Source: Phytophthora quininea
Taxonomy: Eukaryota; Oomycota; Peronosporomycetes; Peronosporales; Peronosporaceae
NCBI GenBank assembly: GCA_011947345.1
Contig: JAAVTG010000388.1
Span: forward strand, 60,604-124,603
Length of the DNA: 64,000 nt
Direction of reading: 5' to 3'
A program made the position numbers and the translations under genes. Of this stretch, positions 1-64,000 are shown piece by piece (the stretch's first letter is position 1; every line of letters begins with the position of its first letter). The notes beneath the pieces were generated by a model, which made no database searches, had not been told where the DNA came from, and was given only the letters and a program-made list of their open reading frames with translations.

Positions 1-1057
1 GCTGACGATGGTGCACCTGCCGGTTGCCAGCGGTGCATGTAATGCCTGCACTTCAAGCACTTGATATTGTATTTCGCCACAGTGCTTCAGAGCCGTTGGA
101 CATAATTTGTGCTCGAGGAGGAGTGTTAAGCAGCTTCCTGGCAGCTAGGAGGTGAGCTGGGGCTATTATCAAACGCTCTATTATCAAACGCTCCGCCTTG
201 CCGATCACAAACCGATGTCGTTTTGTGCGGCATCGACGCTTTCCGCCCTCGCTTTCTAGCAGTAGTAGGTTTTGGACCAAGTTTCCAACTCGATGGCACC
301 GAAATCAGTTGGAACCGCTCGGCCGCCGACGAATTGCTGCACCAAATCGAGCCGCTGGACATCAGAGTTGGTACGACAGCGCTGTGCGCGTACTTGGGAA
401 AACCAGCCTGTAGGATGATGAACGTGCCAGCATGACGTTTATCAGACTTGATCTCATTTGCGATTGTTATCCTGCAACTAGTTCCTGTGGAGAGCACGGC
501 TGTACTGGCCTGGGTTTTCGAGTTGCGGGTTCTGCCACTGATGGGCGCTGCCTTTAGCCGCACACAGCTCCGCGAAGATTTCAACAGAGAATAGCCTTGG
601 ACTGCATCTTGGGTGGTTTCTCGTGTTTGTCGATGTGTATTGGGGGAGTGAAAAGTGATCAAATGGATCGTCCGGGTTGCTTGGCATTGGTTCGGCTCGC
701 TCCAATTTTTATCATGGCGCAAGATGCAGCTCAATGGGATAGTCATGACAGCCACATCGCTCCATTTGGCGTTACAACGCTGCAGTGGATCCGGTTGATT
801 CGAGCGTGCATCGTGTTGGGGATCCCCAGCCCATGCTATACCGTCGAGTTCAACCATAACTCACTATGAATCCTCTCTTTACGTGGCTACTTCAACAATA
901 ACTCATGATGAGTCGCTACGTCAGGAAAATGATGACGATCTGCGTTCACAAAACGCGGCAGGACGTTATTTGCCGAGGGCTTCCCTTCCGGTGGCGTCAC
1001 TCTTCAATTCACCTCGAAGACCATCCGTCTCCGCCAGAAAAAAACTCGAGCTCCACC
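1..1057. other. No supported gene
   Basis: Short overlapping frames occur on both strands, including a 243-codon minus-strand frame at 126-857. I see no recognisable domain, signal peptide or promoter for any of them. The last 60 bases are the 5' leader of the peptide gene at 1058. A C/T-rich Inr-like stretch (CACTCTTCAATTCACC, around 1002-1017) is the only regulatory feature I can suggest. Confidence 0.4.
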
Positions 1058-1216
1058 ATGCAGATCATCAAGGTCCTCGTTGTCGCCGTCGTTGTCGTGC
1101 TGGGCATGACGCAAGTCGCCGCCACCAACAACAACCAAGGAACGTTCAACCGCAACCGTCCCAACCCGGCGCCCGTGACGCCTGCGCCAACTCCGGCTGG
1201 AACGGTGTGGCACTAG
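1058..1216 (+). CDS. Short secreted peptide, NPG/YNR family, member A
   Basis: Encodes a 52-aa peptide. Residues 1-22 form a typical signal peptide (MQIIKVLVVAVVVV core, then QVAA), so a ~30-aa cysteine-free product would be released. The core NNQGTFNRNRPNP is a divergent form of the family core ENPGxYNRGY, and the tail is Pro/Thr/Ala-rich. The start is chosen because MQ plus a Lys at position 5 aligns with the other members in this window. A longer frame starts upstream at 905 but would bury the signal sequence. Function is unknown. The product belongs to a family with relatives at 5109, 7114, 8098, 8503, 15227, 15525, 17054, 18287, 19115 and 20585. Confidence 0.65.
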   Translation: MQIIKVLVVAVVVVLGMTQVAATNNNQGTFNRNRPNPAPVTPAPTPAGTVWH

Positions 1217-2448
1217 ATGCCTTGTGGTTCAGTCTGCCTAGCTCGACGCAAGACAACCTACCAGTACTGTTGTCGTCGCTCTAAACAAAACAAATCTACC
1301 CGAGCGTCGACACAAATGCCTAGTTTGCTTCACGCGCATGCCGTGAATTGTTGTTCGTATGGTCCTGCACTTGGTATTATATGCAGATCAAACATCAGAA
1401 ATTGTGTAGAGGATGTCACTACCGCCAAGCACGCAGTGCAAAATACCGTCAGGATTTGCCTTGCAGGGTAAATTGTGATCGTCATCGGTGAGTTCATTTC
1501 TGACCTGCAGCAAATAGCTAAAGAGTTCGAGTAGCAAAGGTTAGGCCACTCACTCCGGGGGCAATCCGTTCCTATTGACTTGCTAGCGTTTTGATCTTGG
1601 TCAGCGCTTTTTCAGCTTTTGCAGGATGCCTGTCAGACTTCCGAGATTTCTTTTGCAGTCCGTATCGCTCTTGCGATTATTTTTTCGCCACCGTAGACTG
1701 CGTTCTCATTCCCAAGTTTCTTCGTTCAACAACAGCCAAGAAAGTTCACCACGGAGCAGTTTTTCAAACGCTGTCTTCAGATGTTTATGGTACGACCACT
1801 ATTAGAAAATGACAACGTAGCGTTAGTTGACAAGGTTGTTAGGACTTGCAATGGACATGCAAGCATCACTCTAGTAAGAACTACTAGCCAATAGCGGTCT
1901 CGGCAAGAATCACGTGAGTGGACAGCGCAGCAGGTAATTTATGACACAGCGAATGCCACCTCGTTCGTTTCGACAAGTGAATGCTCTGGCGCTTTGTTTG
2001 GTGAGCATAGATGATAGTTTGTAGGGCGATAGAACAGTGTTGAGGTGAAACGGAGCGAAATCTACGTTTTTTCAAGGTTTCCCATAGAATGAATCGGTCC
2101 GACTGTATGCTACTCTGAGTTATTGTCTCCGCCAGAGCGAATTAATTGCCGATACGCTTTCCATACACAAGCTACAAACTGGTGCGAAGGTTGAAAGTTC
2201 CTAGGTCTCAAACACACAATAATAAGCCAGACCAAAGCGTATAAGGCACAGTCTCTACCGATCTCAGGAGAATAAATGCCCCCCTAAAAAAATAAAAACT
2301 GTTGCTGTCTTCAGAGACTTCTTCATAGCTCACGGGGCAGGTAAAGCTTTCATTTATTCACCTTAGACTACATAAAATATTGTGCAGCCTTGAAACGTTC
2401 AACCTGCTCATTTCGATTTCAACTTGTGAGACGATCGGCTACCAACAT
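1217..2448. other. Intergenic, no supported gene
   Basis: AT-rich sequence with only short frames. I recognise no domain, repeat or RNA gene here. Confidence 0.4.
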
Positions 2449-3093
2449 TTAAGCAGTCGTCGAGTACGCAGATTTCTGTTTCTTCGCACTCGTAAGCTTC
2501 TTGTCTTCTTGCAATTCTTCTTGTTGTCGTCCTTCCTGGTCTTCACTGGAAGAACCAACATCGCTGGTATTACTGGCCGTGGTCTGGAAAACATCTTCGA
2601 TGTCCGAAGTTGCCTCGTCGTTCTCCAGCGTAGCTTGATAGACCGTCAGTGAGATCTGGCCGAGCGTGTCCATGAAAGTGTTCATGTCTGTCAAGTCACT
2701 GCCAATGACTTTTTCCAGAATGCGTTAGAGCTCGGAGTCCCCGAAGATGCTTCTTAAGGAAAACTTGACACCACTAAAGCTGGCGTCGCTAACATCTTCA
2801 TCTCCGAAAAATCCAGAGCCGTTGAATATGGCCTCCAGTAGGTCAAGTAGAGTGAGTTTGTTCAGGTCTTTGTCCTTGAGCTGGCTCACATCCAAAGCAG
2901 TCGACTCACTGCCATCGCTTCCGCTGCCCAGGTGGATCAAATAGCTGCTTCCAGTCTCGTTTGGTTCGTTGAATGGGTTGTCACAACTGGCGCTATCAGC
3001 CGTTGACACAGCACCTCGAAATTTGCTAGGATGTTTGGCCTGGACGGCGACAACGAATGCAATTGCGAGAACGACAGCGACTGGGAATTTTAT
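2449..3093 (-). pseudogene. Decayed secreted-protein gene (lost start, one internal stop)
   Basis: Read on the minus strand, an open frame begins with a strong signal peptide (KFPVAVVLAIAFVVAVQA, then KHPSKFRG). The codon where ATG is expected is ATA (3091-3093). The frame runs to TAA at 2725-2727 and then continues in the same frame for another 92 codons to 2449. The conserved open frame on both sides suggests an ancestral protein of about 213 aa with an acidic, Ser-rich and Gln/Glu/Lys-rich C-terminal part. The nearest in-frame ATG lies far upstream (3474, or 3264 for a shorter version) and would bury the signal sequence. There is no recognised domain. It is probably a former secreted effector. 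Both lesions are substitutions. Confidence 0.55.
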
Positions 3094-3936
3094 TCGTTTG
3101 TTGTTTGGGGGTGTTGAGATATGAAGAATGAAAACCAGCTTTGAACGAGCAAAAGCAGTGACTATGGACAGGATTGCTTTTATTCCTTCGGTTTTGTTGA
3201 TATTCATTACGAGCAGATTACGGTAATCTCTATCTCCCAAGCGCGGTGAAAATCGATTGGATGTGAATCTGCAATCGACGCGGATGCGGACACAGGAGAG
3301 AAAAATAAGATATTGAATTGCTCTCGCTGCAGCATGACTTTGGTCAATTCTTCGCTGTACAGTGGAGCACACCATCCAAGGCTGATTCACAAGCGGAAAA
3401 TTTTCTGTCAGCAAAGAGGAAAACAAGAGGTACGAGTTTCGAGGAGTGAACGGAATGTCCAACACAGGACACATCGAGAGAAACTATATCAAGGCTTCAG
3501 CACCAAAAGCGGTGCCTTCTTGGTCATTCGTCCCCACATCGACGGAACTATATTGTCTAGTCTAAAGAAATACAAGGCTTCTATAGCAAAAAAACTCATA
3601 AAAACGAAATAGAAGGCCATTACCCCCAAAGTTAATCACTTCAATTTCATACATCGTCAACCAAAGACGAAGCGGCTTGGTCAACAAAGCTTACCATGTA
3701 GGAGAAAAAACTGCTTGCCAAATTCACAACAACAACAAAATGCTTGAGAACCCGGAGCAAAACGCGCGTAAGCCTGAAGTTGTCAAGCAAAAATGGCAGA
3801 GTCAACGACGAGTGATTTCCAAGGAGATCATATACCCACACTAATGGCTCAAGTTCTTCTCCAATCACAATGTTCAATCGATGCTTGTGCTAGAAAATCT
3901 CTTGCAGCCCGTTCAGACGACCAATCCACTAACTCG
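3094..3936. other. Intergenic, no supported gene
   Basis: This is the 5' side of the decayed gene at 2449-3093 and the 3' side of the RxLR-like gene at 3937-4389. I see only short frames and no known element. Confidence 0.35.
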
Positions 3937-4389
3937 TTAATCAACTCCGTTGTTAGTTACGATCCTGTAGAACTTCCCGTACAAGAGGTACCGCTGGTAG
4001 TCTGGGTCCGCCTTCAGCTTGTCAATGTTACCCGACTCCTTGAAGTACTGGCGCGTGAGCGACTCGAGCTTCAATCCGTCCCAGGCATCGTCGGGGGTGT
4101 TTCCTTTCTTGTACCACAGCTTGAAGGTGTCAAACTGCTTCTTGATTTTCGGGTCGGCTGTCAGCATCTTGCTCTTCAGACGGACTTTGGCGCTACGAAA
4201 TGCCTGGTTGTTAAAACCTGTCTCTTCATCTTCAGCGTGGTCGATCTCGTCACTTGACGTTCGTACGTAAGTAGCTGGGGTGAGGTCCTCATTCGACAGG
4301 ATAGCCTGACCAACGTTCTTGGTCGACGTCGCATCGGAACCGGAAAGCACAGCGATGACAGCAGCCAGAACAAGGTGGCAAAGGCGCAT
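3937..4389 (-). CDS. RxLR-like secreted effector candidate with non-canonical motif
   Basis: Encodes 150 aa. Residues 1-20 are a signal peptide (MRLCHLVLAAVIAVLSGSDA). At residues 41-58 the sequence YVRTSSDEIDHAEDEET sits exactly where Phytophthora RxLR-dEER effectors carry RxLR and EER; here RxLR reads TYVR and EER reads EET. The C-terminal half is helical and contains a W-motif-like segment (FKLWYKKGNTPDDAWDGL, residues 89-106) and a Tyr-rich end (YQRYLLYGKFYR), as in WY-fold effectors. The inner ATG at 4389 is chosen over one 12 codons upstream because it opens the signal peptide and lies about 50 bp after a good Inr/FPR promoter. RxLR effectors are secreted and act in host cells; that role is inferred here. 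Confidence 0.7.
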   Translation of the reverse strand: MRLCHLVLAAVIAVLSGSDATSTKNVGQAILSNEDLTPATYVRTSSDEIDHAEDEETGFNNQAFRSAKVRLKSKMLTADPKIKKQFDTFKLWYKKGNTPDDAWDGLKLESLTRQYFKESGNIDKLKADPDYQRYLLYGKFYRIVTNNGVD

Positions 4390-4417
4390 GGTAAGAATTG
4401 AAGGTGTTGGGTGGGTG

Positions 4418-4440
4418 GAAGGCAAAAATTGGAATGACCT
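4418..4440 (-). promoter_or_regulatory. Oomycete Inr/FPR core promoter of the RxLR-like gene
   Basis: On the minus strand the sequence reads GGTCATTCCAATTTTTGCC. This is a close match to the oomycete initiator (TCATTCC) followed by the flanking promoter region, and it ends about 30-50 bp before the ATG at 4389. Confidence 0.6.
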
Positions 4441-4594
4441 GTCACGCTCAATAGGTCCAGCATTTCAAACCTTTTAGGGAAGAGCACTTGTTCCTCATGA
4501 CATTGACTTGAACACTAAGTTGCGTGGTGATGGAGCGCTGGCTTTGCTTGGATGGTGCTTGGAGGCGTATTTGGATGAGTCCGGAAGACGTTCC

Positions 4595-4705
4595 TTGTCA
4601 AGTCTCACCTCGATCTGCCCGCAATCTGGATCTCTCAAACACGAGAATTTGCTGCCATAGCTGCGTCAAAGTTTGCGTCAGTATGACACACCACGCAAAC
4701 TCGGA
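4595..4705. promoter_or_regulatory. Dispersed upstream block with 8-bp inverted repeat
   Basis: GTTTGCGT (4671-4678) and ACGCAAAC (4693-4700) form an 8-bp inverted repeat with a 14-bp spacer. The surrounding ~100 bp matches, in inverted orientation, the block at 11460-11570. Related decayed versions lie at 13950-14085, 18060-18160 and 19940-20060. Here it lies about 410-510 bp upstream of the peptide gene at 5109. A binding site for a dimeric regulator is one possible reading; a shared duplicated promoter segment is another. Confidence 0.4.
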
Positions 4706-4848
4706 TACCTATGCCAGGATCGGCTAACGCTGCCACCACGTGACACGACAGCGAATTGACTAGTTGCCCGCTGGTACGCAATCAACCATTCAGTACGACA
4801 TCCACAGAGCACCGACAGGACTTTGCCAATGCTGTGAATCAAGGAGAT

Positions 4849-4950
4849 TTTGTATTAGTCACGCCGGCGTGCTTACTCCCGGTGCCGAAGATGCTGTTCG
4901 CAAATCTTGGTGACAGCTGTGATTACAAACGTGTACATTAGTAGTCACGT
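4849..4950 (+). promoter_or_regulatory. Paired ATTAGTCAC-type blocks upstream of peptide gene B
   Basis: TTGTATTAGTCAC followed by GCGTGCTTAC (about 4850-4875) and GATTACAAAC..ACATTA..AGTCACGTG (4921-4952) recur almost unchanged, in the same order and spacing, upstream of peptide gene O (20390-20480). The second block also occurs before gene F (11648-11675). Conservation against an otherwise diverged background suggests upstream control elements. Confidence 0.5.
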
Positions 4951-5052
4951 GTGCCTGAACAAAGTGCATGCTATCTCCTGTCGACTCCTTCATAGAAGGA
5001 AAGTGGACTCGTTCGAAGTTCATCCTGCCGAAACCAGCCCACGAGCACTTTG

Positions 5053-5078
5053 TTCATTCCTCAGTTTCATTCGCGGTC
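5053..5078 (+). promoter_or_regulatory. Oomycete Inr/FPR core promoter of peptide gene B
   Basis: TTCATTCCTCAGTTTCATTC matches the oomycete initiator followed by the flanking promoter region. It lies about 35-55 bp before the ATG at 5109, which supports that start. Confidence 0.6.
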
Positions 5079-5108
5079 CGTCGACACCACAAGCAAGCGT
5101 GATCCAAG

Positions 5109-5303
5109 ATGCAGCTCGCCCAAATTCTGCTCGTCGCCGTTGTGGTCGTATTGAGCGCTCAAGTCGGCGCGTATATCCCGGAGAACTCGGGAGTTTACAA
5201 CCGCGGCCGTCCTCGGACCCCAAGGCCCAACAACTCAAATTTCCCGGAGCCGAACCGAGAACATATCCCCGAGAACAGAGGAGTGTACACTCGTCACGCC
5301 TAA
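5109..5303 (+). CDS. Short secreted peptide, member B, with two core repeats
   Basis: Encodes 64 aa. Residues 1-21 are the family signal peptide (MQLAQILLVAVVVV, cleaved near AQVGA). The mature part carries the core twice: IPENSGVYNRGR (about residues 23-34) and IPENRGVYTRHA (53-64), separated by a Pro/Asn-rich linker. It has no cysteine. This is the only member seen with two cores, which suggests that the core is the functional unit and that a precursor could yield more than one peptide. The Inr/FPR at 5053-5078 and paired upstream blocks at 4849-4950 support expression. The proteolytic fate and target are unknown. Confidence 0.75.
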   Translation: MQLAQILLVAVVVVLSAQVGAYIPENSGVYNRGRPRTPRPNNSNFPEPNREHIPENRGVYTRHA

Positions 5304-6740
5304 CGTAAAGTTGGTTTCCTGCTGACTCCTGCAGATTTTAGTTTTCGCGGCACCAACGATAAACGGTTCGACTAACGGAGAAGCTGCCTCGTCGACAACG
5401 ACAGTAGCCTGACCGTAATTGTCTTTGACAAAATCAACATCCAAAAAGATGCCACTCCTTTTGTTGGTGTGTTTTGCTGCTGTGTGACGTCGGGACAAAT
5501 GTAGGTCGATGTCGGGTTTCGTGCTAAGTACACGCGTTGTCGCATCAAAATCGAAGACCAGCTTGTTTTTACGTGGTCCCCGGGCCGGCGGAATAAAATG
5601 GCTGCACGAAGCTCCGAACAGCAAACGCTGCTGTTCGATCTTACATAGCACTTGCACTTAGTTAGTTGATTCAGTTGCTTAACTTGTTTCCTGGTTGTTC
5701 TTATGGTTGGGGGTATTTGCTATTCTGAAATCTGATCTGTTGAATGATGATTGAATTTGAATGGGGTATTTGAATGTGAAGTTAATCATTTCTTTTCTTC
5801 TGGATGTTTTCTGTAGGCCCTCCGCCCGGCAGCCCCCGCAGGGACTCGAACCCCAACCGGAGGGATGAAGTGATGCCCTCGCTTGAAGCCCTCGGTCGTG
5901 GAGTGACGCCCACGGATCAGCCTGAAGTCGGGATACCCGCATATTACGCCCGTACCTGCTCGTAAGTGACGACTGCGGATCAAGCTCAAGTCTCAGGGAG
6001 CGGGAAGCGATGTCCCCGCGAGACGCCCTATACCTTCGCTCGGGAAATGACGACCCCGGGTCGAGCGCACCGCGTCAACGTGACTGTGCAATGAGTGAGT
6101 GGCACCGGTGGAGTGCTGGATTGCCGTTGAGCCTCGTGGAGAAGTCATGGAGCACGATGGAGGCGACGAGTAGGGCCTCGTCGCTCAAGGCAACTCGTGA
6201 TCTAGTGGCATGGGTTGGAACGGATATTAGGACTCGTCAGCGGAGTCTGCTAGCTAGTGCAGTGTTTACTTTGTCTGAATGCTGACCAACAAACCTCACT
6301 CCAAAACGAAGTGAAAGAAGACAGCTCGAACGAACCTGTTTAGGCTCTTACACTAAAAATGTCGTCGTGGACGCAATCGGGTTTGGCCCTCGGACGTCCA
6401 CTCTTGGAGCATTCAGTGCTACGGTCCAGTGGACATTGCATTTTAGCACAAGGTTTGAATATTGCTCAAACTTCGAGGGTCTATTGGTTAGAATAGACGA
6501 CCTTCGTATAGCGGTGACTCCATCTATCCATCGGTTTCCCTGCCTTCCGCCGTTCATAAGTCGACGCATCACATCGAGGAATTTCACCTGTTCTGCTTAA
6601 ATGGGCCTGGTAGGTTTAAATTCTGAGAGTCTTCATATAGTGGAATATTTAACTCGATCGAACGCAAGAAAAATTCGATCGTCAACCTTAGAGCTTCAAA
6701 GCGGAAATCACCTCTATCAGAGGACCTACCGAGCCGAATG
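5304..6740. other. Intergenic, diverged repetitive-looking sequence
   Basis: GC-rich 5810-6250 holds degenerate internal repetition (for example GGATCAGCCTGAAGTC and GGATCAAGCTCAAGTC about 70 bp apart) and looks like part of an old dispersed repeat, but I cannot name it. I see no credible gene. A fragment resembling a tRNA T-arm around 5830-5850 was considered and rejected. Confidence 0.3.
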
Positions 6741-6819
6741 CCTCGACAAGTTTGAGCGCAATTTTATAATCTTGCACACTACTCTAATGCTTTTCAACCT
6801 CATTCTCTGCTTGAAGGTG
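6741..6819 (+). repeat. 79-bp inverted repeat, left copy
   Basis: Pairs with 7588-7666 on the other strand at about 90 % identity. The two copies sit immediately outside the left arm (6820-7586) of the large inverted duplication, so that arm is bracketed like cargo between terminal inverted repeats. I saw no clear target-site duplication at 6741 or 7666. Confidence 0.6.
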
Positions 6820-7052
6820 CAGTGCAGAGCCATCGTTCTCGTCGTCGCTGTCTGAGTATTAAAGCTCCAGACCCACCAACGGCCAACATAATGAAGATGG
6901 TGCTCGGCCAATCAACAAACATTGGAGCAATGACTACGGCCTTTATGCTGCAAATCACAGCGAAGAATAAAGCCGCATGCTTGCGGCTTCATCAACATTG
7001 ATCGCGTGCTGCATTCAAATGTTTAAGCAGGGTTTGCTGCCAGCTTCACTGC

Positions 7053-7072
7053 TCTTCATTCCTCAACGTTCG
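7053..7072 (+). promoter_or_regulatory. Inr-type core promoter of peptide gene C
   Basis: CTTCATTCCTCAACGTTCGC contains the oomycete initiator TCATTCC and lies about 40-60 bp before the ATG at 7114. The identical element for gene D lies at about 8286-8305 on the minus strand. Confidence 0.55.
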
Positions 7073-7113
7073 CATCGCCACCGACCTCAAGCAACAAGCA
7101 GAAATTCGTCAAG

Positions 7114-7260
7114 ATGCAGTTCATTAAGGCGTTCTTCCTTGCCATTGTCGTCGTGCTCGGCGTGACCCAAGCCAGTGGGGAAAGTACTGCTCGAGGTGAA
7201 AACCCAGGCATTTACAATCGCGGTTACAAGCCTGGAAGCGATACTGGGGCCATCAATTGA
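7114..7260 (+). CDS. Short secreted peptide, member C
   Basis: Encodes 48 aa. The signal peptide is MQFIKAFFLAIVVVLGVTQA and the mature part is about 27 aa with the canonical core ENPGIYNRGY (residues 29-38) and a Gly/Asp tail. There is no cysteine. It lies inside the left arm of the inverted duplication and is identical at protein level to member D (8098-8244), which it faces tail to tail. It is too short for most gene finders. The Inr at 7053-7072 fixes the start. Biological role unknown. Confidence 0.75.
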   Translation: MQFIKAFFLAIVVVLGVTQASGESTARGENPGIYNRGYKPGSDTGAIN

Positions 7261-7587
7261 GAGTCCAACTCCGTAGCTTTGAAAGTTTGAAGCGATTAAC
7301 CCGGATAATCAATGGTCTTCGATGCCGTCCGAAAAGCATTGTGTTACCTTTGTGGAATTACATGCTTGAACAGTACTTGCCATGGCAGCTCGCTCTTGTC
7401 GTATTTTTAAGCTTAACTACTAGCCCATTCCTCGATGAAACACGGAACTAAAGTCGCCAAAATTCATCACGACCTCCTTGATCGTTCAGTGCCAACATTC
7501 GTGAGAATTCGATCCAACAGAATTCTCAATTACGAAGACCAGTGAACAGTACATGCGATTTAGGGTAGTCTATCGACGAAAGAAAAA

Positions 7588-7666
7588 CAACTTTAAGCAA
7601 AGAATGAGGTTGAAAAGCGTTAGAGAAGTGTGCAAGATTATAAAGTTGCGCTCAAGCTTGTCGAGG
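7588..7666 (-). repeat. 79-bp inverted repeat, right copy
   Basis: Inverted partner of 6741-6819, lying one base inside the spacer next to the left arm. The remainder of the spacer (7667-7770) shows no gene. The 15-bp string TAACACAACGCTTTT at the inner edge of the right arm also occurs at 8012-8026, a microhomology that could mark a template switch. Confidence 0.55.
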
Positions 7667-7770
7667 TTTGCACACTGGCTAGGATATTTTCCGCATTCAA
7701 CAGAGCGGACTCAAACTCTCAAACACCTCGCCGTCCGTAGATGCCAACTGTGCCAACAGTAACACAACGC

Positions 7771-8538
7771 TTTTCTTTCGTCGATAGACTACCCTAAATC
7801 GCATGTACTGTTCACTGGTCTTCGTAATTGAGAATTCTGTTGGATCGAATTCTCACGAATGTTGGCACTGAACGATCAAGGAGGTCGTGATGAATTTTGG
7901 CGACTTTAGTTCCGTGTTTCATCGAGGAATGGGCTAGTAGTTAAGCTTAAAAAATACGACAAGAGCGAGCTGCCATGGCAAGTACTGTTCAAGCATGTAA
8001 TTCCACAAAGGTAACACAACGCTTTTCGGACGGCATCGAAGACCATTGATTATCCGGGTTAATCGCTTCAAACTTTCAAAGCTACGGAGTTGGACTCTCA
8101 ATTGATGGCCCCAGTATCGCTTCCAGGCTTGTAACCGCGATTGTAAATGCCTGGGTTTTCACCTCGAGCAGTACTTTCCCCACTGGCTTGGGTCACGCCG
8201 AGCACGACGACAATGGCAAGGAAGAACGCCTTAATGAACTGCATCTTGACGAATTTCTGCTTGTTGCTTGAGGTCGGTGGCGATGCGAACGTTGAGGAAT
8301 GAAGAGCAGTGAAGCTGGCAGCAAACCCTGCTTAAACATTTGAATGCAGCACGCGATCAATGTTGATGAAGCCGCAAGCATGCGGCTTTATTCTTCGCTG
8401 TGATTTGCAGCATAAAGGCCGTAGTCATTGCTCCAATGTTTGTTGATTGGCCGAGCACCATCTTCATTATGTTGGCCGTTGGTGGGTCTGAAGCTTTAAT
8501 ACTCAAACAGCGACGACGAGAACGATGGCTCTGCACTG
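7771..8538 (-). repeat. Right arm of inverted duplication
   Basis: Partner of 6820-7586 across a 184-bp spacer. This arm is continuous with the complete peptide gene E (8503-8664), so it probably represents the original arrangement and the left arm the copy. Confidence 0.85.
8098..8244 (-). CDS. Short secreted peptide, member D (duplicate of C)
   Basis: Encodes the same 48-aa precursor as 7114-7260, with signal peptide and core ENPGIYNRGY, on the opposite strand. Its promoter region is also duplicated intact, so two identical expression units point at each other across the palindrome. Convergent transcription could give double-stranded RNA from the spacer; this is inference only. Confidence 0.75.
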   Translation of the reverse strand: MQFIKAFFLAIVVVLGVTQASGESTARGENPGIYNRGYKPGSDTGAIN

Positions 8539-8664
8539 GTGCGTCGGGTTGTAACCACGGTTGAACTGTCCCGGATTTTCGTCGATGGTCTTGCGAACGT
8601 TGGCGTCGACTTGAACACTCAGAACAACCATGACACCGACAAAAAGAATATTGGTGATCTGCAT
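8503..8664 (-). CDS. Short secreted peptide, member E
   Basis: Encodes 53 aa. The signal peptide is MQITNILFVGVMVVLSVQVDA, followed by a ~32-aa mature part with core DENPGQFNRGYNP (residues 28-40). It then has an unusual C-terminal extension HQCRAIVLVVAV that contains the only cysteine and is hydrophobic. The extension lies inside the right arm of the inverted duplication, and the same extension, without the gene, starts the left arm at 6820. The tail may therefore be a recent fusion, or the original tail may have been read out of the neighbouring sequence. An Inr-like CTCCATTCAACTCAAACC lies about 20-40 bp upstream. Confidence 0.65.
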   Translation of the reverse strand: MQITNILFVGVMVVLSVQVDANVRKTIDENPGQFNRGYNPTHQCRAIVLVVAV

Positions 8665-8779
8665 CTCGGCTTACGTGTTGGCGGGTTTGAGTTGAATGGA
8701 GATGTTTCTCGTTGGAGACCAGTGACGACACTTTCGTTGAAGCTCTTGTGCCATGGTCAAAGCTGGCTTTGTTAGGTTG

Positions 8780-9560
8780 ATTTCAATTTTTCAAACGGTA
8801 GCCTCAAGTCCAAGAACCGAGCTTGGAACCAACGGAGTTGTAGAGGATATCCAGTACTGCAAGTTGGAGAAACGGCAAGAATACTAGGGTGTCACTTCGG
8901 TCTTGTGGATACTACCGAAATCAATTGGGCTATACGAAAGCAGAAAGTGGAAAACAGATTGAGGGTAGCGACAAAAATATCCAACTCGATAAGAATCCTT
9001 CTTTTCAATACGGTGGCGTTGCCGGCAATACTATTTACTGGCCAACATTTTACGATGCCATCCAAAGTGCTAACGCAATTCGAATTGATGCAAAAAGCTA
9101 TTATTTGGCAATGCACACTTGATGATACAGGGTCAAACATAAAATCGCTCCTGGCTTGCTATTTACTAGTGTAGAACAGGGTGGAATGGGATTGTAAAAT
9201 ACTGTGATACCTCTGAAAGCGACACGAACGAATCAAGCAGAACGATGGCTACAAAGTTGCAAAGGACAACTATGTGGCAGCTTGGCATTCGCTTGCGCAT
9301 CCAACACAGTGCACTACTACAGATTGCTGCCAATTCACCCGAACTTCGGCAAAGCAAGTAAAAAATGTAGTCGCCAAGGTATCCGGGAAAATTCCCGCCA
9401 AAAAGAGCAACAGTACAGGAGTTAGGCAGATTAGAGCTGTGGGAGATCATCACAAAACAACTACAAATCCAGCCCATACAGACTGTGGAACATACAGTGG
9501 CCAACTTGGGAGAAGAATTGGAATGGTTTCCAAGTCCAATTGGCATCTAGTGCGTTATAC
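8780..9560 (+). mobile_element. LINE-type reverse transcriptase fragment
   Basis: A decayed frame around 8850-9174 resembles the C-terminal (thumb/connection) part of L1-like reverse transcriptases. It has a 'LGCHFG' block, then W-I-x-K-x-x-x-RL, 'NTVALPAILFTG' and 'KAIIWQC'. After stops it continues with a 'KRHERIKQN' stretch near 9225. No endonuclease or complete palm is present. It is a dead fragment truncated on both sides. Its boundaries are approximate. Confidence 0.55.
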
Positions 9561-10660
9561 TAGATGAAATCAGTGCCGGTACTCCGCAAGCTGCAGTGGA
9601 CTACTTGAAAAGTAGCAAATGGGAAAACAGCGCATGCATCGTATCAGAACTGGGAAAACCACTACAACAAGGTGAATTTACGATTGCCCATTTTTCGCAT
9701 TCACCAGGGCGGACTCAACTCCTTCCGAGCGTAGCAGCTCGAAAATCTCCACGAGCATCGGTAGAGAATTTAGCTTTAGGTAAAGAGACTATACCGGAGT
9801 GGAGTTCAGAACATAGGAAGCGATCGCCCATATCTGGATGATCCGGACCACAAGTACTCAATGTATACTGTGGAGGATACGGAATCAAGAAATATTCGAA
9901 GGAGAGCAACTTTCCAAATACCAAGCAGCCAGAACAGCGCATAAAAACCAGCAGATTTTCAATGAAGGAAATTGAATTGATTAATTTTTAGCGGGTTTCT
10001 CGTCTTCAACAGCAGATTTTCAAATTGAGGCGGTAATCAGAGAGAGAGAGATCTTCTCATCCAGGCTCTCAAGAACATGGATGGAAAATGGCGCAATGCT
10101 ACAGCATTCTCAAGCACATGTCCCCAGGCGATAAACCAGTGCTACTACAACAATGGTGTATGCAAATGCACTGCAGGAGAGAAAACCAATAGCGGACTGC
10201 GTAGGAGCGCGGATCTAACTGTGAACTTACGATCAGGATATGAACCGTCCGTATGCAACTCGGGTACTCACGAGGAGTTCAAACCTAGCACACAGTGAGA
10301 TGGTGCTCCAAAGGATCGAACAAGCAGGGAACCAATTAGCGAAGTATACGATATTAAGTACAGCACAAGTCAGACTTATTGCCAGTCAGGAGAACAAGAT
10401 CAAGCAAATGAAGTCCCCAATCATATGTGACAAAGTGAATGCAGTAGCATGGACTAAAGGAAAGAGGAAAACCATATCAGCCCTGCTAAAGCTGATCCAG
10501 TCGAAGAGCAAGGACATGCAGGTGCAAAAACCCTACCAGATCACGTCGAAAACTTATCCACGGGCAGCTCCAGCGGACACCAACACCAACAAAGACAAAA
10601 ATCAACAAGAAGAGTATCAGGCAAAGTCTGCACAGTCTAATGTAGTCGAATAATTCGAGC
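9561..10660 (+). other. Probable transposon-derived open frames, unassigned
   Basis: Several adjoining plus-strand frames (9596-9841, 10077-10298 and 10240-10653) have Lys/Gln/Thr-rich composition unlike the nearby secreted-protein genes. They may be remains of the same retroelement as 8780-9560. The string HFSHSPGRTQ near 9690 has a similar counterpart (YFPHSTERTQ) in the palindrome spacer near 7690. I recognise no domain. Confidence 0.3.
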
Positions 10661-10795
10661 TAAATGACAGTCGACGAGTTTTAGAGGTATTCTTGAAGCC
10701 TCAATTTTATTTTCTCGGAACAAGAATTTAACCTCGATGTCTCTGCGCCCTCGTGGAGCTATTGTCAGGTCCCAAAGCGAACTTCATGTAGCCCT

Positions 10796-11227
10796 TTAAT
10801 CGGCAAAGATTTTCCATAGGACCTGGTACAGATTCGGTCTCTGAGTTGGGCGATAAGTGGTCGGTGCAGGTGTCGTCCAGCTATTGGGCGGTTCCAGCGT
10901 CTCGGCCAACACCATCGTCTGTTGTCGTTTCTTCGTCCTGCGTCGCCCCCACCTAATCCGCTTGCTCTTCTTCCGCTCTTCGTCTTCGTCGTCTTCATCA
11001 TTGAGGAGATCACCGTCATCATCCGACTCGAAGCCGGATTTCGCCGGTGTCTTGGTCGACATTTTGTCGGCAGCTTCGATCAAGGATCAGGTGGCCTTGG
11101 CTTCTACACGAGCAGGAAGTTCGGCAGCGCCTCGCAACTTGGCGGTTGGCGCAGAGTTGGACGCAACGTGGAGACCATCGGTAGTTGCAATCAGCACGAC
11201 AGCCGCCACCAAAACAGTAACTCGCAT
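10796..11227 (-). pseudogene. RxLR-EER-type effector gene with in-frame TGA
   Basis: The minus strand has a 144-codon frame interrupted once. Codons 1-19 encode a signal peptide (MRVTVLVAAVVLIATTDG). An RxLR-like KLRG lies at about residues 30-33. TGA interrupts at codon 47 (11087-11089). The same frame then continues with a strongly acidic DEDEERKKSKR segment, a good dEER motif, and ends with a Trp-containing NLYQVLWKIF. It is most simply a recent pseudogene made by one substitution, with downstream coding character intact. A functional short product of 46 aa or stop readthrough cannot be excluded. The upstream Inr is weak. Confidence 0.55.
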
Positions 11228-11459
11228 CGGTGGAGTTTACTTGGTTGGTTCCGAGAAGGTTGAGAACTGACGTCTAGGAAATTAATCGATGGTTATCACC
11301 TAAGCTGATGCCGTACGGAATGATAGATTGCGTACAGGATTCGATTGCTGATCCCCATCGCTGATTCAAGAGCAGCAGTTCAATTTGCTTTCGTGTCACG
11401 TGGTGACAGACGTATCTTCGACGCATAGAAAGCAAGTCCAGATCCGAGGCGAAGCAAAG

Positions 11460-11570
11460 GCGAACGGACTAGCCGATCCTGCACAGCTTCCCGGTATCCG
11501 CAGGCGAGTTTGCGTGGCCTGTCATACTGACGCAAACATTGACAACAAATCTTCACCATGCTTGAGAGAA
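11460..11570 (+). promoter_or_regulatory. Dispersed upstream block with 8-bp inverted repeat, second copy
   Basis: GTTTGCGT (11508-11515) and ACGCAAAC (11530-11537) repeat the inverted pair seen at 4671-4700 with the same 14-bp spacer. The block lies about 220-330 bp upstream of peptide gene F. Parts of it (GATCCTGCACAGCTTCC, about 11474-11490) recur at about 13986 and 19957 upstream of the minus-strand genes at 13740 and 19740. Confidence 0.4.
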
Positions 11571-11647
11571 CCATAATTTTCGATCAGGTCTAGAAACCGT
11601 ACGAAAAGCTTTGTCTTCTGGTCATTTCATCCGGAGATCATGCCCGT

Positions 11648-11740
11648 GATTACAAGATTGTCCAGTATTAGTCACGTTTGCTTGAATGTTTTTACTGTTT
11701 GCAAATAGTCCTCTGAATTCTTTCATTCCTCAATTGCGGT
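11648..11740 (+). promoter_or_regulatory. Upstream block and Inr of peptide gene F
   Basis: GATTACAAGATTG..AGTATTAGTCAC (11648-11675) matches the upstream block of genes B and O. TTTCATTCCTCAATTGCGG (11721-11739) is an oomycete Inr/FPR. Both are well preserved although the coding part downstream has lost its core. Confidence 0.5.
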
Positions 11741-11787
11741 CGTAGTGCAAGCAAGTCCGCCAACACCCAATCCAAGTTTGTTCCAAG

Positions 11788-11883
11788 ATGCAACTCGCCA
11801 AGATTCTGATCTGCGCCGTCGTGGCTATACTGAGCGTTCACGATGTCCCGATCACGCCACAACCCAGCATCAGTTCGAAGTAA
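11788..11883 (+). CDS. Truncated secreted peptide, member F (core missing)
   Basis: Encodes 31 aa. It has a full family signal peptide (MQLAKILICAVVAILSV), then only about 14 residues with no NPGxYNR core, ending PQPSISSK. The tail resembles that of the relic at 12386-12487 (SPSISD), so an internal deletion seems to have removed the core while keeping the frame. The promoter blocks upstream are intact. It is probably a non-functional remnant, but it is still a translatable secreted micropeptide. Confidence 0.5.
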   Translation: MQLAKILICAVVAILSVHDVPITPQPSISSK

Positions 11884-12385
11884 GCTCCTTTTGACGACCC
11901 GCGGTTTTAGCGATACCAGCGACAAGCGAATCAGCAAAGAGATTGGCTTTTTGACTACAAAACCAACCACACGACTGTCATGGGATTCCGACGAGTTCAA
12001 CACCCTAAGAAAAAGAAAAACTTTCTTTGGCGTCTTAACCAAAGCAATACGCAGTTCGAAAACAATATTGCTCACGTGACCTGCGGGCGAGCTTTATCCA
12101 ACTTCACTATTGACCGCTGAAGCTCCGAACATAAAAATATACGTCAGTAGCCACACACAGCCACAGTTGTCATCGCCTCCTTGGATATTGATTTTCAGAC
12201 CGAATTGAGTCAACCCTTTTATTGATGGCCGCACATGAAAGCTTGGGGATAATTATTGTCTCGTGAACAATTATGGTGACAAGATAGAAAGTTTGTTTTT
12301 CATGTTGATGCGTTGGGGTGTTAACGCTGTCTAAGACAACTATGGTCATTGGCTTTATCGACAAAAGCAGTTCACACAAAGGATC
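11884..12385. other. Intergenic, no supported gene
   Basis: The plus-strand frame 11843-12079 and the minus-strand frame 11692-12075 overlap the gene F region and show no domain. I see nothing else. Confidence 0.3.
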
Positions 12386-12487
12386 TTAATCGCTGATGCT
12401 GGGACTTGGAGCACGGTAGTATTGTCCTGGGTTCTCCCGGATATAACCGTTGCTTGAAGCACTCATTACAGTGTACAGCCACGACAT
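12386..12487 (-). pseudogene. Peptide-family relic, member G
   Basis: The minus strand preserves the core YIRENPGQYYRAP followed by a Ser/Pro tail and TAA at 12386-12388. The upstream DNA still matches the signal-peptide region of member F (GTCGTGGCTG-type string) but out of frame, and no MQ start survives. A 33-codon frame from ATG 12487 exists but encodes no signal peptide. I call it a pseudogene. Confidence 0.5.
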
Positions 12488-12762
12488 TAATGTGGTGGAT
12501 TTGCTATTTGGGGGTTGTTTTAGTATATGACTGGAAAGTTGGTCTTCCAGTCTAAAATCTGACTGATCGCGTGTCGTAGGTCGTTCTATGGTTCATAGCA
12601 AGCGCCACTAACCTCGCAAAGCTGAATAGGTTGCTAAGTAGCAGCCCTTTCTTCAACGAGGTCGTTTACAGTGTGTACAAAGCCGATGTCTGCTTTTCAA
12701 AAGACTTTTCATTCCCGAATTCACCTTAGACCAACAACAACTCCTTCAAGACCGGAACCAAG

Positions 12763-12864
12763 ATGCAGTTTCTCAAGACCATCGTCGTCGCTCTGGTTGC
12801 CATGGCGGCCATGACAACAATCACCGTCGACGCCAAGGCTATGCGTGCGGAAGTCCAGTACTAA
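12763..12864 (+). CDS. Short secreted peptide, member H (minimal)
   Basis: Encodes 33 aa: signal peptide MQFLKTIVVALVAMAAMTTITVDA and a mature remainder of only about nine residues (KAMRAEVQY). The signal peptide is closest to members L, M and O (MAMA, VDA, AKA strings), but the QSPYNR core is absent. A good Inr/FPR (TTTTCATTCCCGAATTCACC, 12706-12725) precedes it. It may be a truncated copy or a very small secreted peptide. Confidence 0.45.
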   Translation: MQFLKTIVVALVAMAAMTTITVDAKAMRAEVQY

Positions 12865-12997
12865 ACACCCACATGACGCGAAGGATGGATCAGTCCTCTA
12901 TTATCGATTAATAGAGCAACATTGATTCCTGTAATTGATGTTGTTACATTTTCCCACAGTATTCTGCAACTACCGCATTTCTCGACGTCGAGACAAA

Positions 12998-13321
12998 ATG
13001 CAGCTCGCCAACGTTTTCTATGAGATTAGTGCTAGATCGAGTTTAGAGTCCCACCGACAGCTAAATGCCAGCCATTTTAGAGACAAAAAGCAAATGATAT
13101 GGCTGGTTCGCCCTCCCGTAGACGCTTGTGCTTGTTTTCTTTTCTTCCTGTCTTGGGAGTTGGGAGGGGTTACTTGGCCGAAGACCTTGACACAACACTG
13201 GGAAACTGAGCGATGGAATGGCGAAGTGCAGTGCAGTGGTGGTGGCTTCCGTGGCGGCTGTAAAAATGGATCTTCATGCTGTATATTGGGGTTAGAAGTG
13301 TTAAATTCGACAACACCATAA
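12998..13321 (+). pseudogene. Peptide 5' end fused to unrelated sequence, member I
   Basis: A family-like 5' leader and the first codons MQLANV (12998-13015) are intact. The sequence then switches abruptly to an unrelated 108-codon frame rich in Trp, Cys and Gly with no signal peptide. The switch looks like a breakpoint of an insertion or rearrangement. The downstream frame has no recognised domain and is probably repeat-derived. Confidence 0.4.
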
Positions 13322-13739
13322 CGTTCACCTTCGCAATCGCACTTGCTGTTGCCTGCCGGAAGAATCTGCTTCCTACAGCTTTCGTGGGCGTGGTTGGAGC
13401 CAAGAACCCTGCCTTCTCCATATTGCAATCGTCAATTCCGCTGTTGAAAAGCACCATCATTTAAGTTTCTTTTTCGCGTAACTATTTGTCGGCTTGGAAC
13501 CAGGTATGCAACCGCTCATCCTTCAATTTGCATACTACCTCACCGCGGTTTCATGGTAAGCATGATCTCAAAACAACGATAAAAAGCGAAGAAGAGTCCT
13601 CAACAAAACAACTCGAGAAATGTCGTAAATGTTTATTGCGTAGTGTGCAAGCGAAGCAAGCCCCATTAGAACCCGAAAATCGGGTCTTCTGGTTCTTTCT
13701 CGTAGACTTGTGGCGAACCAGCAGGTGGTGCTGTTGGAC
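13322..13739. other. Duplicated non-coding segment
   Basis: From about 13490 the sequence matches 19550-19740 (shared GTCGGCTTGGAACC, GATAAAAAGC-type and GAACCCGA-ATCGGGTC strings). It forms the 3' side of the gene pair at 13740 and 19740. A plus-strand frame at 13276-13464 looks weakly hydrophobic but lacks support. Confidence 0.4.
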
Positions 13740-13910
13740 TTACAAAAGCCAATCGAAGATGCCAAGCTGACGCTCGCCGTCGTGTGCTGGAGGACGAGGC
13801 ACTTGTTCATCTTTTCGAAGTTGCTTGGGCGGAGGAGGCGTCGCCGTTTCAGCCGAAATTGCGACGAAGAGCGTCACCACACTGAAAGCTAGTACGGAAG
13901 CGAAGTGCAT
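13740..13910 (-). CDS. Small secreted Pro-rich protein (second family), intact copy
   Basis: Encodes 56 aa. Signal peptide MHFASVLAFSVVTLFVAISA is followed by a Pro-rich, charged mature part (ETATPPPPKQ, then PRPPAHDGERQ, ending GIFDWLL). No family is recognised. The stop codon overlaps a perfect splice donor (TTTTGTAAGT), and after it an alternative frame codes for Pro/Gly and EKEPEDPIFGF-like sequence that also exists in the paralogue at 19740. The true protein may therefore be longer by splicing, or the stop may come from a one-base deletion. It shares its upstream block with the other genes of the array. Confidence 0.55.
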   Translation of the reverse strand: MHFASVLAFSVVTLFVAISAETATPPPPKQLRKDEQVPRPPAHDGERQLGIFDWLL

Positions 13911-13949
13911 AGGGTCGATGTCGATGGGAGTGAAGCCGAGGAAATTGCA

Positions 13950-14085
13950 GAGTGAGGCCGAACGAACCGAAAAGAGCAATTGGGCAGATCCTGCACAGCT
14001 TCCACCAGTATCCGCAGAGGAGTTCCGTGGCACATTCAACTTGGAGATGTCACACTGACGCAGGCATTGACACAGCCATGACAAC
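13950..14085 (-). promoter_or_regulatory. Shared upstream block of the 13740 gene
   Basis: GCAGATCCTGCACAGCTTCC and the following ACTGACGCAGGCATTGACA correspond to the blocks at 11460-11570 and 19940-20060. The GTTTGCGT half of the inverted repeat is decayed here. Confidence 0.35.
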
Positions 14086-14279
14086 GCAAAACACTTCGCA
14101 ACTTTCGACCTTGGACCAAGATCTCGTTCGGCACCTCTTCGGAGGATCCCGTTCTCGGACGCGAAGTCCCCCGCGGGGGTCGACAATGGAGGAGAAGGAG
14201 TTCTTGACACCTAGGACGCAGCAGTGACGTGCTAGGCGAACGTCCACAAGACACTACCTCGCTGCACCCCACAGGAGAT

Positions 14280-14545
14280 TGGTTACCTCCTGGTGGGTGT
14301 TCAAGAAACAAAGCACCATGGCGCGAAGGACTCGGCAGACCCTTCGCGATCAAGATCAACACCCGTCAGTATATGAGAGGACCGGTAACCGTCTCGTGTG
14401 TACAAGGATTCCTCCACCACGGCGCGACAGGCCCGGTGAGCCGTCACGCTTCAAGACAACCCACCAAAGCACGAAGGACCTGGTGACCCCTCGCGTGTTC
14501 AAGATCTCTCACACCACAACGCACCGGGGCCAGTGACCCCGGGGC
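14280..14545. repeat. Degenerate tandem repeat, ~50-bp period
   Basis: About five degenerate units can be followed by the recurring TTCAAGA or TCAAGAT string roughly every 50 bp, each followed by a CACCA and a CGCGAxGGxCC-type string and then GGTGACCC or a relative. No credible coding potential is seen. Confidence 0.5.
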
Positions 14546-14699
14546 GTTCCTGCTCCAGCACCAACGGATAGAGGACTTGGGGACCTCTATGTTCATGAAT
14601 TTCCCTCCCCAGAGCAACACAGCAGCCCGGATATGAAATCCGCCTTGGAGTGTTCCACCCGGATTGATGACAACCTACCCATAAGTGTGACTCACTGTA

Positions 14700-14975
14700 C
14701 CAGGGTGGGGGCCTACCGATGCGTGGACAATCGCAAATGTCTGACAAGATGCCCTAGCAGAGCCTATGTAGCAGGCTGTGGACCCACCCGAATGTAGACA
14801 ACCCAGATGTCTGACAAGAATGACCAAAGTATAGCTGTCGACAGATCAATGGACCTACCAGGCAAGTGACGGAGACAAGGACCTGACTGGCGTATGGACA
14901 ACCCAGATCAACCGCACAAGACCTTCAGGGATGGTCCACATATGGACTGAGGAATCAATGGACCCATCCGAATGC
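14700..14975. repeat. Second degenerate repeat block
   Basis: GGACAA-CCCAGATGTCTGACAAGA-type strings recur near 14724, 14795 and 14896, and GGACCYACC-GAATG-type strings near 14780, 14833, 14880 and 14951. Spacing is irregular (50-100 bp). The block adjoins the 14280-14545 repeat and may belong to the same old satellite-like element. Confidence 0.4.
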
Positions 14976-15226
14976 GTCTTTTAAAAACCATCCTATCCAT
15001 AGCAAGCTATCATTCCATCATTGCACACACAGCACCTTGTACAGCTGTGCCACGAGCACCGACGACGCATCTTTTCCTTCTCCCATGCTACACCTAAAAC
15101 AAATATTTATATTGATTGTGAAAGTGCACAGCTCTACCCACTGGAGCGAGTGCCTTTTTCATCCAAGTGTCATCTAGCGCAACCCAAGCGTTAACTGAAT
15201 TATCGCAGTCCTTATTTTCAGCCAAG

Positions 15227-15369
15227 ATGCAGCTCTAGATTCTGCGCGTCGCTGTCGTGGCTGTGGTGCTTCAGTGAGCACCTATATCCCGGACAACCCA
15301 GGACAGTTCGACCGCGGCTATGACCATTCGACTCCAATGCCCAGCATGTGTAGTGAGGTATTTTCTTGA
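15227..15369 (+). pseudogene. Peptide-family relic, member J
   Basis: The start MQL is followed at once by TAG (15236-15238), and the signal-peptide region then loses frame relative to the core. In the second frame the core TYIPDNPGQFDRGY is perfectly legible and ends at TGA 15367-15369. The leader matches member B most closely. There are two independent lesions, so it is a pseudogene. Confidence 0.7.
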
Positions 15370-15524
15370 TGACTCGCACTTCCAAAAGTTCCGTACCAAA
15401 ACCGAGTCATGCGTATGAATGCGATGCCACGAACACTATTTAGCATCGCGTCAGTTATGGTGACGGTCTTCCCAGCGCTGCCTTGGCATCACGGTAGCAA
15501 TGTGTACTGCTTACACTAGCTCAC

Positions 15525-15785
15525 ATGTTCAGGAGAGGCAATAATCATCGCATCGAGCAAAGGCACAAGTTCGTGCCGCTCCTCTCATTCTCCAATTTCG
15601 CAGGAACCATCAACACTTTCCAGAAACAAGCAGTAATACAGTTTGTCAAGCGATTCTCACTCGTCATTATCTTCGTTCTCGGTTTGGTTCAAGTCAGTGC
15701 CGAGGCCAACGACCAAGGAGAAAACCCAGGGGCATACCACCGCGGCTACCAGCAAACCGAAAGTCAGGCCGGCAACCTTCACTAA
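15525..15785 (+). pseudogene. Peptide-family member K with ATG changed to ATA
   Basis: The 49-codon peptide frame is fully open: signal-like IQFVKRFSLVIIFVLGLVQV, core ENPGAYHRGY, tail SQAGNLH. The position of the initiator is ATA (15636-15638), where the paralogue N has ATG. An in-frame ATG at 15525 would add 37 residues and bury the signal peptide. In both K and N the leader is open upstream in the same frame because it is duplicated sequence. The Inr/FPR (CTCTCATTCTCCAATTTCG, 15582-15600) is intact and lies downstream of the ATG at 15525, so that ATG is unlikely to be in the mRNA. Probably silenced unless a non-AUG start is used. Confidence 0.6.
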
Positions 15786-15944
15786 CGAAGCATCGATAAC
15801 CTTCCTAAGCTGAGGCAAACGTAGGCTAGTCGGATAGCCGCTAGTTTTTAACCGACATTAACCCTTTTTTCTGTCGAAGATATGCTTTTCAAACGATTTA
15901 TTTATTTTGTCTAGCAACACCAGATCTCCCAATTCGACGGGGAA

Positions 15945-16103
15945 CTCAAACTCACCTGTTTGCTACTTGCTTTTCTCGTGACTTTGCCACACACCACATC
16001 TTCGTCCGGTTACGCTGTAGAAGAGAACACCGATTGGCCAAGTTCACGGACGGTACAAAATATCCGATACCATTGTCAACGAATCTCCAGTCGTTGCGCA
16101 TAA
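15945..16103 (+). pseudogene. Vestigial secretory reading frame without start
   Basis: A signal-peptide-like stretch KLTCLLLAFLVTLPHTTSSS begins at 15948, where the preceding codon is CTC instead of ATG. It is followed by about 30 residues and a stop at 16101-16103. An FPR-like CTCCCAATTCG lies just upstream. No family is recognised. It is listed because it fits the pattern of start-codon loss in this region, but the evidence is thin. Confidence 0.3.
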
Positions 16104-16850
16104 AACTTGGCTTTGATCCGCCAGAAAATAATACTTATCCCGGAACTCATGCACCACATGTGGACGACACGAACGTAACTCTCACGGATAGATAGCTTAT
16201 CATCTTAAGACGAGAAATCCGCTAAACAGTTAATCAATTCAGTTTCCTCCTCCGCCTCGAGTCGTTGCGCATTGACAGGATAGTTCTTAAGTTTCAACAT
16301 CCAAGTGATTCGTGGCGACATCGTCATGAGCGAAAGAAAATGTTGAGTACTGTCGGTAGTCATATTCACGCCCACTATGACAACGCGCACTTCGATAAAC
16401 TCCCTCATGGGCGAGTATACTTTCTTATTATTATGGGATATTGAGTTACTATCCACGTAGATATTCCTACCGTGGAATATACCCTTTCTTCATTCCAAAA
16501 TTCATCTTGAATACCACCAGCCACGATGAACGAAAAACCGAGGTGGCAGTCAGTACGATACCGCGGTGGTGGTCCTCTATTATTTGTTATCTTTAACTAA
16601 TAGATTCCTGATACCTCTGTACGCTCTGCCTAATGCTTCCTGTTTGTTTCACTTTTGTCTTGGGATGCCGTGTTCCGTGTCTCTAGTCAATACGATACCG
16701 TGAAGAGCACAAGCGCCAGTAAACGAATCATCGTTTACATTGTGGCGGTTGTAGCGTAGTTTATTTTATCGAGACTAATGGGGGATACAACAGCTCATAA
16801 ACGACAAATAATCTCGACTACACACACACAAACAAGACCCATTTCTAGTC
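16104..16850. other. Intergenic, no supported gene
   Basis: A minus-strand 83-codon frame (16205-16456) lacks domain or promoter support. I see nothing else. Confidence 0.3.
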
Positions 16851-17000
16851 TTCACCCATTGTTGATTGTTGATAGCGTTATGTAGTCGTGGTTCGCGATG
16901 TGACAGCGCTAATTACTGTGCAGAGAATGCGGAGTTCAGTAGATTTTTCCTCATCCCTGCCATTCATCCAAACTCAAGCGATCAAACGTGCTTGGGCATT

Positions 17001-17020
17001 TCATTTCCGAATTCGACTCA
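17001..17020 (+). promoter_or_regulatory. Inr/FPR core promoter of peptide gene L
   Basis: TCATTTCCGAATTCGACTCA lies about 35-55 bp before the ATG at 17054. The same position in M (18239-18257) and O (20521-20540) carries TTTCATTTCCGAATTTGAC and CTTTCATTTCTGCATTTGAC. Confidence 0.5.
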
Positions 17021-17053
17021 GGACAGCAACACCTTCTACTCCAAGATCCCACG

Positions 17054-17191
17054 ATGCAGATGTCCAAGCAACTCGTCGTCATTTGCGTTGTCATGGCCAT
17101 GGCAATGATCAACGCGAAGGCGAAGGAGCACCAAAGCCCTTGCAATCGCGTGAATCCGACCCGCGTTGAACTTCGACTCGAGACTTCCTAG
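17054..17191 (+). CDS. Short secreted peptide, QSPYNR subfamily, member L
   Basis: Encodes 45 aa. The signal peptide is MQMSKQLVVICVVMAMAMINA and the mature part KAKEHQSPCNRVNPTRV and a diverged C-terminal end. It belongs with M (18287) and O (20585), which share signal, core and a ~500-bp flanking unit. Here the core Tyr is Cys, and the C-terminal Gly/Ser/Lys tail of M and O is replaced, probably through a local frameshift. It is plausibly functional, but this is the weakest of the three. Confidence 0.6.
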   Translation: MQMSKQLVVICVVMAMAMINAKAKEHQSPCNRVNPTRVELRLETS

Positions 17192-18238
17192 TCGAAATCC
17201 GACAAAAATGGCCTTTCATCAATAGTCAAAGCAAATGCAAATGAGCCAACTTGGTAGTAAATAATGTCCGTGCGTTGTTGCCATTGTGTCCTGGTTCACA
17301 GGATGCCACGAATTGCCAACGAGTTGCAATCTCACCCTCGGTTCTTTAAGAGCTGCCGTTACTACCAGAATGTTAAACCAAGAATGCTCCTGCAATGCAT
17401 GTTTCCAATCTTGTATTCAAAACTATTGCTATGGTATAATTTTGTTATAGGCTCCTGTGATTTCTACTCTTGAATCAAACCGACGTTAACGAGCACAAAT
17501 ACCTTAACGATGTGAATTGGAGAATGAAGAAGTAGAACGAATATGTGAAAATGGACATACCGGTACTTCTCTTCGATGCAAAGATTGTCGGGTTTTACGG
17601 ACATGCCTGTAGATATATACAATTATTTTATTGGCAAGCGGTAGCCTAAATATTTAGGAGCAGTAGGAATAGTAAGGTAGTCTATTGAACGCTGTTCGTT
17701 AATAGCCTCCAAGGTAGATTTTTTTCAATCGATAGCTAAAAGCCATTGAGAAAGATAGGTGGCACTGGTTTGTGCGTCAAACCCAGACGTCTGCGTTAAC
17801 TCCGGCTAATACTGTATGGAAGTTCTCTTCACTATGTCTCAAGCCCGCTACGCACGATTTCGAAAATACAAAATAATAAGAGGAGGTGGCTTTAACAACG
17901 GCAAAACCCACGAAAACTGGCATGTTTGTATACTGCTCTAGAACCTCATCCTGGAGTCTTCTTCGTCGGTCTCGTACAAATGTGGAGTACCAGGAGGTGG
18001 GATCGATTGCCTTTCAAAATCAAGCGGTCGGAGCTTCCAAGCTCATGCTCGACGTCGTAGGTGCAGTGTTAACATCTTCTGAAAGTTGGCAGCATAGCTA
18101 CCAGCGGTATCGGCACATTCAATTTGGGTGATTCGTACTTGACAACAAACACGAGGGAGATTACGAAAAACGTAATCCGGTAGGCTCATCCATCCTACTT
18201 TTTCAGGCTGCGTAAATGCTCCGTCAACTGCCTAGACT
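17192..18238. other. Spacer of duplicated peptide unit
   Basis: The first ~200 bp match the sequence after M (18431-18640) and after O (20729-20900), for example GCAAATGCAAAT and TTGGTAGYAAA strings, so about 500-bp units were duplicated. Around 18060-18160 is a decayed copy of the upstream block found at 11460. No gene seen. Confidence 0.4.
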
Positions 18239-18286
18239 TTCATTTCCGAATTTGACTGCTCCAACTCAAGCCACCAAGACCCCTCC

Positions 18287-18430
18287 ATGCAGATTTCCAA
18301 GCTTCTCGTCGTCATAGTCGTTGCCGTGCTGGCCATGGCGATGGTCGACGCGAGGGTGCTAGAGAACCGAAGCCCTTACAACCGCGGGAATCCGACCCCG
18401 AGCTCCGACTCGAGCAAACACCGTGGCTAG
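18287..18430 (+). CDS. Short secreted peptide, QSPYNR subfamily, member M
   Basis: Encodes 47 aa. The signal peptide is MQISKLLVVIVVAVLAMAMVDA and the mature ~25 aa contains NRSPYNRGNPTP and a Ser/Lys/Gly tail ending KHRG. There is no cysteine. The SPYNRGNP core links the two subfamilies because it shares YNRG with members B, C and N. The Inr/FPR lies at 18239-18257. Function unknown. Confidence 0.7.
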   Translation: MQISKLLVVIVVAVLAMAMVDARVLENRSPYNRGNPTPSSDSSKHRG

Positions 18431-19114
18431 ACTTCTAAGGCGAAATTCGGAGGCAACATTGGGTCAACCAAAAGTACGCCAGAAAGTAAACCAAAGCCAA
18501 TGCAAATTCAGCGTCTTGGTAGCAAAACCGGTATGTAAGTTGTTGCTTTATGCCCTACTATGACTTGCTCCACAATTCCAACCGTCAGTCCTTTCGGAGC
18601 TATCGTGACACTACTGGAATTTTAACCTAAGATTCCCTGAAAAGCTAGAAGGGCGTTGGGGAGTAGCTCTTCGCTGCGGAATTTGGGATGGGAACGATAA
18701 GAGAGCGAGATGTTAGGCGAGCTGTATCTTCGTGGACGTTCAGGAAAGACCGTAGGAAGAGTGTTGTTGAGCCAAACACCAAGCGAAGCCGGCGTTTTAT
18801 TCACGACAAAGGGTTGATGGCATATTGGATCGGTCCATGTTCCTGGGCAGCAGCGGTGGCACCTTTCTTATCCATCAGTCAATATTCCTTATTTCCGATA
18901 GGAAATCCCGTCGGCAGCGTGGCGCGCTCAATTCATTAGGAAAATAAGTAGCAGACAGATGAGTTTTAGTTCTCTTCGAAATGAAAAATTGCTACACGTA
19001 GTCGATAAAACATATAGTAGGCAGTGTTAATGTGGCGAAAAGATTTTCTTTTTCTTGAAAACTATTACCATTCTCATTGCTTGCCACTGGCTAGGCAGAG
19101 GTTTTCAGTGTCTC
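18431..19114. other. Intergenic, no supported gene
   Basis: Contains the 3' half of the duplicated unit and then sequence without recognisable features. Minus-strand frames around 19074-19361 are shadows of the gene at 19115-19264. Confidence 0.3.
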
Positions 19115-19264
19115 CTAGTGGAGGCCGCCGGCCTGGCTTTCGGTTCGCTGATAGCCGCGGTTGTAGACCCCTGGGTTTTCTCCTCGGCCGTTGGCTTCGG
19201 CGCCGACTTGAACCAAACCGAGAACGGCGATAATGGCGAGCGAGAATCCCTTCACGAACTGCAT
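19115..19264 (-). CDS. Short secreted peptide, member N
   Basis: Encodes 49 aa. The signal peptide is MQFVKGFSLAIIAVLGLVQVGAEA and the mature part carries NGRGENPGVYNRGYQR followed by a TESQAGGLH tail. There is no cysteine. It is the intact inverted paralogue of K (15525-15785), with homology extending at least 250 bp upstream on both copies. Upstream on the minus strand, CTCATTCTCCAATTTTC (19302-19318) is a near-perfect Inr/FPR. This is one of the cleanest members and a good reference for the family. Confidence 0.8.
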   Translation of the reverse strand: MQFVKGFSLAIIAVLGLVQVGAEANGRGENPGVYNRGYQRTESQAGGLH

Positions 19265-19299
19265 TGTTGCTTGGTACTGGAAGTTGTTGATGATACCAA

Positions 19300-19319
19300 G
19301 AAAATTGGAGAATGAGAGA
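19300..19319 (-). promoter_or_regulatory. Inr/FPR core promoter of peptide gene N
   Basis: Minus-strand CTCTCATTCTCCAATTTTCT fits the oomycete Inr plus FPR consensus and lies about 36-55 bp upstream of the ATG at 19264. Confidence 0.65.
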
Positions 19320-19739
19320 AGCGGCACGAGCTTTGCGTTTGTTCGATGCGGCGATAATCACCTCTGGTGAACTTTGCTAGCTGCCGTAAACAGTATACAG
19401 TGTTGTCGTGATGCCAAGGGAGCATTGATGTGATCGTCACCATAGCTAAGGTGATGTAAATAATGTTCTTGGCATCACGTCAACAAGTATGACTCTGCTT
19501 CGATACGGAATTTGTTAAAATTTATCTCTATCCGCACGTCAATACTGGTCGGCTTGGAACCCTTTCCATTTCCTCATTGCAGCCCAAGCACGATAAAAAG
19601 GCATGAGGAAGTGCCATTTATCATTAACAAAACATTTCCAGAAATGCCGTCATTGTTTATTGCGGAGTGTGCGAGCTAGTGACACTAGAACCCGAGGATC
19701 GGGTCGTCTGGATCTTCCTCATGGATTTATGGCGGTGGT

Positions 19740-19920
19740 GCTGTAGGGCATTTAAAAAGCCAATGGAAGATGCCAAGCTGACACCCGCTGTCGAGTACTG
19801 GAGGAGGTGGCATTTGTTCATCCTGTCAAGCTTCTGAGCGGAGGAGATGTCGCCGTGCCCGTCATCATTGCGACCAAACTGAAAGCATATCCGAAGCAAA
19901 GTGCATGAGTGAGGTCGATG
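19740..19920 (-). pseudogene. Paralogue of the 13740 Pro-rich secreted gene, frameshifted
   Basis: Direct repeat of 13740-13910 with its flanks. The downstream half matches (Q-M-P-P-P-P-V-L, then a QLGIFHWLF stretch and a Pro-rich end), but frames differ between the signal-peptide region and the C-terminal half, and the ATG of the first copy is not preserved in a usable frame. Unlike the first copy, the frame here passes the position of the GTAAGT/TAA stop and ends in a Pro run. Confidence 0.5.
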
Positions 19921-20389
19921 GAACTCCAATTGAGGCTGGGTGAGTTGAAAGCTGCCGGTCCTGCACAGCTTCCAACGATTTCTGCAAAGGCGTTGCGTGC
20001 ACAATTCGGATACCGTTATGTCATACAGATTCAGGCCTTGACAGTGACTAGACCACTTCAACAACAACTTCACGAGCGAGATTACGGGCAGATGAACAAC
20101 AAGACATAGAACACCACATCGATTGAGAAGCCGGTTGATTCAAATGAATACGTCTTCAAAGCAATCCTAACAAAACCGGTATTGTATCATCGTGCGCGCA
20201 GCACAGACCCATTTCTATCTGAGACCGAGTCCACCACATCTTTCTAACACTGCTCTGCATACCTTTTCAGTCGACGCGTAGCTTGTACTGACGGTTGAAG
20301 TCAACTCTAACATTTGGCAAAACAGCTAAACCGTGCCTTCAATTCGACGCACAGCGCCAACGACACCAAGGATTTGTTAACTGGCGTAT

Positions 20390-20540
20390 TTGTATTAGTC
20401 ACTTCAGCGTGTTTACGGACAGCGTTGAAGCTGTTGCTCGCCACCCCATTGATTACAAGCTTGCACATTATTAGTCACTCAAACTGAGCGAATGCTCAGT
20501 CAGAGCGCTCAACTGCTTGGCTTTCATTTCTGCATTTGAC
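20390..20540 (+). promoter_or_regulatory. Upstream blocks and Inr of peptide gene O
   Basis: TTTGTATTAGTCAC plus GCGTGTTTAC (20390-20415) and GATTACAAGCTTGCACATTA with AGTCAC (20451-20478) repeat the paired blocks before gene B with matching spacing. CTTTCATTTCTGCATTTGAC (20521-20540) is the Inr-like element about 45-65 bp before the ATG at 20585. Confidence 0.5.
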
Positions 20541-20584
20541 TGCGGACACCAACACACTTCCAATTCAAGCTAAAAGACCCCAAG

Positions 20585-20728
20585 ATGCAGATGTTCAAGC
20601 TTCTCGTCGTCACTCTCGTTGCCTTGGCGAGCGTGACAATGGTCGACGCGGCGGCGAAAGAGCACCAAAGCCCTTACAACCGCGTGAATCCTTCCCCTCC
20701 GGGGGGCAACAGCAAAAACCGTGGCTAG
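20585..20728 (+). CDS. Short secreted peptide, QSPYNR subfamily, member O
   Basis: Encodes 47 aa. The signal peptide is MQMFKLLVVTLVALASVTMVDA and the mature ~25 aa contains KEHQSPYNRVNPSPPGG and ends SKNRG. There is no cysteine. Complete upstream blocks and Inr are present. It is closest to L and M. Role unknown; a secreted signalling or host-directed peptide is possible but untested. Confidence 0.75.
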   Translation: MQMFKLLVVTLVALASVTMVDAAAKEHQSPYNRVNPSPPGGNSKNRG

Positions 20729-20996
20729 GCTTACCCGTCAAAATCCGGAGGCAGCATTAGGTCAACACAGTTCGAAGTTCTGTACTCCAGAAAAGAAATA
20801 CAAGCAATGCAAATTCACCGCCTCGGTAGCAATTAAAGTCCGTACATTGTTGCCTTTGCAGTATATTTCACCAGTCATGACTTCCTTACGAGCTACATCC
20901 AACTGTCATTTTTTTCCGGATAGTTGAACGTTGGGCATCCCACTTGCAGCAGCAACACGGCAAAGCTCTCCCGGAGCCGTCAAATTCCGTTAAGAC

Positions 20997-21383
20997 ATTC
21001 AGACCGCCAAGACTCTCGTCGTTGTCGCCGTCACCACACTGTCCACGGCAGCAGGAAATGCTGCTGAGAACCAAAGAAACAACAACAAGCATCCTTCAGG
21101 GACATCGATAATTTTGTCTAATAAAGCTGTTAAGTCAGCACGCGCAAGGCACCCAAACATTTTGAGCAACAACAAAAGTGAGATAGCTGAACACGACTTT
21201 TTGTCGGCAGGCGCTACTGCAAACTGTTTTACTTCACGGGATTCGGACATTGTAGATGCATTGGCGTGGACCAGGCTGAGTACGGCGATGATACCGATCA
21301 CGACGATCTTGGTGGTGACACAAAGCAAACTGAAGAAAAGTACAGGATCTTGCCTGGGACTGCTAAATCTCTTGCGTTCGTAA
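20997..21383 (+). pseudogene. Secreted-protein gene with ATG changed to ATT
   Basis: A 128-codon open frame begins at ATT (20997-20999) with a signal-like IQTAKTLVVVAVTTLSTAAG and AAENQRNNNKHP. The 5' part is paralogous to the intact gene at 22178 (shared ACTCTCGTCGT and CAGGAAATG strings), where the start is ATG. The remaining frame is basic and then hydrophobic. A minus-strand frame (20999-21571) also shows a signal-like stretch opposite this one, without a start in place. Both cannot be original; I favour the plus strand because of the paralogue. Confidence 0.4.
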
Positions 21384-22119
21384 CATGGCGCAACTCTCGC
21401 CGTTGCTGTCGTTGTAGTGCCTGGTGTGATATAAGTCATTCGGCAGTTTTGTGGTAGCATGATATCCTTGCTAGCTACAGTAGCAGCAACAAAGTGAATT
21501 GCACCACAAAATATAACAGAAGAGACGCTTCTTGGCTCTTTGTTCATTGCTGAGTTCGTGTACTTTACCAAAAAAAAATATCGCCGTCACATATACACCA
21601 AACAAGGGGTACCAGCAACTCAAAAACGTATACATGAATCATTTCATCAGACACTGATGGCAAAGTACATTGTTCATTGACGGATTGTTTACAGTCGCTT
21701 TCTGCTTGTTAATGTCGTTTGTCGGACTCGAGTTTTCTCGTTATCGGACTCCTTTATTCACTAAAAATCAATTTGTTAGAGATATGCTGTTTCGAGCGAC
21801 CACAGTTGCTGCAGTCTTGTCCAGCATGGTGGCGACGCCGGTGAGGTTTGTTTTGATCAATGATTTTCACATGGACCATCTGCGAGATTAGTGGTCGAAG
21901 ATGTCCAAAGTACTAGACATCCCCGAAATCTGTACTTCAACCAATTGCAAATTGTTAATCTCATTGGAAATCGCAGCAACTCGAAAGAAAAAAATTAAAT
22001 CGCTGACGACTCGCGCAAAATGTATTCTGTGGCTTATTATCAAAATTGAGCTGACAACGAAAAAAAAGCAGTGTTCATTCTCCCTAGAAACCAAGATCGG
22101 TAAAGCCCCACTCTATGGA
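21384..22119. other. Intergenic, no supported gene
   Basis: AT-rich sequence with small frames. I see no known element until the promoter at 22120. Confidence 0.35.
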
Positions 22120-22177
22120 TCTCATTCCTGAATTCGGCTCGCAGCTCTCAAAGGTCCCGAAAGCCCAACAAACCGAC

Positions 22178-22588
22178 ATGAAGACTGCTAACACTCTCGT
22201 CGTCATTGTTCTACTAAGCGTGACGACAGGAAATGTGGATGCCACGAAAGCTAGCAATCTGAAAAGGATAGCCATACTGAAGTCGGGCCCGGAGTCAACA
22301 ACGGCCTCCACAAGAAAACGCAGCAAAGTCAACACGAATGCGCTTTCGTCGGCAAAAGGTGCGTGGCGTCTGGTGCGAGGTCGCAGGTCAAACCCGCCGT
22401 CTTTACAATGCGATCTAGTCGTGTATCTTTGGTTGTTGAACCACCAGCAAGACATGGCATTTGTGACCAAAGAACAAGAATTACCACAAAACCAACAGGC
22501 CAGACAATTTCTCAATTCTGGCTCGCGACAGCGGCTTTCTTCACTATGTAAGTCATTTCCACTGACGCTTTCTCCACTCAAATATTAA
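22178..22588 (+). CDS. Small secreted basic protein
   Basis: Encodes 136 aa. The signal peptide is MKTANTLVVIVLLSVTTGNVDA and the mature part TKASNLKRIAILKSG onwards is rich in Lys, Arg, Ser and Thr, with a single Cys pair near the middle and end. No domain is recognised and there is no clear RxLR or EER. The start at 22178 is preferred over the in-frame ATG at 22115 because an Inr/FPR (TCTCATTCCTGAATTCGGC, 22120-22138) lies between them and the shorter form opens the signal peptide. Candidate apoplastic or cytoplasmic effector, by context. Confidence 0.5.
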   Translation: MKTANTLVVIVLLSVTTGNVDATKASNLKRIAILKSGPESTTASTRKRSKVNTNALSSAKGAWRLVRGRRSNPPSLQCDLVVYLWLLNHQQDMAFVTKEQELPQNQQARQFLNSGSRQRLSSLCKSFPLTLSPLKY

Positions 22589-23041
22589 GCTGTCAAATCC
22601 GCAGATTCCGCCATTTGAGATGGCCACGGCCAAGAAGGAGAAATTGCTCTCACGTGCATCCATTCACTTCAAACGAAATATCGACGCTTCACCAAAGGCA
22701 TCGACTGATAATCATGATAGCTAATGGTGATCGCTGGATGTAGTCGCTCTACAAGAAGCATGCACTCTTATCAACAATGAGACCCCTGGGCCGATAGTAC
22801 GTATTCCCACGTGTAGGGTTTATTGTACGGTGGAAAGTCACGTTGGGCATCATGATAATATCATGACATTATGATCGCCAACGGCACATTCTCGGCCGCA
22901 TTGGGTCTTCATAGAGCACCCAGTTCAAACGATAGAACCAAAAGAAAATCGCCAGATACAACATGAAGTCGAGACAGTGGATCTGCATGTCGTTAGAATC
23001 GCGTCTTGATTCCGAGTTAACGCATCTTGCATCCCACCGCT
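22589..23041. other. Intergenic, no supported gene
   Basis: I see no gene or repeat that I can support. Confidence 0.35.
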
Positions 23042-23165
23042 CTACACGCGTCCGTGCGGTAGGTCTCCGAAGTCGCTGGGCTCTGGGGTTGGACTATTGG
23101 CACGGTTAAAACGTCCAGGGTTCTCGCTGGTAATACTGTGAACGCTCAGCTTTGGAGAGTTGCAT
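23042..23165 (-). pseudogene. Peptide-family relic, member Q, signal peptide deleted
   Basis: On the minus strand the start MQLSK (from 23165) is followed directly by the end of the signal region, so about 12 codons of hydrophobic core are missing and the frame is broken. In the second frame the core SENPGRFNRANSPTPEPS is intact and ends at TAG (23042-23044). An Inr-like TTCATTTCTCGATTCTCG (23193-23210) survives upstream. Pseudogene. Confidence 0.65.
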
Positions 23166-23534
23166 ATTGGTTTGTTTGGTTTGTGTCCACGTCGAGAATC
23201 GAGAAATGAAGCAACAGCGGCACGTGTGCACGTTTGAACGTTGGAAAACTCGACACATTCACGCCATTAGCCACGAAATACCACGATACAGAGATGGCTG
23301 TGCATAAGGTGATCGTCCTCCACGTATTGACTCCAAAGTACTTGTAGTCCCAACGCTTTGAAGAAAAAATCACACCTGGATATGTCCTTGTCGACGATTC
23401 ACAGCGTTCTTCTTGAAAGTTCATCAGCCCTCGTTGCAGTCGTAGTTGTCATGTTTCGCCGATGAGAAACTTTTGCGTGTCAACTAATTTAAAAAGGTCA
23501 TTTATGTAATATCACTTGCATTTTTCCTGTGGTC
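23166..23534. other. Divergent intergenic region
   Basis: Separates the last peptide relic (minus strand) from the conserved gene block. Apart from the Inr of member Q, I see nothing. Confidence 0.35.
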
Positions 23535-24167
23535 ATGGGAGACTCGCAGAATTGGTCGTCGTTCGACGACGAGCCCAAGCCCAAGGCGGCGCCCGTGAAG
23601 ACAGAGACGCCGGCGCTGAATGAAGAGGACACGCAGCTCAAGGGGATCGGCGCGTTGACACAGCCGCAGACGCTGCGCCTGCTGCGCAATCGCCTCATCT
23701 TCGGCAGCCTCGTGGGTTTTGTTACCGGCGCCACATTTGGAGGCAGTAAGTTGAAACCCTCTCATTTTCTGTATATATTATTATATTTATTATATTCTTC
23801 GCAGTTGATGGCGCGAAAAGATACATGAAGATGCACGGCAAATTGGCGCCTGCCGCTGCTAGCAGCATCGCTCGAGGCGCGGGTGTGACGGGAGGAGCTT
23901 TCTCCGGGTAAGGCTGTTCATTTGCAGCGCCTCTCCTATTTTATTATACTAATGTTTTCTATTAGCTTCTTCTTCTTGTACCAGGGTTTGAAGACGGCGT
24001 TGGTGACGCAGCGAGGGCAAGACGACTTGACGAATGCTGGCATCGCCACAGTAGCTGCCGGCCTGCCGTTCATCCGCTCCACCGTCATGAAGCAGAACTT
24101 GCCCTACGCTTTGATGCTCGTAGCACTCGACCACTTCCACGAGGAAATCAACGAGTACCGCAACTAG
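23535..24167 (+). CDS. Tim17/22/23-like small membrane protein, three exons
   Basis: Exons 23535-23745, 23805-23907 and 23966-24167 give 171 aa. Introns are 59 and 58 bp with GTAAGT and GTAAGG donors, AG acceptors, and a TACTAAT-type branch site in the second. The N-terminus is acidic and soluble (DDEPKPKAAP). Then come Gly-rich hydrophobic segments (GSLVGFVTGATFGG, RGAGVTGGAFSGFFFLY, AGIATVAAGLPF) in the pattern of the Tim17/Tim22/Tim23 superfamily of mitochondrial inner-membrane proteins. The C-terminus is FHEEINEYRN. The exact subfamily (translocase, complex I assembly factor or other) cannot be told from this. It is a conserved-looking gene, unlike its left neighbours. Confidence 0.7.
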
Positions 24168-24401
24168 ATTCTGTAGAACTTGCACCTTGCGTTGCAGCGT
24201 CAACGTGTGTCTCGCAATAGCCGCAAGGCATCTTCACAATCACTGCGTTTGGAAGAGGAACATTCGCCAAGTACGTGGCAGTGACCCGGCGATGTCACCC
24301 TGTCCACTAAAATACCTTGCGTTTTGTATTGCATCAACGTTGAACCGCCGAGATCCTCTCAGTCTGCAATTTGCGCCCCAAGAGTCACATCACCGTCTAA
24401 G

Positions 24402-26290
24402 ATGGTCGGTTCCTTCGGCCCGCAAGGCTTCCGCGAGTGCAATGGCGACTACCGCGCCGAGTCCGACATGGAAGACACGTCGCTGCCGCTCTACCGCTTC
24501 CAGCCGAGCCTCCCTCGCCTCCCGGTGCCGCCTCTGAAGGAAACGGTGGCCCTCTACCTAGAGACCCTACGCCCCCTCGCCACCGCCTCGGAATTCGCCC
24601 GTTCTAAAGAACTGGCAAGTGAATTCCTCCGTCCGGGAGGCATCGGCGACACTCTGCAACGTCGGCTTCAAGACAGAGCCAAAGAACGCGATAACTCGAG
24701 CTACTTAGCCGAGTGGTGGAACACTTTGGGCTATCTACAAGTCAGAGACCCCGTCGTGTTCAATGTCAGCTACTTCTTCCACTTTGCAGACTCGGTGCAC
24801 CCCGAGCAACGCTCAAATATCGGACGTGCAGCGTCGCTATTGAGAGGTTCGGTGCTTTTTGCACAACAAGTTGCAGACGGCTCGTTGCAGCCGGAACAAC
24901 TCGGCAAGAACAAGACGCCCGTGTGTGCTACTGCCTACAAGTACATGTTCAATGCCTGCAGGATCCCACACCGCGGACAAGACTCGTACCGGATTTATGA
25001 CCCCAAAATCTTCACCCACGCGGCCGTTATGAGACACAACAAGTTCTTCAAATTGGAGCTGCTGGACGAGAAAACCAAGCAACCTTTGGGTTTTGAAGCG
25101 CTTTGCTTCCAGTTGGCGAGGATCTTGGACGTTGCTGGAGCCAAAGAGTCGGCTGTGGGGGCCTTGACGTCGCAAGATCGAGATTTATGGGCAGATGCGA
25201 GAGACGAGCTGATCCGAGCATCTCCTAGCAACGAGGAGGCCTTAAAGGCCATTGAGAGCTCGTTGTTGGTGCTCAACTTGGACGACGAAGCTCCAGTGTC
25301 GAGAGCGGAGGTAGCTAGAGGACTCTGGCACGGCAACGGGCGGAATCGCTTCTTCGACAAGTGCATTCAGATCGTCGTGTTTGAGAACGGTAAGGCTGGG
25401 TTGTTAGGAGAGCACTCGATGCTGGATGGCATGCCCATGGCCCGCTACACGGACTACTTGCTGTCGAGACTTCACCATGGCCAAACGGACTTGGGTCCGC
25501 GTGGTCAGACCACAGCTCAATTAGAACGCTCGCTGCCAAAGCCGAACCAACTCACCTTCCGCTTTACGACGCAAACGCTGCGTAACATTGCAGAGGCCGA
25601 GAAGGTCTTCGATCAGACTGTGGTCGACCACGAAGTATTCGTGCAAGCTTTCTACGGATACGGAGCTCGCGCTATCAAAGGTTTCCGTTGCAGTCCGGAC
25701 GCCTTTGTGCAGCTTGCTATCCAATTGGCCTACAAGAAGCTGTTCAAAAAGAACGCAGCGACCTACGAAGCTTCGCAAACGCGTCTCTTCCTACACGGGC
25801 GTACCGAGACGACGCGCAGTTGCTCAACTGCAAGCGCGAAGTTTACGGATGCCATGGTGGACGCTTCGGGCTCTGTGACTTTCGAGGAAAAGAAGAAGTT
25901 GCTGTTAGCTGCTGCGAATGCGCACGTTGCTTATATGCGCAAGGCTGGCGCTGGCCGTGGCGTCGACCGCCATATCTTAGGAATGAAGCTGCTAGTGCAG
26001 CCTGGAGAGCGCGTGCCGTTCTTTGAGGACCCAGTCATGGCCAGAGCGAGTCGTTGGCTCATTTCCACGAGCCACCTCACGAACGAACTGTTTGACGGCT
26101 GGGGATGGGGGAAGTCGTGCCCGAGGGACTTGGCATTGCCTACAGCGTCAAGGATCAGTCGATCCAGTTCAACATTGCTTGCCGCCAACATGGCAGCTGG
26201 GGTGCGCGTATGGGCCACCTGCTCGAGGAGAGCCTCGTCGAGATGCAGCAACTCTTCGACCAGCTGAAGGAGGTTGGCGCCAAGCTGTAA
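24402..26290 (+). CDS. Carnitine O-acetyltransferase family protein (one-base frameshift near the 3' end)
   Basis: Choline/carnitine acyltransferase family, about 629 aa when read across the break. It exchanges acetyl or acyl groups between CoA and carnitine, usually in mitochondria or peroxisomes. Visible signatures are the N-terminal LPRLPVPPLKETVALYL, the catalytic-His segment GLLGEHSMLDGMPMARY, the YEASQTRLFLHGRTE block and the STS motif in WLISTSHLTN. The frame is continuous to FDGWGWG near 26110, where one base is missing in a run of G (GGATGGGGGAAG). The normal C-terminal end (VVPEGLGIAYSVKDQ onwards) follows in the next frame to TAA 26290. Because the rest is intact and conserved, a sequence error is more likely than a pseudogene. 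It is a single exon. It converges with the phosphatase gene, 103 bp apart. Confidence 0.9.
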
Positions 26291-26393
26291 GTGCGTTGAA
26301 TGTTGCGGACGTATAGGCAGCACACTTTGCATTAAAAAAATACTTGACACAACCTGAAGCAGATTGTATTCAAATACATGTGAAAGATCGCAG

Positions 26394-27125
<732 letters not shown>

Positions 27126-27403
27126 GAGATCAATAAAAAGAATACTGACGGGTGATTGGTCGAAAAGAAAACCACTTATCTCAGTGGTCGTAAGCTGATG
27201 TTTCGACGGCGCATGTTTTCATCCACTACATGTAATACACCCGTCGGGATATGTGCTGCCGATTCTTAGGTTACATATTCAAAAATGCTTTACGTTTGAC
27301 CTCGGCCGATATTTCCCTTTTTACAGCACAGGATCCAGCACGCAATCGAAGGAAACATTCCCTATCGCACGAGAACATTTTTTTCGAGGAAGCCGCGGGT
27401 GAA

Positions 27404-28294
27404 TCAAACGATCACTTTTTCACTCAGACAACTATTTCTTCCACCACTGACAATGAATGGGCTGTTATAACGACACTCTAGTTGCGACGGCTGCGCTTGC
27501 AGTTGGTCGCAGGGGCGGGTGTACTCGCCGTCGTTGGCAGCCGGCTCAGGTGTCGAAGCGGTGGAGGGAGTGGAAGGGGTCGACGGGGTGGAAGGGGTGT
27601 TCGCCGTCGATGGGGTGGAAGGCGTGTTAGCCGTCGACTGGGTGCTGGGTGTCGAAGCAGTGGCGGGGGTCGTGGCCGGGGTCGTGGCCGGGGTCGATGA
27701 GTCGGTACTAGAGGTCGAGGTCGATGAGCCACCGTTGGAGCTGCCCGAAAGCGGCACGCAGTTGGTGTAAACCTGCCACGGTGAGCCGTCCATGGTGAGC
27801 CAATAGAAGGTGAAACGCTTGGCACCAGCGCACTTAGCCTTGTTGTACGGCACGAGACCGCCAGGGTGTGCCGAGCGGCAGTCGGGCGTGTGCGGAATGA
27901 CCAGTACGTCGTCACAGTACGCCTCACACGGGCCCTGGTGGATGAAGCCGTCGTTGAAATTGATCTCGGCCGGCAGTGGCTGCGGCGTGCCATTCGGGTC
28001 CGAGTAGCCGCACTGCGGGGTCGATCCGGTCGTCGAGGCGCCGCTCATGTTTTGGTACTTGAGGATGAATTCCTTGAGCGACAAGTCCTGCTTGAGGAAT
28101 GCCTTGTCAAAGGCGTTGGTGTAGTTCTGCTCCCACTTGACCGGCATGACATCGGGGTTAATCGTTGCGCAGACATTGCCGCCCCACTTGTGGTATGTCG
28201 CCTTGGGTGCATTGAGTGTGCCGTGGGCGTCGACCGAAGGCGCCTGGAAAGCGAGCACCGCAACGGAGGCGGCAACAGCGAAGCGAGAGGCCAT
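27404..28294 (-). CDS. Secreted lytic polysaccharide monooxygenase, AA17-like
   Basis: Encodes 296 aa. Signal peptide MASRFAVAASVAVLAFQAPSVDA is cleaved before HGTLNAP, leaving the N-terminal His needed for the copper-binding histidine brace. A second His candidate lies in GFIHQGPCEAYCDD, and FTFYWLTMDG may carry the axial aromatic. Cysteines are spaced as in a disulfide-rich secreted fold. Residues ~190-255 form a Ser/Thr/Pro repeat linker (STPSTANTPSTPSTP), followed by a short C-terminal part with EYTRPCDQLQAQPSQL. This fits the oomycete-specific AA17 family, reported to cleave pectin-type homogalacturonan during plant infection. The last ~28 residues may be read-through beyond the family's usual end. 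There is no intron. An Inr-like CGCCATTCCCGAACC lies about 40 bp upstream. Confidence 0.85.
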   Translation of the reverse strand: MASRFAVAASVAVLAFQAPSVDAHGTLNAPKATYHKWGGNVCATINPDVMPVKWEQNYTNAFDKAFLKQDLSLKEFILKYQNMSGASTTGSTPQCGYSDPNGTPQPLPAEINFNDGFIHQGPCEAYCDDVLVIPHTPDCRSAHPGGLVPYNKAKCAGAKRFTFYWLTMDGSPWQVYTNCVPLSGSSNGGSSTSTSSTDSSTPATTPATTPATASTPSTQSTANTPSTPSTANTPSTPSTPSTPSTASTPEPAANDGEYTRPCDQLQAQPSQLECRYNSPFIVSGGRNSCLSEKVIV

Positions 28295-31136
28295 GACTTT
28301 TGTTCTTCGACTGGTGGGCTGGGCTGATCAGGTTCGGGAATGGCGCTCCTGATGAATTGCGGCGCAGCGACGTTTTGCTTCCTCGAAGAGATAGCTTCGA
28401 GGTTTGTACTGTAGGAGAGAGTCTAACGAAAGCACATCCCGAAGATACATGCTCCCTGATCAATGAACTGCTCTCGACAAAAAAGTCAAGTCATAAATGA
28501 ACGACCTTTTCGTAAAGGAAAGGTCGTTCAGCAATGAGTCTGTTTATCTCGAACAGCGAAGTACATGTACCGGCGGAAACCATACTAAAACATTGACGTG
28601 GTTTCGAGTACTGCACAGCGTTGCTGCAGGGTATTTGAAGAGACTGCACGCAGGAGGATTATTTGCTGTTGCTCAGACGATGGCATTACGTAGTGTCATG
28701 CCCAACTACCCTTTTCCTTCTTGCTACTTCCCTTTGAACTCCGTCTTCTGGACTCATCTCTTGTGGTTGCTGCTAGCGGCACGACCGTGGAAAAACAGCA
28801 TAACTCGACTATGGTCAGCTATACAAAACAATAACTTTCCGATAAAGTGGGATTATGTAAAGATGTTCACCAGCTGTCCTAGTGGTTCTTCCGAACGATC
28901 ATATGACTTTGAGCATCAAGAGACATTTTGAAAGTATCCCCAAGTTTCGTCGCCTCATAACTTTGATATCCCTTGTATTGCTCTACCAGTAGACCGAGAG
29001 TCTTTGTTTCTTCTGTAGGGGAATCTATAGTTTCCCATCACTAGTTTTTTTTCTTTTGCAAGACTATGGATTGTTGTCCTTTCGAAGTCCTTTCCTTTAC
29101 GGCAAAATAAGGCGACGGATTACAACACCAGTTTGACATGATCGCGGACATCATACATGTACGCGATCGTTGTTTGCAGTCGTCTAACTATCCATGGGGG
29201 TTCACACATAGGATAGCTCAGAAAGGGAAGGACGTAGTCTCCGCAGCACTTACGAATGTTCTGTCTTCCCATCCAATTCCAAGCAGTACAGGGTTCAGCT
29301 CGGCGGTGACATTACTCTCGAAAGGAGGTTGAATCGCTTGTTAGTATATCGGAAAGGGGAGCCGCCTCGCTTGCAAGCTGTTGAAGTTATGATCGGGACC
29401 TGTAATGGTTTGGCGCAGAGGATCTTTGGAGCACTCAACTAGGGACATTAGAAGGAGGCGCTTAGCTGGAATGGAGTGAAGAAGTCGTGTGTATTGGAGC
29501 AGAACCGGTAGATTTGAGAACATTCAGGAGGAATTCAGAAGTAAGGACTCGGAGGAGCCCAGCAGGAGTGAAAAACTACACGTGGAGCTCTCCTGCCCAC
29601 TGTCTATAGTAATTCTAGTGAATAAGGATTTGTGCACGAGCGCGTGGCCGATTCGGAACCTCAACACAAGCAAAACGTAGGATGTGACTACCTTTTAACG
29701 GCGAAAACATTGAAGCAAACGCATGGCATTGGTTCGGCGGAGCATACGCAGATCGATTATTAACAAACGAAAGTCCCGTCACATGGGGCGTCAGGAGCAC
29801 GCAGTACAAAGGCAAAAGCTTTGCCCCACTACCACTGGAGCCGATGTGGCAGTCTGCGACACGGTAAACACGTTGCCTCCGCCGGGCTTGAGGTGCTACG
29901 ACGCCCGATCTCTGCAGTCAGCGGCAAAGCACTCAAGTGAAGTCTTATCTTGCTGTGCGGGACTGGAGTTGCCCGCACCACACCGCGAGTGCCGAAATGC
30001 TCCACGAGGCATGCAGCCGCGGCATCTTTAGCGCCTGCGTTCGTCGACAGGCTCCGGTGGCGGACCTCGCTGCGAGGTCATTCAACTCGTTCGCCACGGT
30101 TCACGCGGTCGGGGGCGACCTTGACATCTCGACGTGACAGCCTTGTGTTGTTGCTCGAGTTAGGTCGTCGTGCGACCATCGCTGGCGGTCGATTGCTAGG
30201 GAGGCGACGATCATTACAGCTGGAGCAATGTACCGCGAGCAGATTCGAGTCGCAGCTCTCAAGCAGAGAGCAGCGGGAACTGCCAGACCCACGTCGGGCT
30301 CTCCTGTCAACGAGAGGTTGTAGTCGACGCAACCAGTGGCACTGCCATGACATTAATCGGCTTGCTCGGCCGCTGCGGATTTGCAGCGTCCGTCGTGCAC
30401 GACGACGAAAGCATGAACGGGAAGACGCTCTACAAGATCTTCTCGAAAAGGAGGTCGACGCCAAAGACACCGCGGCCATGACGCGCAAGATACGCGGAGT
30501 GATGATGCCGTCCAAGAGTGGGAGGCCGCATCGCATTGACGAGCGAGGGCAGCACGAGTTTCACGCGAACGCCACAGGGAATCTGCGTGCTCGCCGGTCT
30601 TCCCGAAGGGGGGCATCACAGTAGCACGGCCTTCATCCCAGACGGCGGGGATTTTTCGTCATGAAGGTCGGCGTCGCCAGCTGCGGGCAAATTGCACAGC
30701 GCCAACGTATCTCGAGCGTTCACGCCATCCTGACGCCACTGTCACCTCAGCGAGCACTTCAACACGACAAGCGGTAGGGAGATGGAGATTAGCAGGCCGC
30801 TTAAAGAGAAGGCCTTCAACTGAGGTCCTCAAACTCAAAGGGAAGGCCTTCAAAGGAGACCACACGTTTTGGCGCGGCTTCAAGTTGAAGTGAAATTACC
30901 AATCTAGCCGTATCCGCCTCGTCTCGTGTCCCAAGCACACTTGAGTTCACTATACCGACCTGTAATTATACCAAAACGTGCGGCCGTCCAGCACTTCAAG
31001 CGAGCTCACTTTTGAATTGGCCGTGACAAGAGCAAGTTGACGCTCGGCTCCGAGTCACGCCCCGCAAACCCCCACGAAGCAAATCGCCTGCCGCCGTGCC
31101 TCAGGAAAGCAACGAAGCAAAACTACGACCAACGCA
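28295..31136. other. Intergenic, no firmly supported gene
   Basis: Long GC-rich frames cover 29950-30624 (plus) and 30078-30536 (minus), but their Arg/Ser-rich composition, lack of domains and coverage of both strands suggest composition effects. A hairpin at 28498-28530 and a related sequence at about 29085-29113 may bound a small non-autonomous element. The stretch from 30900 to 31136 is the 5' region of the HSF gene. Confidence 0.35.
28498..28530. repeat. 12-bp perfect hairpin
   Basis: TGAACGACCTTT (28498-28509) and AAAGGTCGTTCA (28519-28530) are perfect inverted repeats around a 9-base loop. A similar TCCTTTCCTTTACGG string recurs near 29090, so this could be one end of a small foldback element. 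Confidence 0.5.
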
Positions 31137-31904
31137 ATGCACCCCAAGCTGTTCAGCTCGACACCGCTCAAGCCAAGCTGCCATGACAAGACCAAGGAGG
31201 TGGCGCCGTTCCTGCGTAGCCTACGCACCATCCTGGACACCGAGAACAAGAACATCCTGCGCTGGACGACCGACGGCAAGGCCTTCGAGATCCACGACAT
31301 GCAGCGCATGATGGACACGGTGCTGCCCAAGTACTTCAAGCACAGCAAGTACACGAGCTTCCAGCGACAGCTCAACTACTTTAACTTCCGCAAGTGGACC
31401 AAGTCCAAGGCGGTCGTCTGCACATTCTCCAACCCGTTCTTCCAGAGAGACCAGCCCGAGCTCTCGTGGCGCATCACGCGCAAGAAGTCGCTGCACAGTC
31501 ACAGTCATCCAAAGGTGGTGGCCGCTGTCATCAAGCCCGACAAGATGGGCAAGCCGGCTGCAAAGAAGACCGTGGCCAAAGCCAAGAAGCTGAGTCGGAG
31601 GCCAAAGCCGATCGTCATCACAGTCCCTTCTGGAGAAGCCAGAAGCCCCGCCTCCTTCCCGTCTCCCACCGACGTCGTCACGCTGGCCAGCGAGCTCAAC
31701 CTGCGCGACGTGTACGGCGAAGTCTCGGAGATCCACTTCCACGAGCCGAGCACGGCGTCCGCAGCGCTGGACGACGCGTTGCTGGACGATCAGTCGCTGG
31801 ACTGGGTGGACGCGCTCTACTCGTCGCTGGAGCTGTCCATGCTGGACAATAACCCGGCCACTCCGTCCTTCCGTGACCACGCGTTCGAGTACGCGCAGCT
31901 GTGA
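31137..31904 (+). CDS. HSF-type DNA-binding transcription factor (A)
   Basis: Encodes 255 aa. The heat-shock-factor DNA-binding domain spans residues ~18-112: EVAPFLRSLRTILDT, ILRWTTDGKAFEIHD, VLPKYFKHSKYTSFQRQLNY with the recognition helix, FNFRKWTKSKAVVCTFSNPFF and the W-R-I-T-R-K end. A Lys-rich segment (KPAAKKTVAKAKKLSRRPK) looks like a nuclear localisation signal. The acidic, hydrophobic C-terminus (DDALLDDQSLDWVDALY) may be an activation domain. A heptad-repeat oligomerisation region, as in classical HSFs, is not obvious. Oomycetes have expanded sets of short HSF-like proteins. It faces HSF B (33032-33631) tail to tail. Confidence 0.9.
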   Translation: MHPKLFSSTPLKPSCHDKTKEVAPFLRSLRTILDTENKNILRWTTDGKAFEIHDMQRMMDTVLPKYFKHSKYTSFQRQLNYFNFRKWTKSKAVVCTFSNPFFQRDQPELSWRITRKKSLHSHSHPKVVAAVIKPDKMGKPAAKKTVAKAKKLSRRPKPIVITVPSGEARSPASFPSPTDVVTLASELNLRDVYGEVSEIHFHEPSTASAALDDALLDDQSLDWVDALYSSLELSMLDNNPATPSFRDHAFEYAQL

Positions 31905-33031
31905 CCGACCGCAAGCCCAGCCCCAAGGTCCAGAGCAAGTTTTGAGTGCGTCGTCTTATCTTATTCAGCCAAAGTGTTCATTGAAATACCATACCTCCAC
32001 GCGCCCGCAAGTGGCGTAGTAGCATATCTACCTTGAAGTCATGTTGAAGAGCTCTATTTGATCGGACCGAGAAGCGCGTACAGGGCCCCGTAAGCATGCG
32101 CATAAGCAGAAAGGAACCAAACAGGTGCGTGGCAAGAGGTGTTGGCAACACTTTCGACCTCACGTTTGGTCAGTAACTTGGCGATGACAGCGTCGTCTTT
32201 CTCCAGTGCCCACGAAGAGAGCGAGGGCCTTGGCAAAAAGTCCACAGCCAGACGGACGACGGTCTCGACGGTCTCCTCTAGTAGCTTGGAGAGGCCTGCC
32301 GCGAAAGTGGCACACCGAAACTCAGCGAGGTCAGTTGACTCAGATCCGCCGCATCTATTACAATTGGAGATGGCTACATTTTGTACTTGATCGAGAACCG
32401 AATGTCTGTCGGCTAGCCAGTCTACACCGCTTCGGACACCAAGCAGCCTCCTGCTCCAAGCAGTCTCGACCCGTAATTGTAGCAGCTTCGCTTGCGGCCG
32501 ATGACGCGGGTGGTGAAACCCCTGAAGGCTGGAAAACAGACCTCGATCACGCATTCCTGTCGGCTGAATGCCCGTCGGCGACTTGGGTGCAAGGCGGGAA
32601 CGACCTTGGCAAGCGCTTGCGTTGTGCCTCGTTCAACGAAATGTTAAAGGCCGCGCTCCCACTATGGCGACTTGGCGACCGGCTACCGTGCGAGCCAAAC
32701 GAGACGAGGCGACGCAAGGGATCGGCACCAAGTGCTCGACCGAGCTCGGTAGCGGATCCCAACGCCAGGGCTATCCAGCGCAGAGGGCGTCTCGGGAACG
32801 GTCGTATGAGAGACTCGAAGGGCAGACCGCGATGGCGTTAGTACCTCTAGAGATGAGAGAGCTCAACAAGTTCGCAGGCTGTTGACGAAATGCACTTGGT
32901 TTACATGTGAAGTGTACCAACGCCTTGGTTGGTGCTGGGTGGGATTACCTATTCCTACGGGCGAAGCCTGCTTCGGTGTGTCGCTTGGTGTCTGTGTACT
33001 GGCGTCGCCGATAAATAATCTACTAGCGAGG
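31905..33031. other. Convergent intergenic region between two HSF genes
   Basis: A minus-strand 166-codon frame (32054-32554) and a plus-strand 211-codon frame (32206-32841) overlap each other and carry no recognised domain. Either could be a small unknown gene, but I cannot support one over the other. Confidence 0.3.
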
Positions 33032-33631
33032 TTACACGAACACCTTGGTCGAGAAGCAGCTACTGAAGTCGAAGTCCAGCTCCAGCTCCAGCTCCGGGTA
33101 GAGCACGTCGATCCAGGCCAGCGACGCGTCCTCGTCGACCACCGAGGGCTGCTGCTTGGTCGGCTGCATGGTCACCGTCGGCTCGAACTGCTTGGTGATC
33201 TGCACGTCCGGCGTGGCAAGTTGCTTGGCTGGTGCTCTGCTTGGCGGAGACGAGCTCCGGGACGCCGACAGCGCGCGCTTGCGTGTAATGCGCCACGTCA
33301 ACGCCGGCTGGTCGCGCTGGAAGAAGGCGTTCGAGAAGGTGCAGACGACGGCGCGCGACTTGGTCCACTTGCGGAAGTGGAAGTAGTTGAGCTGCCGCTG
33401 GAAGCTCGCGTACTTGCGGTGCTTGAAGTACTTGGGCAGCACGTAGTTGGTCATGGTGGCCATGTCGTGGATCTCAAACGCTTTGCCGTCGGGCGTCCAG
33501 CGCAGAATGCGCGGGTTCTCCGTGTCGAGCATGCGCCGCAGGCTGCGCAGGAACGGCGCCACCTCCTTGACGGTGGTCCCGTCGGCGGGGTCCTGAGCCA
33601 CGGGCTGCTTGGCGACCGCTGCGCGCGTCAT
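33032..33631 (-). CDS. HSF-type DNA-binding transcription factor (B)
   Basis: Encodes 199 aa from the ATG at 33631. The HSF domain spans residues ~21-115 (EVAPFLRSLRRMLDTEN, ILRWTPDGKAFEIHD, PKYFKHRKYASFQRQLNY, FHFRKWTKSRAVVCTFSN). A short basic/Ser linker (RKRALSASRSSSPPS) and an acidic end containing ASLAWIDVLYPELELELDFDF follow, matching the C-terminal D-W-V-D-A-L-Y pattern of HSF A. The frame stays open upstream to 34018, but that extension is GC-rich and Arg-rich and starts before any promoter-like sequence, so the internal ATG is preferred. A and B are probably tandem-inverted paralogues. Confidence 0.85.
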   Translation of the reverse strand: MTRAAVAKQPVAQDPADGTTVKEVAPFLRSLRRMLDTENPRILRWTPDGKAFEIHDMATMTNYVLPKYFKHRKYASFQRQLNYFHFRKWTKSRAVVCTFSNAFFQRDQPALTWRITRKRALSASRSSSPPSRAPAKQLATPDVQITKQFEPTVTMQPTKQQPSVVDEDASLAWIDVLYPELELELDFDFSSCFSTKVFV

Positions 33632-35831
33632 GACGGTCCGATAGGTGACGGAAGATGCAAAGACGCACCGCTGGTAGTTGCTGCTGCCCCTGCCTCGAGT
33701 ACGCACGAGCAGGCAAAAGCTAAAGTGAGGACGGCCCATTGGAGCTCGCTGAAGCGTCCGCGCTCGGCTCCGCCTCGCGCGGCCAGAGACAAGGGCACGG
33801 CGAGCTGGCGCGTCTCGCGATGGTCTGGACCGCGCTTGGCGATTACGGCTGCCGTCGTCTGGAGCGCGTGCGGGTTGACAGCGGCCAAAGGCAGGGCGGC
33901 GACGGGCTCCGACTGCAGCGTCTCTCGTGGAGTGTAGCGGCGCGAGCGCTGGCGTGCCATTGCCACCGGCAAACGCCATGGCGAGCTCCTCGTCGAGGTG
34001 AGTCATGGTGGACTGCACACACCAGAGCGATCGGCTTGGATCGACGACATGTCGCGAGGTCGGATTGCCTCAGCCAATGCGCCGTCAAACAGCTCTACAA
34101 TGCAAGCCAGGCAGCCAAGCGAACCAGGCAGAGACGGACGGCGTTCACGCGATCCGGGCGCTTTGCATCGATGTCTGCGGGGCGGACAAGGAGAGGCGCG
34201 CCGTCTTGCAGCTTGGTCGCCACACCGGTCCCCGCTCGTCAGAAACGACTTGACCGCGACGCGGGACTCGCGTCGGCGTGGGACGGCGGCTGTCGTCCAA
34301 GCAGAAGTAGCGGTGGTTTCCGCGAGCTTTCAAACGGTGCTGGAAAACACCGATGCCGCTGCTGGATCTCGCTGGAATCCAGCAGGACGTCTGCCATGTT
34401 TATTAGACAAGGCGAAATGCAGCGCAGGTGAGCCCTAGGGGAGAGCCTCGTGCTGGTGAATGGGAAGCAAGCAGTGCGGCTATCTGCGCTCTGGAGCGGA
34501 TGATGAACAGCAGAGAAGGAACTGCGTGATCGTAGCGATGCGCTCCGCCATCTGACAGCACCCACACCCAGACGCGCGCGCAACACATGACGGCTGTGCG
34601 CGTCAACAGGGTTGACTTCCATCTGACTTCAGGCAAAGCGTGCCCAAACATTGAAAGCGAAGGCAGTCTACCACTCGAGTCTTGCTCTTTTGAGGAGCTT
34701 ACGCGATTGCCAATTATCCTTCCGTGCTCGGCCCTCCCTGGCACCGTGATGAATCGTCGGTGTCACGGTGGCAAACTGCTGCAAACTCAGCTGCAGACAC
34801 AGTAGCGCCCTTGCGTTCGAGACGCAGCTGTGGCTCGGTGAGCGATCGCAGCCGCGTAAGCAGCAAAACCACGTGCACTCGAGTAAATTGTGTTCAAAAA
34901 TTCCACAGAGTTGATCAGTGCCTTGGAACTCACAAATGATATGCTTTTATTGTACATTTTTATCCTTACGAAAAGTATACTAAACGAGTTTATTTAACAA
35001 CGATTGCCTGTCTCAGCCAGACCGAAAAATGGCATTTTCGGAGTAGTGAAACTAAAAGCTCTAGCTTTGTAAAATTAGCTCACAAAATGTTTATGCCAGT
35101 AAATTGACGTGTTTCTAAGAGAAGTGGAGGGGTAGTGGCATGGTCGGATCTGTTTTGGTTACTAAATTATCGTAGGTCAAACCTGGCATTCCGAGCAAAG
35201 TGGCAGCGACTATTCACTAGTCAAAATAAAAATATATCGATCGATTGGAACTATTTTCACATGACGTTGTTGTTCTTGGGCTACCTATACCGTATGTAGT
35301 TGTCTAAGCAGAATAATAAAATTGTATGAACATATTACACATCACTATAAGGGACTGGCTCAGGTACTATTGGGCTTTTTATCTATACATTTTACTTCTA
35401 ACATTTTGGTTTTGAGACTGTCCACCTTGCAGTTGCATGACTGCTTTCATGCCTCCATACGCGTTGTAACTGAATCTAATCGAATTATGTTTCGGATTGT
35501 TGAAGAAATGGATTCAAAAGAATGCCAACTTGGTGTTTCCTCTGTATCCAAATCATGGGCCGGAAATTGCTATGCATCGCTGCTGTTTGCAGCCCAAGCG
35601 AAGTGATGACCGTGCATCTGGTGTGTTGCATTTGTATGCACATTGTGGTTATATGATGGCTTGCTAAGTGATGAATTTCTCTGTCGCGACATACGCGAGT
35701 GACGATGAACAATGTAGCTTGCATGAGTTTCTTTATGGAGTACTTCTTTTCCATCCGCAGATTTGGGGGCCACGCTCGAACGCGAGCGGGTTGAAGCAAA
35801 TTATCGACGGTTTCCTCGTAGAGGAGGTTTC
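33632..35831. other. Intergenic, no supported gene
   Basis: GC-rich frames on both strands up to about 34450 lack domains. From 34950 the sequence becomes AT-rich and repeat-like; TTTAACAACGATTGCCT near 34990 recurs near 38939, flanking the retroelement and transporter fossils. Confidence 0.35.
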
Positions 35832-37368
35832 CTATTTTGAGTGAAGTGAGCCGTTGGTGAATGTGCTGGTAGCAGCTGCTTCATCGTGTGGCCCAACATC
35901 GATGGTACCAGTGTAATAGTTGTTGCGCAGTGGATGTGTATATACTGCTGAAAGCAATCCCTCTTCCACCTGCCGTGCAACTAACAGTCGCCTCGTTGGC
36001 GTCAGGTGAAAAGAGTCCCGTCGCTCCTGCAACTTCGTAGCAAATGCGTTCCCAAGAAGTTGTCGTTCCCCGGACTTTTCATCTACTTGTTTTATCCCCC
36101 TGCTCGGGTCCTCCCCTGATGCCGATCTGTTGTATGACATGCGCACGCTGGACCGGCCGCGGGAATATTTGATCTGATAGCTTCTGTTACTAGTGCCTAC
36201 GCTGCTCTTGCAGGGCACAATTTATCGTCCTCGGATCTGCTGAGCGTCCTCATGGTGGTATCTCCAAACTGATCCGTCTTGCTACCTCTTATCTGCACCG
36301 CGACATTGGCCGCACTTAGTTTATCCTTGGCCACTCGTCCTGAGCTGTCCTTGAACGTAAAATATCTCCGTTGTACCGCGAACGTCGTGAACCTTCCGTC
36401 TACGGACTGGTATTCGGAGCGTCTGAGCAAAAGATGTAACCCACGATTGCAGTCCCCCCTCAGGATAATGCATTCGTGGGGTTGGCCGAAGTCGAGGGCG
36501 TGTCGGAGAGTGAATACGATTCGCGATGTGACAGGTTGTTTGCAACATCGAGCATGTGCGCACCGGAGAGCTGGACATTGTAGCCGTATCGTTGGAGATG
36601 ATTCCACCCAAGATGCCTAAGTTTGGACAGTACGGTCGACGCCGAGTTCGTCCTGCTACCAATTCGGTCTACCCAGCAGGCCATTGCAAATTCGAGGAGT
36701 TTGCATGAGTGGGCTGTGATAGAACATTGGCACTTGGGAGATTGATTCCGGAACTGGCGACACGATCCCCTTGCTTCCATGTCCTATCGTACACTGCCTT
36801 GGAGATTGAGGCCAATGATGCGGTCTTTAAGCGGTGGAGAAGGTATTATACACGTATCTCACCTCGGCACTGGAACCTGCGTCCACCACATAGATCCTCA
36901 GAGTTAGTATATATTCGGTAAGAGGTACTGTCCTGCAACCTTGATCCCGCATCGGCTAGCGGTTGCAGCGATCCGATAGGTGACCGGATGAGATCCTAAA
37001 CCTGTGCGTGGCCTCTGACAGCCCGATGCAGCGATAGAGTTTACCCGGGCCATCGCCGTCCTGTTAGCCGTCAGGGCCTTGAAGTGTGGCCACCACGGAG
37101 CAAGGGCGAAGCGACATGCGGGCGCGAAGGGAACCGTCGCCAGCACCATGCAGAAGTGCTCGCGAACATTGATGTCGAACGAGACACGGGTGCGCCCGTC
37201 TATCGTGTCACGTTCGTCCGCGTCGTATTGTAGTACAATGAAAGCCCCTTGGGATGGATCGAGTACACAGCAACCTGCGTCACTAGCGCCCATATAACCG
37301 TGAAGGCCGGGATGACAGCCTGTCACCTGAGGCAGCGGTGACTGGTTCTCCGGTGTCCATTCCCTCAC
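35832..37368 (-). mobile_element. DIRS-type retrotransposon remnant (RNase H and tyrosine recombinase)
   Basis: Reading on the minus strand, 37368-36904 resembles the end of the reverse transcriptase/RNase H of DIRS-like elements (GYMGASDAGCCVLDPSQGA, then INVREHFCMVLA). From about 36780 to 36200 there is a tyrosine-recombinase-like region (STVLSKLRHLGWNHLQRYGY, LLLRRSEYQSVDGRF and VQIRGSKTDQFGDTTMRTL) typical of DIRS/PAT/Ngaro integrases. Frames are interrupted repeatedly and no long terminal structure was found, so the element is dead. Confidence 0.65.
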
Positions 37369-37919
37369 AAAACACCGAAAGCAAGCGTGGCGCTCCTACG
37401 CCAAGCACGCCGAAAAAGTATGAGGTATCCAAACGCAACAATACCGTTCCAATTGCGACATCCCCAGCGACGAAAACTCAAAGCTGAGCGTAAGGACTTT
37501 AGTGTGTAGCTGCTTACAACAGATATACAAACACGATCCAGTTGATTGAACACTTTCGGCTAACTAAACATTATTGGGGACTCGCTGAACGCGATGCTTC
37601 TGCCTATGCTTGATTGAGTCCTAAAAGCTAGAGGACAGCGACCACGGCTTTTCCGTCTTCCAGCACCGTGTCCACAGTGTCAGACAAGGTGCTGATATGC
37701 AGCAGCAGCCGGCTTCTGAGTACGCTCTGCATATCACTCGATGCTGAGCCTCGCCGTCGTGATTTAGCAAGTTTTACGATCATCTCGTGTCGGTGCTCGA
37801 ATACCAGTGGCTGACAAGGTTTACACAGTTATCTCTCCGAGTGGCTCAAGAAATTGAACCTAAGCTAGGTGGCCAGTTGAAACACCACCCGACTCACCGG
37901 TAATACCGCTCTGAAGTTG

Positions 37920-38360
37920 TAGTTGCGGTCCGAACAAAGTCGTACGTCTTCTGGACGAAGGCCGATACTGTCATGATCTTGGTGACGTCCTTGGCTGTGA
38001 CCGAGATGATGTCCAGGTTGTCGCTGAACTGCACACCCATCATAGCAGCCAATGAGTAGCTTGACGGCATCACATAATGGAACTACTTGTACTATCCTTC
38101 ATGGCCGCACACGTCAGCATGTAGCCGCTGAATATGTTGAACAGGCACGACAGCGCGCCCGCCGCAATGTTCGCCACCTTCTCATTCGGCATTAGCGCAG
38201 ATATCTACTAAGCCACGCAGATAGAAGACCATCGTGGAGAAGATGAAGTCGCCGGCGTTCGAGCTCCAGCCGACCAGTCAGTACTCGATCGTCACGAACA
38301 GGAAGATTACCACAATTGAGTACGGGATCTCCGTGAACCATGGTATCATGGTCGCGCTGA
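37920..38360 (-). pseudogene. ABCG/PDR-type ABC transporter fossil
   Basis: The minus strand reads EIPYSIVVIFLFVTIEY, then LVGWSSNAGDFIFSTMVF, and later MPSSYSLAAMMGVQF plus TAKDVTKIMTV, in the order found in the last membrane domain of pleiotropic-drug-resistance transporters. At least three stops and two frame changes interrupt it. Only a fragment remains. Confidence 0.6.
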
Positions 38361-41300
38361 CGGAGCGCAGAGGCTGCATCCTCTCCGCTTCTCCCTGATC
38401 ACGACTGCTGGTCGTGTCGAACGTCAAGCTGCGGCTGCTGATCGAGCTCTCGGCGGCGGTATGCGCTGCCCTGGACTCGGTCCTGACCGTCGTCGCTGTG
38501 CTCCGAGATCGAGACAGCCCTGCTCGAGAGCGAGTTCATCTTGACTTAGCTCTTTGTCTTGTTTGGCGTCTCCGTCTGTATCTTCAGGCTGTGACTTGAG
38601 CTCTAGACTGGAAAGTGGCGGCGTCTGCGAACAGAACAGAGTGAAGACGAGCTTGATCCTCGCAGACGCATGCATTTTGTCTCGAATGCCATGACAGGTA
38701 AATGCTGTGCTGTTCGTCGTGCGGGTTGCTGCCTCTCGTGTGAGCGTACAAACACAAATGCCGCGCGCAGCGACCTGTTGCTAGCTGAGGGTGGCACAAA
38801 CACGTGTTGGCCTACGACGAGAATTATTTTGTGATGTCGGACTAACGATAGGATTTCCCTTCAATTCTATTAATAAAAATAATTTGTATATGTTTTTTGT
38901 TTTACTGTTGTGTAATTATTTTCTAAATGTGCAGTGTTTTTAACAACGATTGCCTAACTTGACTAGACCATTATTCGTGGTAGGCCGAAAACTAATTTTA
39001 CCAAAATAGATACGAGGCATCGTTAAGCTGTGTCAATTCATCATGTCATGGAATAAACACAAAGTGGGCTAGGCTTGCCGCAGAACCAGCGTCCATTCAA
39101 CTCATATTGCATACCGCATGATACGTAGGAGATGGCAAGTTCAGAGTTTTGACAAATTGTCGGAATGGCTCTAAGTGTTTCGTTAAAATGATGGCACCTT
39201 TGCCAAAACTAATTATACGCATCCAAGCACGGGGCTTTCAGAATTGCATACTTATGAAACAGTCTTTTACGGGATAATCTAGTCCTTTTTTGCAGCACCC
39301 CAGTGACCACAGCAAGATGGATTTGAACTATGCAAATACTCTGAGTGTCGTGCTGATCGGCGTTGGCAACGTTTCGAGTAAAGTCGAAACTGTGGTATTG
39401 AGGTCAAAGTGTGACGGGTGGTTGGGTATTTATCCTCGCTCAGAGGCGTTGACACAGAGCTAAACTCTGAACGAGGCATTTAAATAGAATCGGTCAGTGG
39501 TTATAGCCTTGTCAAACTGTATTGCATGTCCTTGAACGCAACGAGCCTTTCTGGCGATACTAAGTAAGCAAAACAAAATCGTTCACAGCATCCTTGATAA
39601 AAATCGCTCGAGCATGGCATAGCAAGTGTCGCACCGTGTTGGGTAGTCAACAATGAGGTTGATCATATTTACTTTATAGGTTTTCTGTGCCTCTCCCTTG
39701 CTTCTGGTGACTTGCGGAAGTATATATACTACGTTCATAACGTTTGGACACCGCCTCGCATAGTGACCATCTCGCTTCTTTTGTTTTACCCCCACCGCCA
39801 AATTAATGAACTCTTCCATTTCGTTCAACGTTTCATCACAGAATCCGCTCCATTTGTTTACATGGGCGCCAGGCAGCATTACGGCAGAGTAATCGTGACG
39901 GCATCCACCTGTGCTTCGTGGATGATTCAATTATATTAAAGGTCGATGGGTCTACAGCAGCGCTTCTTCGCATTTGCCAAAAACGAGAGAGGCCTTCAGC
40001 GACCACGGTTTGCTGTGCTAAGGTGACCATTGTGAGCGATGAGAAGGTGGTAGCGGTTGGTTGGTTGGTTGTAGCACCATCATGCCGACCGGTACCAAGC
40101 AAGATATCAAAATTTGGGAAGAACTATCAGAAACTACATCGCTGACTTGCCGGGGATTAAGGTTGCTGAATGGAGAGATGATCGTGTAGGGACTGGGATA
40201 GTGCACAGATAATGTGTACACGCCGAAGGGTCACCTCGAGACCGCTCATGCTGCTTGCTGTGAACCTTCCACTGGTACAAAACCGACCATGAGGCAAGAC
40301 CTTCGATTGACGACCATGACGAGGGAGGATAGTTCGTTCAGTCAAGAGTATATATGCTAAATCGATGGTTGATAAGTAGGAATTGTGTCTAGTTAAATGG
40401 GCTGGGAAATTTCTACTTGGAATTTAGCCCGCCACACACCTATTAAACTCATTCAAGAGTTTGAAGAAGAAGAGGTGACCTCTGTAAGGCCGGTATCTAT
40501 GCCTACCAACCGAGGAACATGGTCGAACACTGCATAGATTAATTGATTAGCTAGCTTAATTCTAAAGTACTTGCTCCCCTATTTACATTCAAATTGCATG
40601 TCCTTACAGTTTTCAGCGTTGAGTAAGTATTACGGACAGCAAACCGACATACACTATTGACTTCAAGTCGCATTTGGGCTCCGTGCGATGACAAGACGTT
40701 GGTGATCCGTCCGATTATGGCGCCGATATTGTAAATAACGGGTTTTATTTGTTCTGTATGGATAGCGAGTTTGTGAATTCAAATCGAAATAGGTTAGCAA
40801 AATGAATGAACTGGATGCTAATGGAGAGGACCCCAAGTATGCATCATTTTAAGAGCGTAGACGATAAGTGGCCTGTCGAAGTGGTGAAATTATACACTGG
40901 TAAATGCCCAAAATGGTTGCTTTCCATTGATTTTACATCAGCTAGTCTGTTAGACAATAGAGCCTTCAAGAATTGCACAATATCGAATTTGGAACATGAG
41001 CATATCCTGTAGCTTTAATGTACACTCCCACCGTATTCGGCCGAGTACACGGCTCAAGCCACCACAACCAAGATACGCTGTGAGTTCTTGTCACCCCACG
41101 GGGTCGTCTGCGACTTCGCATTCCCGTTGAAGCACACACGATTCGCATTCTCTTTCCCAGGTCCTCGCATCCCCAGCCTGTGACTCCACAGACCACATCG
41201 CAGTAATTCCCGAATCACACTTTATGCTTCTCATGTACCTCCATCATTTCCTAAAGTGTTGCATTGGTGTCGCCTGCGGAGATAGTTACCCCTTTGAATA

Positions 41301-43713
41301 CATTGGTATGGAATAATAGGACACGGCATTGATGGTCTATTTCGCTGGTTTGCACACATCAGGGTAATGATTAATAGGGACACTTGGGGGTATTCATATT
41401 CGGCGTTAAAGATAAAATTCTTGGATCGCTGATAGATGAGTTTAGGCGAAGACATTTCTCGGAGAAGGGGAGTATGTGTATTAGTGCCAAAATCGCTTTG
41501 AAGAACGCCATCTCGTCCACCGATCCGATTATAACATCGTCTGGCATAGCAAAACTGGTCCTGGCTGCTAGTAGCAAGTGTGTGGCTTGCGGTATTCACC
41601 AAAACACGATATAACAAGAAATCCCACAGGAGTAGAGGGTGGTACATGTGTACAAAACCTTCGCGTGATATCTTATTTATTGACAAAAAATATAAGGTTG
41701 TTACTATCAGTATCTGGTCGAGTTTGTATCGGTCAGGTATTGGGTTAACTATCAATTTTAATACTTAATCAAAATATATTTTGGTTGGTATTTCGAGTCT
41801 AATGCGAACAGTCGCAAGATATCACTACAGCGATACCTTGCAAGCACGGAATTTCAATCGCTCGGTATGCAACGGCACTCTCTGCCTCAAAGAGTCTCAC
41901 GCTGCAAGATGATGATGTCGTTCAAATGCATATTAAAGAAAGCGAGAAGTAGACGCTCCAGACGACGTTGTATGGACATCCTAACATCACGAAGAGGATA
42001 TATGAGAGTAACCAGAACGAGTTTGTGGAGTGATTTGGCCAAAACAAACTATGTGATGGGTCTTCGGTGACGAAGTGAAACCTGCATCTTTTTATCTTAC
42101 CAGGTCGTCGTGGGAAGAGAGTAAAACAAGATGAAAGAAACAATTGTAGGTGGATGAACCGTTTGCGGCTATGCGAATGCAATTGTAGGCCTGTACAATC
42201 AACAAGTTGCTCTACGTGTATATTCCAACGCGTTGTGCGCAGGTCAAGCAGCTGATAAAAACGTACAAGCCCAAGGAACAAAACTACCAGAATCGTGGTA
42301 TTGGCTCCTTATTAGATGGCTATCACTCTGAGTCCCAATTTGACTAAAACTTCCAATGCGTTTTTCTTACTGGATGATTTGCGTGGCCGCGCTGCAGTTT
42401 TGGTATCACACCATGGCTTATTTCGTGGAGAAAATATACGTCATTTGGCACTTTCTGATATGTTCTCCCAATCTTTGGACCAAGAGGGGTTTCAGCCATG
42501 TATCTGGCCCTAATAATTCAGCACACCAAAAAATACAAACTTTAGCACGTGGGCTTTATGCGAAATAAAGACGCGCACCTTATCCCCGTCGGCGATGTGA
42601 CCTCCTTTACTTATTTGACGTTATCACATCAATATGGAACCGCTGCCTTGCTTTCGGGGATCGAAAGACTGGTACAACGACTTGTTCCTGTGCGGCGGAA
42701 ATCTTGTCAAATGAGAATTCTATGAGCCTGGAAACAGCAATATTAGATATAGTTCGGAGAAAACCTAGCGGCATAAGGCTCCATCGAAGTACTTACGCGT
42801 CATATCGATACCAGATGCCTCTTTCCTTTTTGAGCATCTCGGCGGTGATTCCTTTTATCGCCCAGGTGTACATTCGGCTGCCGGAAGGGGTCTCGAACGC
42901 GGAGCGCGAAACCTCAGGCAGGGTCACTGTCAGGAAAGCTCGCGACAACTCTTCTGGGGTGGCGTGTGGTCCTTGTGCTGAATTCTCTTGAGGATCGTTT
43001 ATCTTCGTTTCGGCCCTCTTACACCATCCAGGTAAGCTTGTCGTTAGTAGTCTGTGGTTCTTGAGCGTCTTGTGTTTTGGGCCCTTGCTCTTTGTCCGGA
43101 CTTGAGTATTGATGATCGGGAAGAGGAGGAGACGGGAAATAACCAGCAATATATAAGAGTTCCTGACGCAACCTGAACATGCAGGGGTTCCTAATTCTTT
43201 TCTGTGCCGAGGAACCGAGGGCAAAAACACCAAGGACAGATGAGAGGTGCTTGGCAGGGCCCCGGGTGCTCAACCTTTTACACGCGCACCAGCCTCTAAC
43301 ACAGATGACGTTTCGAGTTCAGGATCTGTCGTATGCGCTTCACACAGGTCTTCAGCTGGAAGTCTTGGACCGAGACCTAAAACCGTCCAATACTTAGGAA
43401 TATGAAATGGAACGCTGCCGCGAGGCGATAGGGCCAACTAGGATATGAAATAGGCTCGTTTAACCAAGGCGCGCGGGCGCCCCAGGACTTCTTGCCTGGC
43501 TTGACTTGAAACAGGCGAGAGTCTCGACGATGACCGAAGACGACGGTCGAAGACTTCCTTGCACTTGTCCGCGGACCCCTCGCACGAGTACCTGGAAGTT
43601 TGACCAGAAAGGTACTTGAGGGCTTAGAGGCAAATCTAACTCTTATTTACGTTTGTATTTTGGCTAAACGTTGACTACGCTTTAATTAGGCTTGAACAGA
43701 GTAAAGACGTAAT
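38361..43713. other. AT-rich transposon graveyard, unassigned
   Basis: No supported gene in more than 5 kb. Around 39580-40100 (minus strand) a frame with VMLPGAHVNKWSGF and FWQMRRSAAVDPSTF is weakly reminiscent of MULE transposases. Around 42790-43233 (minus) a frame ends GSRMYTWAIKGITAEMLKK, which may be retroelement-derived. Neither is firm. Confidence 0.3.
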
Positions 43714-43928
43714 TGTAACGGGGTTACACGAAAGCCATAACCGTGTGTAGACTTTCTGGCTATGTAGCCATAGTGTAGCCATTTGGCTCTCCACCACTCA
43801 TTTGCATATCTCTTAGATTAACTATGCCACATCGTTTAGTCTATACATTTACAGCAAAGGCCAGATAACAATTCAATTCAGTTCTATTTTTGCAGTCAAT
43901 TAGTGTTGTCCTTGTTTTAAGGGACACT

Positions 43929-44015
43929 GACTCTGCGAGTCCTAGTTACGGGACTGTACTTGGTTCTTGTATAGAACCGAAGGCGGGACGCCTAAAGAGA
44001 CAGACTCGGGGAGTC
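43929..44015. repeat. Array of five short hairpins, LTR-like
   Basis: Five perfect short stems follow each other: GACTC/GAGTC (43929-43941), AGTCC/GGACT (43938-43955), GGTTCT/AGAACC (43962-43978), AGGCG/CGCCT (43981-43993) and GACTC/GAGTC (44003-44015). About 200 bp upstream is TGTAACGGGGTTACA (near 43717), like the start of a retrotransposon LTR. A solo LTR covering roughly 43717-44100 is the best explanation. Confidence 0.5.
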
Positions 44016-45420
44016 CTACGTCTTCCTCTGTGCACGTGCGCCGCTACGCAGCCCCGCTGCATGGCAGGTGCGGCACTGATATAGAGCTCAGTACTCTGGT
44101 CATGACTCCCGGTTTGTGTGCGAAAATACAAGAGCTCCCACTTCAACAAGATCGATTAAAGTTGTCGGCAATGGTTTGCCTTCATCATCTCCTCGCACAG
44201 GCAGGATTGTTTGTTCACACGAAAAAACGCAGTAGTATCTCCCCGTTGCCTCTGATTCCGCTTGTTCCTTGTCGCCGTCATCCTGAAGAGCATTACGCCC
44301 TGGAGATCTAGGCAATTCCATCGCTTCTGCTCTGCTAGCCACTCGCCGAACGTCAGACGACGTACAATGCCGGCAAAAGAAGCGAGGGTAGACGAGCTCA
44401 AGAAGCGGGAAGCGAAATGGTCGTTTCACTTCGGTATAGAAATAGACAAGAATGGGTGGTATAGGTACACGGGCAATTTCGATTGATTCCATGCGACGCA
44501 AGGACACAACATGAGCTTGGAATATATTGCTGAAATCTTCACGCGCTACATAGGAGGAACATGGACCAAAGACATGGATGGCAGTGTTTGCGTTAAATTA
44601 CCAGTACGAAGTTTTGAACTTTGTAACCTCTGATGTCGAATGAGCAAATACAAAGAGGGGTCTCTGCCGAGGTATTCTTTTTGCAGACACTCGGCAGGTT
44701 GTATACTTCTCATCCGATAAACAACTTCCCTGACGCGTGGTGACATATCTAACCTTGCTTCTATGGAAAAATAAACTTACAAAGGAGAGCCACCAGCATT
44801 GAGAATTCACCTTAACAACTATGCCTACCTCATTCTCAGCTGGAAGGAGTACAAAACAGCCTAGAGAAGGCATTTCAACTATTTAGGGCTCCATCCAAGA
44901 AAGTAGTTGAACTTCTATTTATTGTGAATCCATTAGACAGAGAGTTATCACCACCCTCTTCGTCTAACAATACACGTGACGTTGCGAGACTCCGTTAGAA
45001 ACGGTTAGCACTCAGACGATTTCAGTATCTTGTGTTTGTGATAGCGGGTGCGGCTTCCGATGTTTTGACCCGATTTGTGCATTTATTTAATGATATCGTG
45101 TTCATTTGTTTATTAAAACCGTAATCTAAGCACAATTCTTCAAACAATTCCGTTGGAAGACGTTCAAAAACACCTCAAGGACTCCATTTCCACGGCTTTA
45201 TGAGCAGCCTGTGAGCATCTGGTCCTGAACTTGCGAGTGATCGTTGCTGTAGGAAAGCTCTTCAAGAAATTCTCGCGTGAATATGCTGCCAGTGGCTACC
45301 CTGCTTACACAGCAGGACGCACGCGGTGGCGATAGCGTTCGACCTCTCTGCAATTGACGATTAGGGAGCGAAATTATGTAACTACGGAGGTACTGACTTT
45401 GTCCTCGACTAGTTGCTGCG
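44016..45420. other. Intergenic, repeat-derived
   Basis: A plus-strand frame at 44262-44486 (AKEARVDELKKREAKWSF) and others look transposon-derived but are unassigned. No gene supported. Confidence 0.3.
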
Positions 45421-45442
45421 AGTATTTTCCAGATTCTACGTC

Positions 45443-46950
45443 ATACTGACTGCACGTCCACCAAAGCCGGTATAGAGCGTTTCCTACACACAGAGACACA
45501 AGACGGAAAGGGCGTTTTAGACGCACACTTTGCAAAGTCGATGCAACTACTATTGCGTTGGGTGAAAGAAGGCAACAATTGCGTTACACCAAGCCAAGCT
45601 GTCGTGCGCTTGAAGATGCGCGATGGAATTCCAAATTCTACGGTTGAGCTGGTAGATCGTGACAGAGATCGGCTAAACGAGATTCTCAACACGGTGGCAA
45701 ATATGGAAACGAAGCTGCGAAGTCGGTTGGCTCGGAAAAATGATGTACAAATTGAATATCACGATCAATCTGACGGATGTCCCCAAAATCCAGGATACCG
45801 AGTTTGCCCTTCGGTCACTCCGCGATTATTCGAGCATTCGCATATTGGAAATGAAACCGTAGTACATTGTGACCCAGATCATCTACAATGTAGCTTCGAA
45901 GAAGACGATGAATCTCAAAGTGAAGAAACTGTCGTCGATATTTGTCCGAGCTGTAGTGGTGAAAACAATGAGGTCAATAGCGAAGAATTAACTGCTAGAG
46001 CAGATAGTGACGCAGAATAAGAAATTGCCGGTGATGGTCTCGAGTGTTGTGCCAGTGATACCGAAGTCATTGAAGCGGAGACAAAACGTGGGCCTGCTAC
46101 TGGAATTTTAGTCGCTACAGACGACCAACTTAGACGTAGAACCCGCCGGTGGAAAAAACAATCCGCACCTCGCGTGAGGTCACCACCAACACCAACAAAC
46201 GATGCGGTTTCATACCCTATAAAAATTGCCCTGAACCTTCATCGCGACGGTGCATTGTGTGTCCAGGAAGCATCAGGTTCGTACTCGGATCGAATTAGTG
46301 ATCTTGGCGATGATAAAACTCTCGCAGGAGAGTTCTCGTGTGGTTGGGAAAGGCGTCCCAAACAAGGAGAGACGTATGGTACTCGAAATATTGGTCCATA
46401 TCATTTCGCTCCGATGTAGAAGAACTTCCCGAGAGAGGCCGAAAGAGAAGCCCCGCAAGCTTGGCCTGGGACTGATGTTGGCAGTCCTTCGTCAGCGACA
46501 TTTGACTTGCCACAAGAAAATGAGATTCGAATGGAAATAGGAAAACTTGTAAAGGCACAGAAGAAAAGCACTAGTTCTGCAGCTGCAGCTGCAGCATCCG
46601 ACGCCTCAAGCGAACAAGGTTCAAAACCACCAAATGCAAGACGCGAGTTTGCGTCTGCCCCAGTAGCTGATCTTTTCGAGCACTGCTTTCCGAAAACCCC
46701 ACAATCCGAACTCGAGACGGTCTCGAACAATTTCGAGCAAATTTCCCTGAGTCAATATTGGAGGACAAGCAAGTGCTGAGTCAGATTAGTAATCTGGAGA
46801 GCGCAGCAAAACGGAGGCAAAATAATGGGGGTTTAAGTCACCAAACAGCTTGGCCTCTAAATAAGGTCGTACCGGACAGCGTTAACAACGAAGCATTTCA
46901 GCACGTATCTAGCGACGTCGTGGTCGCTGACCAATCTCATCTCATCTCGT
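45443..46950 (+). mobile_element. Transposase-like open frame, decayed
   Basis: From about 45443 the frame reads DCTSTKAGIERFL, ETQDGKGVLDAHFAKSM and WVKEGNNCVTPSQAV. It continues past the ATG at 45541 to TAA (46018-46020), and then in the same frame to 46419. Further coding-like pieces (46507-46779 and 46758-46952) follow in other frames. The D-C-T and T-Q-D-G-K-G strings resemble conserved acid/glycine motifs of DDE-type transposon proteins found repeatedly in Phytophthora genomes. I cannot assign the superfamily. CPSCSGEN may be part of a zinc-binding motif. Confidence 0.45.
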
Positions 46951-48601
46951 GAATTGCCGTTTTAGCAAAAATCTCCTTACATTATTAGTGCTTTCTAGAC
47001 GTATCGATGTCTTGAGCTACCTTTCCAATACATTAATTTCGTAGTGTTTTACGTCCCTGACAATGAGGGCAACAGCAAAACAAAAATTGCAATACACGAA
47101 GCTTTCAACGCCAGCATGCTCTTGACGTGTAGATAGATATTGGCCTTTAGATTCGATGCAAAAAGCTTTTCGCATTCCTCCAACGGCATGTAGCATTTAC
47201 CGTTTGTTGTAGTGAGTTCCTCCAGCGACAGCCACCGCGTATCGGCTCCGCACTTCGCCAAAATTTCGATAACGGTGTTGTCACTCATGACACCAAGATA
47301 AATCCATTAGAAGATCTGGAATACGATCGTCAGGAACGTACGTGAGGAGAGTCTGTCTGGTAGTCGAACCTCATCGTTGGACGTCGAAACGACGCCGCAG
47401 CAGTCGTTCGAACGGCAAGACTTTGTCTGCGAGGGTCGGTCGATGCTCGCTCACGTTAGCACATAGCCGAAGCTTCGTCCCCAGCGCTCGACCGAGAGCA
47501 GAATACGCCAAGCACGGGGCGGTAGGCTGCTTCAATCCTGTCCGCCATATAAATTTTTAGTTTGTGTGAAGCGCGACCGAGGATCGCTCCGTTCGCCTGC
47601 AAGAAAGAAGGTTTTGAGCTGTCAGAACCTGCCATTAGGTAGGCGTGTTGGTAGTACAGAGCTGTTCGATCTTTCTCAGGCGGCCAACGATGGTCATGCT
47701 GCTCGGCAACCTGAAAGGATTTCCACCAGGACATAAATGAAGCGCTAACTCGCAGCTTCTGGCCGGAGGCTTACGAATTTTGATGTTGCGTTCGCGACTG
47801 TGGTAGCCGCTTGTAGGAATAGAGAATTTGCCGTCGAATTCGCGAACTACACGTGTTGTAGCTTTGCTTTCCTCGTGTGTTGTGCAAACGGGAACGGTGC
47901 GAGAGACGATCGAAGAGAGCCGATCGAAGACTGGATCTCGAATTGCACGCTCTCTCGAGATTCCAGATAATGGATTGCCTTGGCCAGAGATACAAACTTC
48001 CGCGGGTGGTATACAACTGGGGTCAAAACACCTCTGCTGCCTCTCGAGTGCAAAGAGGCCACGATTTCATTGCCGCTGAAATTGTGGCTTTCTGTAGACG
48101 AAGCTCACTTGACAGCACTGCTGCTTCGTTTTCCTCTTGGCATTGCTGACGCAACACGAGAGCCTTGTCCAGATATCGCTGGTGAAGCGTGTGTAAGCGG
48201 GAGCGAGGGTGGAGGAAGGCGAATGGGGTTGGCCGGAGTAGTTGGAGAGCTTGGCACGTTGGGACAGCTTGTTGGGAGCCGAGGGAAATTGCAGAATGAG
48301 CAAATAAAGCCCCCTAAAGTGCCCTGCGGCTCGAGAGAGGCGCAGTGGTTTCTTGAAGGAATATGCCGTGAATTTTCAGAAACTACCTAAACATTTTCAA
48401 GGCAGTTTCGAAACTACCGACTAACACTTTAGAATATGCGGCTTTAATATATTAATTGTACAAGCAACTAGCACTAAGTTTTAAAGGCTACCCTATGCTA
48501 GTCAATATGCTAGTTAAACAGGTCTTCAATTCCGCTGTCCGAAATATCAACACGAAGGTCCAGATAATCACCAAACGTCATCGAGCCTTCAGAGACAACA
48601 T
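46951..48601. other. Intergenic, no supported gene
   Basis: Several short frames on both strands; I recognise none. The acidic protein fragment starts at 48602. Confidence 0.3.
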
Positions 48602-49091
48602 TCACACGCTTTCAGGGCCCAATCCAATGCCACCTGTTTCGCTGTCATCGGAGTCGCTTTCGTAGTGGCTGCCATCAGAATCACTGTCGTCCGATCTGCT
48701 GTCGTTGCCGTTGTCGGTCAAACCGTTGCTGATCGAGCTGTTTTCTTGGTCATCAACCGTCGAAATGTCATCACCGAACATTTCCACCAAAGACGGGTCT
48801 TGATTGCTCATTTCCTCGAGATCTGATTCGGGGTCGGCAGGCAACCTCATACGCAAGGCGGTGCAGAGACAGGTGCAGACCTTCGCTTTCGCGGTTCTTC
48901 GCCGTGATTTCCGCGTGAAGTTGCGTCATAACGTCGACGACGTTGTCGTATGAGGTCTTCATGCGTTTGTATGCACGTACGACCTCGTCGTAATCTTCGC
49001 GCTGTCGGGTGGTCGTTGCGGCCGCTGGAGGCGGAGTCAGTGGCGGAGAAAGTTGTAAAGTGAGAGAATACGTGTATTCGATGCTCCCCAA
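48602..49091 (-). pseudogene. Coiled-coil plus acidic-tail protein, frameshifted
   Basis: On the minus strand, frame one (from 49091) gives a Pro-rich start and a helical stretch (REDYDEVVRAYKRMKTSYD, then AEITAKNRESEGLHLSL). Near 48856 the coding character passes to another frame (LPADPESDLEEMSNQDPSL) that ends in a long Asp/Ser tail (SRSDDSDSDGSHYESD). A single frame change joins them. No domain is recognised; it may be transposon cargo or a small nuclear protein. Confidence 0.4.
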
Positions 49092-49238
49092 GAACTGCTG
49101 TTATTCGTTTCTGGTAAATTTATATCCTAGCCGCTGGAGAAACGGTAGCCGTCTCTCTCGCAAAATTTGTGCGCGTTACCACGCAAGCAGGACAAACTGC
49201 TAGTAGTTTTTCATCAGATATATTAAAGTTTTGAGGGG

Positions 49239-49335
49239 GGTATGAAAATCACCTCGTTACAATAATGATATGGAAAAATGCCAGGTGTGGTATGGAAAAC
49301 CTCCTAACATGGTACCGGTATGGAAAAACTTTTAC
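49239..49335. repeat. Four short GGTATGGAAAA repeats
   Basis: GGTATGAAAA, GATATGGAAAA, GGTATGGAAAA and GGTATGGAAAAA occur near 49239, 49267, 49289 and 49318, spaced 22-29 bp apart, upstream of the AAA ATPase relic. Significance unclear. Confidence 0.4.
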
Positions 49336-49479
49336 CACCTCGGCGATCGTCGTTCCACGTCGCCGTAACCAGAGGCGAAACAATTTGGCAATTCTACTTG
49401 ATGGAGCACCAAGACGCTTCGCCAGAAAACAGCCGCCTTGAGGCTCTTGATTTGGCAGATTAGCTGTTAGGCATTAATG

Positions 49480-50110
49480 ACGGGAAGCCCAGAGCTTCCC
49501 CGTGTGAAACACGGCATTAGTATTGGCAGCAAGTGGGCGGATGAAAGCAAGCAATTGGTGCGCACTCTGATTGCGGTAGCGGCAGCTAAACAACCTTCCG
49601 TCAACTTAATCGACGTGATTCACTTGATGCAAAGCGCAGCGACGACGAGGCTGGCTTTCGTTGAGCTAGTAAGACGGAGTTCATGGTGCAACTTGACGGC
49701 ATGGCTCCGACGCAGAACGGCTCTATATTCATCATTAGCGCCATAAATTGCACCCACACGCTCGTTGAGGCTATTCGCCGGCACCTCGTCAAGCGGATGT
49801 ACATTCCACTTCCCTCAACTAAATCGCGTGTCGAGTATATGCAACACGCGCTTCAAGAGCAAGCACGACCTCCTCCGTTGACAGCAGGTATCGCGCTTGT
49901 TCGGCCATTTCCTTTTCACATACGTACGACGCCGACATGACGAGGCAGAATTGCTGCGCAAAATCACAGCCAGCCTTCTCAATCTGTCGTGCATGGCCTC
50001 GTTGGAAGATGTGTATGTTTGTAGGTTTCCCACTTGTGTGTTCATCATGTAAACAAACATTTCAGTTACGCTCACGAGTTGATCGTCCGTTTCTGAGCCG
50101 ATTCAAGAAC
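49480..50110 (+). pseudogene. AAA ATPase fragment (fidgetin/spastin/VPS4-type)
   Basis: Two frames preserve the middle of an AAA module: SIGSKWADESKQLVRTLIAVA with KQPSVNLIDVI (where functional proteins have the Walker B FIDEID), then MVQLDGMAPTQNGSIFI and VEAIRRHLVKRMYIPLPSTKSR, which contains the arginine-finger region. Walker B acidic residues are altered, Walker A is missing and a frameshift separates the halves. It is a dead fragment directly upstream of the membrane-LRR gene at 50137. Confidence 0.65.
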
Positions 50111-50136
50111 GAAACCTGTGGCTGTTCACTGTGAGA

Positions 50137-52679
50137 ATGGAGTCGTCTGGTAAGGTAGGCGTGGTCGATGACGGCGAAGCTCGAGAAGTCTTCTTTCAGG
50201 AGAGTAATGACAGTCCTTTGCGTCGGAAGTCTTCGTCGCTACAACATCAGCCGTCCGTCGCCCCGAAAGAGTCCACCCAGTAACAACCGACACCGTCGGT
50301 GGCGCTCTTGAAAAGATGACTAGCAAGTGCACCAAGCAGAAGGTCAATACCGTGTCTGCTGGCAAAGAACGCGTGGAAAATATTGTCCTGCAGGTTTCCA
50401 TTGCTCTAGCATTAATCGTTTGTGTGGCGTGGACATTGTGGCTCATCTTCCTGAATATCGCTCCAAACGACACTGTGAACCGCGTTATGAACACGAAGAC
50501 ATTCGATATGGCTCGTTTTGGCTGTTTATCGACCCGCCGAAGAAGTTGGTAGTGGCTGGTGCGTTCGGGTTGTCAGTTATTGCATTTGGATACCTCGGAG
50601 TATTATTTCAGATGCTTCCATTCTGGAAGGACTCGAAGCAGTCGTACTTGGTCTACCAGAACCCGACCACGCTCGTCAAGAAGCTTGAAAAGGCGATGGA
50701 TAAAAAGCGAGGATCCGTCACCTCTGCAGCAAGGAAATTGACGTCATCACTTTCAGACGGAAGCCAAGCGAAAAAGTATATTGTACGTACGAATTCATCC
50801 CACAGCTTTTACACGGTTCTTATTCGCTTGTTTTGTAGAAACTCGTGATGAAGTTCGGCGACTTGGCTCTGGAAACAGTTCTTCTCTATCAGCTGCTTGA
50901 AGCCGGGTCGCCTGCAGTGTTAATCGGGATCATCACGATGATTGTAGCGTCCAATGCTTTATCTTGTGCGATTATGCTGTTCGTTCCGTACGAACGAGCT
51001 CCGATGGCCGAAATTCTCGTCGATATCCTGTACGTATTATCGGCATTACTCGATCGCTCGTAAAGCTGATTCATCTCGATGCTTGCGCGTACAGATTCGA
51101 CGTGCTGGTCGTTGTCGGATTTCCGATGCTCGTCGTCTTCTACTGTTTATCCACCTTCACCTTCGACCGAGCAAAATTCGCGATAAACCTCGAAGTTTTT
51201 CCCGCCGGTTGGTTCGAGCAAGGTGCTAGTGTGATCGCTGATCCCGTCGAGACATCGGTCATCTACAAGAGCTTGAAATCGCTACGGATCATGACAGTCC
51301 TCGACTTTTTCATTAGAATGGGGGTCAACACCACACTCTGTTTTCGACTACACCAAGTCGTCGATCTGATCCACCACCCCAAGAAGCGACAAGGTAATGT
51401 TTATCCCAAGCGCAGTCGCCTCGCTGCGATTGCTTTGGTATTATTTGCCGTGTTTCTGGTGGTCTTCGTCGAAGAAAGCATGCGAACATCAACCGCTGCT
51501 TGCAAAGCTCATCCAGAGTGTGTTATGAATGCACGCCGGTGGATTCGCTTGGAAAGTGACTCGCTGACGCAATGTCCTTGTCTGATACTCATCGACCGAG
51601 ACCTCGCTCCAAAAACGTACCCGGAATGGGAGAAACCAAAGAACATGACTGACAAAGTGGCACAGCTTGCCACCACTGGAGACTTGCAGACACTTCAACT
51701 GACAAATCGATATTTGGCTGAACTTCCAGTAGAACTCCGCCGCTGCAAGAACTTGAAGCATTTGTACGTTGTCTGCTTGATATCCGAGAATGAAATACTG
51801 ACAATCGTTTGGGCTGTAGATCGCTCGAATACACCAACACGCAGACATTTCCACCATGGATCAAAGAATTCACCAAGCTCGAATTTGTGTACGTCCCAGT
51901 CTGGTTTGTATCACGCTTCATCGCTCTCACTTTGCATAAAAATATGTTGTAGGCACGTGGAGAGTAAATTCACGAGTCCAATGGTGTTCATGCCGCTTGA
52001 CATGTTCGATGACATGTCGTCGCTTACGTTCATTCACCTTGCAGCCTTTATCCCGATGGCGGAACTTCCGTCTCTTGATGGTCTGACGGGCCTCAAATCG
52101 CTCACTCTTGCTGCGTTTTTCGCTCTAGACAAACTTCCTTCCTTCGACAAGCTTCACAATCTCGAACGCCTCGTGCTTGCAGCAATGCCGACGATCAACA
52201 CGTTGCCGGAGTTGTCAGCACTCACGAACTTGAAGTCGTTTGCAGCTTTAGACCGAGGCACCTGGTGCTGCAATGGATTTATTAGCGACTGCAATCTCAG
52301 CGACGGAAAATGCGGCGTTCACCCGGTCTGGGGGACTCCTGCTGCGACGTGTTTAAGTCCCAATCGAACCGACGAAATCCCGTCAGCTGCAACCCTCGAG
52401 GTAGTGAAAAAGTTTGCATATTCAACGTGTGGTCCGGTGCTGCAGCCTGGAATGTCAGAAGATCCTCCAACACCAGAAACAATGGCTCCGTGCAATGGCA
52501 CGTTGTATCGACAGTGCCCAACTTCTGATGGCGTCGAGTCGATGTGCTACAACGCCAGATTCATGGGGATCACCTGCACCACCAACAAATATCCGATCGA
52601 AATGCGGCGACGTCAGATTGCTCAAAGTGTCGGTGATCCCTGCAACCCCGAGGTAGAAGCTTGGCTAGGATGCAAGTAG
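50137..52679 (+). CDS. Multi-pass membrane leucine-rich-repeat protein, copy 1 (two one-base frame breaks)
   Basis: Five exons: 50137-50782, 50839-51029, 51095-51763, 51820-51888 and 51953-52679. Introns are 56-65 bp, all with GTACGT donors. The N-terminal part is soluble, followed by about six hydrophobic spans (for example QVSIALALIVCVAWTLWLIF, then VLVVVGFPMLVVFYCLS and LAAIALVLFAVFLVVFV). Next come leucine-rich repeats (DLQTLQLTNRYLAELPVEL, LKSLTLAAFFALDKLPSF, LERLVLAAMPTINTLP) and a Cys-rich C-terminus ending EVEAWLGCK. Exon 1 changes frame near 50280 and near 50508; each break equals one missing base. Everything else is open and splices correctly. Family function unknown; a surface receptor-like role is possible. 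Confidence 0.65.
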
Positions 52680-52779
52680 CAGAATTGTCCATTCTAATCC
52701 AAAACCCATCAACGTCGGAGGTGACCAATTCTAAGTTCACTTCAGAATGCGAGCTTCAAGAGGGAAGGATGGAGTAGTT

Positions 52780-55122
52780 ATGCGCGGTTGTGGGCACACC
52801 ACACAGCCGGTCTCCGTCATCGTCGACCTGACCAGTTTGGTAGGCATCCTGAAGAATGTAATCAAGGAGGCTAAGAAACGAACACTTGACCACTTGACTG
52901 TCGTCCTTGTGAGTTGAAGCTTTTCCTGGGGAAGAAGCAAGTCGACCCAAAAATTGATCCTAAGCGCAAGAGCGACAAGAACGAGGACGCTTTATGGTTA
53001 AAAACGTCTGATTTGGTGAACGTGACGCTCGATGAGAATCGCTGCCCATGGAATTCACCTATGTGGACCCCACACTCGGCTCAGCAATGACGGTATTTGG
53101 GGAAGGGCTTTCCTGACGCAGGAAGAATTCACGTGCTGGTGGTCGTTCCTAAAAATTGCAGGTCCACCTGTGACTGCTCCAACATGTCCACTTTCTTTTC
53201 CTCGAGGGCCAGAGCTGGATTTGATATCGTGCAGTGCCCTCCTCGAGTTCTTGGAAGGTGAAATGCTCCATAAGAATTCCTTAAACTCAGATCCTCACTA
53301 TTTGGAAGCCGAGAGTTCGCTGTTCCAGGTAGTTAGGCGAGACGAGGCCATTGCAACAGCGGCAGACTGCTTCAAAACCATCCTCAAAAGACCTTGTGAA
53401 CGATCCATGGTGCATATCCCGGTTTGCTCGGGAATGTCTGGGTTGGGGAAAATGCGCATGCTGGAAGAAGGCGGTTGGATTTCGAAAGACAAGTTACACT
53501 TGGATGCTACCAGTATTAGTGTTTCTTACTCTGTGCCTAGTCCACTGCCAGTGGAGGACGCGATTTCGATCGAGGCGTCTTTCTCGTGAAGGTTGCTGTA
53601 TCGATTTTGTCTGGATGGGAATTGCTTAGGGAAAGCAGCGCCGCTGTATTTGTGTTTCTTGGTGTTGATGACTATCAAAGCGTTCGGAAGATTGCCCAGA
53701 AATGTCAGTTTTGCGCGAGCTCGTGGAAGTGATTGATGACACGACGTCCAGGTATAATCTTACTACCCATGTTTGCCGGTAGGAGTTGGGATATGATCAG
53801 AGGCTCGCGCTTTGTGACCAGAACTCTTGACGATGGACGATATATCGTGCGCTCTGGAGAATAATCCGAAACATGCTCTGCTCTTGAAGCAGCCTCAAAT
53901 TCGTGGCGGTTTGCTTTTATTGAAGGCAATCCACGGTGGAGTGTTGATTATCTGAAGACAATCAGGGATAAAAGTGAATATCCCGTCCATTTGGATACCA
54001 TCCAAGCCTGCTTCGCTTCAAACAGGGATCAGTATCTTTCTCTTTACTTAAACCGATTGCCGCTTGGGCTGTGTATCCGTCTAGCGGCCTTTGCTGTGTC
54101 TGGTTTAGCAGTCTTACCGCCGGATGACTTTACTGAAGGCTACACGTGGTCAAAACTCCGCGATTCGTCGCTGTGTTTGCTACGGAAGCGTGGTATCGGT
54201 GATGAAAGTGACGTTCGCGTTCCTTATACGTTGCTGTGGGTTATTGGGCCGGAAAATATTGACGCAGTGACTACCAACGTAGAAAAATGCTTCATTAGGG
54301 CCCTTGCAGATCTAGGTGGGATGGCAGACTCGACACTATTCGAGATTCAACTCTGGCAATCGTGGGAAGTATTCGGGGCTTGGGTTTATGCGTTGAAAAT
54401 CAATGCATTGCTGATACTTGGACGCACAACGGTGACTCTTGAAGAAGTGCTGCCTCGCATGACGATGACTGCAGAAACCCGTCGTCTTTCGGTAGAGTTG
54501 GTTCCGTCAAAAGTGTTTGAGAGCACTGAAAAGTTTGGTAAGGGTACCCTGGGACTATTTTATCAAGTTTGAATAAACAGGAAGCAGTCGACTGGACGGA
54601 AGGTGGCCACATTGGAATCCATCGCGGTGAAAATGGTGTCGACATTTATTTTGCGCTACGTGGAGCTATACACAACGAGCTAGCTGTTGTTGTCGACCAG
54701 AGAAAACGACAGCTTGGGAATTTTCAACCGAGCCACGCAAAAACATATTTTGATAAGCTTAGTGAACGACCTGAATTCCTGGATAAGCGTGTCCGCTTGT
54801 TAAGAGGGGTCATGAATGTGTTTCCAAGGAAGAGCTGGTGACTGTGCCATCCAGTTGCTTCCTCCTGAGCCGCGACGAGTGTGAACAATTCCATGGGACG
54901 TTGGTATTCCACCCGGTGTGCTCGCCTACGATCTCAGTCAACTTGGCATGCAGGGCGCTGTCAAAACATTGGTAACTGGAAGTGATGCCGAGATCGTTGT
55001 GGACGAAATTATGAAGAGGGGATTCATCAGTGCCAGGGAGGTGGTTTCTTTCATTAAAAACGTCGGCTACGAGCTGAATTTGACGACGACTTGGCGGCAT
55101 TTGCGTAGTAGTCCAACGGAGT
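52780..55122 (+). pseudogene. Crinkler (CRN)-type effector gene with NTPase-like region, broken
   Basis: Pieces in several frames follow the CRN order. A ubiquitin-like header is at 52780-52917 (SVIVDLTSLVGILKNVIKEA), with an LFLGKK string near 52918 in another frame, like the LFLAK motif. A region with FQVVRRDEAIATAADCF and a P-loop-like VCSGMSGLGKMRM lies at 53032-53589. Further blocks are at 53991-54572, 54569-54841 and 54840-55122; the last contains GTLVFHPVCSPTISVN and a helix-hairpin-like end. At least five frame changes are needed, so this copy is not functional as read. CRNs are secreted effectors that act in host nuclei; that is family knowledge. Confidence 0.6.
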
Positions 55123-55615
55123 AGGCGGGAGACTTGAACGAAAAGTCTAACAAATTGCCTGAACAACAGACATTTTCGGACGATCACTGTCTGTTCTCAA
55201 CAACCTTCTCTAGGATTGCCGCTGGTCGCCGAACCTGTCTTCAGCATGTTTTGGATCGAGGATATCCGGACTTGGTCGACGACTTTGATTTCAACGAGCA
55301 CTTGAAAATTGCCGAGTATATCAAGATGGCTGGTTGAGCACGGCCCAGCTGGTATTGGATTCGACACTACCAGGACGGTTGAGGACGAACGTCGAGGCCA
55401 CACGTTTTCTGTCTGAAAATGACAGTGCACAATACTTGACGGGGTTCACGCATCAAGTCGAAAACCAACACTTTTTCGACTTGGAGTTGTATGTTTCATT
55501 TTGCAAAACGAGATGCGACCGCTACTCACCATGACACGATCTGTGTGTCGAGAACGCCTCCCAGATTGCGGCGAATTTCTACTCCATGTGATGTGCTCTA
55601 TCGACCCACACTATG
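55123..55615 (+). other. Short coding-like pieces left of the inversion breakpoint
   Basis: Frames at 55134-55337 and 55334-55534 have normal-looking composition (HVLDRGYPDLVDDFDFNE) but no recognised domain. They may be the last part of the CRN relic or of another gene cut at about 55615. Confidence 0.3.
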
Positions 55616-57001
55616 GTCGATCAGTATCAAGCACGGATACTGCGACGCAAAATTGCTGTCTGTCTTGAGCAGTCGATGCACATTGACAGCACCCTCTTTG
55701 TGTGGCTACATGCTACTGCCGATGTCCGAACACTTTCTTCAACGAAAACCACGAGTGACATAGCAAATAATCCCAGTAGAAAAGCTCCATAGTAAGTGCG
55801 CTTCGGGTAGTCGCGACCACGCTGCATTATGGACCGCTTAATGATTCCCACCGCGTAGTGAAGTTGGAAACACAGCACGATTTTGACGCCAACGCGTGTG
55901 AAGAAATCCAGGACGGAAAGGACGCAGAGAGACTTGAGTGTCTTATAAATAACGGCGATCTGGACGGGGTCTGCGATCACGACGGCACTTCGTTCCATCC
56001 ACCCAGGAGGGAAAATCCCGAGGTTAATGTCCAACATCGTCCGGTCAAAGTTGAATGAAGACAAGCAATACCCCAGCACAAACATCGGGTAGCCGACCGC
56101 AACGAAGAAGTTAAATCTGTCGACAACAAAGTTAATACCTTCCGCTAGAAGATTAAGCTCATTGCTACTACTTACAGAGTGTCGATGAGGTTTTCTGTAA
56201 GCCGCAAGTTGTCGACTGGGATGACCATCATCGCTGCGAATATAAGCGCATTTCCAGCGACGATTGCTGTGAAAATTGCAACAAGCACAGTGGGAGCTCC
56301 AGACTCCAGTATTTGGTAGAGCGATACCGACTGGATCAGTAGCTCGAAGATTTTCATCCACAGTTTCTATAAGGAACAAATGTTATAAGGAGTAACAATT
56401 CATGCGGATAGAAAACGTACAAAGTTTCTTCGAGCAGTGCTATCGTCGAGTGTAAAAGAATTCACCACGGACAGACTCCTTTGTGTTCCAGGGCTGCCGT
56501 TACGCTAGCCCACGCGCCTTTGAAGCGAGAAGGGAAGACTCGGTTCAATTTTGTGTTGGCTACGACCCGGACCAACACCGACAGATACCCGAGGAAAACC
56601 ACAGCGAACTTGAACACGTCCAGCGCAAGAATGACCATAGGCGGGTCGACCAACAACCAAAATACTCCGTCGTCGAAACTTTGTGTCTTCATGGCCTTGT
56701 TCATGGTCTCATTGGGAGCGATACTCAAAAGTAGCAACCACGTCACCCACGCCAAACAAATACAGACCATGATCACAATAATTGCTCGTAATAACAGTGA
56801 TCTGGGGGCCTGTTTGGTTGATGAACGGTCCTTTGTTTCGCTTAAGAACGAAGTCTTCTTGCCGGGTTTAGTGTGGCGCTGCTTCACGACTTGAGTTGTG
56901 GGTGGCAGAGCTCCATGACTACTGTCACACTTTGGAGAACCTGCACCGATGGCAACGACAGGCTTCACTACAATTCGGTTTCCTTTGCTTACCGTACGCA
57001 T
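55616..57001 (-). pseudogene. Membrane-LRR family, copy 3, N-terminal half
   Basis: Minus-strand homologue of copies 1 and 2 from residue 1 to about residue 340. Exon 1 runs from 57001 to 56421 (membrane span SLLLRAIIVIMVCICLAWVT, conserved VFWLLVDPPMVIL). Intron 1 has a GTACGT donor at 56420. Exon 2 and a GTAAGT intron follow, and the exon with FNFFVAVGYPMFVLGYCLS and VFVEESVRTSAVAC comes next. Homology stops right after CLILID at 55616, before the leucine-rich repeats. Exon 1 and the last exon each need one inserted base to stay in frame. The missing end of such a gene lies 3.1 kb away on the other strand (58767-59269). Confidence 0.65.
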
Positions 57002-57316
57002 TTCTTGGTGGCTGTATGTTCTTCTTGTGGCAGCTCACATCAACAGCAAAACAAAAATACTACAGGAATAGCTACACATTTCCTATCAGCTAATTTTGCC
57101 GCTTTGCGCTGTACAATGAAAGATGAGCGGTCGATTTTGACTCCACTTGAACCGTCACTTTGGCGGCATTTCCAGCCGTCCATTCCCGATCCGATCGGCT
57201 CGATACCTTTTCGCCAAAGATATCGATCCTCGCTCTCGATATCACTCTCACCATACTTCAAAGCACGTCAAGTCGCTCAAGCAACCAAACCGTAGTGCAG
57301 GTTCATCGGTGTCGTC

Positions 57317-57850
57317 ATGATGAGAGACGACAATGGGGGCGAAGCGTCCATGTTGCTGAGTGCGTACCAACAGGCAGCCATTCGAGACGTCCACTACCGA
57401 ATCGCCCAACGCCGTCGAAGTGTGCGGTCGATGCTTTGGATCGTCACCGCCATCGCGTTGCTGGTTGGCTGCGTCGTTGCCATCGACAAATTCGCAATGC
57501 CGAATGCGGTTGCATCGACCAACCTCGACACTCAAGTTGGAACCGGCGACCAACCGATGGCCATGGAGTCGCAATTCGGGTGGAGCTCTATCGGCGGTGG
57601 ATGGTGCTCGCTTCGGTGCATGTTCAGCTCCGACAAGCAGAAGTGTGAAGAGAGCGTCGGATGCAATAAACCTGATGGCAGTGGGAGCGGAAGCGGATCG
57701 ATGGGCGCCAATGTCGGGGATCCGGACGACAAGGACAAGAACTCTAAGAACCAAACCAACAGTCAACCGACACACCCTGCCAACGGACAGGTTGAACACA
57801 CCAGTGCCAATGCCAATGCAAGCATTGACACCGATTACGGTGAGACGTAA
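57317..57850 (+). CDS. Single-pass membrane protein with Cys-rich segment
   Basis: Encodes 177 aa. A cytosolic N-terminus of ~38 residues with a basic end (RIAQRRRSVRS) is followed by one membrane span (MLWIVTAIALLVGCVVAI, residues ~39-57). The remainder is probably extracellular, with a Cys cluster (GGGWCSLRCMFSSDKQKCEE, then GCNK), a Gly/Ser run and an Asn/Asp/Lys-rich low-complexity tail. No domain recognised. It starts 316 bp from the divergent copy 3 gene, so the two could share an upstream region. It lies inside the proposed inversion. Confidence 0.55.
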   Translation: MMRDDNGGEASMLLSAYQQAAIRDVHYRIAQRRRSVRSMLWIVTAIALLVGCVVAIDKFAMPNAVASTNLDTQVGTGDQPMAMESQFGWSSIGGGWCSLRCMFSSDKQKCEESVGCNKPDGSGSGSGSMGANVGDPDDKDKNSKNQTNSQPTHPANGQVEHTSANANASIDTDYGET

Positions 57851-58019
57851 AAGCTGCATGTAGGGATCCTGGCGTCGGGGAATTAACGTTTTCGGTGCGT
57901 TTACGAGGAAACAACATGAATGCCTTACTCCAGAATTTGTCAGTCAAGTAGATGGCGGACGTCTGGTCACCACGCATGCAGCTGTCTCCATAGACGTCTA
58001 ACATTGTTGCCGTCTAACT

Positions 58020-58721
58020 TCAGAACTGTGTTACTGGACAGTTATCTTCTTCGTGAATCCCGATCGATCGCCTTTCTTGTGAGCCGATTTCTCTCGCCAC
58101 GAACGTACTAATCAGGACAGGTGTCATTGCTGAGCCCTTTGGATACCATGACAATAATTGATGAACCGCAGTACGAACAGGAGCAATTGTGCCGTTCAAA
58201 TAGCTGTGAATGTCTTCGGTCGAATGAACTGCCCCACGCAGCATTTCCTTGGCTGCCTCAGTATTCGCACCAAACACCATCCGTGCGTTTCCATCGCACA
58301 CAAAGAACTTCTCGTTCAGCTGTTCCATCCGCCGTGCCATTTCCACCGTACTTTCAGTGATGAAGTTGACTTTCACACGTTCAAAGAAGCGGTCGTGCGT
58401 GATGGCTGCTCGGTACTCTTCCAATGTCCATGAAGACGTCATGAAGCATTGTTCGTCGTCTGTTTGGCTTGGAGTATCCATCGTCGACTCACTAGAAATT
58501 AATGGGCGCTCCAAGCTGCTCTCTACAGTCGACGGAATGTGGTCACAGAGGTCAGGACGCCAATCTTTCCCGACCGATACCATGGAGCACACAACCACAA
58601 GACGACGCTTTTTCACGTGCTCTTCTCGCCATTGTCGACACGAATGTAACCCCCCGTCAATCTTTACGCTGAACGTTGTGGCCTCACCGACAACGGCACA
58701 GAAAACCTTGGCGGTCGTCAT
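58020..58721 (-). CDS. CRN-type effector with shortened header
   Basis: Encodes 233 aa. The first residues MTTAKVFCAVVGEATTFSVK match the opening of the CRN ubiquitin-like header. The usual remainder with LFLAK is missing, and a VKKRRLVVVCSM stretch stands where HVLVxxP is expected. From residue ~105 the sequence follows a CRN C-terminal domain: SSWTLEEYRAAITHDRFFER, then EKFFVCDGNARMVF and a HQLLSWYPK...STFVAREIG end. The frame is completely open, unlike the CRN relic at 52780. Without a full header, secretion and translocation are doubtful, so it may be a recombinant or an already inactive gene. It lies inside the proposed inversion, close to its right end. Confidence 0.6.
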   Translation of the reverse strand: MTTAKVFCAVVGEATTFSVKIDGGLHSCRQWREEHVKKRRLVVVCSMVSVGKDWRPDLCDHIPSTVESSLERPLISSESTMDTPSQTDDEQCFMTSSWTLEEYRAAITHDRFFERVKVNFITESTVEMARRMEQLNEKFFVCDGNARMVFGANTEAAKEMLRGAVHSTEDIHSYLNGTIAPVRTAVHQLLSWYPKGSAMTPVLISTFVAREIGSQERRSIGIHEEDNCPVTQF

Positions 58722-58766
58722 CTCCACTTGCGTTCGAGTTGGCAAATTCTGGAACTGATGATCACT

Positions 58767-59269
58767 TTTGATGGAATGGAGATTGCAACCTCCGCAGTCT
58801 GATTTTGCCGGCCATCGACAGTCTCGAACAGCAAGAAATTAAAGTCATTTGCTGTACGGGATCGAGGCGCTTGGTGCTGCAATGGGTTTCTTGGCGAATG
58901 TGATCTGACGGATCCGAAATGTGGCATTCACCCCATTTGGCAGACGCCTGCAGCGACCTGTTTGCCCTCGAATCGAACCGACAAGATCGCGACGGTAGCA
59001 ACGCTCGAGGCAGTGCAGAAATTCAAGTTTACAGTCTGTAGCGACGTGATGAGATTCGGAAGTATTGAGCCTCCGCCGTCGATCGAATCGATCAATTTCT
59101 GCAACGGCACCATGTACAAACAATGTCCAGGGTTTGGAGGAGCGGAATCAATGTGTTATAATGCACGCTACTTGGCGATTTCGTGCACCATGACTCCGTA
59201 CCCGATCGCAATGAATTGCTCAGGGACAAATGTGACTCGGAAATTGAAGCCTGGCTAGGTTGCAAATAA
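58767..59269 (+). pseudogene. Membrane-LRR family, C-terminal half of a split copy
   Basis: Starts within the last leucine-rich repeats (frame-broken, with the LPAID and RDRGAWCCNGF equivalents) and runs through the Cys-rich tail (CGIHPIWQTPAATC, FCNGTMYKQCPG, ESMCYNARYLAISC) to the family ending EAWLGCK with TAA at 59267-59269. There is no 5' part upstream on this strand. It is complementary to the N-terminal half at 55616-57001 apart from about 150 missing residues. Confidence 0.65.
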
Positions 59270-59514
59270 CGATGTGAATTCAAAAAGACGATACTTTCTT
59301 GTGGATCAGCGTCCAGAAGAGTTTTTATGAAGTCTTTGGCCAGTAAGGTTGACGTCAGTTTCCGCTTGACGGGAAGTCTTGAAGAACAGCTAAAAATTGT
59401 TCCTTGGATGACAATCACAATGATGACCGAGGTGGTGGTCTTAGAAGGCTATTTTGACATGCAACTGCTGTTCTCCATCACAAAGGAACAAGCGTCTGAG
59501 GTTGCAGGTCGGTA

Positions 59515-62023
59515 ATGGAAAGCAGTGTTACCAAATCCACGATTGGCAACGATGCATGCGAATGCGAGGTGTTCGGTCCGTCCATAAACTCGCGACTTTC
59601 CAAGGCGAATATCGGTATGACTCTGACACTGGTGCAGCCTCTCTCAGTGGTGAACAAGCACGAGAAGTCTCAGTCGTTCGACCAGGAGCTGTTCCACACG
59701 AACGTGCTGTCGGTTCTGTCTTCGATCGTACTGCGTGTGATTCTTGGGCTAGCGACCTGCATCTGCTTGATCTGGATGACTTGGCTGGTGATTCTCAACA
59801 TCGACCCCAACGGCACTGTCAACTACGGCATGAACACGGAGAAGTTCGAGAATGGAGCGTTTTGGTTACTCGTGGACCCACCAAAGACGATGCTGGGCTT
59901 AGCCACGTCCAAGTTCTGCATTGTGTTCATCGGCTATTCCTCAGCATTGGTACGAATCCTCACGAGAAGAGGCTTTGTTAAAGCGGTCGTCACTCGCAAG
60001 AACTCGCAATATCCAAGCAAAGGCAAGATCGTCGCGGGGGCTTCCGATTCGCATGCTATCCAAGGCAAAACAGCAAAAGTACTGGCCAAGTCGCTCGCTG
60101 AGCACAACAGCTCAACGCGGAGAAACCTGGTACGTATCAAGTTTACAGTTGTTGATCCAGAACGTCGATATTGACTTGTTTGGTGTAGAAATTGTCGATG
60201 AAAGTCGTAGAGTTGACTCTGCAGACCATGTCGCTGTACCAACATCTCGAGTCGGGAAATCCTTTAGGTCTTATCGTCGTGTACACGATCTTGGTCGTCT
60301 TGAATGCTCTCACGTGCGCAGCGATGATGTTTGTCCCCATAGAAAATATGCGACTCCAGGAAAACCTTGTCGACACACTGTAAGTACATTGAGAAGCTTT
60401 CTATCGACTACGATGAACCGCCTCACTTGTATTTGTCTTGTAGATTTAATTTCCTCGTCGCGATTGGATACCCCATGTTCGTCCTTGAATACTGTCGAGA
60501 TATTTTCTCCTTCGACCGTGCAAAGTACGCCATCAACTTGGAAGTGTTCCCGCCTGGGTATCACGAACAAAGCGCCAATGCAATCGCTGACCCAGTGGAG
60601 AGAGCCATCATCTACAAATGCTTGAAAGGACTACGGATCCTTTCCGTCATGGATTTCTTGACGCACACCGGCATCAATCTCGTCTTGTGCTTTCAGTTGC
60701 ACTGCGCTGTGGACGTCATCAAAATCCCAAGAAACAACGCGGTCGGGAGTACCCGCACCGTAGCTACTGGGGAGCCGTTTTACTCACAGCGTTTGCAGTG
60801 GTGCTGCTGATCTTCGTCGAAGAGAGTGTCCGAACATCCAACCGAGCATGTAATCCGCATCCTGAATGTGCTGTAAACGCCCGCCGATGGCTTGCGCTGG
60901 AAGACAACTCGCTGACTCAATGTCCGTGTATCATCCTGATCGACCGCAATCCTGCTCCCGCAACTGTCGAAGAATTGCAGAACCCCAAAGACATGACCGA
61001 CAAGGTGGCGCAGCTGGCGACCTCGGGAGACCTGCAAACACTCGAGCTTATCAACCGCGACTTGATCTCGTTCCCCGACGAACTTCGGGGCTGCAAGTTC
61101 CTGAACTACTTGTACGAAACGGTTTGAAGATGTGTCTTTGCTTTCACTAACAACGTGAATTGTTTGACGGTTAGATCGTTGTGGTATGCGAATACCAAGG
61201 AGCTGCCATCGTGGGTCGGCGAGTTCACGCACCTCGAGTATCTGTACGTCTTCAGTCGATATCAAAACCACCTTCACTTCCTAATAACTTATTTTCTTCC
61301 AGACACATCGACAACAAAGAGACCAACGCATTCTCAACCTTTCCTGACGACATGCTCGATAATCTAGGAGCTCTCACATACCTGCATTTGGGAAGCTTTT
61401 TATTTGTGGAGAAGCTGCCTTCGTTCCAAGCTCTCAACCACTTGAAGTCCCTCACATTAGCAGCGTTCATCTCACTGCAACAACTACCGTCTTTCGACGG
61501 CCTCGGTAGCTTGGAGCAGCTCGTTCTAGCCATCTTGCCGTCTTTGCACACGTTGCCAGACTTTACTGCACTCAAGAAGCTCAAGTCTTTCGCCGTGGTG
61601 GATCGAGGCTCTTGGTGCTGCAACGGCTTTCTCGGCGCTTGCAACCTCACGGATCCAGGCTGCATGGAGCACCCGATCTGGCACACCCCAGCGTCTACTT
61701 GCTTAGCGTCCGACCAAATGGCCACACCGGCGACATTGGAGACCGTGACGAAATACTCGCGAGCTGCTTGTGGCACTGTGGTGAAGAGTGGCAGCCTTGA
61801 GATCCCTCCTACCGTCGACGCCATTACGTTCTGCAACGGCACCATGTACAAGCAGTGCGACGGATGGTACGGCAACCCGGACTCCATGTGCTACAGCTCT
61901 CGCTTCATGGCCATCGGCTGCTCCATCACGCCGTATCCGGCCGAGATGCGGCGGCTGCAGATCGCCCGAGGCGTGGGGGACAAGTGCGACCCGGAAGTGG
62001 AAGCGTGGCTCGGCTGCAAGTGA
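59515..62023 (+). CDS. Multi-pass membrane leucine-rich-repeat protein, copy 2
   Basis: Five exons: 59515-60129, 60189-60379, 60444-61111, 61175-61243 and 61303-62023. Introns are 59-64 bp (donors GTACGT, GTAAGT, GTACGA, GTACGT). The product is about 754 aa. The N-terminus is soluble, followed by about six membrane spans (IVLRVILGLATCICLIWMTW, SKFCIVFIGYSSALV, LIVVYTILVVLNALTC, FNFLVAIGYPMFVLEY, AVLLTAFAVVLLIFV among them). A Cys/Pro segment (LTQCPCIILIDRN) precedes the leucine-rich repeats (LQTLELINRDLISFPDEL, LKSLTLAAFISLQQLPSF, LEQLVLAILPSLHTLPDF), and the tail is Cys-rich. One base is missing at an A run (60721-60724). It is otherwise intact and is the best reference for the family. The exon layout is identical to copy 1. 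Confidence 0.75.
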
Positions 62024-62930
62024 TGGTAATCCTGTCGATTGCGACGACGGGGGACCATTCTTGTCCGGTGGTGGAGCTCTTGGATCCTTGAGCATGTTCG
62101 TCTGCAGTGGTGAGATACTCGCTCCATCTCCTTCTGATAATCGAGTGTCGATTTCGCGCGATGGCCCATCGTCAATGGCCGCTTTGCAAGACCGCTGGAT
62201 GGGGATAGCCCCGTGCCGTTACTGCTCGCTGCCATGTGCTCAGGTCGAAGAGTGAGTCCGGCGCTGCAGGAAGACATGGGGCGGGCAAGTGCCTGAGTGC
62301 TTGCGCAAAAGGCCGGCAAGTGTGCAGCACAGCAATGAAACTGCAGTGAATTGCAGGCAGAAAGGAAACATAACTTCAGGAAAAAGAGGTTGTCGTGGCC
62401 AAACCACGCATTAACAGAGCCTCCTGCACCAGCACGAACTGCAGTCTGGCCATCATAATCAGTTTCGGAACCCCCCTTGTCAGGGCATCCTGACGCGTCA
62501 TCTCGACGCTGCACCTGATGTGTGGACACTGTGGGGGCGGCTATGTAGACGTCCAAGATATGGCTACCCGCCAAAGCGGCGTAGAGCTCGCAGCGCTGGC
62601 CTGGGGAGATCTGCGCGCGTATCAACAGCTAGCAGCGCGAGCTTCCCTTCAATGCAAGGCTGCTAGCTGCTTGTCGATCGATAGCACGCTGCAGGCTGCT
62701 GCCATTGCCAGTATTGAGGCTCTCCAGGATATCGCCGTCTCTTTTACCGCACATTTTGTGCGCCCTGTCGCCCAGCACATACAAAGCGCAAGTGCTTCTT
62801 TAACTCGGCCCGGTCCCGCTCCGTTTGTATCACGCGGGCTCCGTTAAAATATAGAGGTCTTGCACCCTTCAGAGATCGAGCTTCACTTTGCAACTCGCCG
62901 GCTGCCGCCCACAGCTACTGCAGCTCTTCA
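62024..62930. other. Intergenic, no supported gene
   Basis: Long GC-rich frames (minus 61891-62625, plus 62518-62847) lack domains and overlap the 3' end of the membrane-LRR gene or the zinc-finger gene's 5' region. I do not call them. Confidence 0.35.
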
Positions 62931-63917
62931 ATGCGCATGCAAGCGCAGCCTCCGTCCGGCGCCGAGCCCGTCGTGTACGCGCCCAAGCCCGTCATGAGCA
63001 GCTTCCCGTTCCAGCACGAGGACGCGGTCCCCGTCTCATCAACTCCCGAAGCGGCCACGTGGGTCCCGGACGTCAAACCGCAGCCCGAAACCGCGTCAAT
63101 GACCGCCAAAAATAGCAAGAAGGACGTCTTTGTGTGCCCCGAGGTCCACTGCGGCAAGCAGTTCCCGCGCTCGTTTGCGCTGCGGCGCCACATGCGCATC
63201 CACACGGGCACCAAGCCCTACGCCTGCGACTACCAGGGCTGCTCGCAGCGGTTCAACACGTCGGGCAACTTGAGTCGCCACAAGCGCATCCACAGCGGCG
63301 AGCGGCCATACCCATGCGTCTACGAGACGTGCGGCAAGCGCTTCAACACGAGCACCAAACTCAAGCGCCACATGCGCATCCACTTCCCCGACGGCCACAA
63401 TTTGTTCCGGTGCGTCGAGCCGCAGTGCTCGTGGGCCTGCGACAACTACAAAGAGTACGTGCAGCACCAGAAGCTGCACTTGAGCGTCTCGGAGAGCTTC
63501 AACACCGACGAGAACGTCAACAGCAACAGGACGCAGCAGAAAGCTGCCATCGTCAAGTCGAGTCGAGCCATGCCCATGGCCGAGGCCAGACACTTGGAGT
63601 TCCCAGCAAATGCAGCCGCTAACGACGACTTCTTCCCACAAGACCGAAGTCGGCTATTCGGTGTGACCAATACGCCGTCGTTGATGCCTCCTCGAGAGGA
63701 GAACGACTTCCGCCGGTTGTCGACGCTATCAGCCAAGTCATTCGTTGACGAGCGGTCCGCACCGCGATTGCCGTTCCCGACACGAGCCTTCCCCTCGGAA
63801 AGCCTGGGCATGCCGAGCAGCGGGCTGCTTGGCTCGTCCTTTCACCACCTCTCGCACCTGCCGACCAGCTCGCACCGATATTTCGACCCCACCGGGCCGA
63901 CAGGCACGGTAGGATGA
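62931..63917 (+). CDS. C2H2 zinc-finger transcription factor, probably continuing past the window
   Basis: Encodes 328 aa as read. Three canonical C2H2 fingers span residues ~67-160 (VCPEVHCGKQFPRSFALRRH, ACDYQGCSQRFNTSGNLSRH, PCVYETCGKRFNTSTKLKRH) joined by TGxKPY and SGERPY linkers. A fourth, diverged C-x4-C finger (RCVEPQCSWACDNYKEY) follows. They resemble TFIIIA/Zic-type tandem fingers. The Ser/Pro-rich C-terminus stops at TGA 63915-63917, but the next frame continues with coding-like sequence (MTSSASPSYSYAPAPVAAQQ) to the window edge. One missing base near 63885-63905 would explain this. The true start may be one of two ATGs (62931 or 62937). Confidence 0.85.
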   Translation: MRMQAQPPSGAEPVVYAPKPVMSSFPFQHEDAVPVSSTPEAATWVPDVKPQPETASMTAKNSKKDVFVCPEVHCGKQFPRSFALRRHMRIHTGTKPYACDYQGCSQRFNTSGNLSRHKRIHSGERPYPCVYETCGKRFNTSTKLKRHMRIHFPDGHNLFRCVEPQCSWACDNYKEYVQHQKLHLSVSESFNTDENVNSNRTQQKAAIVKSSRAMPMAEARHLEFPANAAANDDFFPQDRSRLFGVTNTPSLMPPREENDFRRLSTLSAKSFVDERSAPRLPFPTRAFPSESLGMPSSGLLGSSFHHLSHLPTSSHRYFDPTGPTGTVG

Positions 63918-64000
63918 CGTCGTCGGCAAGTCCGAGCTATTCGTACGCGCCCGCTCCAGTTGCCGCACAGCAGCAATACTCGACGTATGTGAGCTCGTTC

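Follow-up and report, generated by a model that had tools for sequence, protein, structure and literature searches.

Known secreted peptides and proteins with comparable features

Mimics of plant peptide hormones made by parasites and symbionts (the nematode CLE, CEP, IDA, PSY, and RALF mimics and the arbuscular-mycorrhizal CLE-like peptides) feature a signal peptide, a variable part of limited length, and, at one end, a short conserved motif. The precursors described here likewise combine a signal peptide with a short conserved motif and a variable remainder, the anatomy of a peptide-hormone-like precursor; to our knowledge, their core matches no motif of the CLE, CEP, IDA, PSY, PIP, or RALF hormones or their mimics. 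Excerpts of studies on hormone-mimic families describe members that differ around a retained motif (PMC12825991, PMC11538016), and the letters NPG, PGVY, YNR, and SPYN are absent from the available portion of a plant-hormone review.

The PcF/SCR proteins of Phytophthora are also small and secreted, SCR being a class listed in the accessible part of a report on the P. palmivora secretome (PMC5427549). Membership in this group requires several cysteines and is rejected here, in line with the original prediction that the family differs from the Cys-rich PcF type: mature parts carry no cysteine (14 of 16) or one (the precursors at 8503 to 8664 and 17054, both intact), so that the description "mostly cysteine-free" holds for the majority and fails for these two. 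RXLR effectors are likewise secreted and encoded by the same genome, but the mature parts here are only 21 to 43 residues long, and membership, which calls for a PF16810 or RXLR-dEER region behind the signal peptide, is rejected as none of 20 members matched PF16810 at E ≤ 1. Finally, Phytophthora zoospore fluid contains heat-stable infection-promoting signals and other, aggregation signals, neither of them AI-2 nor AHL (PMC3016323, consulted in part); these are extracellular too, and nothing in the text consulted ties the zoospore activity to the array peptides or to any peptide.

A clustered family of short precursors

Within the window (the whole 64,000-nucleotide stretch of Phytophthora quininea DNA analyzed here), an open reading frame (ORF) list, a motif scan, and a profile search together recovered a single family of short precursors, represented by 16 copies or relics between positions 478 and 23266 (Table 1). 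This confirms the proposed array of secreted-type precursors with a shared core. The family layout is a signal peptide followed by the core ENPGx[YF]NRG (variant, EHQSPYNRxNP) and a variable tail. Nine copies, listed as precursors in Table 1, are intact (45 to 64 residues with an ATG, signal peptide, and core), and the other seven comprise four core-bearing relics, two coreless copies, and one without the family ATG. As had been predicted, the core is still legible in broken copies (the three relics from 12386 onward). The final profile recovered 14 of these 16 copies or relics at E < 0.01; the copy at 12386 scored weakly, that at 478 to 687 was found by the motif scan alone, and a weak extra profile match (21002 to 21586, minus strand; E = 0.018) was left out of the count. 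The copies at 7114 and 8098 to 8244, both intact, are twins within a single inverted duplication (99 to 100% identity), an arm of which also holds the final codons of the precursor at 8503 to 8664. An RXLR-like gene lies within the array at 3937 to 4389.

Table 1. Copies and relics of the peptide family in the window
Positions	Strand	Feature	Basis
478..687	-	Relic; open frame ends in ENPGQYSRALHRN; without family signal peptide	Motif scan, ORF list; missed by profile
1058..1216	+	52-aa precursor; core divergent (NNQGTFNRN); tail rich in Pro; TCACTCTTCAATT initiator at -61	ORF list, profile
5109..5303	+	64-aa precursor; two cores (ENSGVYNRG, ENRGVYTRH); initiator at -55	ORF list, profile
7114..7260	+	48-aa precursor; core ENPGIYNRG; in left arm of small inverted duplication	ORF list, profile
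8098..8244	-	48-aa precursor; protein identical to 7114; in right arm of inverted duplication	ORF list, profile
8503..8664	-	53-aa precursor; core ENPGQFNRG	ORF list, profile
11788..11883	+	Family signal peptide and initiator, coreless; identical protein on C3	Profile
12386..12487	-	Relic; core ENPGQYYR; without family signal peptide	ORF list, motif scan, profile (E only 0.065)
12763..12864	+	Family-like signal peptide and initiator, coreless	Profile
15199..15366	+	Relic; core DNPGQFDRG; no in-frame family signal peptide	Motif scan, profile
15636..15785	+	Copy; core ENPGAYHRG; family-start ATG missing, in-frame ATG at 15525	ORF list, profile
17054..17191	+	45-aa precursor; core EHQSPCNRVNP, with one cysteine	ORF list, profile
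18287..18430	+	47-aa precursor; core ENRSPYNRGNP	ORF list, profile
19115..19264	-	49-aa precursor; core ENPGVYNRG	ORF list, profile
20585..20728	+	47-aa precursor; core EHQSPYNRVNP; C3 counterpart without family start	ORF list, profile
23045..23266	-	Relic; core ENPGRFNRA; no in-frame family signal peptide	Motif scan, profile

Profile searches of real open frames yielded 57 stretches at E ≤ 0.01 as opposed to none in the same frames shuffled, and three core patterns occurred 20, 3, and 12 times in the 87-Mb genome, with zero occurrences of the reversed controls. The family is therefore beyond chance, and chance open frames are rejected as the source of the array. A tandem-repeat artifact is likewise rejected, the first 26 kb containing one 15-base tandem repeat (163 to 193). 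The array, while present in the window as predicted, is wider than had been thought: it continues upstream, with core-bearing copies from 31 kb and signal-peptide copies from 17 kb of contig C361, and a second, allelic-like contig (C3) also carries it. The pattern scan further recovered the core on ten additional contigs of this genome, so copies do exist outside the locus. There the core lies in part downstream of a distinct signal peptide and at the extreme C terminus, as in lone genes whose leader differs (C558 and C552/C512) and that are intact on all three contigs. Broken copies are present on C236, C836, and C837 and a coreless relative is present on C201.

Selection and copy turnover

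Among 11 paralogs of the ENPG clade, a set picked partly by the core itself, raw pN/pS was 0.21 for the core (pS, 0.70; pN, 0.145), 0.78 for the leader, and 0.76 for the next six codons (the tail). This pattern, of a motif under purifying selection with much less constrained flanks, together with the recurrence of the family in the genome, bears out the expectation of a conserved core with fast-changing tails, and a core ratio near 1 was not what we found. The constraint is not clear in the SPYNR clade (four copies; core, 0.65; leader, 2.14), and between the two contigs, taken as haplotypes, the core ratio of 0.44 is based on 12 nonsynonymous and 7 synonymous changes and amounts to weak constraint; over all codons of the 14 pairs, the ratio was 0.70. 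Core position 5 takes 8 different residues among 16 copies. Copies also turn over between the contigs, some being present on one and not found on the other within the stretch of C3 read, where no allele of the precursors at 5109 and 8503 to 8664 was found; the C3 match of the copy at 15636 has an internal stop.

A shared upstream initiator

In 35 of 41 upstream stretches, an oomycete initiator was detected 40 to 80 nucleotides ahead of the ATG, compared to 5.3% of all 7,729 ATGs, and the initiator is kept in 38 of the 41; a search upstream of the precursor at 8503 to 8664 found none. The initiator combined with an FPR element (≤1 mismatch) was found in 23 of the 41, compared to 0.8% of the control ATGs. 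In P. infestans, according to excerpts of PMC3599244, infection genes, including those for RXLR effectors and elicitins, are overrepresented in the initiator-plus-FPR promoter class. Genome recurrence, paralog core constraint, and this shared initiator partly support the prediction of a short secreted-peptide family.

Predicted mature peptides and searches for relatives

With the cleavage point of the signal peptide placed by eye, all 16 mature parts analyzed (about 21 to 43 residues) are hydrophilic (GRAVY, -0.39 to -1.85) and near neutral, with a net charge of 0 to +3 and a Pro content of 4 to 20%. A structure model of one sequence had no structure after residue 26 and no amphipathic helix, which points to an unfolded mature part and supports nothing further.

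Pfam searches with 20 members (15 plus 5) at E ≤ 1 recovered no family beyond chance; a single member of 15 weakly matched Penaeidin (E = 0.019) and a single one Metchnikowin (E = 0.086), both at chance level. A profile search of the PDB gave two matches that we took as chance (E = 0.095 and 1.5), and two mature peptides had no PDB match at E ≤ 10. One member compared with contigs of viruses and with those of prokaryote genomes gave 43 and 592 pattern matches, respectively, among which no relative was confirmed. Eleven distinct core strings had no match in the full-text literature, and among the titles and beginnings of abstracts listed by broader literature searches, we found no oomycete peptide family carrying the ENPGx[YF]NRG core.

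Interpretation of the array

In the explanation we consider best, the array consists of real genes that form a birth-and-death family and encode short linear ligands, secreted and more likely host than self directed; we would give this reading a probability of roughly 45%. Turnover, promoter class, and neighborhood are the three observations that point to the host. The same anatomy would be expected if the peptides served as signals of density, development, or mating between cells of the oomycete itself (e.g., zoospores) and were perceived by its own surface receptors; a core constrained across paralogs is consistent with a conserved self receptor, and the heat-stable and aggregation signals of zoospore fluid are of potential relevance. 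Nevertheless, rapid copy turnover between the two contigs is less expected of such a system, which, with nothing that we read linking the zoospore activity to a peptide, makes self-signaling rather unlikely. We regard as improbable a role as antimicrobial peptides, perhaps proline-rich ones, that target competing microbes: the Pro/Arg-rich stretches of some members (5109) and the single matches to Penaeidin and Metchnikowin would favor it, but the latter are at chance level, the peptides are hydrophilic, the one modeled sequence has no amphipathic helix, and an 8-residue core is kept while the tails vary freely. The proline-rich antimicrobial type is strongly cationic and Pro/Arg rich and was rejected on both charge and Pro content. 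Given the charge of 0 to +3 in all 16 mature parts, cationic antimicrobial action, one of the roles originally listed, is less likely; any of the other listed roles may apply.

There is also a small chance that the family was formerly functional and now consists mostly of duplicated relics, in which the core is still legible on account of their young age. The non-intact copies in the window, the broken or coreless ones elsewhere, and the ratios of 0.70 over all codons between contigs and about 0.8 for leader and tail between paralogs are in keeping with decay; frequent synonymous differences in the ENPG-clade core set against few nonsynonymous ones, the retained initiator, and the intact lone genes argue against it. 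Trypsin-like (S1) proteases have a motif like PGVYTRV in their C-terminal part, and PGVYNR, PGVYKR, and GVYTR in our sequences resemble that stretch over a short length. That the peptides are a piece of, or a decoy for, such proteases is nonetheless scarcely plausible, considering that none of the 20 members had a Pfam trypsin match, for which membership is rejected, that the two mature peptides queried lacked PDB matches, and that core position 5 is so variable.

Under the preferred reading of host-directed ligands, we infer that the genes are transcribed and that the signal peptide takes each precursor into the secretory pathway, where its removal would leave a hydrophilic, unstructured peptide. 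After any processing, this peptide would act extracellularly as a ligand, like short peptide hormones, with the core ENPGx[YF]NRx(NP) as the recognized part and the tail free to vary; the receiver would more probably be the plant host, in the apoplast, than the oomycete itself. We tentatively suggest, with less assurance than for the preferred reading, a new oomycete family of linear, unfolded peptide ligands, ~20 to 25 residues long, that share the core E-[NHK]-[PQ]-[GS]-x-[YF]-[NK]-R. They might come from arrays of genes below the usual gene-finder size as well as from lone genes with a C-terminal core and be perceived by a surface receptor of the plant (or oomycete). The short and uniform core is suited to peptidomics, receptor screens, and small-ORF searches across oomycete genomes. 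If these genes are expressed, oomycetes of the Phytophthora kind would secrete a class of short linear peptides hidden by the size limits of gene finding.

A family of short, predicted secreted precursors

The first 23 kb of the window (C361:60604-124603) hold 16 family copies or relics. Nine are intact precursors of 45 to 64 residues, among them one whose core is divergent; one copy bears the core but lacks the family ATG, two carry the signal peptide but lack the core, and the other four are relics. A family profile, seeded with nine window members and iterated over 10,152 open frames (254 kb plus four short loci), recovered 60 stretches at E ≤ 1 in its final iteration; at E ≤ 0.01, there were 57 stretches in the real frames versus none in the same frames shuffled. 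The array runs on upstream along the same contig (C361), where core-bearing copies appear from about 31 kb and copies with the family's signal peptide already from about 17 kb. A second contig (C3) carries a stretch matching this array, mostly in reverse orientation, in 19 aligned blocks of ≥1 kb with 87 to 95% identity (above 91% in 15); we read the two contigs as haplotypes or homeologues.

Across the assembly (87.2 Mb, 993 contigs), the pattern ENPGx[YF]NR gave 20 matches, nine on C361, four on C3, and one apiece on C236, C369, C402, C558, C836, C837, and C898, and the reversed pattern gave none. We judged 14 of these to be in frame with an ATG and signal peptide and six to be broken copies. 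QSPYNRxNP had three matches and E[NK][PS]GVY[NK]R had 12, with none for either reversed control; because the latter pattern adds C512, C552, and C588, ten contigs besides C361 and C3 bear the core. The genes on C558 and C552/C512 have different leaders (MKLSVAIV, MKLIIAIA, and MKFIIAIA) and the core at their C terminus, the frames on C236, C836, and C837 are broken, and a relative on C201 has the leader but no core.

No Pfam family rose above chance in the 20 members scanned, the top match being a chance-level one to Penaeidin in one of 15 members (E = 0.019). A PDB search found no relative, none of eleven core strings is present in 5.39 million open papers, and the letters NPG, PGVY, YNR, and SPYN are absent from the first 300,000 of the 467,095 characters of a plant peptide hormone review. 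Families of small secreted peptides are already known as a class; we found no description of the present one or of its core, and both appear to be undescribed.

Precursor anatomy and constraint on the core

In 16 precursors, the leader, whose end was set by eye, comprises 19 to 23 hydrophobic residues, the last being Ala or Gly. Between 0 and 10 residues separate the leader from the core E-N-P-G-x-[YF]-N-R, and a tail follows the core. One subclade has the core variant E-[HN]-[QR]-S-P-[YC]-N-R-x-N-P and another has N-N-Q-G-T-F-N-R, while ENPGKYNRTNP (C558) and EHPGLYNRNNP (C402) are intermediates between the ENPG and SPYNR forms; the precursor starting at window position 5109 contains the core twice. 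The 16 mature parts have 21 to 43 residues, GRAVY values of −0.39 to −1.85, and net charges of 0 to +3, and 14 are Cys free. A single-sequence model of the copy at 19264 has one helix (residues 2 to 26) and is unstructured thereafter (block-mean pLDDT of 59 and 57 beyond residue 30).

With one representative per paralog, chosen in part by the core, raw pN/pS among 11 ENPG-clade members is 0.21 in the core (eight codons), 0.78 in the leader (codons 2 to 16), and 0.76 in the six codons past the core; the values for all 16 representatives are 0.33, 0.81, and 0.77, respectively. Arg8 of the core is invariant, Glu1 and Asn7 are each conserved in 15 of the 16, and position 5 takes eight residue types. 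The four SPYNR copies count against constraint (core, 0.65; leader, 2.14). The choice of representatives by core is partly answered by a leader-only profile (trained on 15 members, mostly core bearing), for which a core lies ≤28 residues further on in 24 of 44 matches at E ≤ 0.05, versus 2 of 10,670 background windows with the core expression. Between contigs, the constraint is weak: 14 pairs (eleven with a recognized core; one shifted tail and one degenerate core included) gave 0.44 for the core (12 nonsynonymous and 7 synonymous changes), with 0.76 upstream, 0.77 downstream, and 0.70 overall.

Duplication and neighboring loci

The copies at 7114 and 8244 are twins within an inverted duplication whose arms, 589 and 183 bases long, are 99 to 100% alike; on C3, a single stretch corresponds to both arms, and C3 thus lacks the duplication. 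The arms of a larger inverted duplication, in pieces, are 98 to 99% alike. Arms less than 100% alike are evidence against a simple folded-back read, and the inverted duplications are either real rearrangements or assembly errors. The copies at 5109 and 8664 have no allele in the 130 kb of C3 examined. Among the other loci (see the table), the direct repeats may mark another small secreted gene that has been duplicated, and the coreless sister is possibly a second peptide family sharing the same leader.

Features in and around the peptide array
Feature	Location	Strand	Remarks
Small inverted duplication	window 6820-8538
Larger inverted duplication	~C361:40.2-66.5 kb		window 1-5869 is the right arm
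Secreted 150-aa protein	window 3937-4389	−	within array; subthreshold RXLR match (24.7 bits, cutoff 26.9)
Direct repeats	window 13744-14029, 19755-19999		two pairs, 85% and 78% alike, ~6 kb apart
Short ORF	window 13740-13910	−	signal-peptide-like start; overlaps one direct-repeat copy
Neighboring HSF-type DNA-binding domain genes	window 31137-31904, 33032-34006	+, −	outside array
Coreless sister, MQ[LF]TKTLVV..., tail ATRADRYSQPMTRPRQPRD	C361:17569-17781, 26794-27006; C3:177966-178178, 180310-180522		inverted pair conserved on both contigs, one amino acid change
Two further small coreless precursors	C570:389114-389851 (locus L021)		family-type leader and initiator

A shared promoter element

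The pattern TCAYTYYNCAWTT, which we take to be an initiator, starts at −40 to −75 (≤2 mismatches) in 38 of 41 distinct upstream stretches, compared to 2.4% of 3,000 sampled ATGs. It is absent upstream of the copy at 8664 and of the MQLVNIVVAA pair on C402/C369. Published search definitions exist for the oomycete initiator (INR, YCAYTYY) and for FPR (MWTTTNC) (PMC3599244). INR lies at −40 to −80 in 35 of the 41 stretches versus 5.3% of 7,729 ATGs, INR plus FPR with ≤1 mismatch is found in 23 versus 0.8%, and both are exact in 5 versus 0.2%; the 41 stretches share descent, so these counts are of nonindependent events, and the control ATGs are from the same DNA with family genes counted in. In P. 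infestans, RXLR, elicitin, and wall-degrading functions are overrepresented among the genes with INR and FPR, and these genes show greater variation across life stages (PMC3599244). In the present assembly, the RXLR effector profile has at least 144 matches at E ≤ 0.001 (150 of 299 candidates scored), which identifies the genome as that of a Phytophthora- or downy-mildew-like oomycete.

Possible function

The best reading of these sequences is that the peptides are secreted linear ligands, in which the core would be the recognized part and the tail would be free to vary. Self-signaling, with the oomycete responding to its own peptides, ranks next, and both antimicrobial action and relic status of the family rank after self-signaling. 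For the secreted ligands, we lean toward the plant as the putative receiver because of the copy turnover, the promoter class, and the RXLR-like gene within the array.
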